In this document: positions 1-45,052 of the stretch, one piece after another | Numbering within the stretch: the stretch's first letter is position 1 | Layout of the letters: each line of letters starts with the position of its first letter | Origin: a virus | DNA: 45,052 nucleotides | Direction: 5' to 3' (one strand) | Virus record (IMG/VR): IMGVR_UViG_3300020219_000024 | Span: 1 to 45,052 of that record | Program-made: the position numbers and the translations under genes | The notes under the pieces: generated by a model | Databases searched by the model: none | What the model was told of the DNA's origin: nothing | The model's input: the letters and a program-made list of their open reading frames with translations, nothing else

Positions 1-156
1 GCGTTCAACACGGGCAAGGCGACGTGCGTAATTGAGTCGTTCGAGATTGCGGGCGTGACAGTCACGACACGCGCGCGCGCTGGGTTGGCGCAGTTGCTCA
101 CCGGTGATCGGGAGATGCGCAATGCAGGCAACACAAAGAGAAATGGAGAAAAGTAG
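1..156 (+). CDS. C-terminal fragment of an unrecognised protein
   Basis: An open frame runs in from the window edge and ends in TAG at 154-156; the next gene's ATG begins at the very next base. About 51 residues are visible, ending in a basic, polar tail (TGDREMRNAGNTKRNGEK). The directly abutting stop and start fit the tightly packed gene chain that follows. The 5' end lies outside the window, so neither length nor function can be judged. Confidence 0.5.
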   Translation, partial: AFNTGKATCVIESFEIAGVTVTTRARAGLAQLLTGDREMRNAGNTKRNGEK

Positions 157-420
157 ATGACGACTTGGCGAAAACTAATCAGCGAGACAATGGCAGAATG
201 CGAAGACGGATGGGAGAATCTGGAGTCGCATGCCCCGCCAACAAACGAATGGCTGGATGAGGAGTTCGATGACAATTACGGCAGGGAGGAGGGTTGCCCG
301 TTCACGCTGTGGACTCGTGGTCGCGTATATTTCCCGGCCTGCTATGACGGGGCTGAGTGGGTCGCATCCGTGGCGAGAAACTCCAACGGCGTACCTACGT
401 ACCACATCGGCGGAGGTTAG
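157..420 (+). CDS. Hypothetical small acidic protein (87 aa)
   Basis: This small soluble protein is rich in acidic and aromatic residues (for example EWLDEEFDDNYGREEG near residue 31) and has no visible membrane segment or motif. The start is an ATG joined to the preceding stop, with a purine-rich stretch (agaaatggagaaaag) just before it as the likely ribosome site. It is the first complete member of a run of about a dozen small genes on the same strand, typical of the early region of a tailed phage, where such products often act on host proteins. I do not recognise the family. The coding call rests on gene packing and a sensible protein composition. Confidence 0.65.
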   Translation: MTTWRKLISETMAECEDGWENLESHAPPTNEWLDEEFDDNYGREEGCPFTLWTRGRVYFPACYDGAEWVASVARNSNGVPTYHIGGG

Positions 421-423
421 ATC

Positions 424-609
424 GTGCAGACTGAGCGCTGGGTTCGCACGAAACTAGGACTGACCGCGGTGGCGCTAGGCGTCGTGCGAGGCCGGCAATC
501 GGCGCGAAAGGTTCAGGCGCCTCGGGAGGTCCCAATGGCCTCGCCCTGGAGTCGCAATCTGACGGCGGAAGTTATTCAAGAGTTCCGAGAGGCTCAACGT
601 AGAAAATGA
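424..609 (+). CDS. Hypothetical small basic protein (61 aa, GTG start)
   Basis: A 61-residue frame starts at GTG three bases after the previous stop and ends in a TGA that overlaps the next ATG (ATGA). The product is strongly basic (RGRQSARKVQ in the middle, REAQRRK at the end), so nucleic-acid contact is possible but not shown. An internal ATG near residue 37 could be the true start of a much shorter peptide. The 4-base overlap with the next gene is the main reason to believe it is coding. Confidence 0.5.
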   Translation: MQTERWVRTKLGLTAVALGVVRGRQSARKVQAPREVPMASPWSRNLTAEVIQEFREAQRRK

Positions 610-818
610 CATCAACAATCACAGAAAAGTTTATCACGAGCGCGAAAGAGATCGCGAGAGCGCGCGCGAACAAAAGGTGTGCTCACGGCATGCTGGAATC
701 GGCCAAATGCGTCATCACGACATGCGAATTCTGGGACGGGAAGAAAATCACCGATCATTCGTCCGAGCTGACTCGCGGCCTGAGCTCGGGGCGCAAGGGC
801 GGCAAGCATGGCGCGTGA
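606..818 (+). CDS. Hypothetical Cys/His-containing small protein (70 aa)
   Basis: The start overlaps the preceding stop by four bases. A cluster CAHGMLESAKCVITTC around residues 25-40 places one His and three Cys at spacings that could bind zinc, similar in appearance to small phage zinc-finger proteins. The tail is basic and Gly-rich (SSGRKGGKHGA). The end overlaps the next gene by 11 bases. No enzyme or named family is recognised; a small nucleic-acid-binding zinc protein is a reasonable guess only. Confidence 0.6.
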   Translation: MTSTITEKFITSAKEIARARANKRCAHGMLESAKCVITTCEFWDGKKITDHSSELTRGLSSGRKGGKHGA

Positions 819-1017
819 CAAGTTAACCGCGGAAGCGAAAGCCAAGGAGGCAGCGGACAGAGAGGCTACGCTTACGCGGCTCGGCGGACGTAGCGGTCAC
901 TGCTACTCGCTACGCGAGGTCGCCAAGGCGCTTGGGGTTACTCACCAGAGAGTTGAACAAATCGAGCGGAACGCGCTTCGGAAACTGAAGGAGCTGTTTG
1001 AGCGAGGCGGGCGGTGA
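808..1017 (+). CDS. Sigma-70 region 4-like helix-turn-helix protein (69 aa)
   Basis: Residues about 32-63 read SLREVAKALGVTHQRVEQI followed by ERNALRKLKEL. This is a close match to sigma-70 region 4.2, the helix-turn-helix that contacts the -35 element and ends in an ALRKL motif. Regions 2 and 3 are absent, so the protein cannot be a complete sigma factor. In established phage biology, such stand-alone region-4 proteins act as DNA-binding regulators or modify host RNA polymerase. The N-terminus is a charged Ala/Lys/Glu helix. The gene overlaps both neighbours (11 bases upstream; GTGA downstream). An early-to-late transcription switch is a plausible role, by inference. Confidence 0.8.
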   Translation: MARDKLTAEAKAKEAADREATLTRLGGRSGHCYSLREVAKALGVTHQRVEQIERNALRKLKELFERGGR

Positions 1018-1196
1018 CGAGCACGGCCAGTAAGCCCATCCCTCTTGGGCGCTCCGGGCGAATCGTTATCGACGTCGGCGGCGAAAGAATCGCGGTCGAG
1101 GTCTGCGCGGAAGACACAGATGCGTCGATAGCAATCAAATTGATGGCTGCAATCGATGCGCACGTAGTCAGCGAGTGGGAAAACGCGCAGAAATAG
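1014..1196 (+). CDS. Hypothetical small protein (60 aa, GTG start)
   Basis: The GTG start overlaps the preceding TGA (GTGA). The middle reads like a short beta unit (GRIVIDVGGERIAVEVC), followed by a helix (ASIAIKLMAAIDAHV). No catalytic motif is seen. Coupling to the sigma-4-like gene suggests joint expression. A real but unnamed early gene is the best description. Confidence 0.6.
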   Translation: MTSTASKPIPLGRSGRIVIDVGGERIAVEVCAEDTDASIAIKLMAAIDAHVVSEWENAQK

Positions 1197-1237
1197 GGCC
1201 CTTGGTGAGAAATCGACAGGCCCACTGAAATAGAGGC

Positions 1238-1265
1238 TTGACCCGTACGAGGAATGCCGTACAGT
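1238..1265 (+). promoter_or_regulatory. Candidate sigma-70 promoter with GTAC direct repeats
   Basis: TTGACC (1238-1243, five of six consensus bases) is followed after 16 bases by TACAGT (1260-1265, four of six). The predicted transcription start, about seven bases downstream, falls on the ATG at 1272, so the transcript could be leaderless. CCGTAC occurs twice, at 1243-1248 and 1257-1262, and a further GTAC lies at 1264-1267, which could form an operator. It sits in the first gene-free gap after six packed genes. This is inference from sequence alone. Confidence 0.4.
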
Positions 1266-1271
1266 ACCAAT

Positions 1272-1586
1272 ATGAACAACGCAGCAAACAACATGGTCCT
1301 GATCACCGGCAACACCTACCCCGTCAAGGACCAGCTCCGCGCACTTGGCGGCCGCTGGAACGCGGGCCGAATCGGGTGGGAAGTGCCTGCAGCACGGGAA
1401 GCGGACGCGCGCTGCCTGGTAGCTGGCGCGGGCCCGAAAACAGCGGCGCCCTCTCTTGGCCGCGCTAGCCGCGCAACGGGCCGCGTACGTGCGTGGCGCC
1501 CGTGCGGCTACCCCGGATGTAACAGCAGTTATTGCGACGATTGCGACGGCTTGGGCGGTGGCCGTGATAGCTTTTACGGCCGCTAA
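1272..1586 (+). CDS. Small protein with an N-terminal KDQLRALGGRW motif and a Cys-rich C-terminus
   Basis: The N-terminus reads ITGNTYPVKDQLRALGGRWN, a motif seen in phage and plasmid proteins as a short domain of unknown function, often next to enzymatic domains. The C-terminus (residues about 80-95) has five Cys in CGYPGCNSSYCDDCDG plus an upstream PCGY, which looks like a compact zinc site. I chose ATG 1272 over an in-frame ATG at 1254 because 1254 lies inside the predicted promoter spacer. A hairpin (GGCCGT at 1560-1565 with ACGGCC at 1576-1581) spans the stop region and could weakly terminate or protect the message. Confidence 0.65.
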   Translation: MNNAANNMVLITGNTYPVKDQLRALGGRWNAGRIGWEVPAAREADARCLVAGAGPKTAAPSLGRASRATGRVRAWRPCGYPGCNSSYCDDCDGLGGGRDSFYGR

Positions 1587-1625
1587 ATTTCACCCTCACC
1601 CTCACCAACTCAAGGAGCAACGAAC

Positions 1626-1865
1626 ATGATCAACCATCAAATTCAAGCACAGCTAGTCGACATGGTCTTTGGACCCGGCGTGAGCCCGGATGACATTATC
1701 GGGTGTGCTGAGAGGGCGCGCATGACGCCTCAGGCGTACATTGGCGAGGCACTCCGAGTGGCAATCGAGCAAGGGGCGCGGAACGAAGAAGCGGGCGCGC
1801 TGGTTCTGGAAGACGAAAATGCCCAGCACACCATTTGCGACTTCGCGGGCGTGGTGGACGGGTGA
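1626..1865 (+). CDS. Hypothetical small protein (79 aa)
   Basis: A clear ribosome site (AAGGAGCAACGAAC) precedes the ATG, and an unusual CACCCTCACCCTCACC direct repeat lies at about 1592-1607 just upstream. The product is mainly helical with an acidic C-terminal half; SPDDIIGCAERARMTPQAYI could be a short ribbon-helix-helix-like or dimerisation helix pair. The stop overlaps a possible small downstream frame (GTGA). No function is recognised. Confidence 0.65.
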   Translation: MINHQIQAQLVDMVFGPGVSPDDIIGCAERARMTPQAYIGEALRVAIEQGARNEEAGALVLEDENAQHTICDFAGVVDG

Positions 1866-1957
1866 GCAGCCGTTCATTCCCGTTCACGATTCGTGGCCAC
1901 TCGCTGAGGCGGGCGCGCATTCGGGCGGCAAAGGGACAGGCGAATGACGCTCGTTAA
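1862..1957 (+). CDS. Possible 31-residue basic peptide
   Basis: A GTG overlaps the preceding TGA in the GTGA form used repeatedly in this genome, and the frame ends in TAA at 1955-1957, inside the next gene. The predicted product is highly basic (RGHSLRRARIRAAKG). Without it there would be a gap of 78 bases between neighbours. It could equally be a spacer that merely re-initiates ribosomes, hence the low confidence. Confidence 0.3.
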   Translation: MSSRSFPFTIRGHSLRRARIRAAKGQANDAR

Positions 1958-2240
1958 AGATCTTACTGCGGTACTTGTTCAATTCCTCGATCGCCCGATC
2001 ACGCCACAAACGTACAGGGAGCTCGAAGGCGCGTGCTATCCGGTGCTCCACGCCCACGGTTTGTTCAGTTGGCGCCCCGTCGTCGTAAATCCGGATGAAT
2101 GTGCGTTTGTCGTCGTCTCTACAACAAGAGGTCCCATCCACTGGGATCTAACGCCGCACCGACACTCAAACATGTTATTCGTGCTCCTCGAATCTCCCGA
2201 AGGTTTGTTTTTCGAGGCTCACAACGTGGTGGACGGGTGA
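1944..2240 (+). CDS. Hypothetical protein (98 aa)
   Basis: A mixed alpha/beta small protein with strands such as ECAFVVVSTTRG and NMLFVLLESPEGLFF, and no Cys cluster or membrane segment. It ends with NVVDG, while the 79-residue protein encoded at 1626-1865 ends with GVVDG; both stops sit in the same ggtggacgggtga context, so the 3' ends may derive from a shared or duplicated junction. The following gene starts at an overlapping GTG. No function is recognised. Confidence 0.65.
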   Translation: MTLVKDLTAVLVQFLDRPITPQTYRELEGACYPVLHAHGLFSWRPVVVNPDECAFVVVSTTRGPIHWDLTPHRHSNMLFVLLESPEGLFFEAHNVVDG

Positions 2241-2503
2241 CTAGCAAATTCACACTTTCGAACGGGAGTCGCGTCGGCAGACTGTCGCTCAAGATTATCA
2301 AGGTGGGCGACGTCGAGGTTGATCACGCCTGGCGAGACGGCAACGGCGTCACGGTACTGGTCGTCGACCTGGGGAGCGGGCATTTCCTGAGACTTCAGGA
2401 GCTTGAGCAGGAGGAGCTTGCCTCGCTCAGCCAACTCTACAACTGGGACCCGGAGTCGCTTGCCGCGGCAAAACGGAGAGTCGATCTGTGCCCAAGACGT
2501 TAA
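2237..2503 (+). CDS. Hypothetical protein (88 aa, GTG start)
   Basis: The GTG at 2237 overlaps the preceding TGA. The product begins with alternating hydrophobic strands (RVGRLSLKIIKVGDVEVDHA, then VTVLVVDLGSGHFLRL) and ends in helices rich in Glu and Leu. A longer upstream extension of this frame exists (from 2099), but it lies entirely inside the previous gene and reads as unnatural Arg-rich sequence, so I rejected it. No family is recognised. Confidence 0.6.
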   Translation: MTSKFTLSNGSRVGRLSLKIIKVGDVEVDHAWRDGNGVTVLVVDLGSGHFLRLQELEQEELASLSQLYNWDPESLAAAKRRVDLCPRR

Positions 2504-2787
2504 CCGAGGTGCGGGCTCAATTCGCCAAGGGCAAACGCAGCGATCTGGATAGCGCGATATGCGTTAGCTGGGCGGCTGCGCTGGACTCGGTGCTTGCCCG
2601 CCCGCCGATTGACCTCGTAGGTCGCGGTTGCGGTGATCACTCGTGTCGCGTTGAGCCGGCGCGGGGCATGGCGACTAACGGTGGATGTCGGTGCGATCAC
2701 CAGGCGCTAAGTCTGGCGCTGAGTGCCTGGCGCGCTGAGGCTACGCGGCTCACTGCGCTTATCGACAGCCTAGATTTACACATTTGA
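2488..2787 (+). CDS. Hypothetical Cys-containing protein (99 aa)
   Basis: The GTG start lies inside the end of the previous gene (16-base overlap). Four Cys and several His fall in residues 48-70 (GCGDHSC, then GGCRCDH), a spacing that suggests one zinc or disulfide cluster. Helices flank it (AICVSWAAALDSVLARPP and LALSAWRAEATRLTALIDSL). Its role is unknown. Confidence 0.6.
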   Translation: MPKTLTEVRAQFAKGKRSDLDSAICVSWAAALDSVLARPPIDLVGRGCGDHSCRVEPARGMATNGGCRCDHQALSLALSAWRAEATRLTALIDSLDLHI

Positions 2788-2797
2788 AAGGCGAAGA

Positions 2798-3070
2798 ATG
2801 CACATCAGGCAAATAATTCAGAAGCTTGCAGAGCTTGAGACTCCCGAGGAACGCGAGGCAACGGCGCGCGCGATGTTGGAACCCGGGTTTGCGAAGATGG
2901 TAGCTGACTGGGCGTTCGTCGACCCGGAGTCCGACACGCCCGAGATCGACCACTCGGAATACGTGACCACTGAGATCAGTCAGGCTCACCGGGACCGCCT
3001 AGCCGGGTACTCCGCGGGCGGCTTACCACCAAAGTTCACCGTTCGATGCGCCGGGCCAATGCAGAGATGA
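2798..3070 (+). CDS. Hypothetical acidic protein (90 aa)
   Basis: The ATG has a purine-rich leader (gaaaggcgaaga) that should serve as ribosome site. The sequence begins with two amphipathic helices (IIQKLAELETPEEREATARA) and has an acidic middle (DPESDTPEIDHSEY). It is the last gene of the small-gene chain before a non-coding gap. A possible 19-codon frame overlaps its stop at 3067-3126 but is too short to call. Confidence 0.65.
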   Translation: MHIRQIIQKLAELETPEEREATARAMLEPGFAKMVADWAFVDPESDTPEIDHSEYVTTEISQAHRDRLAGYSAGGLPPKFTVRCAGPMQR

Positions 3071-3203
3071 TGGGGATTCTGGAGGGGCGGCTGCGACAAC
3101 CCGACCTAGCGGTTACCCCGCTGTGATTCCTGTTGACAATGAGATTGGAGGTGAGTAATGAGGTGAGCCTAAGGTGCCTCCGGTGGAGAGGCGCATCAGG
3201 GCA

Positions 3204-3258
3204 GGCATGGCCTGGCCGGGCGGAGTTTGGCTGGGCATGGCAAGGCAGGGTTTGGCAG
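3204..3258 (+). repeat. Array of 5-bp GGCNN units
   Basis: Within the 263-base gap before the helicase, eleven consecutive pentamers can be read in register: GGCAT, GGCCT, GGCCG, GGCGG, AGTTT, GGCTG, GGCAT, GGCAA, GGCAG, GGTTT, GGCAG. Nine begin with GGC. A 38-codon frame (3207-3323) runs through the array, but its Gly/Trp-rich translation follows from the repeat. The rest of the gap has a TTGACA at 3133-3138 without a good -10 box. The array could be a recombination tract, a protein-binding array or a structured leader. Confidence 0.6.
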
Positions 3259-3333
3259 GCGGGGTAAACAAACAATCCCCGGTGTCGGCGATAGCTCACG
3301 GGCTGGCGCCGGGGGCTGACTAGGAAAGCGCGA

Positions 3334-4782
3334 ATGAAAAAACTGAAGCCGTATCCGTTCCAAACGAAAGCCATCAGCGCCGTGCGCGCGTACTGGAAGC
3401 GCGGCGCCAAGAGCGTGTGCCTGGTCTGCCCGACGGGCGGCGGCAAGACGTTCATGGGTGTTGTCCTGGTGGGGAAGTCTAAGACCCTTTGGGTGGCTCA
3501 CCGCGAAGAGCTCGTGCACCAGGCCGTGAAGGCGCTGTCCGATGAGTACGGGAAGGACGCCGTCGGGTATGTGATGGCCGGAAAGCCATTCAGGCCTGAG
3601 GCGAGGATCCAGGTCGGAACGATTCAAACCTTGCTTGCGCGCGGCAAGTTTCCCGAGGCTGAATTGCTGGTGCTCGATGAATGTCATCATTATCTTGCAA
3701 AGGAGTGGCGACAGCTTCATCGACTGCTAAGCGGACTCCGTAGAACTCTTGGCTTGACCGCTACCCCTTCTCGTGGGGACGGGAAAGCGCTCGGTGATAT
3801 TTTTCAGGCGATGGTGCCCGCGGCTCAGCCTCAGGCGTTGATCCCATGGCTGCTTGTCCCGGCCGAGGTGTTCACGCCGGAGCGAAGGCACGGCAGCGAT
3901 CTGGCCCAGTATCCGGTGGATGCTTGGCTTGAGTACGCAGGCGACCGGCAAGGGTTCGTGTTTTGCGCTAGCGTCCTCCAGAGGGAGGGCGGTGTCGAAG
4001 GTGTGGACGCTGCCGCTCTTACGCAGCGTTTCCGCGACAACGGGATCTCGGCCGCACTCATCCATGGCAAAACGCCAAAGGGTGAGCGGCGGCGGGTAAT
4101 CGACGCATTCAAGGCCGGCGAGGTAAAGGCTCTAGTGAACTGCAACGTGCTAACCGAGGGCTTCAATGTTCCCGAAGCGGGCGTCTGTATGCTCGTGCGC
4201 AACTTCAGGCATCCCGGCGCTTTCATTCAGGCGACGGGCCGTGTGTTACGAAAAGCTCGTGGCAAAAAGGCGGCAACGATCATAGATCTCAGCGGCTGCG
4301 TGCTGAAGCACGGGTCGCCTACCGATACCCGCAAGTACTCGCTGAAGGGAAAGCCGATTCGCCACGGAGGTGGTGCCGGCCCCGTCCCCGGGCAAACAAA
4401 AGAGCAGGCGATTACCGGCGAGCGGCTGATCAAGATCGAAGATCAGTACATCCGGAGGAAGAAGGCGAAGATGGCCGCGTACAGCGCCGCGCGCAACGCG
4501 AGCCCGGAGGGGAAGGCGTACAACGCCGCGCGCCACGCGAGCCCGGAGCGGAAGGCGAAGCAGGCTGCGTACTACGCGAGCCCGGAGGGGAAGGCGTACA
4601 GCGCCGCGCGCAACGCGAGCCCGGAGGCGAAGGCGAAGCAGGCTGCGTACAGGGCGAGCCCGGAGGGGAAGGCGAAGATGGCTGCGTACAAGGCGAGCCC
4701 GGAGGTGAAGGCGAAGCAGGCCGCGTACAGCGCCGCGTACTACGCCGCGTACAAGGCGAAGAAAGCGAGCGATGCCGGATGA
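3334..4782 (+). CDS. SF2 (DEAD/DEAH-type) helicase with a repetitive C-terminal tail
   Basis: This is an ATP-dependent nucleic-acid helicase. Visible motifs, in order: KPYPFQTKAI near residue 5 (Q-motif-like), Walker A PTGGGKT at 33-39, DECH box at 115-118, GLTATP at 140-145, and QATGRVLR (motif VI) at about 299-306. This matches the phage and restriction-enzyme-like DEAD helicases used in replication or recombination. From about residue 389 the protein becomes six 13-residue repeats of the form ASPExKAKQAAY, strongly basic and Ala-rich, probably an added DNA- or RNA-binding tail. The start ATG follows AGGAAAG. No primase or polymerase gene is nearby. The helicase assignment is firm; the exact pathway is inferred. 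Confidence 0.93.
   Translation: MKKLKPYPFQTKAISAVRAYWKRGAKSVCLVCPTGGGKTFMGVVLVGKSKTLWVAHREELVHQAVKALSDEYGKDAVGYVMAGKPFRPEARIQVGTIQTLLARGKFPEAELLVLDECHHYLAKEWRQLHRLLSGLRRTLGLTATPSRGDGKALGDIFQAMVPAAQPQALIPWLLVPAEVFTPERRHGSDLAQYPVDAWLEYAGDRQGFVFCASVLQREGGVEGVDAAALTQRFRDNGISAALIHGKTPKGERRRVIDAFKAGEVKALVNCNVLTEGFNVPEAGVCMLVRNFRHPGAFIQATGRVLRKARGKKAATIIDLSGCVLKHGSPTDTRKYSLKGKPIRHGGGAGPVPGQTKEQAITGERLIKIEDQYIRRKKAKMAAYSAARNASPEGKAYNAARHASPERKAKQAAYYASPEGKAYSAARNASPEAKAKQAAYRASPEGKAKMAAYKASPEVKAKQAAYSAAYYAAYKAKKASDAG
4498..4728 (+). repeat. Six tandem 39-bp repeats inside the helicase gene
   Basis: The core gcgagcccggag starts at 4498, 4537, 4576, 4615, 4654 and 4693, an exact 39-base spacing each time, encoding ASPE followed by a basic Ala/Tyr stretch. 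A decayed seventh unit may follow (SAAYYAAYKAKKA). The exact period, with variation mostly at the residue after ASPE and in the KAKQ/KAYS segment, points to recent unit duplication and length variability among relatives. Confidence 0.9.
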
Positions 4783-5053
4783 ATAGGCGACATTTACAGG
4801 CCGCCCTTTGTCGCCATTTCCTTCCGGCGCAGCCCGAGGCACGCAGGGAGGCTCAGTCAGCGACTGGACTCGAGATTCTCTGTCGCGAATGGCCGGTATC
4901 AGGCCAATGTGACAGGAAGGGCTATCCTGTTTCCGTTTGTTCCCAAACTTATTGGGTTCGAGGCTGTGAGGCCTAAGGCAGACAAAGAAAAACCCCGATA
5001 GCCGAAGCCGTCAGGGCTCTCTTTAGCCGGAGCGCTTTGAACACGGAGGCTAT
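4783..5053 (+). other. Hairpin-rich intergenic region, candidate structured RNA
   Basis: Five perfect or near-perfect inverted repeats follow one another: GGCGACA 4786-4792 with TGTCGCC 4809-4815; TGGCC 4890-4894 with GGCCA 4902-4906; ACAGGA 4912-4917 with TCCTGT 4925-4930; CCCAA 4942-4946 with TTGGG 4952-4956; and CCCCGA 4993-4998 with TCAGGG 5011-5016. A 65-codon frame (4779-4976) crosses the region, but the first hairpin directly follows the helicase stop and the peptide looks unnatural, so I do not annotate it. A small RNA, a 3' UTR, or a replication or packaging site are all possible. Confidence 0.45.
4988..5020 (-). terminator. Rho-independent terminator, best on the minus strand
   Basis: Read on the minus strand, CCCTGA pairs with TCGGGG (one G-U pair), enclosing a GGC-TTCG-GCT inner stem with a UUCG loop, and is followed directly by TTTTT. 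On the plus strand the same stem is followed by CTCTCTTT, a weaker tract, so it may act in both directions. Flanking genes are all plus strand, so the minus-strand function would block antisense transcription from downstream. Confidence 0.55.
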
Positions 5054-5644
5054 ATGCAAATTCAAGAAAGCTCTAGTCAAAAAAGCAAACGACCAAGCCC
5101 GCTTCACTGGCGAGACGACGAGGATCTCCTCTGGTTTTTCGAGGAAGGCGCCGATCTGATTCAGCGCTCAAGCCTCGGTCATCAGTTGGAGTCGCTCCGA
5201 GATAACGTTAGAATTGTTGGCATCCCAAACAGCGATCCGGGCTGGAACGTCGACTTCGGTCGCTTCACGGACTCGGCAAAAGCATCCAGGGTCTGGCGCC
5301 GGCTTCAAGCGAGCCGAGAGCACTACGTCTGGGCGCCGCTGGTGCTCAGCCAATACTACGCACCCACGAGCGTCTCTTTCCCGGGCGACCGCCTGCTCTC
5401 GCTCTTTCCGCTGACCAGCGCGGCGAGCTTCGGGCTCATTCAGGAGGTCCAAGGCAAGGGTGAGGGCCTGTCATGCCGGTGGCCTCGCCCGAGAGCCATT
5501 CCCTCCGGCGCCTCGCCTCGGGCGAATCTGGACAGCCTGCTCAGCCTAGAGAGCCAGTCACGCGCAGCCTATCGACCCATTCGACGCGAAGCCCAGACCA
5601 TGCTGGACCGGACCACGGAGGCCTGGCGTGCCGCGCGGAATTAA
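5054..5644 (+). CDS. Hypothetical protein (196 aa)
   Basis: A strong ribosome site (CGGAGG, five bases before the ATG) supports this start. The protein is soluble, with a basic polar N-terminus (SSSQKSKRPSPLHW), an acidic DDEDLLWFFEEG stretch near residue 21, and a disordered Pro/Ser/Arg-rich C-terminal third. Its end overlaps the next gene by 17 bases. It lies after the structured intergenic region and before a likely DNA-binding gene. No family is recognised, and it could be a regulator or a replication accessory. Confidence 0.65.
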   Translation: MQIQESSSQKSKRPSPLHWRDDEDLLWFFEEGADLIQRSSLGHQLESLRDNVRIVGIPNSDPGWNVDFGRFTDSAKASRVWRRLQASREHYVWAPLVLSQYYAPTSVSFPGDRLLSLFPLTSAASFGLIQEVQGKGEGLSCRWPRPRAIPSGASPRANLDSLLSLESQSRAAYRPIRREAQTMLDRTTEAWRAARN

Positions 5645-6017
5645 GCTCGACCGTTCGCTGAGCCTGACCGAGGTCGCTGACTTGCTCCAACTGAAGCACT
5701 CCAGCCAAGCCAGGCGGCGTGAGCACGTGATGCGACTGTTTCGAAGGCTCGAACGCAACCAAAACAAGCAGTTTCTGCACAGCCACTCACCCAGAGGGAA
5801 GCTCTTCGTTCGACTCTCCGCAATCGAGGAGCTCCACCGCTGGCATCCCGGCGGCTCGCAGCAACTGAGGCGCGACCTGGACGACCTTTCGGTCGAGGTA
5901 CGCCACCTCGGCAAGAAGCAGAATGCCCACGGTGCGCGCCTTCGACAGTTAGAACGCTTCAAGATAGCAACTGCGCAGTATTTGGCTGAGATTGGCTCAG
6001 TTATGGCTGACGAGTAA
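5628..6017 (+). CDS. Probable DNA-binding protein with coiled-coil tail (129 aa)
   Basis: The GTG start has a perfect GGAGG six bases upstream. Residues 10-70 look like a winged-helix or excisionase-type domain: LSLTEVADLLQL (first helix pair), a basic helix RRREHVMRLFRRLERNQ, a strand-like FLHSHSPRGKLFVRLS and a closing helix IEELHRW. Residues 80-120 are a heptad-rich helix (LRRDLDDLSVEVRHLGKKQ). Arrangement and charge suggest a sequence-specific regulator that dimerises. A 10-bp direct repeat begins three bases after its stop and could be its own operator, by inference only. Confidence 0.65.
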   Translation: MPRGIKLDRSLSLTEVADLLQLKHSSQARRREHVMRLFRRLERNQNKQFLHSHSPRGKLFVRLSAIEELHRWHPGGSQQLRRDLDDLSVEVRHLGKKQNAHGARLRQLERFKIATAQYLAEIGSVMADE

Positions 6018-6020
6018 GGC

Positions 6021-6041
6021 ATTCTGACGCAATTCTGACGC
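6021..6041 (+). repeat. Direct repeat ATTCTGACGC x2 (11-bp spacing)
   Basis: ATTCTGACGC occurs at 6021-6030 and again at 6032-6041, so the two copies lie on nearly the same helix face; a partial copy (ATTGACGC) is at 6203-6210. The rest of the gap to 6224 has an inverted repeat (TGTGGG 6115-6120, CCCACA 6145-6150) and no convincing gene. Iteron or operator use is a possibility. Confidence 0.5.
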
Positions 6042-6224
6042 GCTTTCGCTCTAGTCCCTATAGGCCCGTGTAACACCACTGCCCCCGGCTGCCAGGCCCC
6101 ACCAGGTCTGCGCATGTGGGAGTGCATTGCTGCTACCCATCGGGCCCACACAAATCCGTGGCAACTGTCGAGCGCCCCTCGCTGTTAACCACACACCCAA
6201 TCATTGACGCGCAGGGAAGCAGTC

Positions 6225-6290
6225 ATGACCAAGATGTTTAAACGTGTAGGGAATTGTAGTTCAGCAAAAGGCGCTCATTGTGGGTGCTGA
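6225..6290 (+). CDS. Possible 21-residue Cys-containing leader peptide
   Basis: An ATG preceded by AGGGAAGC opens a 21-codon frame (MTKMFKRVGNCSSAKGAHCGC) that ends 11 bases inside the downstream ParB-like gene. This could couple translation of the two, or be chance. The DNA from 6249 (gggaattgtagttcagc) resembles the 5' half of a tRNA but has no matching 3' acceptor strand. Confidence 0.28.
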   Translation: MTKMFKRVGNCSSAKGAHCGC

Positions 6291-6822
6291 TACCAAGCTA
6301 TCGAAATCGCACACACGCGCGCCAGAAGAGGTCGCAGCTGTCTGGGTTGACGTCGACCAGCTAAAAGTCTGGGCGAGCAACCCTCGCAAAAACGACGTTG
6401 CTGCCCAGAAGCTAGCACCCCTGATTAAGCGCTTCGGCTTCGGTTCTCCCATTATTGCCCGCAAGGCTGATGGTGAGATCATCGCAGGCCACACCCGCTT
6501 GAAGGCTGCGCAGATCTTGGGGCTGACCCAGGTGCCCGTGCGGTACATGGATCTTGACCCCGCCGAGGCTCACCTGATGGCGCTTGCGGACAATCGCGTC
6601 GGCGAGGTCGCCGAGTGGGACGACAAGCTGTTAACCACCGAGCTTGGCGCTTTCAGCTTTGAAGACATTGAGCTGGCCGGCTGGACCCAGAAGGACCTAG
6701 ACCAGCTCGGCGAAGACTTCGCTAGCGCTACGCCTCCGGATGATTTCAAAGAAGCAGATGAGGACTTGCCCACCAACTGCGCCTGCCCGAAGTGTGGCTA
6801 CGCCTGGAGCGCTAGCAAGTGA
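6280..6822 (+). CDS. ParB-like nuclease-domain protein
   Basis: Residues about 22-125 form a ParB/Srx-type domain: VWVDVDQLKVWASNPRKND at the start, PIIARKADGEIIAGHTRLKA with the conserved GHTR signature, then VPVRYMDLDPAEAHLMALAD. Such domains bind or cleave DNA using CTP/ATP-like phosphates, and in phages they often stand beside DNA methyltransferases, as here. The C-terminus adds a CACPKCGYAW zinc-knuckle half-site. A GTG start with AAAGGCG upstream is chosen. It overlaps the methyltransferase gene by four bases, so joint production is likely. A role in DNA modification or site recognition is inferred; a partition role is unlikely with no parA or parS visible. Confidence 0.88.
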   Translation: MGADTKLSKSHTRAPEEVAAVWVDVDQLKVWASNPRKNDVAAQKLAPLIKRFGFGSPIIARKADGEIIAGHTRLKAAQILGLTQVPVRYMDLDPAEAHLMALADNRVGEVAEWDDKLLTTELGAFSFEDIELAGWTQKDLDQLGEDFASATPPDDFKEADEDLPTNCACPKCGYAWSASK

Positions 6823-7847
6823 GGTTGGCCGCCCGGGCCGTAGCCAAGCAGCCATACCGCGTTCCTCTGATGTCCGAGATCGTTGCTCTGCCCTGGAACG
6901 GGCGCAAGGTCGTCAGCCTGTTCGCGGGCTGCGGAGGAAGCTCTACCGGCTACCGAATGGCAGGGTTCAAAGTCTTGTGGGCTAATGAGTTTATCCCCGC
7001 AGCACGGGCCTGCTACTTAGCCAACTGCTCCCCATCTACAATTTTAGACGCGCGCGACGTGCGCGAGGTCACGGCCGACGACATTCTAAACTCGACATCG
7101 CTCAAGGTTGGCGAGCTTGACGTTTTGGACGGATCCCCGCCCTGCTCGGCCTTTTCTTCGCTATCAAAGATACGGGAAGACGGCTGGGGCAAGGTCAAGG
7201 CCTATTCCGGGACCGAGCAGCGCGTTGACGATCTGTTTTTCGAATTCACACGAATTCTCGAAGGGCTTCAGCCCCGAGCATTTGTAGCCGAGAACGTCGC
7301 TGGCTTGATAAAGGGCGCCGCTAAGGGTTACTTCTTTGAGATACTTAAACGCCTCAAAGGCTGCGGCTATCGCGTAACCTGTAAGGTTCTTGAGGCTCAG
7401 TGGCTCGGGGTGCCCCAAACGCGGAAGCGCACGATATTCGTCGGGGTCAGGAACGATCTAAACATCGAACCGGTACACCCGAAGCCTAGACCTTATCAGT
7501 ATACGGTAGGCGAGGCGCTCGCGAGTCTACCGCCGCCGGAGGAGCCATATAAGCTAATCCCCGGCTGGCGGCAGAGGAACCTGACGGGCTTCCATATGTG
7601 CCTAATCAACGCGAACGCGCCAAGCGGGACAATTACGACGCTCGCTAAAGACTTCGGCATCAGGCTTGAAGGCAGTCAGCTTTATCGGAAGCCAACGATC
7701 CCGGAGGTTAAGCGAATCTGCGGATTCCCTGACGATTTCGTGCTGCTCGGCAGTTACGAAAAACAATTCGAGCGACTTGGCCGAGCCGTGCCGCCGCTTA
7801 TGATGCGGGCCGTAGCTGAGACCTTGCGCGACGAGGTCTTGCGTTGA
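6819..7847 (+). CDS. DNA (cytosine-5-)-methyltransferase
   Basis: The enzyme transfers a methyl group from SAM to C5 of cytosine in DNA. Motif I is VVSLFAGCGGSSTGYRMAGF (about residues 30-49), motif IV is DGSPPCSAFSS with the catalytic Cys, motif VI is VAENVAGL, motif VIII is PQTRKRTIFVGV, and the closing motifs IX and X are GTITTLAKD and LGRAVPPLM. The region between motifs VIII and IX is short, so the specificity domain is small. The GTG start overlaps the preceding stop (GTGA); ATG 6870 is an alternative. No cognate restriction gene is seen, so this looks like an orphan phage methylase that shields phage DNA from host restriction. Confidence 0.95.
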   Translation: MRLAARAVAKQPYRVPLMSEIVALPWNGRKVVSLFAGCGGSSTGYRMAGFKVLWANEFIPAARACYLANCSPSTILDARDVREVTADDILNSTSLKVGELDVLDGSPPCSAFSSLSKIREDGWGKVKAYSGTEQRVDDLFFEFTRILEGLQPRAFVAENVAGLIKGAAKGYFFEILKRLKGCGYRVTCKVLEAQWLGVPQTRKRTIFVGVRNDLNIEPVHPKPRPYQYTVGEALASLPPPEEPYKLIPGWRQRNLTGFHMCLINANAPSGTITTLAKDFGIRLEGSQLYRKPTIPEVKRICGFPDDFVLLGSYEKQFERLGRAVPPLMMRAVAETLRDEVLR

Positions 7848-8500
7848 AGATCCCGCAGCATTGGACGTTCAAGACCGCGGAGGTCGCTGCCGGGTTTGAT
7901 GAGCACGTGCGCGAGCAGCTGCCCTGGTATGACCTCGCTACCGAGTTCTGTTCGCACATTGCCGCTCACTACATTCCCGAACGCGGACTGGTCTATGACA
8001 TTGGGGCGTCAACCGGAAACATTACACGCGCGCTACGGAGCACGCTTGAGGCGCAGAACGCTAGGGCGGTCTCAATTGACCCTAGCTCCGAGATGCTCGC
8101 CAACTTTCGCGGCTATGGCGACTTTGAAGTCGCCGACGCGCAGAGATTCGAATACGCGCAATTCGATGTAGCCATCCTGTTTTTGAGCCTAATGTTCATC
8201 CCGGTATCGGCACGCGTGCCACTTTTGCAACGCCTTCGGACTCTTGCTAGGCCGGGCGGGGCTATTATAGTTTTCGACAAAACCCTGCCGAGCAGAGGGC
8301 AGCTGGGAACCGCGAACGCACGTTTTGGCGCACTCAAGAAAATCCAAGCCGGCGCGACCGCGGAAAAACTTTATCAAAAGGACATGAGCCTAATCGGTGT
8401 TCAGCGACCGATAGCCCTGGCCTCGCTGCCGAACGCTCAAGAAATCTTCCGCTTCGGTGACTTCGTTGGGCTTATCGAGGAGATCCCGGAGACTCAATGA
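7844..8500 (+). CDS. Class I SAM-dependent methyltransferase (substrate unknown)
   Basis: A TTG start overlaps the methylase stop (TTGA). LVYDIGASTGNITRAL near residue 45 is the glycine-rich SAM-binding motif I, AVSIDPSSEML gives the acidic motif II, and FDVAILFLSLMFI and LARPGGAIIVFDK are motifs IV and V. Layout and length resemble the CmoA-type tRNA-methyltransferase fold, but no DNA-methylase DPPY or PC motif is present. It is therefore more likely to modify RNA, protein or a small molecule, or to be a late step in a base modification with its two neighbours. Family fold is sure; substrate is not. Confidence 0.85.
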   Translation: MKIPQHWTFKTAEVAAGFDEHVREQLPWYDLATEFCSHIAAHYIPERGLVYDIGASTGNITRALRSTLEAQNARAVSIDPSSEMLANFRGYGDFEVADAQRFEYAQFDVAILFLSLMFIPVSARVPLLQRLRTLARPGGAIIVFDKTLPSRGQLGTANARFGALKKIQAGATAEKLYQKDMSLIGVQRPIALASLPNAQEIFRFGDFVGLIEEIPETQ

Positions 8501-8931
8501 ACCGCAAAAAGCTAACGCCTGAACTTGAGGCATCTATCCTCGCGACAATGCGGCTAGGCGCCCCTAGGGAGCACGCTTGCGCGGCTGTTGGTATTACATC
8601 GGCCACGCTTCGAAGCTGGCTCCACAGCGCATCAGAGGGCGACGAATTCTATACAGCCTTCGCTGACCGCTTTCTCAAGGAGGAGGCCGACTACGCGCGC
8701 AAGCTCGTGGCGAGCATCACGAAGGCCGGCACCAACGATTGGAAGGCCCACGCTTGGATTCTTGAGCGACGCTTCAAGAAAGAGTGGGGGGCGACGCAGC
8801 AGGTCGAGCACTCGGGGCAGATAGATACGGCCATCACCCACGCAACCCCGGAGCAAGCCGCTAATGCCATCCGTGCAGCCTTTGGACAGCACGCTGCCGT
8901 CCAGGTTGATCCCGCACCGAGCGACGATTGA
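8497..8931 (+). CDS. Terminase small subunit
   Basis: This is the DNA-recognition subunit of the packaging motor. The N-terminus is a helix-turn-helix (ILATMRLGAPREHACAAVGI then SATLRSWLHSA), as in the small-terminase family that binds the packaging start site. The middle helical part (EEADYARKLVASITKAG, then AWILERRFKKEWG) matches the oligomerisation region of relatives that share the WKAxAWxLERR pattern. GGAG precedes the ATG, and the start overlaps the previous stop by four bases. It sits directly before the large terminase, which it overlaps by 68 bases. Its own gene is a common location for a cos or pac site. Confidence 0.88.
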   Translation: MNRKKLTPELEASILATMRLGAPREHACAAVGITSATLRSWLHSASEGDEFYTAFADRFLKEEADYARKLVASITKAGTNDWKAHAWILERRFKKEWGATQQVEHSGQIDTAITHATPEQAANAIRAAFGQHAAVQVDPAPSDD

Positions 8932-10258
8932 GCGCTACCGGGACGCGCTAAACTCTCAGGGCAAGACGCGTGACTACAGCGCGCTCGTCGCCTGGCTGTC
9001 GACCTTCTACGCCTATCAGCTCGAATGGATTCTTGAGCCCGCCCGCAAGGCGGTAGTTAACAAGAGCCGTCAGATCGGCATCAGCCATTCAACCGCCGCG
9101 GTAGGGCTCCTCTGGGGAGTCTTTCATGGCGAACACACCACGATCATTTCTAGAGGCCAGCTTGAGTCGAGCGAAGTGCTCGAGATGGCGGCCACGCATC
9201 GCAGGGTGCTTGAGGAGCTCGGCTGCTCCCTTGCCGCCAAGGATAGGAGAGACAGTGCACGATCTGTGGACTTCGTTTCTGGCGGGCGCATGTTGGCGCT
9301 TCCGAGCTCAGGCGGCCGAGGATTTGCTGGCAACCTGTTCCTTGATGAGTTCGCTTACCACGACCATCCGGATAAGGTCTGGGACGCAACGATGCCCTCC
9401 ACTTCGCTCGGCAACTTCCGAGCTCGCGTAGCTTCGACGCCCAACGGAGTCGGCAACAAGTTTCACCTTCTGTGCACGGATGCCAAGGCTGGCTCCGGCT
9501 GGAAGCACCACGAGATTCCGCTACAACGCGCCCTCGATGATGGGTTCCGCGTCGACATGGTCGAACTTTGGACCAACGCGCTCAATGACCCGCGGTTGTT
9601 TAGTCAGCTGTACGAGTGCTCGTTTCTCGATGGCGCTCTGCAATACATCCCGACCGAGCTAGTCACCGATTCGCTCGCGGAAGACCTCGGCACGAGCGGG
9701 GCAGGCAACCTGTACGGAGGCCTGGACATCGGCAAAGAAGTCGACCTGAGCGTGCTCTACACGGTGCGACGGGTCGGCAAAGTCTGTTGGACTCACTCGG
9801 TTGAGGTGATGAAACGCACAGACTCCGACGAGCTCGAGGCCATGGTCGACCGGGCATTCAAGTCCGGCGTCACCAAGCTTGCGGTTGACGCGACCGGCAT
9901 GGGCACGTTCCCGGCCGACCGGATGCGCAAGAAGCACGGGCACTATCGGGTCTCCCCCGTTGTGTTCACTTTGCAGAAAAAGGCCGAGCTTGCCACCAGG
10001 CTCTACACAGCTTTCGCGGAACGCGGCATCAAGCTAGCGTCCGCAGACCACTGCCTCCAGCAATCAAACCCACCACCCGGCATCGCGCTCGCTATTCGCA
10101 ACGACGTTTGCTCGATTCAGCGAATCGTCACCAGCTCCAATAACGTCACTTACGACGCGCCACGCACTCGAGAAGGCCACGCAGACCGTGCATGGGCGTT
10201 GGCTCTAGCGCTCGAAGCAGCGGCGGGCGAGCAACCACGCGGATTCGTTCCCAGCTAA
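8864..10258 (+). CDS. Terminase large subunit (Mu gp28-like)
   Basis: The motor ATPase and nuclease that cuts and pumps DNA into the capsid. NKSRQIGIS at residues 66-74 is the variant Walker A used by Mu gp28-type terminases, and NLFLDEFAYHD at 157-167 is Walker B with the catalytic Glu. The RNase-H-like nuclease follows: GGLDIGKEVDLSVLY (Asp at about 288), AVDATGMG (Asp at 342) and REGHADRAWALA near the end give the acidic cluster. Length (464 aa) is normal. The N-terminal 20 residues overlap the small-terminase gene, so the true start may be slightly downstream. Mu-like headful packaging is suggested by the family. Confidence 0.95.
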   Translation: MPSVQPLDSTLPSRLIPHRATIERYRDALNSQGKTRDYSALVAWLSTFYAYQLEWILEPARKAVVNKSRQIGISHSTAAVGLLWGVFHGEHTTIISRGQLESSEVLEMAATHRRVLEELGCSLAAKDRRDSARSVDFVSGGRMLALPSSGGRGFAGNLFLDEFAYHDHPDKVWDATMPSTSLGNFRARVASTPNGVGNKFHLLCTDAKAGSGWKHHEIPLQRALDDGFRVDMVELWTNALNDPRLFSQLYECSFLDGALQYIPTELVTDSLAEDLGTSGAGNLYGGLDIGKEVDLSVLYTVRRVGKVCWTHSVEVMKRTDSDELEAMVDRAFKSGVTKLAVDATGMGTFPADRMRKKHGHYRVSPVVFTLQKKAELATRLYTAFAERGIKLASADHCLQQSNPPPGIALAIRNDVCSIQRIVTSSNNVTYDAPRTREGHADRAWALALALEAAAGEQPRGFVPS

Positions 10259-10273
10259 GTTTTCTCCTCCCCG

Positions 10274-11881
10274 ATGCCCACCATTCAGCAACTCAATAGG
10301 CGCCATCCCGGCGTTAACCTAGAGCAGCTGAAGGACCTGCGTGCGCTCTACGCTGGCGGTGAATCGTTCGAGGCTCGGCTCGGCCGCTTTCTGCCGAGTC
10401 GCCCGCATGAGCCCGGTAACTTCTACGAGTTGCGGGTCAAGGAATACACCTACCGCAACTACGTGAGCCCTATCGTGGGCTTCTTTACCGCGCTGCTTTT
10501 CAGCTCGCGCCCTAACGCTGTCGCTAGCCAAAAGGCGGACAAGGCCGTCAAGAGCGACGGCTCAGCGGTTCCCGCGGGCGACGCGGCCGTCTTCGAGGCC
10601 CCGCCATTCTATTCCGAGCTTCGTGAGGACTGCGACCGCACGGGCCGCGACCTCGATGCGTTGTTCAAGAGCACGCTCACCGACGCCATGGTTGCGGGCT
10701 ACGCCTGGGTGCGCCTGCATCACGCCGGCACCGGCGATGAGCAACCGGCGAACATGGCGCAGCATGAGGCGCTCGGCCTTGACCGCGTTTGGCTCTCCAG
10801 CGTCAAGCACGAGCAGCTCCTCGATTGGGACACGGACGAGACAGGCAACCTGGCTTGGGCGCTGGTGTTCAGCTCCCAGCGACACCGCGAGAGCCTCGAT
10901 TCAAGTCACGACCTAATCACCGAGACATGGGATCACATCCAGGCTGACAGGGTCGACGTCTATCAGATCACGTACCGCTCGGACAGGCGTCCAACGGCCG
11001 AAGATAACGTGCCGCTCGTTAGTTCGACGCCACATCGCTTCGGCGCCGTGCCGCTCGTTTGCTTGGAGTTACCGAGCGAGCTCTGGCTGGCATCGCACCT
11101 CAAGACGCCGCAGCTGGCGCACTTTCGACTTTCCAACGCGCAACAGTGGGGACTCTTCACGACCTGCTACGCGCAGCCGCTGTACAAGCTGCTCGACATG
11201 ACTAACCCGCCTCGCATGGGCGCTGGCTACGGTCTGATGTTAGGCGCCGAAGAGTCCGTTGAGTGGTTGTCGCCGCCGACCGCGCCATATGCCGCGCTTG
11301 GTGATGCCATCAAAGAGCACAAGGATGAAATCTTCCGGGTCGCACACACGATGGCGCTCGGAGTCGAGAACAACGCCGCCTCCGTAGGGCGCAGCGGAGA
11401 GAGCAAGGCCGCCGACGCTGAGGCAACGCGGGTTGTTCTGCTCTCGTTCTCGCGGCTCGTCAAAGAGGCAATCGAGAAGACCTACCAGCTAATCAGCGCC
11501 GCACGCGGCGACAAGTTAACATGGTCAATCGAGGGCCTAGACGACTTCGCAGCGGCTGACATCAGCGGCCTGGTCGACACTCTCGAGGTGGTTGAGAAGA
11601 CGGGCGGTATCCCGTCCGACACGTTCAACACGCAGATGAAAACGCGCCTCGCCGAGAGCCTCTTGCCCGACATGGACGAGGCCACCAAGCAGATTGTGCG
11701 CGAAGAGATCAAGGCCGGCATTGCCGAGGCCAAGCTCAAGGAGGCGAAGGCCGAGAAAGAGCAGGCCGACATGATGAAGGCAGCGCTGAACAAGCCCAAG
11801 GACGGTCCGGGCGGCTCTGGCGACAAGAAACCCTTTGGTCCCCCTGGCGGCATTAAGCCCCGACCCAACATGCCCTTTTGA
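10274..11881 (+). CDS. Portal protein
   Basis: The dodecameric portal forms the DNA channel at the capsid vertex. The protein begins IQQLNRRHPGVNLEQLKDLR and continues YTYRNYVSPIVGFFTALLFS, a pattern of the portal group often labelled DUF4055-like. Its length (535 aa), helical C-terminal stem (EEIKAGIAEAKLKEAKAEKE) and position straight after the large terminase fit. The extreme C-terminus is Gly/Pro-rich and probably disordered. The ATG has a pyrimidine-rich leader (ctcctcccc) with no good ribosome site, unusual for a protein needed in fixed ratio. A portal is the only sensible reading of context; sequence recognition is moderate. Confidence 0.87.
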   Translation: MPTIQQLNRRHPGVNLEQLKDLRALYAGGESFEARLGRFLPSRPHEPGNFYELRVKEYTYRNYVSPIVGFFTALLFSSRPNAVASQKADKAVKSDGSAVPAGDAAVFEAPPFYSELREDCDRTGRDLDALFKSTLTDAMVAGYAWVRLHHAGTGDEQPANMAQHEALGLDRVWLSSVKHEQLLDWDTDETGNLAWALVFSSQRHRESLDSSHDLITETWDHIQADRVDVYQITYRSDRRPTAEDNVPLVSSTPHRFGAVPLVCLELPSELWLASHLKTPQLAHFRLSNAQQWGLFTTCYAQPLYKLLDMTNPPRMGAGYGLMLGAEESVEWLSPPTAPYAALGDAIKEHKDEIFRVAHTMALGVENNAASVGRSGESKAADAEATRVVLLSFSRLVKEAIEKTYQLISAARGDKLTWSIEGLDDFAAADISGLVDTLEVVEKTGGIPSDTFNTQMKTRLAESLLPDMDEATKQIVREEIKAGIAEAKLKEAKAEKEQADMMKAALNKPKDGPGGSGDKKPFGPPGGIKPRPNMPF

Positions 11882-11886
11882 GTCCT

Positions 11887-12495
11887 ATGAAAACCGCACG
11901 ACGCACGAAAACCTATGCCGCCGCCGACGTTGCGAAGGTCAACGGGATCAAGACCTCGATTGCCACGGTGGCCGCGCCTATCACGTATCTGAAGGCGACC
12001 GATTTCAACGGGACAGCGATCGGCGCCACCACGGGCGTACTTGATTTGCCACGCACCGTTACTATCTCGCTCTCCAGCAGCGTGGGCGCCTACGTTGCGT
12101 CCGCTATCACGCTAACGGGTAAGCGCGGTGGCGCAACCGTAACCGAGACGCTGACGCCTCCCGATGCGAACGGAAACACCATTCTGCGCGGTACCCAAGC
12201 CTTCGACATTCTCGACTCCGTCGCGTTCCCGGCTCAGGTCAGCACGGCCGGCGCTTTTCAGATCGGCGTACAGGACATCTGCGCTCCGTTTGCTGACAAG
12301 TTTGAGGGCGTGGAAATCGCAGCAGCCGGCACCATCAATGTGCAGTACGGCGAAGGCTCGCAAGCCATAGCGGACGCTGTGCCTGTCGCGGCTGCGCTCG
12401 TGGGTACGCCGAAGCGCTTGGGCGCGAGTCGCATCCTGACCAGCACCGCGCTTGCTGTGCCGACAACGGCCGGCGTCACCGTCTATCTAGCTTAA
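11887..12495 (+). CDS. Probable head decoration or capsid-associated structural protein
   Basis: About 202 residues, Ala/Thr/Val-rich and predicted all-beta (VTISLSSSVGAYVASAITLT, then GGATVTETLTPPD), with a short basic N-terminus. It lies between the portal and the scaffold gene, where head decoration, head-fibre or minor capsid genes are common. I use ATG 11887; an in-frame TTG at 11878 overlapping the portal stop would add three residues. No catalytic residues are seen. Function is inferred from position and composition. Confidence 0.6.
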   Translation: MKTARRTKTYAAADVAKVNGIKTSIATVAAPITYLKATDFNGTAIGATTGVLDLPRTVTISLSSSVGAYVASAITLTGKRGGATVTETLTPPDANGNTILRGTQAFDILDSVAFPAQVSTAGAFQIGVQDICAPFADKFEGVEIAAAGTINVQYGEGSQAIADAVPVAAALVGTPKRLGASRILTSTALAVPTTAGVTVYLA

Positions 12496-12528
12496 CTCAA
12501 CCCATTCAAAGTTCCGAAACGGCCACCG

Positions 12529-12612
12529 AAGTCACGGCCCCAACAGTGACTTAGCAGCGACGATGCAACGCTGAACCAATTGCATAGCACCGGCCAACAC
12601 TGGCCAAAGGTG
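12529..12612 (+). promoter_or_regulatory. Three-hairpin leader before the scaffold gene
   Basis: Three inverted repeats occupy the 124-base gap: AAGTCAC 12529-12535 with GTGACTT 12546-12552; ATGCAA 12563-12568 with TTGCAT 12580-12585; and CACC-GGCCA 12588-12596 with TGGCC 12601-12605 and GGTG 12609-12612. The right arm of the last hairpin includes the AAAGGTG that should serve as ribosome site for the ATG at 12620, so folding could limit scaffold translation. Inferred from sequence only. Confidence 0.45.
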
Positions 12613-12619
12613 AACGACA

Positions 12620-13354
12620 ATGCCATCCGAAAACGAGTCTCCGGACACGAACACGCCCAAATACATCACCGCGGAGGAAGTAGCTGCGATGGTGACCGGC
12701 GCAATTACCGCGCACAGCAAGAAGCTCCAGAAGGAACTAACGGCATCAATCGAGGGCCTCAAGCTCGATGAGAAGATCGCCAACGCGCTCAAGGCAGCAG
12801 TGCCTACCGAAGCGCCCGAAGGCGAGCACAAGCCACGCACTGTTGACCCGCGCCTAGTCGCGCTGGAAGACAAGGCAAAGCAGCTCGAAGCCAGCCTGGC
12901 GAAGAGCGAGCAGGCACGCTCGGAGGCCGTGCAGCGTAGTCGCGACGAGTCAGCCCGAAGCGCTCTCAAAGCAGCTCTAAGCGCAGGCGTAGCGCCCGGA
13001 GCCACCGACATGGCAGCCAAGCTCCTGTTCGACGCTGAGAAACGCATCGGCTTCGACGAGGACGGCACGCCGTTCTTTCGCACCCGACGATCACCAGGTC
13101 ACGGCATGCCCGAGGAAGACATGCAGATGCCTTTAGCGGACGGTGTGAAGCATTGGCTGCAATCCGACGACGCGAAGATCTTCGTGCCGGCCCCTGCCCC
13201 TGCGCCCGGTGCCAACCGCGGCCAAGCGCCACGACAGCTCACTCGCGGGAGTGACGGGATGCCTCGATACGAGCAGCCCGCGACGACCGACAATGAAAAA
13301 GCCCACCGAGCCATCGAGCGCGAAAGTGCTCTGAAAGCTCGATTCAATCTCTAA
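12620..13354 (+). CDS. Probable scaffold protein
   Basis: A 244-residue, highly charged protein with a long helical region (EDKAKQLEASLAKSEQARSE near residue 83), acidic and Pro-rich linkers, and a basic C-terminus (ALKARFNL). This is the usual look of a phage scaffold, which nucleates capsid assembly and leaves the prohead. It sits immediately before the major capsid gene. No Ser-His protease motif is seen, unlike Mu gpI, so the scaffold may not be self-cleaving. Three hairpins precede it. The role is inferred from position and composition. Confidence 0.7.
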   Translation: MPSENESPDTNTPKYITAEEVAAMVTGAITAHSKKLQKELTASIEGLKLDEKIANALKAAVPTEAPEGEHKPRTVDPRLVALEDKAKQLEASLAKSEQARSEAVQRSRDESARSALKAALSAGVAPGATDMAAKLLFDAEKRIGFDEDGTPFFRTRRSPGHGMPEEDMQMPLADGVKHWLQSDDAKIFVPAPAPAPGANRGQAPRQLTRGSDGMPRYEQPATTDNEKAHRAIERESALKARFNL

Positions 13355-13360
13355 CCCAAC

Positions 13361-13397
13361 GCACCGCCCGCGGTGCCCATAAAGCCCCCCCGCGGGC
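13361..13397 (+). promoter_or_regulatory. Two mutually exclusive hairpins before the capsid gene
   Basis: GCACCG (13361-13366) pairs with CGGTGC (13371-13376) around a four-base loop. The overlapping GCCCGCGG (13366-13373) can instead pair with CCGCGGGC (13390-13397). The two folds share bases, so only one forms at a time. No T-run follows, so this is not a simple terminator. The ribosome site (AGAAGG) lies just downstream. It may be a processing or stability element that sets capsid mRNA level. Confidence 0.45.
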
Positions 13398-13415
13398 AGA
13401 AAAAGAAGGCCCAAC

Positions 13416-14420
13416 ATGGCTGATGCTCCCCAGACCCTATCACTCGTAGTTAACGCCCAAGAGTATCGCAGCGACGTTATTCGGCAGATCAACCGCCGAG
13501 TGACTCTGCTTAAACTGCTTAAGATTGTCCCCGGCGCTGGCAAAAACGTTGCCTGGGTTGCCGAGGGCAGCGGCTCAATCGCAGAGAATCACATCGACGG
13601 CGCAGTAGCGGCCAACTTCGGCAGCGACTCGCAGAACGATGCGATCCTGTCGTGGGGTCTCTATCGAGCCAACTTCCACATCACCAAGCTCGCCATGGAC
13701 GCTTCCGCCGGAGCTTCTAGCCCCGAGGGTAATCGCAATCTGTGGGCACGCAACCAGGTTAACGCTTCCGCGACGCTCGCCGATCTCCTGGAGCAGGCGA
13801 TGTTCACCGGAGCCGGCACCGGCACCACCATTGCTGGGCTTGACGTCGCCATCGGTGACAACAGCAACACCTACGCCACCATCGACAAGACCGCTGACAC
13901 CTATTGGCAGTCAACTGTGGTCGACCCGGGCGCCCTAACCGCTCCGACGATTGCACAGATTCGAAGTGACATCGGCGCAATCGGCGATGCATCGGGCGAA
14001 GCTCCGGATGTTGCCGTTTGCAGCACCGCGGTGTTCAACGCTGTAGCCAACCTGTTCGACGCCAACCGTCGCTACACCATGATGAACACCTCCCGTGGTC
14101 AAATCATGTTGGACGCCGGCTTCGAAGGCATCGAGGTTGATGGTTGCATGTTCGTCAAGGCCTACAGGGCCACGGTGAACCGCATCTACTACCTCAACAC
14201 CGCGAACGTGCACATCGAATACCTGCCCGACAGCTCAATGCCTCCCGAGGTCTACAACCAAGTGGTTGCGGATGACGGTTATGGCTCCGTGCCGTTTGGT
14301 TTCAGCTACTCGATGCTTGCGAAGCTCGGCCCGGCCGACCGCGCGCAGGTGCTCTCGACGATGCAGCTTGTGGTCAAGAAGCCCAAGAGCTGCGGCGTCC
14401 GCAAGAACGTCCAAGTCTAA
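13416..14420 (+). CDS. Major capsid protein
   Basis: The main shell protein, probably HK97-fold. Its length (334 aa) and composition fit: an N-terminal helix (QEYRSDVIRQINRRVTLLKL), then KNVAWVAEGSGSIAE, RANFHITKLAMDASAGASS, a loop-rich centre, and ANLFDANRRYTMMNTSRGQI with YSMLAKLGPADRAQV near the end. The placement after a scaffold-like gene and before connector genes is standard. An AGAAGG ribosome site precedes the ATG, and a structured leader lies upstream. No prohead protease was found, so the N-terminus may remain uncleaved. Confidence 0.9.
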   Translation: MADAPQTLSLVVNAQEYRSDVIRQINRRVTLLKLLKIVPGAGKNVAWVAEGSGSIAENHIDGAVAANFGSDSQNDAILSWGLYRANFHITKLAMDASAGASSPEGNRNLWARNQVNASATLADLLEQAMFTGAGTGTTIAGLDVAIGDNSNTYATIDKTADTYWQSTVVDPGALTAPTIAQIRSDIGAIGDASGEAPDVAVCSTAVFNAVANLFDANRRYTMMNTSRGQIMLDAGFEGIEVDGCMFVKAYRATVNRIYYLNTANVHIEYLPDSSMPPEVYNQVVADDGYGSVPFGFSYSMLAKLGPADRAQVLSTMQLVVKKPKSCGVRKNVQV

Positions 14421-14439
14421 TCCGAAAGGTTGACTGAGC

Positions 14440-14970
14440 ATGGCTTTCAAAACTCGCAAAACTCCTGACGCGATGATGTTCGCTCTCGTAGCGGCTCACA
14501 ATCAGCGCATCGCCGAGGGTATCAGCACGTTTTTCCACTTGGATAAAACGTCCACATCTAACTCGGCCGACTACACAGCACCCACCACCGTGGCTCTCAC
14601 TGTGACGGCGGCGGCGTCAACCGACCTGGCAACATCCGTTGCTCTGGTTAACAACGCCAAGACGGTGCTAAATCTGCACTTCGCAGACACGGTCGCTCAT
14701 GATTCAGCAGTCTCGGCGCAAGTCGCGACGGCTACCGCTACCGATCTCGCTACGGGTATCACGTTGGCCAACGCTCTCAAGGCGGCGTTCAACACTCACC
14801 GCTCAGCGGCGTCGGTGCACTTCACCGATGACGGCGCCAACGCCATCGCCGCTACTGATGCGTCAGATCAGGCATCGCTTAACACGCTGCTCACTGAGAT
14901 AAAGGCAGACTTTAACCTGCACTTTGCATCGGCTCCCAGCATCGCGTTCATCGATCTCGTTTCCGCATAA
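14440..14970 (+). CDS. Structural protein with three His-containing helical repeats
   Basis: A 176-residue Ala/Thr-rich protein. Three internal repeats can be aligned: LVNNAKTVLNLHFADTVAH, then LANALKAAFNTHRSAASVHF followed by TDDGANAI, then LLTEIKADFNLHFASAP. The pattern is LxxxxKxxxNxH(R/F)xxxxxVHxxxDxxN. The same repeat occurs in the protein encoded at 31929-33050. Position just after the capsid gene suggests a head or neck structural role. AAAGG precedes the ATG. The repeat's function is not known to me; the paired His and Asp could bind metal or a sugar, which is speculation. Confidence 0.75.
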   Translation: MAFKTRKTPDAMMFALVAAHNQRIAEGISTFFHLDKTSTSNSADYTAPTTVALTVTAAASTDLATSVALVNNAKTVLNLHFADTVAHDSAVSAQVATATATDLATGITLANALKAAFNTHRSAASVHFTDDGANAIAATDASDQASLNTLLTEIKADFNLHFASAPSIAFIDLVSA

Positions 14971-14987
14971 ACCCTCGAAAGAACCTC

Positions 14988-15476
14988 ATGCCCACACTCT
15001 ACAACCAAACTAAACGAGCCTTAAGTTTCGAGCTCGGTGCGAAGACGTTCGCTTGTGACGCATGGGGCTCTGTCGATGTCCCCGGCAAGCTGGTGGAGGT
15101 CGCTATGGCCTACGGCTTGCCTTTGGGCACGGTACCGGTAGCGCCTGAGACTCGCGCCAAGTATCAGGTGCAGGCCGAGCAAGAGGCGACGCGCGACGAG
15201 CAGCTGAGCGCACTCCGTGAACAGATTGCGGATGCGCAAGCCTCCGAGCGAGCGGCCAAGGAAAAGCTCGATGAGACTCACGAGGAACTCAGCAAGATGA
15301 ACACAAAAGTTCAGGAGTCTCTTGCGAGAAACGCCGAGCTTGAGCGCTTCCTGGAGTCGGCACTCGATGACAAGAAAGCCGCCGAAGACTTGCTTGCCGA
15401 CACGGCTAAGCAGGCGACGATCGCCGAAGAGCGGGCAATCAAGTCAGAAGCCGTGAATCAGAAGCGCTCTAAATAA
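14988..15476 (+). CDS. Coiled-coil protein of the head-tail region (162 aa)
   Basis: The N-terminal 60 residues form a small domain (MPTLYNQTKRALSFELGAKT, then WGSVDVPGKLVEVAMAYGLP). The rest is a long heptad-rich helix (LREQIADAQASERAAKEKL and on to VQESLARNAELERFLESAL). Relatives with this layout are found in phages between capsid and connector genes, but I know of no assigned activity. A minor head or tape-like assembly factor is possible. The start follows a GAAAGAA ribosome site. Confidence 0.7.
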   Translation: MPTLYNQTKRALSFELGAKTFACDAWGSVDVPGKLVEVAMAYGLPLGTVPVAPETRAKYQVQAEQEATRDEQLSALREQIADAQASERAAKEKLDETHEELSKMNTKVQESLARNAELERFLESALDDKKAAEDLLADTAKQATIAEERAIKSEAVNQKRSK

Positions 15477-15482
15477 TCGGCC

Positions 15483-15893
15483 ATGGCACTTACCGCTGCG
15501 CAGAAGAAAGACGTGCGCAAGTACCTCGGCGTAGCGTTTGGCTTTTTCGACAAGAACACGCGCCTAGAGTCAATGCTCGACAAGGTCGGCGCAGATGCAA
15601 CCGACCAAGCAGAGCTGGCTCTGTGGCTCTCCGAGCTGACGCTGATTGATACGGCGTTGGCGACGACAGCGACATCAGGGTCCTATTCCTACGGGCCCCT
15701 AAAGAAGGTCGATGAGGTCGAATTTTACGACTCGGCCGGCTCGTCTGGCTCCGAATCACGGGTGAGCGCTATCGCTCGTGGGCGCATGTTGATCAAGCGC
15801 ATCGCGCGAGCCCTTGGCGTTGACGAGTATCTGCCCAACGGTGACTACTTCGGTGACACTCGGGACCTATCGGTAGCGCTGAGGCTCGGCTGA
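15483..15893 (+). CDS. Head-tail connector or adaptor protein
   Basis: 136 residues. The opening TAAQKKDVRKYLGVAFG is the helix found at the start of many head-completion proteins. A helical bundle follows (AELALWLSELTLIDTAL, and later ARGRMLIKRIARALGV), with a flexible Ser/Gly loop between. Length and place, after capsid genes and before tail completion genes, match gp6/gp36-type connectors that dock beneath the portal. The assignment combines weak sequence likeness and strong synteny. Confidence 0.7.
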   Translation: MALTAAQKKDVRKYLGVAFGFFDKNTRLESMLDKVGADATDQAELALWLSELTLIDTALATTATSGSYSYGPLKKVDEVEFYDSAGSSGSESRVSAIARGRMLIKRIARALGVDEYLPNGDYFGDTRDLSVALRLG

Positions 15894-15958
15894 GCCCTTC
15901 TGCCCAGCCGCCATTCCCGGCGGCCCTGAAGCTCTCAAGCAAGCATCACCGCATTGTC

Positions 15959-16321
15959 TTGGTTGGCGGTCCCCACACGGGCAAAACAACGCTAGCGCGG
16001 CAACTAGCAGCCCTGACGGGGCGGCGGTTGATTAGCTCGGACGATATTCAGCATCTGGGCTGGTCCGAGTCGTCACAACACCTCGCGGACATGATGGCGG
16101 ACGCTGGCCCTTGGATAATCGAGGGCGTCCAGGCGGCGCGCGCCATGCGTAAATGGGTCGCGGTCCGTAACGACGCGCCCGCTGACTTAGTCATCTATCG
16201 CCACCAAACTTTTGGACCTCTCAAGCCCGGCCACGTCTCGATGGGCAAGGGCGTGCGGACGGTCATGCAGGAGATCCATCCGGCGCTAATTCGCGCGGGT
16301 GTTGAACTCGTCCAGGTTTAA
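15959..16321 (+). CDS. P-loop NTPase/kinase-like protein
   Basis: VGGPHTGKTTLARQLAALTG is a Walker A P-loop and following helix, and the next strands (LISSDDIQHLG; WIIEGVQAARAMR) resemble adenylate- or shikimate-kinase-type folds, where an Asp in ISSDD and a downstream basic patch are expected. I give the TTG start at 15959 because it is the first usual start codon, but the beta strand before the loop (HHRIVLVGG) lies upstream. The frame is open from 15857, so a CTG at 15890 (overlapping the previous stop as CTGA) or 15926 may be the real start. A small kinase inside a head-tail module is unusual. Confidence 0.75.
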   Translation: MVGGPHTGKTTLARQLAALTGRRLISSDDIQHLGWSESSQHLADMMADAGPWIIEGVQAARAMRKWVAVRNDAPADLVIYRHQTFGPLKPGHVSMGKGVRTVMQEIHPALIRAGVELVQV

Positions 16322-16324
16322 CAA

Positions 16325-16774
16325 ATGACCCTCGCATCCGACCTCCTCAGCATCGTCAATCGCGTGCGAGCGATCCCCGGGCAGCTCGGCTTGCGGCCCT
16401 ACGCGGTCACGGTATCGGTTCGCTCTCTCTCTGGCGCTTACGGCCTCGAAGGCGACGCGGGCACGGTCACCACTTCTATTCTCGAGCACGGTGGGTTCGC
16501 ACCGAAGCTTCGGTTCCTGAACGATGAGCAATTAACTCTCGGCGGCATGCCGAAGGGCACCATCGAACTGGGGCCTATCACGCCGGCCTTCACGGGCGGC
16601 GGCACGCTCCTCGCTGCACTCACGGGCTCAGCGACCGAGACGGGCGAGCTTCTGCACTTCACCGTCACAGGCCCCGAGTTCCCCGCGGGCGCGCTCTATC
16701 GGCTCACGAGCGTCAAGAGTGACCAGGCGCTGCACTACACTCTGACACTGTCCCCAATCGCGGCGGACTCGTGA
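16325..16774 (+). CDS. Probable head-tail joining or neck protein (149 aa)
   Basis: A beta-rich, soluble protein (PYAVTVSVRSLSG, TVTTSILEHGGFAPKLRFL, LLHFTVTGPEFPAGALYRLT). The motif EHGGFAPKLRFLNDEQL resembles a conserved segment in neck or stopper proteins of phages with this gene order. It follows the P-loop gene by three bases, and the next gene's GTG overlaps its stop. Assigned by position and fold type. Confidence 0.6.
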   Translation: MTLASDLLSIVNRVRAIPGQLGLRPYAVTVSVRSLSGAYGLEGDAGTVTTSILEHGGFAPKLRFLNDEQLTLGGMPKGTIELGPITPAFTGGGTLLAALTGSATETGELLHFTVTGPEFPAGALYRLTSVKSDQALHYTLTLSPIAADS

Positions 16775-17517
16775 CGGTCTCGCAAAACTCAGTCTACAAG
16801 CGCATCGGCGCTATCCAGCTGCCCCTAGACGGCGCTTCGGTCACACCGACCGGAGTTATTCCGGACCCGGCGCTAGACGCGCTCCTGGCGCTGTTTAAGG
16901 CGGCTATCAATGACGAGCTCGCTCAGGCCTGGGGGCAGGCGGCCGACGGCACACCGATGGCCGGAAAAAACCCGGTACAGGACACGCTGCCGCTAGAGCC
17001 AAGCTCCAAGGTTTTCAGCGAACGCAAGCCAGCGTTTCCGCTCCTGTCGCTCCATCGCTCGGGGCCCGCGGAGTACGCCGAACACACGCTTTGGATCGAA
17101 AAGCGCACTCAGCAATGGGAGCTCAATTATTTTCTGGACGCGCTCCGCGTCGACCATCTCCACCGGGTCTGGGCCGCGTTGACATTCGTTCCGACGATTG
17201 TCTCCTCGGTCATCCGGCATCGCGGACACAAGGCTTATCTCGCGGGCGCTTCGCAGTTTGGGCCCACCACTGGCGTTGGCGCGCTTAGCTCGATTCGTCT
17301 TATGCGGCACGAGTCAGGCACCGCCAAGTTTGCCAGCGATGAAGCATCACCGGCCTACGCGGCGTGCACGATGACTATCGAGACGGTGGAGCTCGAACAC
17401 CACATCGACGGCTCGTTCCCCGACCTAGCAGGCGCTCGCTTCGACTTTGGCGTTGGCGGCACTGACGGCGTTATCCCCTCGCTCATCTACGCGGACACAG
17501 ACGCGCCGGTTCAATGA
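16771..17517 (+). CDS. Tail completion or terminator-region structural protein (248 aa)
   Basis: The GTG start overlaps the previous TGA. It has an N-terminal Pro/Asp segment, then an alpha/beta domain (EHTLWIEKRTQQWELNYFL, later DHLHRVWAALTFVPTIVSS) and a C-terminal Gly-rich end. It lies among the small genes that in Mu-like phages supply tail terminator and completion factors. I do not recognise it by sequence. A structural, neck or tail-terminator function is inferred from synteny. Confidence 0.6.
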   Translation: MTVSQNSVYKRIGAIQLPLDGASVTPTGVIPDPALDALLALFKAAINDELAQAWGQAADGTPMAGKNPVQDTLPLEPSSKVFSERKPAFPLLSLHRSGPAEYAEHTLWIEKRTQQWELNYFLDALRVDHLHRVWAALTFVPTIVSSVIRHRGHKAYLAGASQFGPTTGVGALSSIRLMRHESGTAKFASDEASPAYAACTMTIETVELEHHIDGSFPDLAGARFDFGVGGTDGVIPSLIYADTDAPVQ

Positions 17518-17786
17518 CAACCACCACTTCCAAGCTCAAAAACAAGCCTAAAAAGCCGGGCCTGGCTGTCATCGATTGTCGAGACCGCGACATGGATAAG
17601 GCGTGGGCCAAGTCGCTCAAAATGCAGGCGGAGCTAATCGCAAAAGACGGCATGCGCGCCTACGCGATTGTCATTCTGCACCCCGATGACACTTACTCGA
17701 CATCGTGCCACACGGGCAGTCGAGCGCTCTCGCTTCTAGGCGCGCTCACCAAGCTTCAGCACCAATTGAGTCAACAGGAAGACTAG
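17514..17786 (+). CDS. Hypothetical protein of the neck region (90 aa)
   Basis: Four-base overlap with the previous gene. A Lys-rich, probably flexible N-terminus (TTTTSKLKNKPKKPGLA) leads into a small alpha/beta domain (LAVIDCRDRDMDKAW; GMRAYAIVILHPDD) and a C-terminal helix (LLGALTKLQHQLSQQ). The next gene's GTG overlaps its TAG by one base. No known activity is recognised. Confidence 0.6.
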   Translation: MTTTTSKLKNKPKKPGLAVIDCRDRDMDKAWAKSLKMQAELIAKDGMRAYAIVILHPDDTYSTSCHTGSRALSLLGALTKLQHQLSQQED

Positions 17787-18241
17787 TGGACGCGATCAAC
17801 ATCCGCGGGCTTGTCAAGCAGCACAAGCACTTCGTTCAGCGCCTCACTCGGGCTCTTGACCTATCGCTAGAGCGGTCGACCGAGCTCGCCGAGCAGCACG
17901 TTCGGAGATACTCGAAGTTCAAGCAGCGGTCAGTTAGAAGCCTCAAAAACACGACCGAAACGCGCGTTGTTCGGACTGCCCGCGGTCGGGTGGTCAGCAT
18001 CAAGTCGCCCAAGCGTTACGCGAGCTTTGTCGAGTTCGGCACCAGGCCGCACATCATCCGGGCACGCAAGTCCAAGTTTCTGGTCTTCCGCGGCAGGTCG
18101 GGCGCTCTCGTCTTCCGGCGCTCCGTCAAGCACCCAGGCACCAGGCCTACACACTTTCTCTGGAACGCGACAAACGCCGCTTACCGCTTCTCGATTCAAG
18201 ACATGACAGAACGGGCCGGAAGGCTCGCGAAGGAATTCTAA
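17786..18241 (+). CDS. HK97 gp10-like tail completion protein
   Basis: Members of the HK97 gp10 family join tail and head. The signature is visible: KRYASFVEFGTRPHIIRARK (the exact YAxFVEFGTxPHxI pattern), followed by KFLVFRGRSGALVFRRSVKH and PGTRPTHFLWNA. An N-terminal helix (LTRALDLSLERSTELAEQHV) completes the usual 150-residue length. GTG 17786 overlaps the preceding TAG and is preferred over an in-frame start at 17705 that lies wholly inside the upstream gene. Confidence 0.85.
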   Translation: MDAINIRGLVKQHKHFVQRLTRALDLSLERSTELAEQHVRRYSKFKQRSVRSLKNTTETRVVRTARGRVVSIKSPKRYASFVEFGTRPHIIRARKSKFLVFRGRSGALVFRRSVKHPGTRPTHFLWNATNAAYRFSIQDMTERAGRLAKEF

Positions 18242-18246
18242 TCCCA

Positions 18247-18594
18247 ATGGCAAAACTCAAATTCTACGCACGCGCGGACCTCCTAGAGCTGGTTCCGGAC
18301 CAGGCGCTTTTCGTCGGCAATCCGCCTCGATACGTTGGGCGCGCATATGTTGTTGTGGACGGCGCCGCCTCGTTCCCCGCATCGAAAGACGCGCACGAGT
18401 GCGAAGAGACAAGCGCGGAGGCACACGTGCTGAAGATTCGCTGCCGTCGAGATGCCTCGCTTTGGCCTGCCGACAAGCACACGGCGGACGCTTGCAGCGT
18501 TGAGTTCACGCCTGTTGATTTCCAGGACGGCGAATGGATCGCCGCGCCCACCAAACCCGCCCTCACCGTTTCGGCCTCGAAGTCGAAGGAGTAA
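18247..18594 (+). CDS. Hypothetical protein before the sheath gene (115 aa), positional analogue of Mu gp38
   Basis: Beta-rich first half (LKFYARADLLELVPDQALFV, GRAYVVVDGA) and a Cys/His-containing second half (CEETSAEAH, KIRCRRDASLWPADKH). In Mu-like genomes a short gene (gp38, DUF2635) sits just before the sheath gene; this one is longer and only loosely similar. It ends six bases before the sheath GTG. A small tail factor is likely, but the exact role is unknown. Confidence 0.6.
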   Translation: MAKLKFYARADLLELVPDQALFVGNPPRYVGRAYVVVDGAASFPASKDAHECEETSAEAHVLKIRCRRDASLWPADKHTADACSVEFTPVDFQDGEWIAAPTKPALTVSASKSKE

Positions 18595-18600
18595 TAACCA

Positions 18601-20154
18601 GTGGCTCTAATTCCTATCACGGGGCTTCCGAGCTCCAACCGTGTGCCTGGCGGATACGCCGAGATTCTCTTTGCTCAAGGCGCTACTAGCTCGGCGCTTG
18701 GCGCGCGTGAGGTCGTCATCGTCATGCCCAAGACGAGCGCGGGCACCGCTGTAGCAGGCTCGCTTTACTCTATTGGTAACGAACAAGATCTGCGCACCTA
18801 TTGCGGCGTCGGCTCCCCCGGACACCGCGCCGGGCGCATCTTCCTCAAGGCCAACAAAGGCGCAAGGCTCTGGTATCTCGGGATGAGTGCGACGACCGGC
18901 GGCACTCCCGGTGCGGCGGCAAGCACGATCACATACGCGGGGACCGCAAGCGCCTCCGGCTCCACCACCGTGACGATATGTGGAGAGGAGATTTCTGTTG
19001 GGATTCGCTCAGGCGATACGGCAGCCACCATCGGCGCAAACGTCATCGCGGCCATCAACGCCTCTGAGCATCTTCCGGTAACGGCGTCCGGCGCTGCCGG
19101 GGTTGTCATCACGGCTAGGATTAGCGGGCTCAACCAGGGCGATGGTACCGTCCCTGCCATCAGATACCGCGCTGTGATTACAGCCGGCATCACAACGACC
19201 GTTGCGGCTGACGGGGTGGCTGTTGGAATTGGCGGCGCCTCCACCGCTGGCGTCGAAGGCACCACGACCGAGGCCACACAGCTCGCAACGGCGCTTGCAT
19301 CCCTCGATGCTGTGCGCAAGTACTATATCGTTACCAGCACATATTTGGCAGCCGGCCTGACCAGTCTGGTCACGCATCTCAATGCCAAGAGCCTACCAAC
19401 CCCCGGCTTACGAAGCGTCGGCATCTGCGGCTTCAACGGTGCGCTGGCAGCAACTCAAACGCTCTCGACTTCGCGTAACTACGAGCGACTTGTGCTCGCC
19501 TGGCAACGCAACTCGGAACACGATCCGGCAGAGCTTGCGGGCAATCTCGCGGCTGTTATGCAACTTCGCCAGGGCGTCGATTCGTCGTTCAAGTTCGACA
19601 GCTACCGACGCGCAGACTGGCTCATCAAGCCGGTGTTTGCCGCGGCTGATTACCTCACTCACAACGACATGAGCGACGCAATCAACTCGGGCATCACGGC
19701 CATCGCAAGCGACGGCTCGGGCTCGTACATCGTGATGCTGCTCGATACGCGGAGCAAAAACAGCGCTGGCACCGTGGCGGACTTCCGCGCCACCGAACAG
19801 CACCGCATCAGCGTTGCGGACGAGTTTGCGGACCAAGTGTTGGCCAACTTCGCGCTCAACTACGGTGAAGCCAAGCTGGCTTCCGACGTGTTCTTGAGCG
19901 ATGGCAAGCTGGACCCGGCGCCAGACCTGCCACCGGGCGTCATCACACCCGAGCTGCTCAAGCCATTCCTCCGCAACGAAATCGATACCTTTGTAGCTGC
20001 CGGCAAAATGCAAGACGCCGCGGGCATGAAGCTCTCGCTTCGAGCGGTGCGCGATCCGAACAACTCCGGCCGCGTCGAGTTCGCCCTGGACATCCGCGTC
20101 ATCGACCACCTGCATCAGGGCACGTTCCGGATCGCAGAAGTCTCGCCCGGCTAA
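18601..20154 (+). CDS. Tail sheath protein (Mu gpL-like)
   Basis: The contractile sheath subunit. The start IPITGLPSSNRVPGGYAEIL matches the Mu gpL N-terminal pattern (P.SNLP...VPG.YAE). The centre is rich in Ala, Thr and Gly (two beta-sandwich insertions around residues 90-215). The C-terminal part has the conserved sheath core (RLVLAWQRNSEHDPAELAGN, later NYGEAKLASDVFLSDGKLDP, and LDIRVIDHLHQGTFRI at the end), which forms the inter-subunit handshake strands. Length 517 aa is typical. The GTG start is used. The contractile-tail call for the whole window rests mainly on this gene. Confidence 0.95.
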   Translation: MALIPITGLPSSNRVPGGYAEILFAQGATSSALGAREVVIVMPKTSAGTAVAGSLYSIGNEQDLRTYCGVGSPGHRAGRIFLKANKGARLWYLGMSATTGGTPGAAASTITYAGTASASGSTTVTICGEEISVGIRSGDTAATIGANVIAAINASEHLPVTASGAAGVVITARISGLNQGDGTVPAIRYRAVITAGITTTVAADGVAVGIGGASTAGVEGTTTEATQLATALASLDAVRKYYIVTSTYLAAGLTSLVTHLNAKSLPTPGLRSVGICGFNGALAATQTLSTSRNYERLVLAWQRNSEHDPAELAGNLAAVMQLRQGVDSSFKFDSYRRADWLIKPVFAAADYLTHNDMSDAINSGITAIASDGSGSYIVMLLDTRSKNSAGTVADFRATEQHRISVADEFADQVLANFALNYGEAKLASDVFLSDGKLDPAPDLPPGVITPELLKPFLRNEIDTFVAAGKMQDAAGMKLSLRAVRDPNNSGRVEFALDIRVIDHLHQGTFRIAEVSPG

Positions 20155-20208
20155 CGTCCGCGGCTCTCAAGTATTGAATCCAACATCCCCACTTAGGGCG
20201 TTTTTTCT

Positions 20209-20583
20209 ATGGCTACTTTGCAAGACTACGCGAAGATCCCGGTATTTTATAACGGGACCAAGCTCATCCAAATCACTTCGGTCAAGATGACCATGAACAG
20301 CGGCCAGCAGCGCGTCGACCTGCTCAACGAAGGCTTGGGCGGCTTTACGCCTGGCTCGGGCGACGTCTCGATTGAGCTCGGTTTCGTAATCCCCATCGGT
20401 GGTCCCGAAGCCAACTTTCAGCAAGACTGCGACCTTGGCAAATACGTCACGTTCCAGGTCGGAATCGGCCGGCTAAGCTACATTGGGCGCGGCAAGATCC
20501 TGAGCGTCGACATGAGTCAGAGCACCAACGCAAGCAGCGAAGGTTCGCTGAGCTGGGTCGGGCAAAAGAAATCAATCGAGTAA
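20209..20583 (+). CDS. Tail tube protein (Mu gpM-like)
   Basis: 124 residues, immediately after the sheath gene. LIQITSVKMTMNSGQQRVDL and ELGFVIPIGGPEANF are the curling strands of the tube fold, and a closing SSEGSLSWVGQKKSIE resembles the end of gpM-type tube proteins. The ATG lies after AGGGCGTTTTTTCT with only a weak ribosome site. Hairpins downstream may set its message level apart from the next gene, as the tube is needed in far greater amounts. Confidence 0.88.
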   Translation: MATLQDYAKIPVFYNGTKLIQITSVKMTMNSGQQRVDLLNEGLGGFTPGSGDVSIELGFVIPIGGPEANFQQDCDLGKYVTFQVGIGRLSYIGRGKILSVDMSQSTNASSEGSLSWVGQKKSIE

Positions 20584-20598
20584 GCAACCACAACTGAC

Positions 20599-20693
20599 AC
20601 GCGAGCTTTGGAGGGCTCCAGCTTGCGCGTCCATTTAGGTAGGTCACCTGCTGAGCATCGCCCTCTCATGATGCTTGGCTCGTGGCCTTTTTT
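20599..20693 (+). terminator. Hairpins and T-run after the tube gene
   Basis: A first hairpin spans 20599-20630 (ACGCG...CGCGT with inner AGCT and GGAG/CTCC pairs). A second has AGCATC 20654-20659 with GATGCT 20670-20675. GGC-TCGTG-GCC (20677-20687) then runs into TTTTTT (20688-20693), 11 bases before the next ATG's upstream base. It looks like a partial terminator or attenuator between the tube and chaperone genes. Confidence 0.5.
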
Positions 20694-20698
20694 GTTAA

Positions 20699-21460
20699 AT
20701 GTCCGGACCACCGAAGAACGTAAGCGCCAGCGCGCTCTGGCTCAAACTCCAAGAGACGCCGCGCCCTAGTGATGTCGTCGACTTTCCTCGAAGCGACGAG
20801 ATGGGAAACGCGGTTGGCCGCGTGCGCATCCAAGTTCTCAACATGGAGGACCACGACCGCGCCAGAATCTGGGCTGATAAGAAGTTCAAGGACGCGGGCG
20901 ATTCCCCCGTGATGCGCGAAGTTATGGGCGACCAAGTGGCCAAGGAGCTACTCGCCATGGCCTGCTTCGAGGCCGAGCCCGTCGCGGACATTGAGCCGCC
21001 AATCTATCGGCGCATCTTCGCGGACGCCAAGCAACTCGACAGCTTGACCGCTGATGAGCTTGCGGTGCTGTTCAATCACTACATCACGATCCAGCACAAG
21101 TACGGCCCGTACGAAAAGACCATTGAGTCAGAAGCCGATCTGAATCTCTGGATAAAGCGTCTTGAGGAGGGCGGCTCCGAGCACCCTTTAGGACAGCTTA
21201 CCTTGCCTCAGTTGGTGCAGTTAGCCTACATGCTGGCAAGGAGGGCCTATACGCTGTCCCACATCCTGGGATCCCAACTCTCGATCTTGCCAGATTCTTT
21301 GGTGTTGAAGTTAGAGACCTACTCTATGGGCACTGGCTTCTATGGCGAGCCGCAAGAGAGCAGCACACAAACTTCTTCGGAAAGCTCTGAAACGCGCGAC
21401 CTTTACGAAGCGATTGACGCCGACGAGGCAATGCGCCGCGCTCTTGAAATGCGAAAGTAA
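20699..21460 (+). CDS. Probable tail assembly chaperone
   Basis: A 253-residue acidic helical protein between tube and tape-measure genes, where chaperones that coat the tape measure are always found (Mu gp41/gp42 position). Helical segments include DHDRARIWADKKFKDAG, TADELAVLFNHYITIQHKYG and LTLPQLVQLAYMLARRAYTL. The Ser/Thr/Glu-rich C-terminal part (QESSTQTSSESSE) is flexible. I see no slippery site that would need a -1 frameshift; the chaperone appears as a single continuous frame. Confidence 0.72.
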   Translation: MSGPPKNVSASALWLKLQETPRPSDVVDFPRSDEMGNAVGRVRIQVLNMEDHDRARIWADKKFKDAGDSPVMREVMGDQVAKELLAMACFEAEPVADIEPPIYRRIFADAKQLDSLTADELAVLFNHYITIQHKYGPYEKTIESEADLNLWIKRLEEGGSEHPLGQLTLPQLVQLAYMLARRAYTLSHILGSQLSILPDSLVLKLETYSMGTGFYGEPQESSTQTSSESSETRDLYEAIDADEAMRRALEMRK

Positions 21461-21471
21461 AACTTTAGACC

Positions 21472-23709
21472 TTGGCGACACTTGAATGGGACTTCCGCGT
21501 TGTAAACGCGAACACGGTTGACCGAGCCCTTGCGGGTATTGAGCGCCGTGTTGCCGTCCACAATCAACGCATTGCTAGGACGCTTGGGCAGTCAGGGAGA
21601 GCGCCTGGACGAGGAGCAGGCAGTGCCGGCGGTGCAGCGAATCAAGAGACCGCGTTTGCGAACAAGGTCGCTGTAGACCGTCTTCGCGCTGAGACAAAGG
21701 CCAACCTCGCGATCCAGAAGTCGCAACTCAAGCGAGTCGAGACGGTTGAGCGCTCCGAGCTATCGGCAATCAACCGGGCTAAAGCCGCGCGGTTATCCGG
21801 TGTGGCTCAGGAGAAGGCGTTCACCAGCAAGGTCGCGATTGAAAAGATGCGCGCCGATGCCAAGGCGCAGCTATCCGGGCAGAAGATGGCGTTCCAGCGG
21901 GTCCAGTCCGCCGAGCGCGCAGAGCTGTCAGCGATCCGGCGCATTGAGAGCGCTCGGATCTCGTCCGATGCTAGAGCTGCTAGGGCAGCTGCTCAGGAGA
22001 TCAAGGTCCGCGCACGTGCGGCCGACCAGGCATGGAAGGCCCGCGAGCGAGCGTCCGTCAAGACCGGGCGGGCCGTCGGATCATCCGTGACAGGGGCCGT
22101 CGGCGGCGTTGGGCGCCTCGCTGGCGCTGCTTTGAGCATCGGCGGGGGCTTTGCCCTGGCCGGCGCGCTTAGCGCGCAGCAGAGCGAGCAGGCGCAGGCG
22201 AGCAAGCTTGCCAACCAAGCCGACATGCCGGGTCAGAAGGGCCAGATTCTCAAGGAAGCCCAAAACGTCCGGGGCTTCACGGGCTCCGAGGCGCTGAGCG
22301 GCATGGAGTCCTTTGTCACCCTGACTGGCGACCTTCAGACCGCGCGAACGCTCATCGGCGAACTCGGTGACCTCTCGCTTGCCACCGGCACGGACCTTGG
22401 CGACATGGGTGCCGTTGCTGGCGAAGTTTTCAACGCGCTAAAGACATCGGTAACAGATCCGGTCGAGCGCATGAAGCAGATGAAAGACGTGATGCGCACG
22501 TTGGCTCAGCAGGGCACGATGGGTGCGGTTGAGATCCGAGACCTCGCATCACAGTTCGGCAAGCTTGGCGCCGCCACCCAGATGTTTGAGGGTAAGAGTT
22601 CCGACAAGCTCAAGCTGGTCGGCGCCTTCGCTCAGGTCGCAAAGGAATCCGGCGGCTCTGCAAGCGCGGAAGATGCGGCAACCTCCGTTGCTCGTTTCGG
22701 CTCCGACGTTGTCACGAACCGCAAGAAGTTTGCAGCCATCGGCGTCGATGTCACGAGCAAGACCGACAAGACCAAGCTACGCGACCCGATGGAGATCATC
22801 GCGGACGTTCTGGATAAAACCGGCGGCGACGTGACCAAGACTAGCGGGCTCCTCGGCATGGAGTCGCGCAAGGTCCTGCAAGGCTTTACCGGCACCTACG
22901 GCGAAGCCGAGAAGCGTGAGAAGGGTTCCGGCAAGGCAGCCGTGCTGGCCAAGGCCGCTGCGTTCTCAGGCGCCACGCTCACTCAGGGGGACATCAACGA
23001 ACGCGTTGGCTCCCGCATGGAAGATAGCGACATGCAGTTCAAGGAGGCGATGAAGCAATTCAACGCCGCCATGGGAACGCAGATGTTGCCGGCCATCACG
23101 AAGCTGATCCCGAAGTTCGTGGAATTGATCGGCCCGATGACGAAGATAGCCGAAGCAGCTGCGCACTTTGCAGCCTTCCTTATCGACAACCCGCTCAAAG
23201 GATTCGGCGCCATTTTGGCTGCCAAAGCAGCGGCTGATTTCGTGGCGGCTGGTCTTCCCGCGGCCATCGGTGGGCAGATGAATGCCATCGTTTCCGGTTT
23301 CAGCTCAAGCATGGGCGCAGGCGCATCGGCGGTGGGCAAGTTCGCCGGAGCCGCTGGGCTTGCGGGCCTCGCGCTCTACGCGGCTTATGATCAGTTCTCC
23401 AAGCTCACGGCCGAGAACAAGAACCTAGGCATTGACGACGCAGCCAAGGTCTTTGGCGACGGTAAAGGCGACTGGGGCCTTTCGGCAATGTTCACGTCAC
23501 TCGACGCCAAGAACAACGCGGAAGCCGTCGCGAATCGCAAGGCCGAGGACGGCAAGGCAGCCGCAGAGAAAGCGGCAGCCGACACAGCCGCAGCTTTAGC
23601 ATCGCGCGACATGGCCAAGGCCTCGACCGAGGCGGCCGTGGAGCTAAGGAAGCTCAAGGGCGGTGCGCTACCCAACCGCGGCGATCAGCCCACCAATCCA
23701 GTCAAGTAA
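21472..23709 (+). CDS. Tape measure protein
   Basis: The longest gene of the tail block sets tail length. The first 200 residues are heptad-rich and internally repetitive: VERSELSAINRAKAARLSGV, then VQSAERAELSAIRRIESARI, and NKVAVDRLRAETKA with SKVAIEKMRADAKA form about two copies of a 60-residue unit. A hydrophobic Gly/Ala region follows (GAVGGVGRLAGAALSIGGGF), then long helices and a further hydrophobic region near 570-640. The TTG start fits spacing from the previous stop. At 745 aa, the usual rule of about 0.15 nm per residue would give a tail near 110 nm. The 3' end overlaps an antisense gene by eight bases. Confidence 0.93.
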   Translation: MATLEWDFRVVNANTVDRALAGIERRVAVHNQRIARTLGQSGRAPGRGAGSAGGAANQETAFANKVAVDRLRAETKANLAIQKSQLKRVETVERSELSAINRAKAARLSGVAQEKAFTSKVAIEKMRADAKAQLSGQKMAFQRVQSAERAELSAIRRIESARISSDARAARAAAQEIKVRARAADQAWKARERASVKTGRAVGSSVTGAVGGVGRLAGAALSIGGGFALAGALSAQQSEQAQASKLANQADMPGQKGQILKEAQNVRGFTGSEALSGMESFVTLTGDLQTARTLIGELGDLSLATGTDLGDMGAVAGEVFNALKTSVTDPVERMKQMKDVMRTLAQQGTMGAVEIRDLASQFGKLGAATQMFEGKSSDKLKLVGAFAQVAKESGGSASAEDAATSVARFGSDVVTNRKKFAAIGVDVTSKTDKTKLRDPMEIIADVLDKTGGDVTKTSGLLGMESRKVLQGFTGTYGEAEKREKGSGKAAVLAKAAAFSGATLTQGDINERVGSRMEDSDMQFKEAMKQFNAAMGTQMLPAITKLIPKFVELIGPMTKIAEAAAHFAAFLIDNPLKGFGAILAAKAAADFVAAGLPAAIGGQMNAIVSGFSSSMGAGASAVGKFAGAAGLAGLALYAAYDQFSKLTAENKNLGIDDAAKVFGDGKGDWGLSAMFTSLDAKNNAEAVANRKAEDGKAAAEKAAADTAAALASRDMAKASTEAAVELRKLKGGALPNRGDQPTNPVK

Positions 23710-24082
23710 ACGAGTGCCGACAGAAGCGGCAGATGCGGGCGGATACCTGCACCGCCTCGCCACAGTCCGGGCAATGTCTAGCAACTTCGATTTGCCGCGT
23801 TGGCTTGACGGGCTGCGCCGCCCTCCGCTTTGCGGCCACTCTACCCCAGACGAGAAACCCAACGAGCAACGCCAGAAACGCGAGCATCGCCAAGCCCTCG
23901 TTACGCTGATACCAGTCGCTCAGACTTCGACTCTCAGACGTGTCAGCCGTGCAAGCCCTGAAACCCAGGAAGGCAAGCGCAAACGTTCCGAGCGCACTCA
24001 AGCAGCCGCACCCGTGCTGCACCTTGACCGTCTGAGTCTCCACCATTCCCCAAAAGCTTGGCGTTATTGGCCGAGAAGTCAA
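23702..24082 (-). CDS. Antisense zinc-ribbon membrane protein (moron-like)
   Basis: A 126-residue gene on the opposite strand within the tail operon. The C-terminus CPDCGEAVQVSARICRFC (residues 104-121) is a complete four-Cys zinc ribbon of the type common in small bacterial membrane proteins (UPF0547-like CPxC...CxxC). Two hydrophobic segments precede it (GTFALAFLGF about residues 32-41; LAMLAFLALLVGFLVWG about 65-81), with a basic KRRAAQPVKPTR just after the second. It overlaps the tape-measure end tail-to-tail and starts 13 bases from the divergent gpN-like ATG, so its promoter would lie inside that gene. An in-frame ATG at 24046 is an alternative start. Orientation and content suggest a cargo gene expressed apart from the late operon. 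Confidence 0.85.
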   Translation of the reverse strand: MTSRPITPSFWGMVETQTVKVQHGCGCLSALGTFALAFLGFRACTADTSESRSLSDWYQRNEGLAMLAFLALLVGFLVWGRVAAKRRAAQPVKPTRQIEVARHCPDCGEAVQVSARICRFCRHSFT

Positions 24083-24095
24083 CAGCCCCTAGCAA

Positions 24096-25004
24096 ATGAC
24101 CGACGTTTTCAAGCATCTAGACCCACTCAAGTGGCGAGGCCTCGTGCTGCCGCTCACGGCGCGCTCGGTTTCGTTCGCCCATGAGGACGCGCGGCATAAG
24201 TTTCAATACAAGGATGGCGAGTTCATCGACTCGACCGGCGCCAAGAACTGGACGTTTAGCTACACCATACCGTTTCGCGAGGACATCGCGACCGGGCCAT
24301 ATCTGAATCTGTTCACCGAGACGATGCCAAAGTTTATCGAGGCATGTCGCAACCGCTCACGCGGACCGCTTTGGGATCCTGTTCTTGGTTACTTCGATGC
24401 CAAGTGTGTAAGCTTCAGCGCAACGTCAGACGTCAACAGGCGCGACGGCGACGACATTCAAGTTGAGTTCGTTCACGCTCCAGAGATTGACGTGCTGGCG
24501 CTTGACGAGTTCTCGGTTAGCTCACTCAAGGGCCTAGAGACCGACGTGCGGGCCCTCGATGAAGAGGTTGAAAAGATAGACTGGGAGCAAGAGGCGCCAC
24601 CCGAGCCGCTGGTCAATCCCATCGCAGCCATCAGTGGCCTTGGTCGCCAGGTGGAGCAGCAGGGTAACAAGCTGTCGGCAACGCTCGATGATACCGCTGC
24701 GCGCTGCGAGGACCTGGAGCAGACCATCGACCGCCTAGAGAACCCGCAAACGTGGGAGCTTCGGCGGTCATCTAGGCGCACGCGCGACTCAGCCTATCAG
24801 CTCAAAGAGCGCCTCAAAGACCCTCAGCGCAAGGTGGTCACGGTAACGCTCCGCTACGCGCAAACGGTCTCCGAGGTCGCCAACAACTTCAGCATGACCG
24901 TGGTCGAGCTCATGCAACTCAACCCGCTTTTTGCCCGCACACCGGGCGTCAAGGCGAACACCCCGGTCAACATTTACGAGAGCAACACCGGTGGCTCAGC
25001 CTGA
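24096..25004 (+). CDS. Mu gpN-like DNA circularisation/tail protein with C-terminal LysM-like domain
   Basis: Residues 1-120 (LKWRGLVLPLTARSVSFAHE, then KNWTFSYTIPFREDI and FIEACRNRSRGPLWDPVLG) match the N-terminal domain named for Mu gpN, found in tail and baseplate proteins placed after the tape measure. The middle is a coiled coil (GLGRQVEQQGNKLSATLDD). The C-terminus (AQTVSEVANNFSMTVVELMQ followed by LNP and VNIY) is a LysM-like fold, which usually binds peptidoglycan. A baseplate component that helps dock on or cross the cell wall is therefore plausible. The start has a poor ribosome site. Confidence 0.88.
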   Translation: MTDVFKHLDPLKWRGLVLPLTARSVSFAHEDARHKFQYKDGEFIDSTGAKNWTFSYTIPFREDIATGPYLNLFTETMPKFIEACRNRSRGPLWDPVLGYFDAKCVSFSATSDVNRRDGDDIQVEFVHAPEIDVLALDEFSVSSLKGLETDVRALDEEVEKIDWEQEAPPEPLVNPIAAISGLGRQVEQQGNKLSATLDDTAARCEDLEQTIDRLENPQTWELRRSSRRTRDSAYQLKERLKDPQRKVVTVTLRYAQTVSEVANNFSMTVVELMQLNPLFARTPGVKANTPVNIYESNTGGSA

Positions 25005-26196
25005 CGAGACAGACCCGCAGCTCCTGGTGAAACTGGAGACAAGCGGACGGGCTCTCACCAACATCACCGAATATTCTCTCCAGTCGTCGTTCCTGACCTC
25101 AACCGATGGGTTTGAGTTCACAACCTACGCGGAGGATCGCACCAAACTTCAAGACCTCGAGCTTGAGCCGGTCGAGCTTCTGCTCAACGGTAACAGTCAA
25201 GTGATCGGGCGAATCGACCAATCCGAGATTGGTGGCAACGGGTCCGCGGTCACGTTCCGAGGTCGCGACTTCGTTTCAGATCTGGTTGAGTGCAACGTTG
25301 ATCCAACCCTGAAAATCACTCAGGGGATGTCGCTCTTTGAGGCCATTACGCTAGCGGCGTCGCCAGTCGGCATCGATTCGATCATCAGCGACGACGACAT
25401 AGCGATGCGGGAAATCCGCTGCGGCGTGAAGGGCAAGAAGAGCAGCGGGGACAGCGGCATTAAGGCGCTGACGGTTGAGGACCTAAAGCCCAAGTCCGGC
25501 GAGGGTATCTACGAGTTTTGCAATCGGCTCTGCGCTCGCTTCGGCGTGACCATTCAGCCAGGCAACAACCGCACAACGCTAGTGCTCGCCGCACCTAGCT
25601 ACTCACAGACACCGCTCTACGAGCTCCAGCGCACGGACGACCCAGACAAGAGCGTTGCCAACAATATCTTGGATGCGCGGGTCACGCGGGATTACTCAAG
25701 CTTCCCGACCTACACGTTAATGAACGCCAAAACTGGCGAAAGCGGCCAGGCAAAAAAGGACGTAGTCAAACACTTTGACATGTCGATTCTGGCCTCCGAG
25801 TTCAACAACGAAATGGGCCGCATCCTAGGCGCACACTCGGTGCCAGGCCGCCGCAAGCCAGAGCCGGGCATTGGCCCGCTACCGCCGTCTCAACTCTATC
25901 GGCTGCTGTACCTCCGAGACGAGGAAAGCCGAACGCAGGAGCAGCTAGAGCGAGCAGCAAGGCGCGCCATCAGCTCCAGGCTCAAGGACACGCTGCGCTA
26001 CTCCGCCACGCTCCTAGGCCACCAGGACCCGCACAGCGGGGCGCTCTGGGCGATTGACACCATGGTCCGAGTCTCCGATTCGATCCTCGGCGTCAACGAA
26101 GACCTCTGGATCGAATCTAGAACCTTCAAATATTCCGCAGGCCAAGGCGCCACGACTGAGATCGAATGCTGGCGCCCCAACTCCTTTGTGATCTGA
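24991..26196 (+). CDS. Baseplate hub protein (Mu gpP/gp44-like)
   Basis: This hub sits at the base of the tail tube. The start is GTG 24991, overlapping the gpN-like stop by 14 bases. Key features: QLLVKLETSGRALTNITEYS at the start, TFRGRDFVSDLVECNVDP near residue 90 (the F.GRD.. pattern of gpP/gpD hubs), GIYEFCNRLCARFGVTIQPG near 175, and AIDTMVRVSDSILGVNEDLW towards the end. Length of about 400 is typical. It precedes the spike gene, as in Mu and P2 relatives. Confidence 0.9.
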   Translation: MAQPDETDPQLLVKLETSGRALTNITEYSLQSSFLTSTDGFEFTTYAEDRTKLQDLELEPVELLLNGNSQVIGRIDQSEIGGNGSAVTFRGRDFVSDLVECNVDPTLKITQGMSLFEAITLAASPVGIDSIISDDDIAMREIRCGVKGKKSSGDSGIKALTVEDLKPKSGEGIYEFCNRLCARFGVTIQPGNNRTTLVLAAPSYSQTPLYELQRTDDPDKSVANNILDARVTRDYSSFPTYTLMNAKTGESGQAKKDVVKHFDMSILASEFNNEMGRILGAHSVPGRRKPEPGIGPLPPSQLYRLLYLRDEESRTQEQLERAARRAISSRLKDTLRYSATLLGHQDPHSGALWAIDTMVRVSDSILGVNEDLWIESRTFKYSAGQGATTEIECWRPNSFVI

Positions 26197-26203
26197 ACCC
26201 CCT

Positions 26204-26827
26204 ATGCTGATCGACGTCGCACAGCTCGGAGCCTCCAAGCTCAACCCCAAAACAAACGCCGTTGTGGCTCAGGCGGGTATTCCGACCGGGCCCGACGAGC
26301 ACGAGGCGTTCGGTGAGCTTGACGTAATGGCTTGCCTCGGCGTGTTGGCAAAGCCTGCGCCCAAGAATGACAACGGGCATGTTGAGGCGGTAGTGGCGCG
26401 CGGCGTAGGCAACTCCAATGGCGTCATCATTGGGGCTCGCGACAATCGGAGCAGCAAGGTAGCGGGCGAGCTGAAGGACGGCGAAACCGCTCTCTTCGCA
26501 ACCGGCGAAGACTTCGATGCTCGAGTGCTCTGCAAGGACCAGCAGGTCGCAATTGTGGTCGGCGACGACATGGTTTTCAGCATGGACCGCAAGGAAAAGA
26601 AGATCTCGCTTGCCGCGTTCGGCTGCATCTTTGAGATCAGCGAGTCGGGCGGAATCAACATCTCGTCCGGTGGCGCCGGACTCATCATCAGCGGCTCGGG
26701 CGTGAACCTTTACGGCGGCTCGGTGGTAGTGGGCGGCATGGTTGGCACGCCGGCAACCGCGGTTATCATGGGCGTGACTGGCATCTCCGGCGTTCCCGCT
26801 CCAAACGTATTCATCGGTGTCGGTTGA
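26204..26827 (+). CDS. Baseplate spike/puncturing protein (Mu gp45-like)
   Basis: 207 residues. The N-terminal half is an OB-type domain (HEAFGELDVMACLGVLAKPA, then GDDMVFSMDRKEKKISL). The C-terminal half is a Gly/Val/Ser repeat (GGAGLIISGSGVNLYGGS, VVVGGMVGTPATAVIMG) typical of the triple-stranded beta spike that pierces the outer membrane. No HxH iron motif is visible near the end, so the metal-tip type is not supported. The next gene starts in its stop codon (TTGA). Confidence 0.85.
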   Translation: MLIDVAQLGASKLNPKTNAVVAQAGIPTGPDEHEAFGELDVMACLGVLAKPAPKNDNGHVEAVVARGVGNSNGVIIGARDNRSSKVAGELKDGETALFATGEDFDARVLCKDQQVAIVVGDDMVFSMDRKEKKISLAAFGCIFEISESGGINISSGGAGLIISGSGVNLYGGSVVVGGMVGTPATAVIMGVTGISGVPAPNVFIGVG

Positions 26828-27126
26828 GCCGCTGCGCGTTCAATCTGCCGAGCTTCCAGCTCCCGATACCAGCGCTGCCTTCGCTGCCGACGTTTCCCAG
26901 CTTCAGCATCGGCATTCCGGGGCTGACACTGAACCTCTCGCTGCCGAGCTTTCAGCTCCCCATCCCGGCGCTTCCCTCACTCCCGACACTGCCGAGCTTT
27001 GCCATCGGCATACCAGGGATTCAGCTCAATTTCGCCGCCATGCTTCCCTCGTTTCAGCTCCCCATCCCGGCATTGCCGCAGCTGCCCAACTTCCCGAACT
27101 TTGGCATCGCTTGCCCCCTGGATTGA
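26824..27126 (+). CDS. Triple-repeat Pro/Leu/Phe-rich protein behind the spike
   Basis: A 100-residue protein built from three near-identical units, each starting LPSFQLPIPALP. The first two continue LPxxPSFxIGIPGxxLN, and the third ends FPNFGIACPLD. It is extremely Pro/Leu/Ile-rich with almost no charge, so an extended, hydrophobic rod or plug is expected. The TTG start overlaps the spike stop. It is two bases from the wedge gene. In position it could cap or fill the spike, like the PAAR tip proteins of other systems, but there is no sequence likeness to them. Confidence 0.8.
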   Translation: MSRCAFNLPSFQLPIPALPSLPTFPSFSIGIPGLTLNLSLPSFQLPIPALPSLPTLPSFAIGIPGIQLNFAAMLPSFQLPIPALPQLPNFPNFGIACPLD

Positions 27127-27127
27127 T

Positions 27128-27565
27128 ATGGGACTCGGCGTCAAATCAGTAGGCCTGTTCCCGTTTGGCTACGGCACCCCGGTCACAGGCGCGGCTCCAG
27201 CCGATGGCCCTTCGGGCGTGCGTTACCTAAACTTTCAGACGCGAGACTACGAAGTCGACGCAACCACGCGACAGCTCAAGCAGATGCCGAGCCTACGACA
27301 GCGCGTGCTGATTCGCCTGATGACACTGGTGGGTTCAAGCACCGTGCAGCCGACCTTCGGAATCAGCCTCCCTGATCGAATGGGCGACGGCTTCGAGCGA
27401 ATTGTTAACACCGCAGTGCGCTCGGCCTTTCGACAGGAAACCACGATTGAGAAAATCATGCGTATTGACCAAATCTCGACCGTGAAGCTCAGCAGCGGGC
27501 GTGCTCAGATCACCTTGATATTCACCGACCTAAAAAGCGGGAATGTGGATCGGGTGATCGCGTGA
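27128..27565 (+). CDS. Baseplate wedge protein (gp25/Mu gp46-like)
   Basis: The gp25 family nucleates sheath contraction at the baseplate. Visible: QRVLIRLMTLVGSSTVQPTF (the LlTp.GsR..rP.FG-like stretch), GISLPDRMGDGFERIVNTAV, and IDQISTVKLSSGRAQITLIF near the end, the paired strands of the family. The start is ATG 27128, two bases after the repeat-protein stop. A longer frame from 26999 lies inside the previous gene and was rejected. Length of 145 aa matches the family. Confidence 0.87.
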   Translation: MGLGVKSVGLFPFGYGTPVTGAAPADGPSGVRYLNFQTRDYEVDATTRQLKQMPSLRQRVLIRLMTLVGSSTVQPTFGISLPDRMGDGFERIVNTAVRSAFRQETTIEKIMRIDQISTVKLSSGRAQITLIFTDLKSGNVDRVIA

Positions 27566-29061
27566 GCTCCAAGCTGACCGTTGTCAAAAACGCTGCCGAG
27601 CTGCGTGATCAGTTCCTGCGCGACATTCGCCTAGCGGCAATCGATGCGGGCGTAACGGCTCCTCCTGTCACACCCGGCACGGACTGGTTCATGTTGGCGA
27701 CAGCGGTCGCGAACGTGGGTCTAATCGCTCAGGCGAACATCGCCATCTCTGACTCTGAGATCTCAATCTTCACTGCCTCAACCGAGCGCCTAGCACAGCT
27801 CCGTAGTGAGTACGGCCTGCCAGAGGTACAGAAGTCTGGCGCCTCAGGGCGCGTGACCATCAGCGTTTCAGGCGCGGCAACGATACCATCAGGCACTCAG
27901 TTGCTTCTGCCCAACGGTTTCCGAATTCAGGTTGTCGGCACCTACGTCAGCCCGACCGACGGACAAGAAATTGACGTGACCGCGGTGGACCTCGGCAGCG
28001 CATCCAACACAGTCGCGGGCACGCCTGTTCGGTTCATCAGCGCGCCGTTCAACATCCTCGAGGTCGCTACGGTCTCAATCGGCGCCCCGCTGACTGGCGG
28101 CATCGACACCGAGACCGAGGACAGGCTTCGTAAGCGCATCCTCAACGTGACGCAGAACCGCCCAGCCGGCGGCAATTGGGCACACGTCCGCGAGGTCGCG
28201 CTTAACTCCAGCGGGGCTGTGCAGGATTGCTTTATCTATCCGGGACTCGGCGGCCCGGGCTCATCGCAGGCCGTGCCGGTCAAGATGTATGACAGGCCAA
28301 ATCTAAACTTCTCGCGCGCTATGAATGCCGCGCAACTAAACACGGTCCGCGGCGCCATCCAGTCACAGTTTGGGCTCGACACCGAGCACGTGATTCGGGC
28401 AGCCGCAGACGAGCGCGTTGACGTAGCGCTCTCGATGTCTCTCCCGGCCTCCGCGCTGGCGGGCGGCACCGGCCTAGGCTGGCTTGACCCGACGCCTTGG
28501 CCCACGCCTACGGGCGCAGACCTCGGGCGCTGCCAGGTGTCGGTCTACACGGGCGTGACGCTCACCACGAGCGCAGCGACCACGACGACTCCGGCGGCGC
28601 TGCAAACCAAAATTGCCTGGTGGTCGCCGAATGACATGCGCTTTTACCAAGGCCTCGTCATCTCCTACACGGGCGGCACCGGCGCATGGGAGCTGATTCT
28701 CGACAAGCCTCTCGCGGACTCTACGGGAGCTGCGCCGGCGGTCGGTGACTACATATGCCCAGCGGCCAAGTCGCTCTCACTCTACGGCGACGCGTGGCTT
28801 GACCTGCTTGAGAATCTAGGCCCGGGCGAGAACACGGCGGACATCAATCGCCTCCCGCGCTCGCTCCGCAAGCCACTTGTCACCGACGCTGCACCAAGCT
28901 CCGTCAACGCAGCTGCGCTCTCACGCTTCACCGACAAGTTCAGTGAGATCAATTCGACCGCGGTCAGCTACTCAAGCCAGACCGTGCCGACAACCCCCGT
29001 CATCGTCTCAGCTAGTCCCAACGTTTTAAGCCCGCGCAAGTTCGCAGTTTACCCGGCATAA
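27562..29061 (+). CDS. Baseplate J-like protein (Mu gp47-like)
   Basis: The J/gp6 family forms the wedge arms. Features: FLRDIRLAAIDAGVTAPPVT near the start, a strand-rich middle (GRVTISVSGAATIPSGTQLL, the hallmark IPaGT... loop), GGIDTETEDRLRKRILNVTQ at about 180, and NWAHVREVALNSSGAVQDCF just after. The C-terminal 200 residues include an insertion (TTTPAALQTKIAWWSPNDMR) and a final Ser/Thr tail. The GTG start overlaps the wedge stop by four bases. At 499 aa it is longer than Mu gp47 (about 360), mainly through the C-terminal extension. Confidence 0.9.
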   Translation: MSSKLTVVKNAAELRDQFLRDIRLAAIDAGVTAPPVTPGTDWFMLATAVANVGLIAQANIAISDSEISIFTASTERLAQLRSEYGLPEVQKSGASGRVTISVSGAATIPSGTQLLLPNGFRIQVVGTYVSPTDGQEIDVTAVDLGSASNTVAGTPVRFISAPFNILEVATVSIGAPLTGGIDTETEDRLRKRILNVTQNRPAGGNWAHVREVALNSSGAVQDCFIYPGLGGPGSSQAVPVKMYDRPNLNFSRAMNAAQLNTVRGAIQSQFGLDTEHVIRAAADERVDVALSMSLPASALAGGTGLGWLDPTPWPTPTGADLGRCQVSVYTGVTLTTSAATTTTPAALQTKIAWWSPNDMRFYQGLVISYTGGTGAWELILDKPLADSTGAAPAVGDYICPAAKSLSLYGDAWLDLLENLGPGENTADINRLPRSLRKPLVTDAAPSSVNAAALSRFTDKFSEINSTAVSYSSQTVPTTPVIVSASPNVLSPRKFAVYPA

Positions 29062-29064
29062 CCC

Positions 29065-30219
29065 ATGATTGCATTCTTCGAACGACTCAAGGCCATCGGT
29101 TGGGCATACGGCGAAAAGCTAACGTCCACGCAGCAGAGCGCCATCGATAGTCGTCAGCAAAAGCTGATGTCAGATCAAGTCGATGACTGGTTGCAGAACT
29201 GGACGACGGTGGCGCTAGCGCACGATGTCCATCATCCCACGCGGCTGGCGTCTGGTCTCACAATTGCTGGAGTTAACGCTGCATCAAATACCGTCATCTT
29301 CATGGCAGACGTGCAACGGGTCTCCACGAACAGGGTCGTGGCGCCAGCGTCCGGCAACTGGCAATATCAGGACTGTTGCGGGTACGGCACAAATGCGATG
29401 TTCGCGGGGTCGAACACCACGGACTACACAAAAGCCGTTTGGTCCGTCGACAAAGCCAACATGCTCAACATGACCGAGAGAACCATCACAGGGGCAGTTG
29501 TCGGCGACTTCGCGGGAGCTGGGTGCTATTGCGTTGTCGACCCGACCGACGGCTATTTTTACATCTTCTCCGGCGTAGCCGCTCGCAAGGTTTGGAGTTC
29601 TCCGACCGCAGCGACATGGACCGCTCGCGCCGCGGCCACGGGCGTCAACACGCTCAGTTCCGCAGGCGGCGGCACCGGTCGCCCGGTTGTGGCCAACAAC
29701 GGCCACCTAATCACGTTCGGCGACAACGGCGCAGCCATCGGCCAGTTCAGTTATTCGAGCGACTACGGGGCGACATGGACCACTACCACGATTGCCAGCT
29801 CGGAGCCGATTGTCGGAATGAATTGGAGTCCTACGCGCGGGCTATGGGTCGTGGTTGGCAAGTTCGGGAGGGTTTGGACGAGCGCCACTCCAGGCGGCGC
29901 GTTCACTTTGCAAAACACGGCATTCAGCACTGTTGCTCCCGCCAACAGAATAACGACTGTCGTCGTCGCGGATGGCGTTATCGCTGCCGTTTATGACAAT
30001 CTAGACGGCGGCGCCAACCGGCCCGGCTGCCTCTTGCTCTACAGCATTGATCTCGGGGCAACCTGGAAAGCCGTCGCCATCGATGAAGCCGAGAATGCAG
30101 GCCTTTGGTTTCTCGGCTTTGATAATCAGGCGCTATGGCTGCGCCGCGGCACGACAAACTACCGGACCAGAGCCATCGGTAACCCGATGACCGTGGCGAA
30201 CGGAACCATCGGCACATGA
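29065..30219 (+). CDS. Asp-box beta-propeller-like tail protein
   Basis: 384 residues. Two clear Asp-box (BNR) motifs, SSDYGATWTT near residue 233 and SIDLGATWKA near 328, with degenerate copies between them (VVGKFGRVWTSATPGG), indicate a beta-propeller like sialidases or photosystem-assembly proteins. The N-terminal 40 residues are helical (FFERLKAIGWAYGEKLTSTQ), probably the docking part. No sialidase Arg triad could be assigned. It opens the long host-recognition region. A carbohydrate-binding tail component is likely; enzymatic activity is unproven. Confidence 0.72.
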   Translation: MIAFFERLKAIGWAYGEKLTSTQQSAIDSRQQKLMSDQVDDWLQNWTTVALAHDVHHPTRLASGLTIAGVNAASNTVIFMADVQRVSTNRVVAPASGNWQYQDCCGYGTNAMFAGSNTTDYTKAVWSVDKANMLNMTERTITGAVVGDFAGAGCYCVVDPTDGYFYIFSGVAARKVWSSPTAATWTARAAATGVNTLSSAGGGTGRPVVANNGHLITFGDNGAAIGQFSYSSDYGATWTTTTIASSEPIVGMNWSPTRGLWVVVGKFGRVWTSATPGGAFTLQNTAFSTVAPANRITTVVVADGVIAAVYDNLDGGANRPGCLLLYSIDLGATWKAVAIDEAENAGLWFLGFDNQALWLRRGTTNYRTRAIGNPMTVANGTIGT

Positions 30220-30749
30220 CGACACCTCTCGGCCTTCCTGCGTGGGCCCGCTCCGCAGATCACACCTACTACGGTGGGCACTTGCAGAAGGCCAACTACC
30301 TCAACCAGGGCGTCATCGATCCGCTCACCGATGTCTCGGCTGAGGCTCTCTGTCGAGCCGCAGAAGACTTGGCAGCGATTGCGCGGACTGCGCCCTTTTG
30401 CGTGCTCTCGTACACAGGCAGCGATACCGTGCCGGCTGCGCCTACGATCAGCGCAGCGTACCTGATGACGGGGATCCAAACCGTTAGCTACCTGGGCAGC
30501 TCGCCGCCTTCGGGATTCCCCAGTGCGTCACGAGTCGGCGACGGGCAATGCTCCTTTGTGTTCGCCTCGACTTACGCGGATGCGTATGGCGTGGTCGGCG
30601 CATTCACCCCGCGCTTCGTTTTGGCGAATCTCTCCGGCAGCACGGGCACGGTTGAGTGGTCGATCTCCGGCCAAACGGTCACAGTTAGAGCGCGCACCAC
30701 GGCAGGCGTCGATATCGTCAACGCCCGTCTAAGTCTGATGGTTGCCTGA
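30216..30749 (+). CDS. Tail protein with shared TTPxGxPAW N-terminus (177 aa)
   Basis: The start overlaps the previous stop. The opening MTTPLGLPAWARSADHTYYG reappears, slightly altered, at the start of the protein encoded at 31186-31932, so it is a shared docking segment. The remainder is beta-rich (ISAAYLMTGIQTVSYLGSS, then TPRFVLANLSGSTGTVEWS), with a C-terminal VRARTTAGVDIVNARLSLMV that looks related to the end of the next protein. It probably forms part of a fibre or wedge-bound receptor-binding layer. No family is named. Confidence 0.65.
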   Translation: MTTPLGLPAWARSADHTYYGGHLQKANYLNQGVIDPLTDVSAEALCRAAEDLAAIARTAPFCVLSYTGSDTVPAAPTISAAYLMTGIQTVSYLGSSPPSGFPSASRVGDGQCSFVFASTYADAYGVVGAFTPRFVLANLSGSTGTVEWSISGQTVTVRARTTAGVDIVNARLSLMVA

Positions 30750-31189
30750 TGGCGTTAGGTGCATTTTCCCCGCTCCCACTGCGTCTAGGCGGCTCGATTC
30801 AGGACGGATGGACTCCGGAGCAGCACGCGCGCTTTTGCGCTGACCTGGTGGCGACCAAGCGAATGGCTCCGCTGTTCTGGGCTATCGCGACGGTCGGCGT
30901 CAGCGTCGCAACAGTGGACAGCTACCGCGGCCAGAACGGCGACGGTTTAGCGTTCGCTCCCACCGCGACGTGGATAGGCATCGGCAACTTCACGCTAGAC
31001 TTCACCAACAAGGTTTTCACTGATGCCTTCGGCGTGTCCGAGCCAATCAGCGTGCGCTACGCGGTCGGGACCGCTACCACTGCGCTGCTAACGCGTTTCA
31101 CGAACGACGCATCAACCAAGCTATCCGTGCGGCTCCACGACGCGACCGGCGCGACCGCCAACGGAACGATTTGCATCCTCGCATGGTGA
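30749..31189 (+). CDS. Small beta-rich tail protein (146 aa)
   Basis: TGATG one-base overlap with the previous gene. It begins LGAFSPLPLRLGGSIQDGWT and ends VRLHDATGATANGTICILAW, the latter resembling the C-terminus of the protein encoded at 30216-30749 in layout, so the two may be distant paralogues of one fold. It has no repeats or catalytic motif. Its position inside the baseplate-fibre transition suggests a structural adaptor. Confidence 0.6.
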   Translation: MALGAFSPLPLRLGGSIQDGWTPEQHARFCADLVATKRMAPLFWAIATVGVSVATVDSYRGQNGDGLAFAPTATWIGIGNFTLDFTNKVFTDAFGVSEPISVRYAVGTATTALLTRFTNDASTKLSVRLHDATGATANGTICILAW

Positions 31190-31932
31190 CCACTCCAACG
31201 GGCAAGCCGGCATGGAGCCGGAAGGCCGACATCGCGGACTATGGCGGTTCGCTCAACAAGCTCGGTGCGGGCGAAGCCGATGAGCCATACGCTGGAACGC
31301 TCTACCGCGAGTTTCAGTCGATGCGCGGCTCAGCGTACACACGCGAGCGAAACACCCTCGTGCACGCCGAAAACCTCGCGCTAGCGCGTTTCTTCGCCCA
31401 CGTCGGCTGGAGAGTGCCTGAGAAGTTCCGCGCCAACCTGACGCCAGCCAGGGCCTCGGACAAGCTAGGCTACTGGGTCGATGTGCTCGGTGTTTCGACA
31501 CGCCCAGAGGACAACGAAGACGACATTCGCCTAAGCTGCTCAGCCAATTTTCAGATCGCAAAGGGCAACAGCTACATCGCGGTTCTTGACGCGGTCAAAG
31601 CCCTGCTCGGAACCAAGTTCGTGGCCATCCTGCTCTCCCGCGGGACAGACCTAGCCAACCCGCCGCTCAACACCTTCTGGCCCGGCGTTAACCCAGGCCC
31701 CGGAAGCTACAGCCTCGGAGGCGGCGCCTGGACTAGCGAACGCTCGCACGTTGCGATCCAAGTAACCAAGCCGGCTGATTCAGAGCTTGGCGATTTTATC
31801 GAGCTGATGGACGGCAAACTCATTCCGCTGCTCGACTCGATCCTGCCCGACCATGTGACAACCAGCTGGGTAACCGGCGACGGCTTCTTGCTCGACATCT
31901 CACAACTCGACTTCGATGGGCTTGGACCTTGA
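31186..31932 (+). CDS. Mu gp48-like (tail protein I family) baseplate protein
   Basis: After the shared TTPTGKPAWSRKADIADYGG segment comes a helical domain (LALARFFAHVGWRVPEKFRA, then DKLGYWVDVLGVSTRPEDNE and GNSYIAVLDAVKALLG), resembling the P2 gpI/Mu gp48 layout that links wedge to fibres. The C-terminal half is beta-rich (SHVAIQVTKPADSELGDFIE). GTG 31186 overlaps the prior TGA and aligns with the MTTPLG start of the paralogous N-terminus; ATG 31183 is the alternative. Recognition is moderate. Confidence 0.65.
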   Translation: MTTPTGKPAWSRKADIADYGGSLNKLGAGEADEPYAGTLYREFQSMRGSAYTRERNTLVHAENLALARFFAHVGWRVPEKFRANLTPARASDKLGYWVDVLGVSTRPEDNEDDIRLSCSANFQIAKGNSYIAVLDAVKALLGTKFVAILLSRGTDLANPPLNTFWPGVNPGPGSYSLGGGAWTSERSHVAIQVTKPADSELGDFIELMDGKLIPLLDSILPDHVTTSWVTGDGFLLDISQLDFDGLGP

Positions 31933-33050
31933 CCGCTCTTGTAATTCAGCCCCAATACCCGGTGCCAAATCGGGAGTTTAAACTTTCGGTCACCATCACG
32001 GGCTCGGGCGCAAACTACGCGCGCGTCTGGGTTACTGCGGCTCCAGACAAAAGCGAGCTGGCCAAGAAGCTGGCAGATTCGCGGTCATCACGGGTCCAGA
32101 TTTACGAGGGACTCGGTACAGCCATTCCCTTCACCGTCGACCGCGGCGGCATCTATGTCGTCTCGGTCCAGGAGTACACCAAAGGCGCCACTGGCTACGG
32201 CGGCGGCTTCGAGGGTTCGGCAAGTGGCTATCAGAGCGAGACCGAGGTGGGCGCGGCGACAACGCTTTACATCAACGTGGGCCATCGGCTGGTGCTGCCA
32301 ATCGGCAAGGCTCCGGACACTAGCGACCTGACGATCTGGTGCTTCGGGAACAACATCCGCCAGACCATTGCAGACGTGCACGGCGAGACCACGCCAGCCC
32401 TGTTCAACTCGCGGACAGCAAAGGCGCGCTACGCGGCGCTGAACACAAACGTTCTAGCCGATCTCGCTAGTCTCGTAGACCTAGACTCAGCGACCGCGGC
32501 CGGCGTTATGTCGACCATTATCACCAATCTTATTGCCAAGTTTAACGCTCACCGCATTCTGGGAGGCGTGCACGCCGCGAACGACACGGACAACGTAGTC
32601 AGCACATCGATCATCCCGACATCCGGAGTGCTGAGCGCTGCCGGTATCGTGACCGCGGCAAACGAACTGCTGCTCAACATGACGCGGCACTTTCGCAACG
32701 CCAAGGCATCCGCTCTCGACGTCGGCTCGCAGGGCTACCACGCCCCCGGCGCATCCAAGTGTTCGGACTTGGCGAATCTCCCAATCTCTGGCGCAGCAAG
32801 TGACCCGGCGTCAGCGCTGCTCCTCATCGCGGACCTGTGGCGCGCTTACTCGCAACACCGGATCAGTTCGGTCTTTCACGATGCGGCAGACATAACCAAC
32901 GTAGCCACAGCTTTGCCGAAGATCCCAAATCTGATCAGCCTGCATATTCTATCGCTCAAAGAGTCCACCCCCTCGATTGTGCCGGCGACCGAACCGACAG
33001 GAACCGTGCTTTTGACCCAATCCCTCGGATTTAAGGAACAGAATGCCTAG
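31929..33050 (+). CDS. Tail protein with His-containing helical repeats, related to the 14440-14970 product
   Basis: TTG start in the TTGA overlap. The first 150 residues are a beta domain (SGANYARVWVTAAPDKSELA; GGIYVVSVQEYTKGATGYGG). Then come three copies of the helical His repeat: ITNLIAKFNAHRILGGVHAA with NDTDN, a decayed ANELLLNMTRHFRNAKAS, and LLIADLWRAYSQHRISSVFH with DAADITN. The same repeat appears in the head-region protein at 14440-14970. A fibre-base or receptor-binding role is likely from its place; the function of the repeats is not known. Confidence 0.75.
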   Translation: MTALVIQPQYPVPNREFKLSVTITGSGANYARVWVTAAPDKSELAKKLADSRSSRVQIYEGLGTAIPFTVDRGGIYVVSVQEYTKGATGYGGGFEGSASGYQSETEVGAATTLYINVGHRLVLPIGKAPDTSDLTIWCFGNNIRQTIADVHGETTPALFNSRTAKARYAALNTNVLADLASLVDLDSATAAGVMSTIITNLIAKFNAHRILGGVHAANDTDNVVSTSIIPTSGVLSAAGIVTAANELLLNMTRHFRNAKASALDVGSQGYHAPGASKCSDLANLPISGAASDPASALLLIADLWRAYSQHRISSVFHDAADITNVATALPKIPNLISLHILSLKESTPSIVPATEPTGTVLLTQSLGFKEQNA

Positions 33051-33786
33051 CGCCAGCTTTACCATCAACGGCACAGCAATCACGACAGGCCTTGTCCAAA
33101 CGACGGGCGGCGCAACCGTCACGCTCGCGCTCGCCAACAGTTCTGGAGTCCAGTCGATTGAGTGGTCCTGCGTCGGCACGCATGCGAGCACGGTCACACC
33201 CGCGTCAATCGTCATCACGCCAGCGGGCAGCCCTAGCGGCGCCACCGCGACGTTTACGATGACCGCGGGGACTTACAGTTGTCTGCTCATCAAGTGCCTC
33301 GTCCGTGACGTTTACAACGTCGCAACGGTCGCCTACGGCCTAGTCGGCGTACCCAACTCCGAGGGCTTCGTCCCCTTCGCCGCTGGTGAGTCCACCGAGC
33401 GACATCCCACAATGGGTTGGACCGAGGCGCTAAACAACGCGGTCAAGGGCGCTGGCACCACCGTCTCGGGCTCGCTCGCTACCGCGGCAAGCTTTACCTA
33501 CGATGTGCCGGTCACTGCGCTCAAACAGGTGCGGTTGCAAATTCAAGGCATGGTCGGAAATGGTGCGGGCGATGTGCTTTATCTCAAAACTCACGTGAGC
33601 CGCTGGACCAATCCATCAGGAACGGCAGTGCTTGAAGGCGAGAAGACGGGCGAAGAATACGGCTCCGGCTTTACGTTGACCGCTGCGGTAAGCACCAGCA
33701 ACTGCCGCTACACGCTTGCCAACACCTCCGGCAGCACGCGTAGCTATCGGCTCGACATCGAGACCCTAACCACGGCGGTCCCGTGA
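33043..33786 (+). CDS. Ig-like domain tail protein (247 aa)
   Basis: The N-terminal 85 residues read as an Ig-like beta-sandwich (TTGLVQTTGGATVTLALANS, IEWSCVGTHASTVTPA, TAGTYSCLLIKCLVRD). The middle has GESTERHPTMGWTEALNNAV, a segment I associate with tail proteins in related phages. The C-terminal half is another beta domain (LKQVRLQIQGMVGNGAGDVL). It overlaps the previous gene by eight bases. Probably a structural or receptor-binding fibre component. Confidence 0.65.
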   Translation: MPSASFTINGTAITTGLVQTTGGATVTLALANSSGVQSIEWSCVGTHASTVTPASIVITPAGSPSGATATFTMTAGTYSCLLIKCLVRDVYNVATVAYGLVGVPNSEGFVPFAAGESTERHPTMGWTEALNNAVKGAGTTVSGSLATAASFTYDVPVTALKQVRLQIQGMVGNGAGDVLYLKTHVSRWTNPSGTAVLEGEKTGEEYGSGFTLTAAVSTSNCRYTLANTSGSTRSYRLDIETLTTAVP

Positions 33787-34526
33787 GCCGAAATCTGGGG
33801 ATGGGGTTCTGGATGGGGAACGTTGCGTTCCTGGATTTTTCCCCAGAGAAGGAAATTCCGAATTGCGTAGCCTTTTGGGATGCTTCGCGCGGCCTGTTTC
33901 TGTCAGGCGCTGACGTAGACGCGGTGGTGGACCAAGCGCCTCTTGGCGTGGCCGATACGCTTATCGGGCAAGCTGGACTGCAGCCGCAATTCGTCGCAAA
34001 CGACGGCGGTTACCCGTGCTTTGATTTCCAGAACACACGCGTGTTCACCTGTCCGGACTCAACTGACCTAAGCGCAACAGTGGGTTTCACGGTCGCGGCC
34101 TGGGTTCAGCGCAATTCCACGACGTCGGACGATGCCATTTGGACTCAATACGATATTACAAAACAGCGCATTCTCTGGCGAATCGATGCCACGACGAACA
34201 ATTTCTACGTTGAGATCAACAACATTGGCACAGCAACCGCGGCATACGGAGCCTCGCTCGGGTGGAATCATGTTGCGTGCGTCTTTGACGGATCGTTGGC
34301 GGCAGCAAGCAGGGTCCAGCTATATATTAACGGTGTGGCCGTCGCAACCACGTGCTCAAGCGTACCGGCCGCCTTAGCGGACACTACAAGCGTTTTGTTC
34401 GTGGGTGCGGATAGCGCGGCTGGCAGTCGAGCATTTGACGGCAAAATGGATTCGGTGTGCGCATTCTCTCGCGCGCTCACGCTGACCGAAGTTAACACAC
34501 TCAAGGGTTACCACCCGCACGCGTAG
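33783..34526 (+). CDS. LamG/concanavalin-A-like tail protein
   Basis: GTG start overlapping the prior stop. Residues about 90-240 form a LamG-type jelly roll: TVGFTVAAWVQRNSTTSDDA, NNFYVEINNIGTATAAYGAS, GWNHVACVFDGSLAAASRVQ, LYINGVAVATT, and RAFDGKMDSVCAFSRALT followed by TEVNTLKGYH. The W-H-V, YINGV and F-DG-MD elements are the standard LamG signatures. Such domains bind carbohydrates, so this is a likely receptor-binding or adhesion protein. The upstream 80 residues (VAFWDASRGLFLSGADVDAV) may be a trimerisation or docking part. Confidence 0.82.
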   Translation: MSRNLGMGFWMGNVAFLDFSPEKEIPNCVAFWDASRGLFLSGADVDAVVDQAPLGVADTLIGQAGLQPQFVANDGGYPCFDFQNTRVFTCPDSTDLSATVGFTVAAWVQRNSTTSDDAIWTQYDITKQRILWRIDATTNNFYVEINNIGTATAAYGASLGWNHVACVFDGSLAAASRVQLYINGVAVATTCSSVPAALADTTSVLFVGADSAAGSRAFDGKMDSVCAFSRALTLTEVNTLKGYHPHA

Positions 34527-34564
34527 GGCGCCGCTAGCAGCTCACCTAACCAGGACTTAACGAC

Positions 34565-37066
34565 ATGGCAGGAATCAAAGCAAGCTCAGCGAGCAAAGTG
34601 ATGGCCGACGGTGACGTCGCGGTTACGGATGTGGAAATCGGCTACATCACAGGTGAGCAAATAGCACTTGCCACCCTGCCGAGCGGAAGCTCCTACGCCT
34701 GGGTGGTAGCCAAGCCGTCATCGTCGACCGTGCGCGCTTCTCTTTCGCTCGCCACTTCGGCAACGCCAACTTTTACGCCTGATGTCGCGGGAGAGTACGT
34801 GTTTGTTTGCGTCGTGGACGGCGTAACCTCGTACGTGCTGCGCACGAGCGTGACAGCGGTGGCCCAAACCACCGCGCTTGAATCTATCCGCTATCAGCCG
34901 CTGACCGACGTCCGCGTGCCGACCCCGCCGAGCGGTGGCGCGGTCTACTACTCAAGCGACCTAAACGCGCTTGCGATCAAAACGCCAGATGATAGCGTTA
35001 ACCAAATCGGCGGCGCTGACCACTACAGGACTTTCAAAAACAAAACCGCGAGCGCTATCGCGTCCAGCTTAATAGCCGGCACAGCGGGCGCGATCCGTAG
35101 ATACCGAATCACGGGAACGCTAGTGATCGATCAGATTCTGACCCTACCGTCTTTCGTCGACATTGATGCGACGGGCGCGAACATCACGACCACGCTAGCT
35201 CCTGCGGTTGGCCTCGCGGACGACTGGACGAACACGCTTTTCAAGGCAGCGAGCGTGTCGACAGCGACGACGACACGTGTCATCGCGGACGCTGGGAGCA
35301 CCGCGGCATTCCCCGGAGCAACGCGGCTCGCGGTTACGAGTAGCGTGGGTTTCGCGGCTGGCGATTGGATCCTCGTGTTTTCATACAATCGCCTTGTTCG
35401 TCCGCCCTCGTATATAACGGGCGAAGACGCGCCGGTGTATCGGATTTACAAGGTCGCATCCGTCGCAGCGGGGATCATTAATATCGTGGGCGTTGTCAGC
35501 TACTGGCACGCAAATTGGGTTTCAGATATCGACCTAATCACACCGCTACCGCCAGAGGGTTCCACCGTCACCAAGATAACGCTCACGGAAGGGATCACGT
35601 GGAGAGGTGGGCGGTTCGACTGCTCAGGCGGCTCGATTGCCAACGCTTTTCACTTCGATGGCGTGCTGAATGTTAAGGTGAGCGGCGTAACGTTTAAGGG
35701 CTTTTCGCGCGCTGGCATTGAGTTCCTTCGAGGTTCCAAGAACATCGAACTGTCAGAAATCGCGCACGAGGGCGAGGTTAATTGCGCGATATACCTGCAG
35801 CAATCTGAGCAGGTGACAATTGACAATTTCCGGAGCCCTACCGTGGCGAGCGCCACAAGACACGCGAATGGGATCCCGAGAGCGCTGATCACGATGCGAC
35901 GCAGAACGTCGAAGGTAATAATCAATAACGGCCATTTTGCTTGGGGCACCATTGGGATCCAACACTGGCACGTCGAAGGTGTGATCGGGAACAATCTAGT
36001 TTTTGAAAACCTTGACGGTAACAACAGGCCAGAGACGATTGACGGGCAGATCAGCAAGCGTTGCGGCATCGCAATCGACGGCGGGCAGGCTTCGACGGCA
36101 CTCATCTACCCGAACGGCGTGGATGGGATTGGTGCTCAAGATGGCGCGCCATTCTCGGTTGACGTCAACTTTACCAACGTCTTGATTTACAAATGCCTAG
36201 GCGATGCAGCCACGCAGTGTTTCATCTATTTACATGACAGCATCGCACACAGGATGACCGACGTCACTATCGCAAACTACGGCAATGGGGATGGCACGGG
36301 AGGACTCGCGATCAAGCCGATCATCCTTTCAGACGCTCCCGGCGCGTACCTTAAGAATCTTCACACGACTGGAACCTACGGTTGCATTTATACAGAAAAC
36401 CTCGCGGCACTCAACGGCAGGATTGACGGCGTTCATCACCAAGCGGCTGCGGGCTCGGGATACTCGTTCGGGTATTTCTTGGATCTGAATCACGGCTACT
36501 CGGGAGGGCAGTTAATCATCCGCAACGTCAAGATCACAAACGGATCATTTTTGTGGACGTTCGGGACACAGTTCGGCGATTACGCAATGCAGATCGAAAA
36601 CTTCCAAAATGATCCCATGACGCAACCGAGCGACCTTCTGATCTGTGTGTCAAACACGACCGTACGGCCCGCAAATGAGTTCCAGGTGATGCAAATTACC
36701 GGGGCGCTAGGGGCATCCGCACCCTTCACAAACTTTGTGATGGTCGGCGCTGCAGCGTCTGGCGCGCAGGCAAAATGTGTCGCTTCAGTGTCCGGCAACG
36801 CGATCTACTTCGAGTCGGGCCTGAACGGCGGCTTTGGCTTCGTCCAAGTCGTTCAACCCGGCAAGCGGTCAACTGTGAGATGCGCTAACACAGTAGGTAC
36901 GGGCCCGGCAATCACGCAGGGAGACCTTATGCGGCACTCTGCTGCGGGCGATGGCGGGTTGACCGTCGCGCGCGGGGATAACGCGGTTACTTTTGACAAA
37001 GCGCTTGGTAAGGTTTTTGGAATCGTTCCCACTGTGGGCGCGGTCGGATTGGTAAAGCTCGTATGA
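34565..37066 (+). CDS. Tail spike with parallel beta-helix
   Basis: The largest gene (833 aa). Residues 1-110 are an Ig/PKD-like domain (TPTFTPDVAGEYVFVCVVDG). After a connector, residues about 340-650 form a right-handed beta-helix: GGRFDCSGGSIANAFHFDGV, KVSGVTFKGFSRAGIEFLRG and VNCAIYLQQSEQVTIDNFRS show the turn-by-turn pattern of pectate-lyase-like spikes that bind or cut surface sugars. The final 60 residues (RSTVRCANTVGTGPAITQG; GKVFGIVPTVGAVGLVKLV) look like a trimerisation end. AGGA precedes the ATG. Catalytic residues cannot be assigned by eye, so depolymerase activity is inferred. Confidence 0.85.
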   Translation: MAGIKASSASKVMADGDVAVTDVEIGYITGEQIALATLPSGSSYAWVVAKPSSSTVRASLSLATSATPTFTPDVAGEYVFVCVVDGVTSYVLRTSVTAVAQTTALESIRYQPLTDVRVPTPPSGGAVYYSSDLNALAIKTPDDSVNQIGGADHYRTFKNKTASAIASSLIAGTAGAIRRYRITGTLVIDQILTLPSFVDIDATGANITTTLAPAVGLADDWTNTLFKAASVSTATTTRVIADAGSTAAFPGATRLAVTSSVGFAAGDWILVFSYNRLVRPPSYITGEDAPVYRIYKVASVAAGIINIVGVVSYWHANWVSDIDLITPLPPEGSTVTKITLTEGITWRGGRFDCSGGSIANAFHFDGVLNVKVSGVTFKGFSRAGIEFLRGSKNIELSEIAHEGEVNCAIYLQQSEQVTIDNFRSPTVASATRHANGIPRALITMRRRTSKVIINNGHFAWGTIGIQHWHVEGVIGNNLVFENLDGNNRPETIDGQISKRCGIAIDGGQASTALIYPNGVDGIGAQDGAPFSVDVNFTNVLIYKCLGDAATQCFIYLHDSIAHRMTDVTIANYGNGDGTGGLAIKPIILSDAPGAYLKNLHTTGTYGCIYTENLAALNGRIDGVHHQAAAGSGYSFGYFLDLNHGYSGGQLIIRNVKITNGSFLWTFGTQFGDYAMQIENFQNDPMTQPSDLLICVSNTTVRPANEFQVMQITGALGASAPFTNFVMVGAAASGAQAKCVASVSGNAIYFESGLNGGFGFVQVVQPGKRSTVRCANTVGTGPAITQGDLMRHSAAGDGGLTVARGDNAVTFDKALGKVFGIVPTVGAVGLVKLV

Positions 37067-37308
37067 CATTTGATGGACCCAACAGCACACGCGTAGAGAT
37101 AGACCCTTCGCTGGTTACTCACGTGGCGACCACGGAAGACCCCAACATTGTGGCTGTGTACTACACCGCCGTAGATAACGCATACCAATTTGGGAGAGAG
37201 CACGTGCGAGGGAACCTTGCCGCCGTGCGAGCTGCGCTAGGGTTGCCGCCGCCTCCGGACCCGTCGGCGTTCGTTAAGGGGCCTCCTCCACCCGCAGTCG
37301 CCAGATAA
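37063..37308 (+). CDS. Hypothetical small protein after the spike (81 aa)
   Basis: Four-base overlap with the spike stop. It has a short alpha/beta N-terminal part (DGPNSTRVEIDPSLVTHVAT; DPNIVAVYYTAVDNA), a helix (EHVRGNLAAVRAALG) and a Pro-rich tail (PPPPDPSAF, GPPPPAV). Coupling to the spike suggests an accessory or folding partner; tail-fibre assembly proteins often sit here, but no known one is recognised. Confidence 0.6.
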   Translation: MTFDGPNSTRVEIDPSLVTHVATTEDPNIVAVYYTAVDNAYQFGREHVRGNLAAVRAALGLPPPPDPSAFVKGPPPPAVAR

Positions 37309-37334
37309 CCCCTACACCGGCACTCGCTACTTCA

Positions 37335-37416
37335 GAACGCGTGCTCCCAGAGAGCGCGGTCCCGCTGTTTCTTCCCTCCACAGCGCTGTGGCCGCGTTCC
37401 CTTGGGGCACGCGTTC
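37335..37416 (+). other. Large inverted-repeat element between spike and fibre genes
   Basis: GAACGCGTGC (37335-37344) pairs perfectly with GCACGCGTTC (37407-37416), and three further base pairs (CCC/GGG) can be added next to it with one bulge. Inside lie a second hairpin (AGCG 37353-37356 with CGCT 37363-37366) and a perfect 14-bp palindrome CCACAGCGCTGTGG (37378-37391). As RNA this makes a three-way junction. Possible roles are a processing site, an insulator, or a recombination hotspot between adhesin genes. Confidence 0.55.
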
Positions 37417-37450
37417 GCTCACCGAACAACCCAGCACAGGTCAACACCGT

Positions 37451-37882
37451 ATGCCCAAAAGCACCACGTACTCCAACGACACCCTGCTCCTGCTCTTGAA
37501 CGCGACGCCCATCGCCAACATCGCGGACAATGCCGCGGCGTCGCCGCTCACCAATCTCTATCTGTCGCTGCATACGGCATCGCCCGGCATCGGAGGTTCA
37601 CAGCTCACCAATGAGACAGCGTTTACCAACTACGTGCGCATTCCGGTCATTCGCACAGCTTCCGGGTGGGCGGTTTCTGGCGGAGTCGGGACGCTTAACC
37701 TACTCGCTCAGTTCGCTCAGTGCGGCGTCACGGGCGCAACCGTTACGCACGTCGCGCTAGGCACGAGCCTAGCTGGCGCAGGTAAGGTGCTCTACGCCGG
37801 CGCGCTTAGCGCCTCGCGGGCGGTATCAGACGGCATTCAGCCTCAGTTCGCTATCTCCTCTCTGACTGTGACGGAGACCTGA
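37451..37882 (+). CDS. Phage tail fibre-region structural protein (143 aa)
   Basis: The sequence NLYLSLHTASPGIGGSQLTN followed by FTNYVRIPVIRTASGW is the signature of a widespread phage structural family (LyLsLHTadPG...tNE..Y..Y.R..v.R) placed near tail fibres. It ends SRAVSDGIQPQFAISSLTVT, the usual final strands. I start at ATG 37451, after the inverted-repeat element; a GTG at 37388 would put the palindrome inside the gene. Role: structural tail or fibre component. Confidence 0.78.
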   Translation: MPKSTTYSNDTLLLLLNATPIANIADNAAASPLTNLYLSLHTASPGIGGSQLTNETAFTNYVRIPVIRTASGWAVSGGVGTLNLLAQFAQCGVTGATVTHVALGTSLAGAGKVLYAGALSASRAVSDGIQPQFAISSLTVTET

Positions 37883-37883
37883 G

Positions 37884-38081
37884 ATGTTGCCCGATTACAG
37901 CTGCGCAGACTGCAACCGCCCCGTGATTGTTTTGGACGGCACGATCATTCGCGGATGCTCGCACGCGAGCGCCGCCGTGCTCGCCAACATGTCGGCCGTC
38001 ATGTACGGGAAGTCCGCCCTGGCTCAGCAACACCCCGAGGCGCTCAAGCTCATGAACACCGAGCCGGCGCAAGGGGGCTAA
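37884..38081 (+). CDS. Small Cys-containing protein (65 aa)
   Basis: It opens one base after the previous stop. CADC near residue 7 and a GCSHAS near 29 could form a compact zinc site (C-x2-C...C-x-H). The remainder is helical (ASAAVLANMSAVMYGKSALA). Such mini-proteins recur among tail-fibre genes, but I do not recognise this one. Confidence 0.6.
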   Translation: MLPDYSCADCNRPVIVLDGTIIRGCSHASAAVLANMSAVMYGKSALAQQHPEALKLMNTEPAQGG

Positions 38082-38082
38082 C

Positions 38083-38946
38083 GTGCCGGGCTTCGCGGGC
38101 AGCTATGACGTGGTTAACGCCATGGACAAAGGCTGCGCTCAGCTCTCTTCCTTTCGGAAGACGCCGGCGGTCGCCACATCGACGGGCGTCTGGTTCGATC
38201 TGTCGATGGTTCCAGGCAACCCTGCGCCGAATTACTACATCGGAGCAATCACGACCGCGACGCCGCTCGCCCGCTCAACAGACGGCGGTATCTATCACGG
38301 TGGCGCGGTATCGCCGGCCAAGAAGGCCTTACGTTGCCTGACTGTCCTGAGCACATCGAGCAACTCCTTACCGCTCACGCTCATTCTTTGCGATTACCTG
38401 CTTTTCTACCCATTCATCGACGAGTCCACCACCGACACGCAACCGATGACTAACGTCATACCGCTCCCGCGCTACACGGGCGGCGCCGGCGTGCAGATGA
38501 TGGCCGTTGTCGTGGCGGCTCAAACGGGCGGTCAAACATTCCAAGTCACATACACCAATCAGGACGGCATCGCTGGGAGGCTCACGCCGGTCATCACGCA
38601 GAACGCCATCGGTTTCAACGGGACTCTCGTCTCTACCGACAGGGCAAGAGCAGGCTGCGCCGGCCCCTTCCTTCCGCTCCAGGAGGGCGACAGCGGCGTG
38701 CGTTCAATCGACTCGGTGCAAATGATCTCCGGCACCGACGTGGGACTGTTCACGCTGGTGCTGGTAAAACCCCTCGCCACCACGCAGCTTCGCGAGCAAA
38801 CCGCGGCCGTCGAGAAAGACTACCTCACCGATTTCGCCTCCCTGCCGCTCGTGCAGGACGACGCCTACCTAAATCTGCTCGCTCTCCCCACGGGTTCAAT
38901 GTCCGGGGTGAGCATCCACGGAATCACATCGTTTGTCTGGAATTGA
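38083..38946 (+). CDS. Tail protein, short paralogue (287 aa, GTG start)
   Basis: It aligns along its length with the next gene's product: both begin MPGF, and share HGGxVSP, LPRYTxGAGVQ, a GPFxPLxxGDSGV segment and a C-terminal LVLVKPL/VGLVRPL strand. Beta-rich and without repeats, it probably forms a fibre or baseplate-bound disc. It lacks the 88-residue insertion present in the longer copy (where the fold jumps from QPMTNVIPLPRYT in this one). Receptor-binding or particle-structural role inferred from position. Confidence 0.7.
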   Translation: MPGFAGSYDVVNAMDKGCAQLSSFRKTPAVATSTGVWFDLSMVPGNPAPNYYIGAITTATPLARSTDGGIYHGGAVSPAKKALRCLTVLSTSSNSLPLTLILCDYLLFYPFIDESTTDTQPMTNVIPLPRYTGGAGVQMMAVVVAAQTGGQTFQVTYTNQDGIAGRLTPVITQNAIGFNGTLVSTDRARAGCAGPFLPLQEGDSGVRSIDSVQMISGTDVGLFTLVLVKPLATTQLREQTAAVEKDYLTDFASLPLVQDDAYLNLLALPTGSMSGVSIHGITSFVWN

Positions 38947-38952
38947 AACTAT

Positions 38953-40110
38953 ATGCCTGGCTTTACATCTCACGACGATTTCATCCAAGAGGTCACGGTC
39001 AACAGCAAGTTTTGGCGCGCCGACTGGAACAAGAATTTCAATCCAAACACCGCAGCTGTAGCTGGCGAATGGCATCTCAACACGCGCGGAGCAGGCAACC
39101 CGCCAGCCGACACGCTGTTCAATACCGGAGCAAACTTAACGTTCCAGCCCGTGTCAGACACAACAGCGGGAGCCTCTAGCGTGCTGCATGGCGGCAACGT
39201 TTCGCCGGACTACAAATCAATCATCAACGCGAGCGCATTTTCGGCCGCGGCTACGACCATGCCGTGCGTCGCGATGTTGGTGGACTTGGTAGGGTTCTAC
39301 CGCGTGACATCGGTCACCACGACCACTTCGCAGGCGCTCACCAACGCGTTGACCGCGTTCTCCACGTTCACCGCGGACGCCGCGACCGATATCTGCACGC
39401 ACCTGAATATCAATCTATTCCCGTTCACCCGTGTGCGACTTACCACGACGACGACGCTACCCGCCGGCCTCGCGCTCGCCACCGATTACTACGTGATCAA
39501 GGTGACCGACACCACGATCAAGCTCGCGACCAGCTACGCCAACGCCTTGCTTGGCACTGCGATCAACATCACCGACGCTGGCACGGGCGTTCACACGATC
39601 AACACGCTGCTACCCCGCTACACGAGCGGCGCGGGCGTGCAGGCCGTGATGTGGAACACCAACGCGACCGCTCTTGGAGCAGCGACGCCCAGCCTTTCGC
39701 TTCCCAGCTACACCAACGCGGCGCAGACAGGCGGCAGGGCCACTCCGGTCACGCTCCCTATCGGCAAGACGGTCGCGGCTAATGGACTGGTGATCTACTC
39801 CGGCACGGGCTCGGGCAAATACGGTCCGTTTATGCCGCTTGCGGGCGGTGATTCCGGTGTCGCCCAGGCGGACAACGTGCAAATCAGCGTCTCGTACGTG
39901 TCCGGTGAATTCAGTGTTGGGCTCGTGCGCCCGCTGCTCACGCTACCGATGACGACCATCGGCGTCGCTGCCGAGCGCGACCTGATGAACCAGTTGCCGA
40001 GCCTGCCGAGAGTCTATGACGGCGCGGCTCTTTACTGGATGTTTTATTCCGGCGCAGCAACGCCAGCCAACTCGGCGTTCTACGGCCATTGCGACTTCGC
40101 CTGGAGCTGA
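38953..40110 (+). CDS. Tail protein, long paralogue with inserted domain (385 aa)
   Basis: Paralogue of the preceding product, with an extra domain of about 88 residues (nt about 39346-39609) placed between QALTN and LPRYTSGAGVQ. The insert has the pattern VRLTTTTTLPAGLALATDYY ... KLATSYANALLGTAINITDA and GTGVHTI, a small beta domain I have seen in many phage tail and virion proteins. Mosaic evolution is clear: the flanks align with the shorter copy while the insert does not. The end DLMNQLPSLPRVYDGAALYW is conserved with the paralogue. Confidence 0.75.
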   Translation: MPGFTSHDDFIQEVTVNSKFWRADWNKNFNPNTAAVAGEWHLNTRGAGNPPADTLFNTGANLTFQPVSDTTAGASSVLHGGNVSPDYKSIINASAFSAAATTMPCVAMLVDLVGFYRVTSVTTTTSQALTNALTAFSTFTADAATDICTHLNINLFPFTRVRLTTTTTLPAGLALATDYYVIKVTDTTIKLATSYANALLGTAINITDAGTGVHTINTLLPRYTSGAGVQAVMWNTNATALGAATPSLSLPSYTNAAQTGGRATPVTLPIGKTVAANGLVIYSGTGSGKYGPFMPLAGGDSGVAQADNVQISVSYVSGEFSVGLVRPLLTLPMTTIGVAAERDLMNQLPSLPRVYDGAALYWMFYSGAATPANSAFYGHCDFAWS

Positions 40111-40111
40111 G

Positions 40112-41071
40112 ATGCTCCTGGGAAACTACCAAGTCCTGAATCGCTCTCCCGGGCGATTCCTCGGCGGTCCGAGCCTGAGCGGGAGTCGCTCAAACTGGAA
40201 CGGCGGCGGCGCTCAACGAAACATGGCCTGGGGCGAGTCAGCCGAACCGTCACAACTCACGAGCAAGCCGAACGGCACCGAGCCGCCCTACTCGTGGATG
40301 ATCGCTCAGCGCGGCGGAGCCTTGGCCGCGCAGACAACGATGGCGGGAGTGGGCGACGTGACAACCGGCAACCTTGCCCTGGGCCTAGCGTGCTCCGCGT
40401 CGCTTGCCGCGTTCGGTGACATCGCCAGTGCCTCGCTCAGTCTCGTCGTCGCACTCGCCGGCGGCCTGACGGCAAGCGGCACGCTCAACACCCCCAGCCT
40501 ACAGCTGCCTCAGGGGCTCTCAGCGGCTCTCAGCGGCTCCGGGGACCTCGTCTCGACCCTACAGGCTATCGGGCACCTCGTGGCCGCCCTGACGGGCTCA
40601 GGGGCCCTTGCCGCGGAGATGCGCGGGACAGCTGCGCTAGGCGCAGCCATCGCGAGCACGGGCGACCTACTGACGACCGCCAACGTCGCGGATGCGGTCT
40701 GGGACGTCCTGGCGGCCGCACACAACCAGGCCGGCACGATGGGTGAATTGCTCAACAACGGCGCCGCCGGCGGTGGTCCTAGCGCGGCCTCAATCGCTGA
40801 TGCCGTCTGGGACGAGCAAGCATCAGGGCACGTGCAGGCCGGCTCGATGGGTCTGCTTCAGGCGCGCCTTGACGCGGCAGTGTCGTCACTAGTTGGGCAG
40901 GGTCTGACCGGGCCTCAGATCACCATGCTGCAGGAGCTCTACCGCCTGCTCGGTCTCGACCCGACGACGCCCCTCGTCGTCAATCTCAACACCAACCAAC
41001 GCACGGCAGGCGCGGGCATCACGCAGACAATCGTTGACGCGTCCAGCATCACCACCGTTACCCGGATATGA
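40112..41071 (+). CDS. Ala/Gly-rich tail protein with AVWDE repeats (319 aa)
   Basis: The N-terminus MLLGNYQVLNRSPGRFLGG is a pattern I recall from phage fibre-region proteins. The middle 110 residues are a low-complexity Ala/Ser/Leu/Gly stretch (LVVALAGGLTASGTL, LQLPQGLSAALSGSGDLV). Two VADAVWD/IADAVWD repeats follow, each with an AGxMGxLL partner (AAAHNQAGTMGELLN; ASGHVQAGSMGLLQ). The C-terminus is PLVVNLNTNQRTAGAGITQT. A repetitive virion structural protein is likely. Confidence 0.65.
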   Translation: MLLGNYQVLNRSPGRFLGGPSLSGSRSNWNGGGAQRNMAWGESAEPSQLTSKPNGTEPPYSWMIAQRGGALAAQTTMAGVGDVTTGNLALGLACSASLAAFGDIASASLSLVVALAGGLTASGTLNTPSLQLPQGLSAALSGSGDLVSTLQAIGHLVAALTGSGALAAEMRGTAALGAAIASTGDLLTTANVADAVWDVLAAAHNQAGTMGELLNNGAAGGGPSAASIADAVWDEQASGHVQAGSMGLLQARLDAAVSSLVGQGLTGPQITMLQELYRLLGLDPTTPLVVNLNTNQRTAGAGITQTIVDASSITTVTRI

Positions 41072-41247
41072 CGCTCAGCTCCCTTGCTATCGCGCTCGAT
41101 GGGTTCAGTCCGGGACGCACGAGCACACTGCTGGCCATGTTGGGGCTCATTGCGGACAGCATACCGGCCGGCACCCTGACGCACGTTGAGGTCTTGCGGC
41201 TGCTCACCACTATTGCTATCCGAGCGGAGCTAACAAGTGAACTCTGA
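41068..41247 (+). CDS. Small hydrophobic-helical protein (59 aa)
   Basis: The ATG overlaps the previous TGA (ATGA). The product is TLSSLAIALDGFSPGRTSTL then LAMLGLIADSIPAGTLTHVE, a Leu/Ala-rich helical protein with no charged membrane-flanking pattern. The downstream gene's GTG lies 11 bases before its stop. Its tight packing makes it likely coding; function unknown. Confidence 0.65.
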   Translation: MTLSSLAIALDGFSPGRTSTLLAMLGLIADSIPAGTLTHVEVLRLLTTIAIRAELTSEL

Positions 41248-41398
41248 GACCCTTCGCCTGACAGCCCAAATCGCCACATCGTCCGCTCAATTAGGAACGC
41301 TCGCGCTGGTGGACGACATGAGCGCGACCATCACCAAGTCGGACAGCCGACAGGCGCAGATAGCCGTCAAGTTACGCCTTGTAGGCGTGGAGGTTTAA
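41237..41398 (+). CDS. Small protein (53 aa, GTG start)
   Basis: It begins inside the previous gene and ends TAA at 41396-41398, four bases before the next ATG. The sequence is amphipathic (ETLRLTAQIATSSAQLGTLA) with a C-terminal strand (QAQIAVKLRLVGVEV). It resembles small assembly proteins of fibre operons only in size and place. Confidence 0.6.
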   Translation: MNSETLRLTAQIATSSAQLGTLALVDDMSATITKSDSRQAQIAVKLRLVGVEV

Positions 41399-41402
41399 GC
41401 AA

Positions 41403-41714
41403 ATGAAAGCACGCGTTCATAAGGCCAACATCGGCACGGCGATCCAGTTCACCATCGTTGACCAAGACGGCGCAGCTGTCGATCTGACGGGGAACACCAG
41501 TCTACAAATCATCGCCATCGCACCATCAACGGCGCGCAAGGTTTGGACCGCGACAGTCGTCGGGCTTCCAACGTTTGGCGTGATGCAGTTCGTCACGACC
41601 CTAGCGAGCGACATTGACGAGGCCGGCGCCTGGAAGTTACAGCCGCGCGTTGTGATACCGAGCGGCAACTTTTGGGGCGATGTTCTGTCTGTCAAAATCG
41701 AGGACAACATATGA
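41403..41714 (+). CDS. BppU-like N-terminal-domain protein (103 aa)
   Basis: The protein is one beta-sandwich: IGTAIQFTIVDQDGAAVDLT, NTSLQIIAIAPSTARKVWTA, GVMQFVTTLASDIDEAGAWK and LQPRVVIPSGNFWGDVLSVK. The DxxGxxxDLTG pattern and overall length match the N-terminal domain of baseplate upper proteins (BppU) that anchor receptor-binding proteins in siphophages. Here it stands alone. A fibre-anchoring role is plausible. Confidence 0.7.
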   Translation: MKARVHKANIGTAIQFTIVDQDGAAVDLTGNTSLQIIAIAPSTARKVWTATVVGLPTFGVMQFVTTLASDIDEAGAWKLQPRVVIPSGNFWGDVLSVKIEDNI

Positions 41715-41821
41715 TCGCCAACGTGAGAACATTCCGCGACATGGCTCTACTTTACATCGGTCTTGCGATCATCGTGACCGAACTAATCAAGGAAGAAATC
41801 AAATGCCGATGGCACAGCTGA
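41711..41821 (+). CDS. 36-residue single-span membrane peptide
   Basis: The start overlaps the BppU-like stop (ATGA). Residues 11-25 (MALLYIGLAIIVTEL) are hydrophobic enough to span a membrane, followed by a basic/acidic tail (IKEEIKCRWHS). Its end overlaps the next small membrane protein by 19 bases. Together the pair look like a holin/antiholin or two-component holin set; the assignment rests on size, hydrophobicity and place. Confidence 0.65.
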   Translation: MIANVRTFRDMALLYIGLAIIVTELIKEEIKCRWHS

Positions 41822-42000
41822 CAAACCTTATCTTCATTCTCATTGGCGTTGCTCTCGCAGCTATCGCGCGCGTTTGGCTCCCAACGGTGCCTGAGCTCGG
41901 GATGGCCGGCACGTTTCTAATCGGCCTCGGGATCAAGCGCTTTGGTGACGTGACCGTGGCGAGCTTGCCGCTTCCGCCCCCTGGTGGGGAGCAGCGCTAG
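41803..42000 (+). CDS. Putative holin (65 aa, two hydrophobic segments)
   Basis: Hydrophobic stretches LTNLIFILIGVALAAIARVW (residues 6-25) and ELGMAGTFLIGLGI (31-44), then KRFGDVTVASLPLPPPGGEQ, a short charged/Pro tail. This is the common class-II holin layout. It directly precedes the peptidase, lipoprotein and amidase genes, in the usual position for a holin. ATG 41803 is used; a second ATG two codons later could give a dual start (MPMAQ), a feature of some holins that make an antiholin. Confidence 0.72.
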   Translation: MPMAQLTNLIFILIGVALAAIARVWLPTVPELGMAGTFLIGLGIKRFGDVTVASLPLPPPGGEQR

Positions 42001-42001
42001 G

Positions 42002-42766
42002 ATGCTGCCTAACTTGCTGAGCGTGCTCGGTCTTGTCGTTCAGGGCTTGGGTTACATCAAGGATATTTTCGACTCGCGCGATAGGCCGCTTGAGTACGCG
42101 GAGCTAAGCCGCGACCTGCCGTCGCAGGTTCTACCGTCGCACGCTCTCGGGCCGCTGTATCAAGACGGCAACTCATGCGTGGGCGCGAGCGCGGCGCAGG
42201 CCTACCGCATCTGCGAAACCCTCGCGGGTCGCCCGTGCCCCGAACTAAGCGCGGCCTATATTTACTGGGGCGCCAAGTTTCTGGGCAGCGGCAACCCCGA
42301 GCGCGACAACGGGAGTCAGGTGCGCAATGGCATCAAGGCGCTGATCAAATTCGGCGCTCCGCCGGCCAGCGTGTGGCCCATGAGCTACCCGAACATTTTC
42401 AAGCGCCCCACGCTCAAGGCGAGCATGCAGGCTTTCGATATTCGCGGCGTGCGCGGTTACTACCGCATTCCCGCGGGTGACGTTGACGGCATCAGGACTG
42501 CCCTTGCGAGCAAGTGCGCTGTGATCGGAGGCTTCGACATTGACCGAGCGTTCATCGATCCGAAGGGCCCTGAGCTGGCGCCAAACCCACGCGGTCCGTT
42601 CGTTGGCGGCCATGCGTTCGTGCTCGATGGCTATCGAGCAGATGGCTCGTTCTCGGTCCAAAACAGCTGGCGCGGCTGGCGCGGGAATCAGCTTGGGGCT
42701 TCGCGCTGCTTTATCACTGAAGAGTTTGCCGCGGCGGGCCAAGATATCTGGGCGGTGCAAACGTGA
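42002..42766 (+). CDS. Papain-like cysteine peptidase (C1 family)
   Basis: The catalytic set is visible: Gln54 and Cys59 in YQDGNSCVGASAA (equivalent to the QGxCGSC region), His204 in GGHAFVLDGYRADGSF, and Asn221 in VQNSWRGWRG (the NSWGxxWG region). The middle fits the family as well (SAAYIYWGAKFL; GSQVRNGIKALIKFGAP followed by VWP). An N-terminal hydrophobic segment (LLSVLGLVVQGLGYIKDIF) may anchor or export it. It lies between a holin and an amidase, so a role in cell-envelope breakdown or in handling another lysis protein is suggested. The fold is sure; the substrate is unknown. Confidence 0.9.
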   Translation: MLPNLLSVLGLVVQGLGYIKDIFDSRDRPLEYAELSRDLPSQVLPSHALGPLYQDGNSCVGASAAQAYRICETLAGRPCPELSAAYIYWGAKFLGSGNPERDNGSQVRNGIKALIKFGAPPASVWPMSYPNIFKRPTLKASMQAFDIRGVRGYYRIPAGDVDGIRTALASKCAVIGGFDIDRAFIDPKGPELAPNPRGPFVGGHAFVLDGYRADGSFSVQNSWRGWRGNQLGASRCFITEEFAAAGQDIWAVQT

Positions 42767-43020
42767 GGCGCCTTGCCGTCGCTTGCGCCTGTCTGCTCAT
42801 GAGCTGCACGGGCGCTCAAACGAACGAGCCAGCGCCTTACCGCCCGCTTCCAACCGAGACCGAGCGAATCGACAAGAGCCCGGCATGCCTCAAGGCGTGT
42901 GCTCACTTGCGCGAGATGCAATGCGGCTTCGATGAAGTTCACCCGTGCGAGGATTGGCTGTGCGCTGCCGAATTCCAGAATTTTGCGGAGCTGCTAAAGA
43001 TTGAGGCTTGCCCGCTATAA
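42763..43020 (+). CDS. Small Cys-rich lipoprotein
   Basis: RRLAVACACLLMSC at the start is a signal peptide with a lipobox (LMS-C15), predicting a lipid anchor on the outer or inner membrane. The mature part has six Cys in CLKACAHLREMQCGFDE and HPCEDWLCAAEF, likely disulfides in the periplasm. In a Gram-negative lysis cassette an outer-membrane lipoprotein is often the o-spanin, but this Cys-rich form is not a usual spanin and has no visible partner. GTG start with four-base overlap. Confidence 0.8.
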   Translation: MRRLAVACACLLMSCTGAQTNEPAPYRPLPTETERIDKSPACLKACAHLREMQCGFDEVHPCEDWLCAAEFQNFAELLKIEACPL

Positions 43021-43622
43021 TGGACATTCTTCAGCATCGACTAATCCCCACGGATGCCTCGGAGCTCGTGAGTTACCGAGCGGACCTCGACAGCTCTGGC
43101 GCTCTTGAGCATCCGAGCGTTGCGGTAATTCACTTCGCGGTCACGACGTCAGCCGAGGCGACCGAGCAAGTCTTGCGCGCTCGCGAGTACGTCAGCTGCC
43201 ATGTCTGCATTGACAGCAATCGCGTGATTCAAATGGTCCCGTTTGACAAGGTCGCCTTTCACGCCGGACCGTCTCTCTACAAGGGCCGCACGCGCGTCAA
43301 CAGCTTCTCTCTCGGTATCGAGATGGCGAACCCGGGCCCGCTTGTTAAACAGGCCGACGGCTCGTTCAAAACGACCTACGGCGCAAAGTGGGAGGGCGAA
43401 GTCTTCGAGGGCAAACACAAGAACGGTGCTTGCCCGTATCGATTCTGGGCCGCGTTTGAAAACGATGCGCTCGAACGATGCGCGCAAGTCGTTGACTTGT
43501 GGCGCGAGAACTACGGAATCACCGCGGTCGTGGGGCACGATGACGTGAGCCCAGGCCGGAAGATTGACCCAGGGCCAGCCTTTCCGATGGTTTGGCTTCG
43601 CGATGTGACAGGACTGCTATGA
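43020..43622 (+). CDS. N-acetylmuramoyl-L-alanine amidase (endolysin)
   Basis: A zinc amidase that cuts the bond between sugar and peptide in peptidoglycan. SVAVIHFAVTTSAEAT gives ligand His38, VVGHDDVSPGRKIDPG gives His173 and Asp183 with Lys181, the same H...H...K-x-D set as AmpD/amidase_2. SCHVCIDSNRVIQMV and SLGIEMANPG are the other family elements. No cell-wall-binding domain is seen, as is usual for single-domain endolysins of Gram-negative phages. The start ATG overlaps the previous TAA by one base (TAATG). Confidence 0.93.
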   Translation: MDILQHRLIPTDASELVSYRADLDSSGALEHPSVAVIHFAVTTSAEATEQVLRAREYVSCHVCIDSNRVIQMVPFDKVAFHAGPSLYKGRTRVNSFSLGIEMANPGPLVKQADGSFKTTYGAKWEGEVFEGKHKNGACPYRFWAAFENDALERCAQVVDLWRENYGITAVVGHDDVSPGRKIDPGPAFPMVWLRDVTGLL

Positions 43623-43852
43623 GGGAATCAGACATACCAACGGAACCGCACAACGAGGCGCCTGTTGCCAGCGTCACGCTAGACCTGATCTGGTCAAAGC
43701 TGCTCCAAATGGAAACGCAGATCAAATGCGCCGTTGCAAATACTGAGATCACACGCAACCACGTCTTGGAGCTTGGTCGACGTGTGGTGGAGCTTGAGCG
43801 GCGGGATACCGATCATAGCGAGACGTTCAGCAACGGCAACGGGGCTTGCTGA
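43619..43852 (+). CDS. Small coiled-coil protein (77 aa)
   Basis: The ATG overlaps the amidase stop. An acidic N-terminus (RESDIPTEPHNEAPVAS) leads into a heptad helix (LIWSKLLQMETQIKCAVANT; LELGRRVVELERRD). No membrane span is visible. Its order with the next gene suggests a paired lysis or holin-related function, possibly spanin-like, but this is not established. Confidence 0.65.
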   Translation: MRESDIPTEPHNEAPVASVTLDLIWSKLLQMETQIKCAVANTEITRNHVLELGRRVVELERRDTDHSETFSNGNGAC

Positions 43853-44196
43853 TGCAAAGCCCCCCACCCATGCCGCCGCGTTCGCGCACGGGCTTTTCTG
43901 GCGAGATGCGCGCCACTTTGGACCCAAGCCGCGTGCCCGAGGCTGTGGCGAAGCTGTTACAGGAGCGCGGAAACAGCGAGGATTGGAAGGCTAGACACGC
44001 CCAGCGCTTGGCCGTTGCGGAGAACGAGATTGAGGAAATCAAGGACGTCCTGCAGGCAATCGCGCTGAAGCTGGCGACCATTCAGCAGCAGATCGCGATT
44101 GCCGAAACGCGGGTGAATACCACCGTGTCAGTCGTCGGGGTGGTCTGGATCGCTCTCACTTTCGCGGTCGGGGTTTGGGTCGCGCTGCGGCACTAG
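43852..44196 (+). CDS. XhlA-like membrane protein (holin-associated, 114 aa)
   Basis: A central coiled coil (VAENEIEEIKDVLQAIALKL; IQQQIAIAETRVN) is followed by a single C-terminal membrane span (SVVGVVWIALTFAVGVWVAL) and a two-residue tail. This is the XhlA/hemolysin-accessory arrangement known from lysis cassettes, where it supports the holin. Its start overlaps the previous stop (TGATG). The 3' end overlaps the convergent minus-strand gene by 69 bases. Confidence 0.75.
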   Translation: MQSPPPMPPRSRTGFSGEMRATLDPSRVPEAVAKLLQERGNSEDWKARHAQRLAVAENEIEEIKDVLQAIALKLATIQQQIAIAETRVNTTVSVVGVVWIALTFAVGVWVALRH

Positions 44197-44499
44197 CCAA
44201 CCGGAGTGATAGGCAACGTCTCTGGGGAAAGCGAGCCTGCACAGGACGCCAATGCCGAAGTCGCTCGCCTCCTGCTCATGGGCAAGCCGCACGCGGAGAG
44301 CCTCCCTTCCGACTCGCTCAGCGGCGAGACATCGACGCGCGCGGCCGAGGTCTCGCTCCAGCTCGGCGACACGCTCACGCAGTCTGGCGCTCTCGTCCTC
44401 CCGCGCCTGAATATCGGCCCTGAGGTTGGCCTCCGGCATGCGCTTGTCGGCATCCCTGGACATGAGCCGTGAGCCTCGGTTGTACGCTGCCGAGCCCAT
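44128..44499 (-). CDS. Coiled-coil protein starting MGSAAYNRGSR (123 aa)
   Basis: The start ATG overlaps the stop of the 24-residue gene upstream (TGATG). The opening MGSAAYNRGSRLMSRDADK is a motif I have seen in small phage proteins of unknown role. A strong coiled coil covers residues 21-75 (NLRADIQAREDESARLRERV, AELERDLGRARRCLAAERV). The C-terminal 25 residues are acidic and disordered, and lie over the plus-strand XhlA-like gene. Part of the right-end minus operon; function unknown. Confidence 0.7.
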   Translation of the reverse strand: MGSAAYNRGSRLMSRDADKRMPEANLRADIQAREDESARLRERVAELERDLGRARRCLAAERVGREALRVRLAHEQEASDFGIGVLCRLAFPRDVAYHSGWLVPQRDPNPDRESESDPDHPDD

Positions 44500-44573
44500 C
44501 AGGCGCCTTGGGCAAGCGCCGCCTGCGCGAGCAGGTGGGCGGCAACGGTGTTTAGGATCGCTTGTGATGTCAT
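44499..44573 (-). CDS. 24-residue hydrophobic microprotein
   Basis: An ATG with AAAGG nine bases upstream opens MTSQAILNTVAAHLLAQAAL and ends TGA, sharing one base with the next ATG (TGATG). The mildly hydrophobic helix could be a membrane peptide or a regulatory leader. Coupling to both neighbours and the good ribosome site argue that it is translated. Such short frames are normally missed by annotation. Confidence 0.5.
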   Translation of the reverse strand: MTSQAILNTVAAHLLAQAALAQGA

Positions 44574-44586
44574 CTCACTCAACCTT

Positions 44587-44778
44587 TCAGCTCCGCTTCG
44601 GCGGGGCTTTTCGCTTTTTGTAGGCAGTCACCGCAACCAGTTCTCCCGCCTCCACCGCGTCGAGCATGGCCTGCTTGACCCAGGCAGATATCGTCATTTC
44701 TCGAGCGACAGCCAGCTGCTCCGCTCGTTCGCGAAGCTCCGCTGAGAGTCTGATTTCGAGGCGTGCATTCTCGGTCAT
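44587..44778 (-). CDS. Ribbon-helix-helix regulator (63 aa)
   Basis: NARLEIRLSAELRERAEQLA followed by MTISAWVKQAMLDA is the ribbon-helix-helix fold (CopG/Arc-type): the basic strand RLEIRLS reads DNA and two helices form the dimer. The C-terminus is basic (YKKRKAPPKRS). It overlaps the upstream 83-residue gene by four bases. Likely an autoregulator of this minus-strand operon or an antitoxin-type partner of its neighbour, the latter being only a guess. Its last codons lie in the convergent terminator hairpin. Confidence 0.85.
   Translation of the reverse strand: MTENARLEIRLSAELRERAEQLAVAREMTISAWVKQAMLDAVEAGELVAVTAYKKRKAPPKRS
44589..44619 (+). terminator. Rho-independent terminator of the late operon
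   Basis: AGCTCCGC (44589-44596) pairs with GCGGGGCT (44601-44608) around a TTCG loop (44597-44600), one G-T wobble, followed by TTTT and then CGC TTTTT. It is the first canonical plus-strand terminator after the lysis genes. Its DNA is also the 3' end of the convergent ribbon-helix-helix gene. Confidence 0.75.
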
Positions 44779-45026
44779 GACTTAAACTCCGTCCACATTA
44801 GCTCCCCGAGCTCGGGAGTGCTATTCCAAGGCTCGAAGTCACCCTCGGTGCCGAGGTACACCGTGACAAAGCCCCTATTCACGACGTAGTCATGGTAGTA
44901 TTCGAATATGTACTCTTCGTTTTGGGCGTACGACAGGGTCTGGGCCTGACCTCTGTATTTGGGGGGCGTGTGAAAAACCGTCGGGATCTCGGCGTCAATC
45001 ATATCGCGCCATTGCTCGGTGGTCAT
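44775..45026 (-). CDS. Hypothetical protein (83 aa)
   Basis: An aromatic-rich acidic protein (EYIFEYYHDYVVNRGFVTVY, then GDFEPWNSTPELGELMW) with no zinc or membrane motif. ATG start with GAGAAAGTAGAG upstream; its stop overlaps the ribbon-helix-helix ATG, and its start overlaps an upstream stop. It may be a partner of the regulator. I do not recognise the family. Confidence 0.7.
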   Translation of the reverse strand: MTTEQWRDMIDAEIPTVFHTPPKYRGQAQTLSYAQNEEYIFEYYHDYVVNRGFVTVYLGTEGDFEPWNSTPELGELMWTEFKS

Positions 45027-45052
45027 GATTGCTCTACTTTCTCAAACTGCTC
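45023..45052 (-). CDS. C-terminal end of a further minus-strand gene (truncated)
   Basis: On the minus strand the frame EQFEKVEQS ends in a TGA that shares ATGA with the next gene's start, the same coupling used elsewhere here. Only nine codons are inside the window, so identity cannot be judged. Confidence 0.4.
   Translation of the reverse strand, partial: EQFEKVEQS

Follow-up and report, generated by a model that had tools for sequence, protein, structure and literature searches.

The window analysed here, a complete 45,052-base IMG/VR record, comes from a contractile-tailed phage whose genes for portal, capsid, sheath, tape measure and baseplate could be identified. Two of its genes, here called A and B, carry three-unit modules with six histidines (Table 1). 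Four further tail-end genes lie between the baseplate-J-like gene and B, and the second gene past B (33783-34526) encodes a LamG-type concanavalin-like domain (PF13385, E=1e-21). Elsewhere in the window, positions 3334-4782 encode a helicase-like protein in which near-identical Ala/Lys-rich repeats of the ASPEGKAKQAAY type follow one another through the C-terminal part, and the product of 6819-7847 resembles, by eye only, a DNA cytosine methyltransferase (FAGCGG motif).

Table 1 Features of the window relevant to genes A and B, with the basis of each assignment.
Feature	Position	Strand	Description and basis
Major capsid gene	13416..14420	+	Immediately upstream of A; phrog_9953 major head protein, E=4e-18
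Gene A	14440..14970	+	176 aa; short N-terminal helix and one three-unit six-His module; ORF, unit HMM (3 units), AF2
A residues 11-28, N-terminal helix	14470..14523	+	Low confidence, AF2 pLDDT about 60
A module, residues 33-163	14536..14928	+	Six invariant His, three helices; alignments A3/A5, AF2
Baseplate-J-like gene	27562..29061	+	Upstream of B; phrog_6 baseplate wedge, E=6e-24
Gene B	31929..33050	+	373 aa, baseplate side; FN3/Ig-like N-terminal domain and divergent three-unit six-His module; ORF, unit HMM, relatives
B residues 1-120, FN3/Ig-like beta sandwich	31929..32288	+	AF2 model, VIA-align
B module, residues 151-317	32379..32879	+	MAFFT alignment A7, ortholog alignments A4/A8, AF2 at modest confidence

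The invariant histidines of A, identified from alignments, are H33, H80, H87, H120, H127 and H161. Its N-terminus is conserved in the aligned orthologs L006, L015, L019 and L027, and the helix within it probably serves as a docking segment. The fold proposed for A derives from one AlphaFold2 monomer prediction with 18 sequences (mean pLDDT 76.9, pTM 0.75), in which helices 63-82, 103-122 and 144-163 are predicted confidently (pLDDT about 92-98), each stopping two residues past its motif His. Foldseek searches of this model against the PDB and BFVD returned no similar solved or viral fold. A designed C3 homotrimer was considered as a match and set aside, its VIA-align Z of 2.6 being too weak to use.

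The AlphaFold2 model of B is weak overall (mean pLDDT 55, pTM 0.43). Its N-terminal sandwich aligns with FN3/Ig domains at VIA-align Z of about 8 to 8.8 (rmsd about 2.5 Å over 80-90 residues), and this modelled domain is the probable attachment domain of the protein. The module helices are predicted at the same positions as in A, at lower confidence: the first two (191-209 and 237-256) terminate at H208 and H254 or shortly beyond, and H310 lies inside the third (293-318). Long insertions separate the units. A seventh conserved histidine, H317 (window 32877-32879), followed by Asp321 and Asn324, lies outside the six-His set. Full-length relatives of B were found at loci L003, L012, L068, L069 and L071, and a partial one at L072. 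At L003 (10974-12116 of MW202476.1) the B homologue is a single open frame, annotated in the record as two overlapping short hypothetical proteins.

The relationship between A and B was assessed with profiles of the repeat unit, which spans about 40 residues. A first unit HMM, built from A and its IMG/VR or MW202476.1 relatives with B left out, matched B at E=9e-10 among 3,174 ORFs, in line with the link that a sequence-only reading of this DNA had drawn between the two proteins; apart from A and B, no window protein fell below the inclusion threshold. Profile-profile comparison of the two families gave a probability of 88% (E=3e-6), and the A- and B-profiles recovered each other's genes in whole contigs. 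A blind MAFFT alignment of A-like and B-like proteins contained exactly six invariant columns, every one a His, in which H151, H208, H215, H254, H271 and H310 of B match the six of A. In the B relatives fetched later, four of the six His are kept in both L071 and the partial L072; full-length L071 retains all six, and L072 keeps the module His wherever its sequence reaches. A likeness due to chance or to Ala/Leu-rich composition, as might be suspected of two Ala-rich proteins with helical stretches, is extremely improbable: with an enlarged unit HMM (196 units) B scored 47.6 bits against 7.7 for the best of 2,000 shuffles of its sequence, which rules out chance similarity, and the histidines coincide in an alignment made blind. 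Two divergent B relatives behaved like B in the shuffle test. These profile and alignment comparisons show that A and B carry a homologous module.

The sequence-only reading had counted three repeat units in each product and assigned them one pattern (Asn-x-His-Arg/Phe, Val-His, Asp-x-x-Asn). The unit HMM confirmed the count. Of the pattern, the two His per unit proved constant, whereas the strict text fails in some units: B unit 2 reads T-R-H-F and unit 3 S-Q-H-R, and the first inter-helix loop of A lacks Asp-x-x-Asn. The strongest feature of the module, its organisation in triplets, had been missed.

Both genes occur together in several contigs: in the window, in a near-identical relative (which holds L005 and L012), in MW202476.1 from Manatee Spring (identities of 46% and 36%), in the L027 contig and, with B only in part, in the L006 contig. 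Their resemblance is therefore not due to recent copying inside a single genome; A and B are an old pair. The MW202476.1 record is titled Siphoviridae yet encodes a tail sheath.

Scans of IMG/VR yielded dozens of unit-bearing proteins, most of them from fragments of uncultivated phages. When helices were counted per uninterrupted array, with one protein kept per cluster, 48 of the 50 arrays with at least three helices held 3, 6, 9, 15 or 21, including 39 blocks of exactly three; the two that break the rule hold 4 and 5. The four-helix exception (L044, 5980-6546) has a coil-like N-terminus ahead of its first helix, perhaps one trimerising unit followed by a triplet. Within long arrays, similarity is higher between units that share a phase (modulo 3) than between others, strongly in L022 (21 units, p=2e-4) and L016 (15 units, p=2e-3) and weakly in L024 (15 units, p=0.04), although some rows come from related contigs and are not fully independent, so that the p-values are too small. 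Judged from these arrays, the unit of evolution is the triplet. A related N-terminus and similar neighbours unite five proteins (L007, L046, L016, L024 and L022), which carry 3, 6, 15, 15 and 21 units, respectively, and form a natural length series in which the evolution of projections can be studied.

A further regularity concerns the sixth histidine. In the usual triplet the second His is absent from the last unit and one His precedes the first helix; in others the arrangement is reversed. Among 50 blocks, the sixth His was found only before in 29, only after in 11, on both sides in 10 and on neither in 0 (Fisher p=9e-6), the stretches searched being so broad that a His may fall in them by chance, which accounts for some of the class with both. 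This exchange, together with the multiples of three, points to a closed ring, and we infer that the triplet behaves like a circularly closed domain. An open helical solenoid or a string of independent beads, with the multiples of three reflecting a duplicated three-unit segment, is quite unlikely. Duplication alone could yield the period-3 similarity, and the absence of a fold match in Foldseek is compatible with such an architecture; however, single triplets dominate across diverse proteins, and the before-or-after exchange would be left unexplained.

The module occurs in a range of virion proteins. Its fusion partners include a tail-tube protein (L051, PF18906), a further phrog_290 tail protein (L023) and a major tail protein (L018, phrog_9522); it is also present in 2,000-residue proteins (L009 and L020) and in post-capsid and baseplate-side genes, a spread that agrees with the earlier suggestion of a module moved between virion proteins. 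Searches of Pfam, NCBIfam and PDB sequences gave no credible family for it; no Pfam or NCBIfam model covers it, as the sequence-only reading had supposed in knowing no named domain, and literature searches found no description of its repeat. The PHROG family phrog_6994, "head fiber protein", matches L007 (3e-8), L011 (2e-7) and L006 (1e-5) over about one helix and does not match B; for A itself, phrog_6994/20838 reached only E=0.097. This name is an annotation label, not a test of function. Among annotated phages, tblastn retrieved only MW202476.1 with A, B and L007 as queries and nothing with L011, L060 or L031; a consensus query also found no match there, possibly owing to low-complexity masking. 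A profile search with the B copies of the window and MW202476.1 added two more B relatives, and an IMG/VR scan for relatives of L003 found none. A genome scan for the unit returned a single locus, in an Archaeoglobus MAG. This unit ORF (L065, 7893-8228) is identical to the one at IMG/VR loci L063/L064, so that the contig is either a provirus or a mis-binned piece of phage DNA. A module family without a name recurs in structural proteins of uncultivated phages, with the six-His triplet as its recognisable signature.

Our preferred reading, to which we assign a probability of roughly 0.55, is that of a mobile six-His triplet module that decorates the virion as a closed pseudo-C3 bundle, perhaps pinned by metal. 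A and B each hold one copy, in which a single chain contains three homologous units. A unit comprises a predicted ~20-residue helix with an invariant His in its last turn; after a loop of some six residues comes a second invariant His, and an extended return segment leads on to the next helix. The hydrophobic helix positions 9, 12/13, 16 and 20 are heptad-like, and the helix-end His 23 falls in the core register. The three units would close with pseudo-threefold symmetry, so that the six His would gather at one end of the parallel three-helix bundle, which they would pin together. Parallel packing, His clustering, surface exposure and the role of the module are all candidate features of this model. 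Attachment to different virion parts would be provided by the carriers, namely the short helix in A, the FN3-like sandwich in B and tail-tube or major-tail domains elsewhere, and arrays of 2 to 7 modules would form longer projections.

The six His would most likely hold one metal ion, in the manner of the phi11 receptor-binding protein (RBP). Metal binding, one of the two functions suggested earlier, is plausible in view of the six invariant His and the phi11 RBP precedent; as a step of the model it is the least certain part, with a chance that we place a little under one half. The more specific picture, in which head, tail tube and baseplate carry a single-chain, triplicated six-His metal knot and up to seven of these stack as metal-pinned helical beads, is put forward tentatively, as less likely than not. 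A rival account, less likely than the preferred reading, retains the same triplet module and gives the His a purely structural part, capping the helices and hydrogen-bonding to the Asp/Asn of the return segment with no metal involved. Behind the second His, most units have Asp 34 (89%) and Asn 37 (85%), which would suit such local bonds. Yet these residues are lost in several units, such as the one bearing the first inter-helix loop of A, where the His stay invariant; a sixth His that can come from before or after the triplet suggests a site shared by the units; and the phi11 RBP holds iron with nearly the same spacing.

The other function suggested earlier, glycan binding, found no support, the module matching no carbohydrate-binding family. 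Aromatic and acidic clusters are usual for glycan-binding sites, and the conserved residues of the module are not such clusters. We consider a glycan- or host-surface-binding domain unlikely, even though the module occurs in proteins likely to protrude from the virion and the LamG-type, lectin-like gene lies two genes past B.

Returning to the closed metal-pinned bundle, the single-chain pseudo-trimer may have arisen from a homotrimer. Two one-unit chains, L060 and L063, are encoded directly downstream of a capsid-type gene (phrog_1623), the same place that A occupies in the window, and such chains behind a capsid gene are to be expected if the homotrimer came before the single-chain form. A single unit of this type, as a homotrimer, would give six His, which favours the proposed origin. 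Other one-unit sequences, L031 and L032, lack the His. If the six His do hold metal, this shows how a joint of homotrimeric fibres can turn into a stackable module made of one chain, and virions would carry an extra metal load on both head and tail, with a bearing on ideas of phages as iron ligands (PMC11705849).

The closest known system is the stem of the phi11 RBP (gp45, Staphylococcus phage), in which three chains each contribute His42 and His50 to hold an iron on the axis of a triple helix, a His-x7-His arrangement placed where the coiled coil ends (PMC4901313). Like the proposed module, it is a three-helix bundle with two His per helix; the module has a helix-end His, usually x6, and a second His, three times over. 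Unlike that stem, which is formed by three separate chains, the module places three units in one chain, occurs in arrays and is found on several virion proteins. Comparison of the unit and triplet profiles with all PDB sequences returned no phage RBP among the matches. The T4 gp37, P2 and phi92 spikes contain HxH iron sites built from six His in a threefold arrangement (PMC11705849, PMC4901313). These are beta-structured homotrimers with His-x-His, whereas the module is predicted to be helical and has longer spacing. The A-like and B-like triplets share with such iron-bearing fibres and spikes the provision of two His per strand or helix, three times, six in all. The PHROG "head fiber" families 6994 and 20838 differ from the module in being short (67 and 88 positions) and in having no triplet in their models. 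Phage Ig-like domains offer a parallel of a different kind, being described as promiscuous and present on capsid-side, tail-tube and tail proteins (Fraser et al. 2006, as cited in PMC8718954). The module likewise occurs on several unrelated virion proteins (the PF18906 tail tube, phrog_9522, post-capsid and baseplate-side genes). The Ig-like fold is a beta sandwich, whereas the module has three units and is helical in the AlphaFold2 model of A; in B it is the separate N-terminal domain that is FN3/Ig-like. By analogy with phage Ig-like domains, the module probably acts as a stable surface decoration or spacer.
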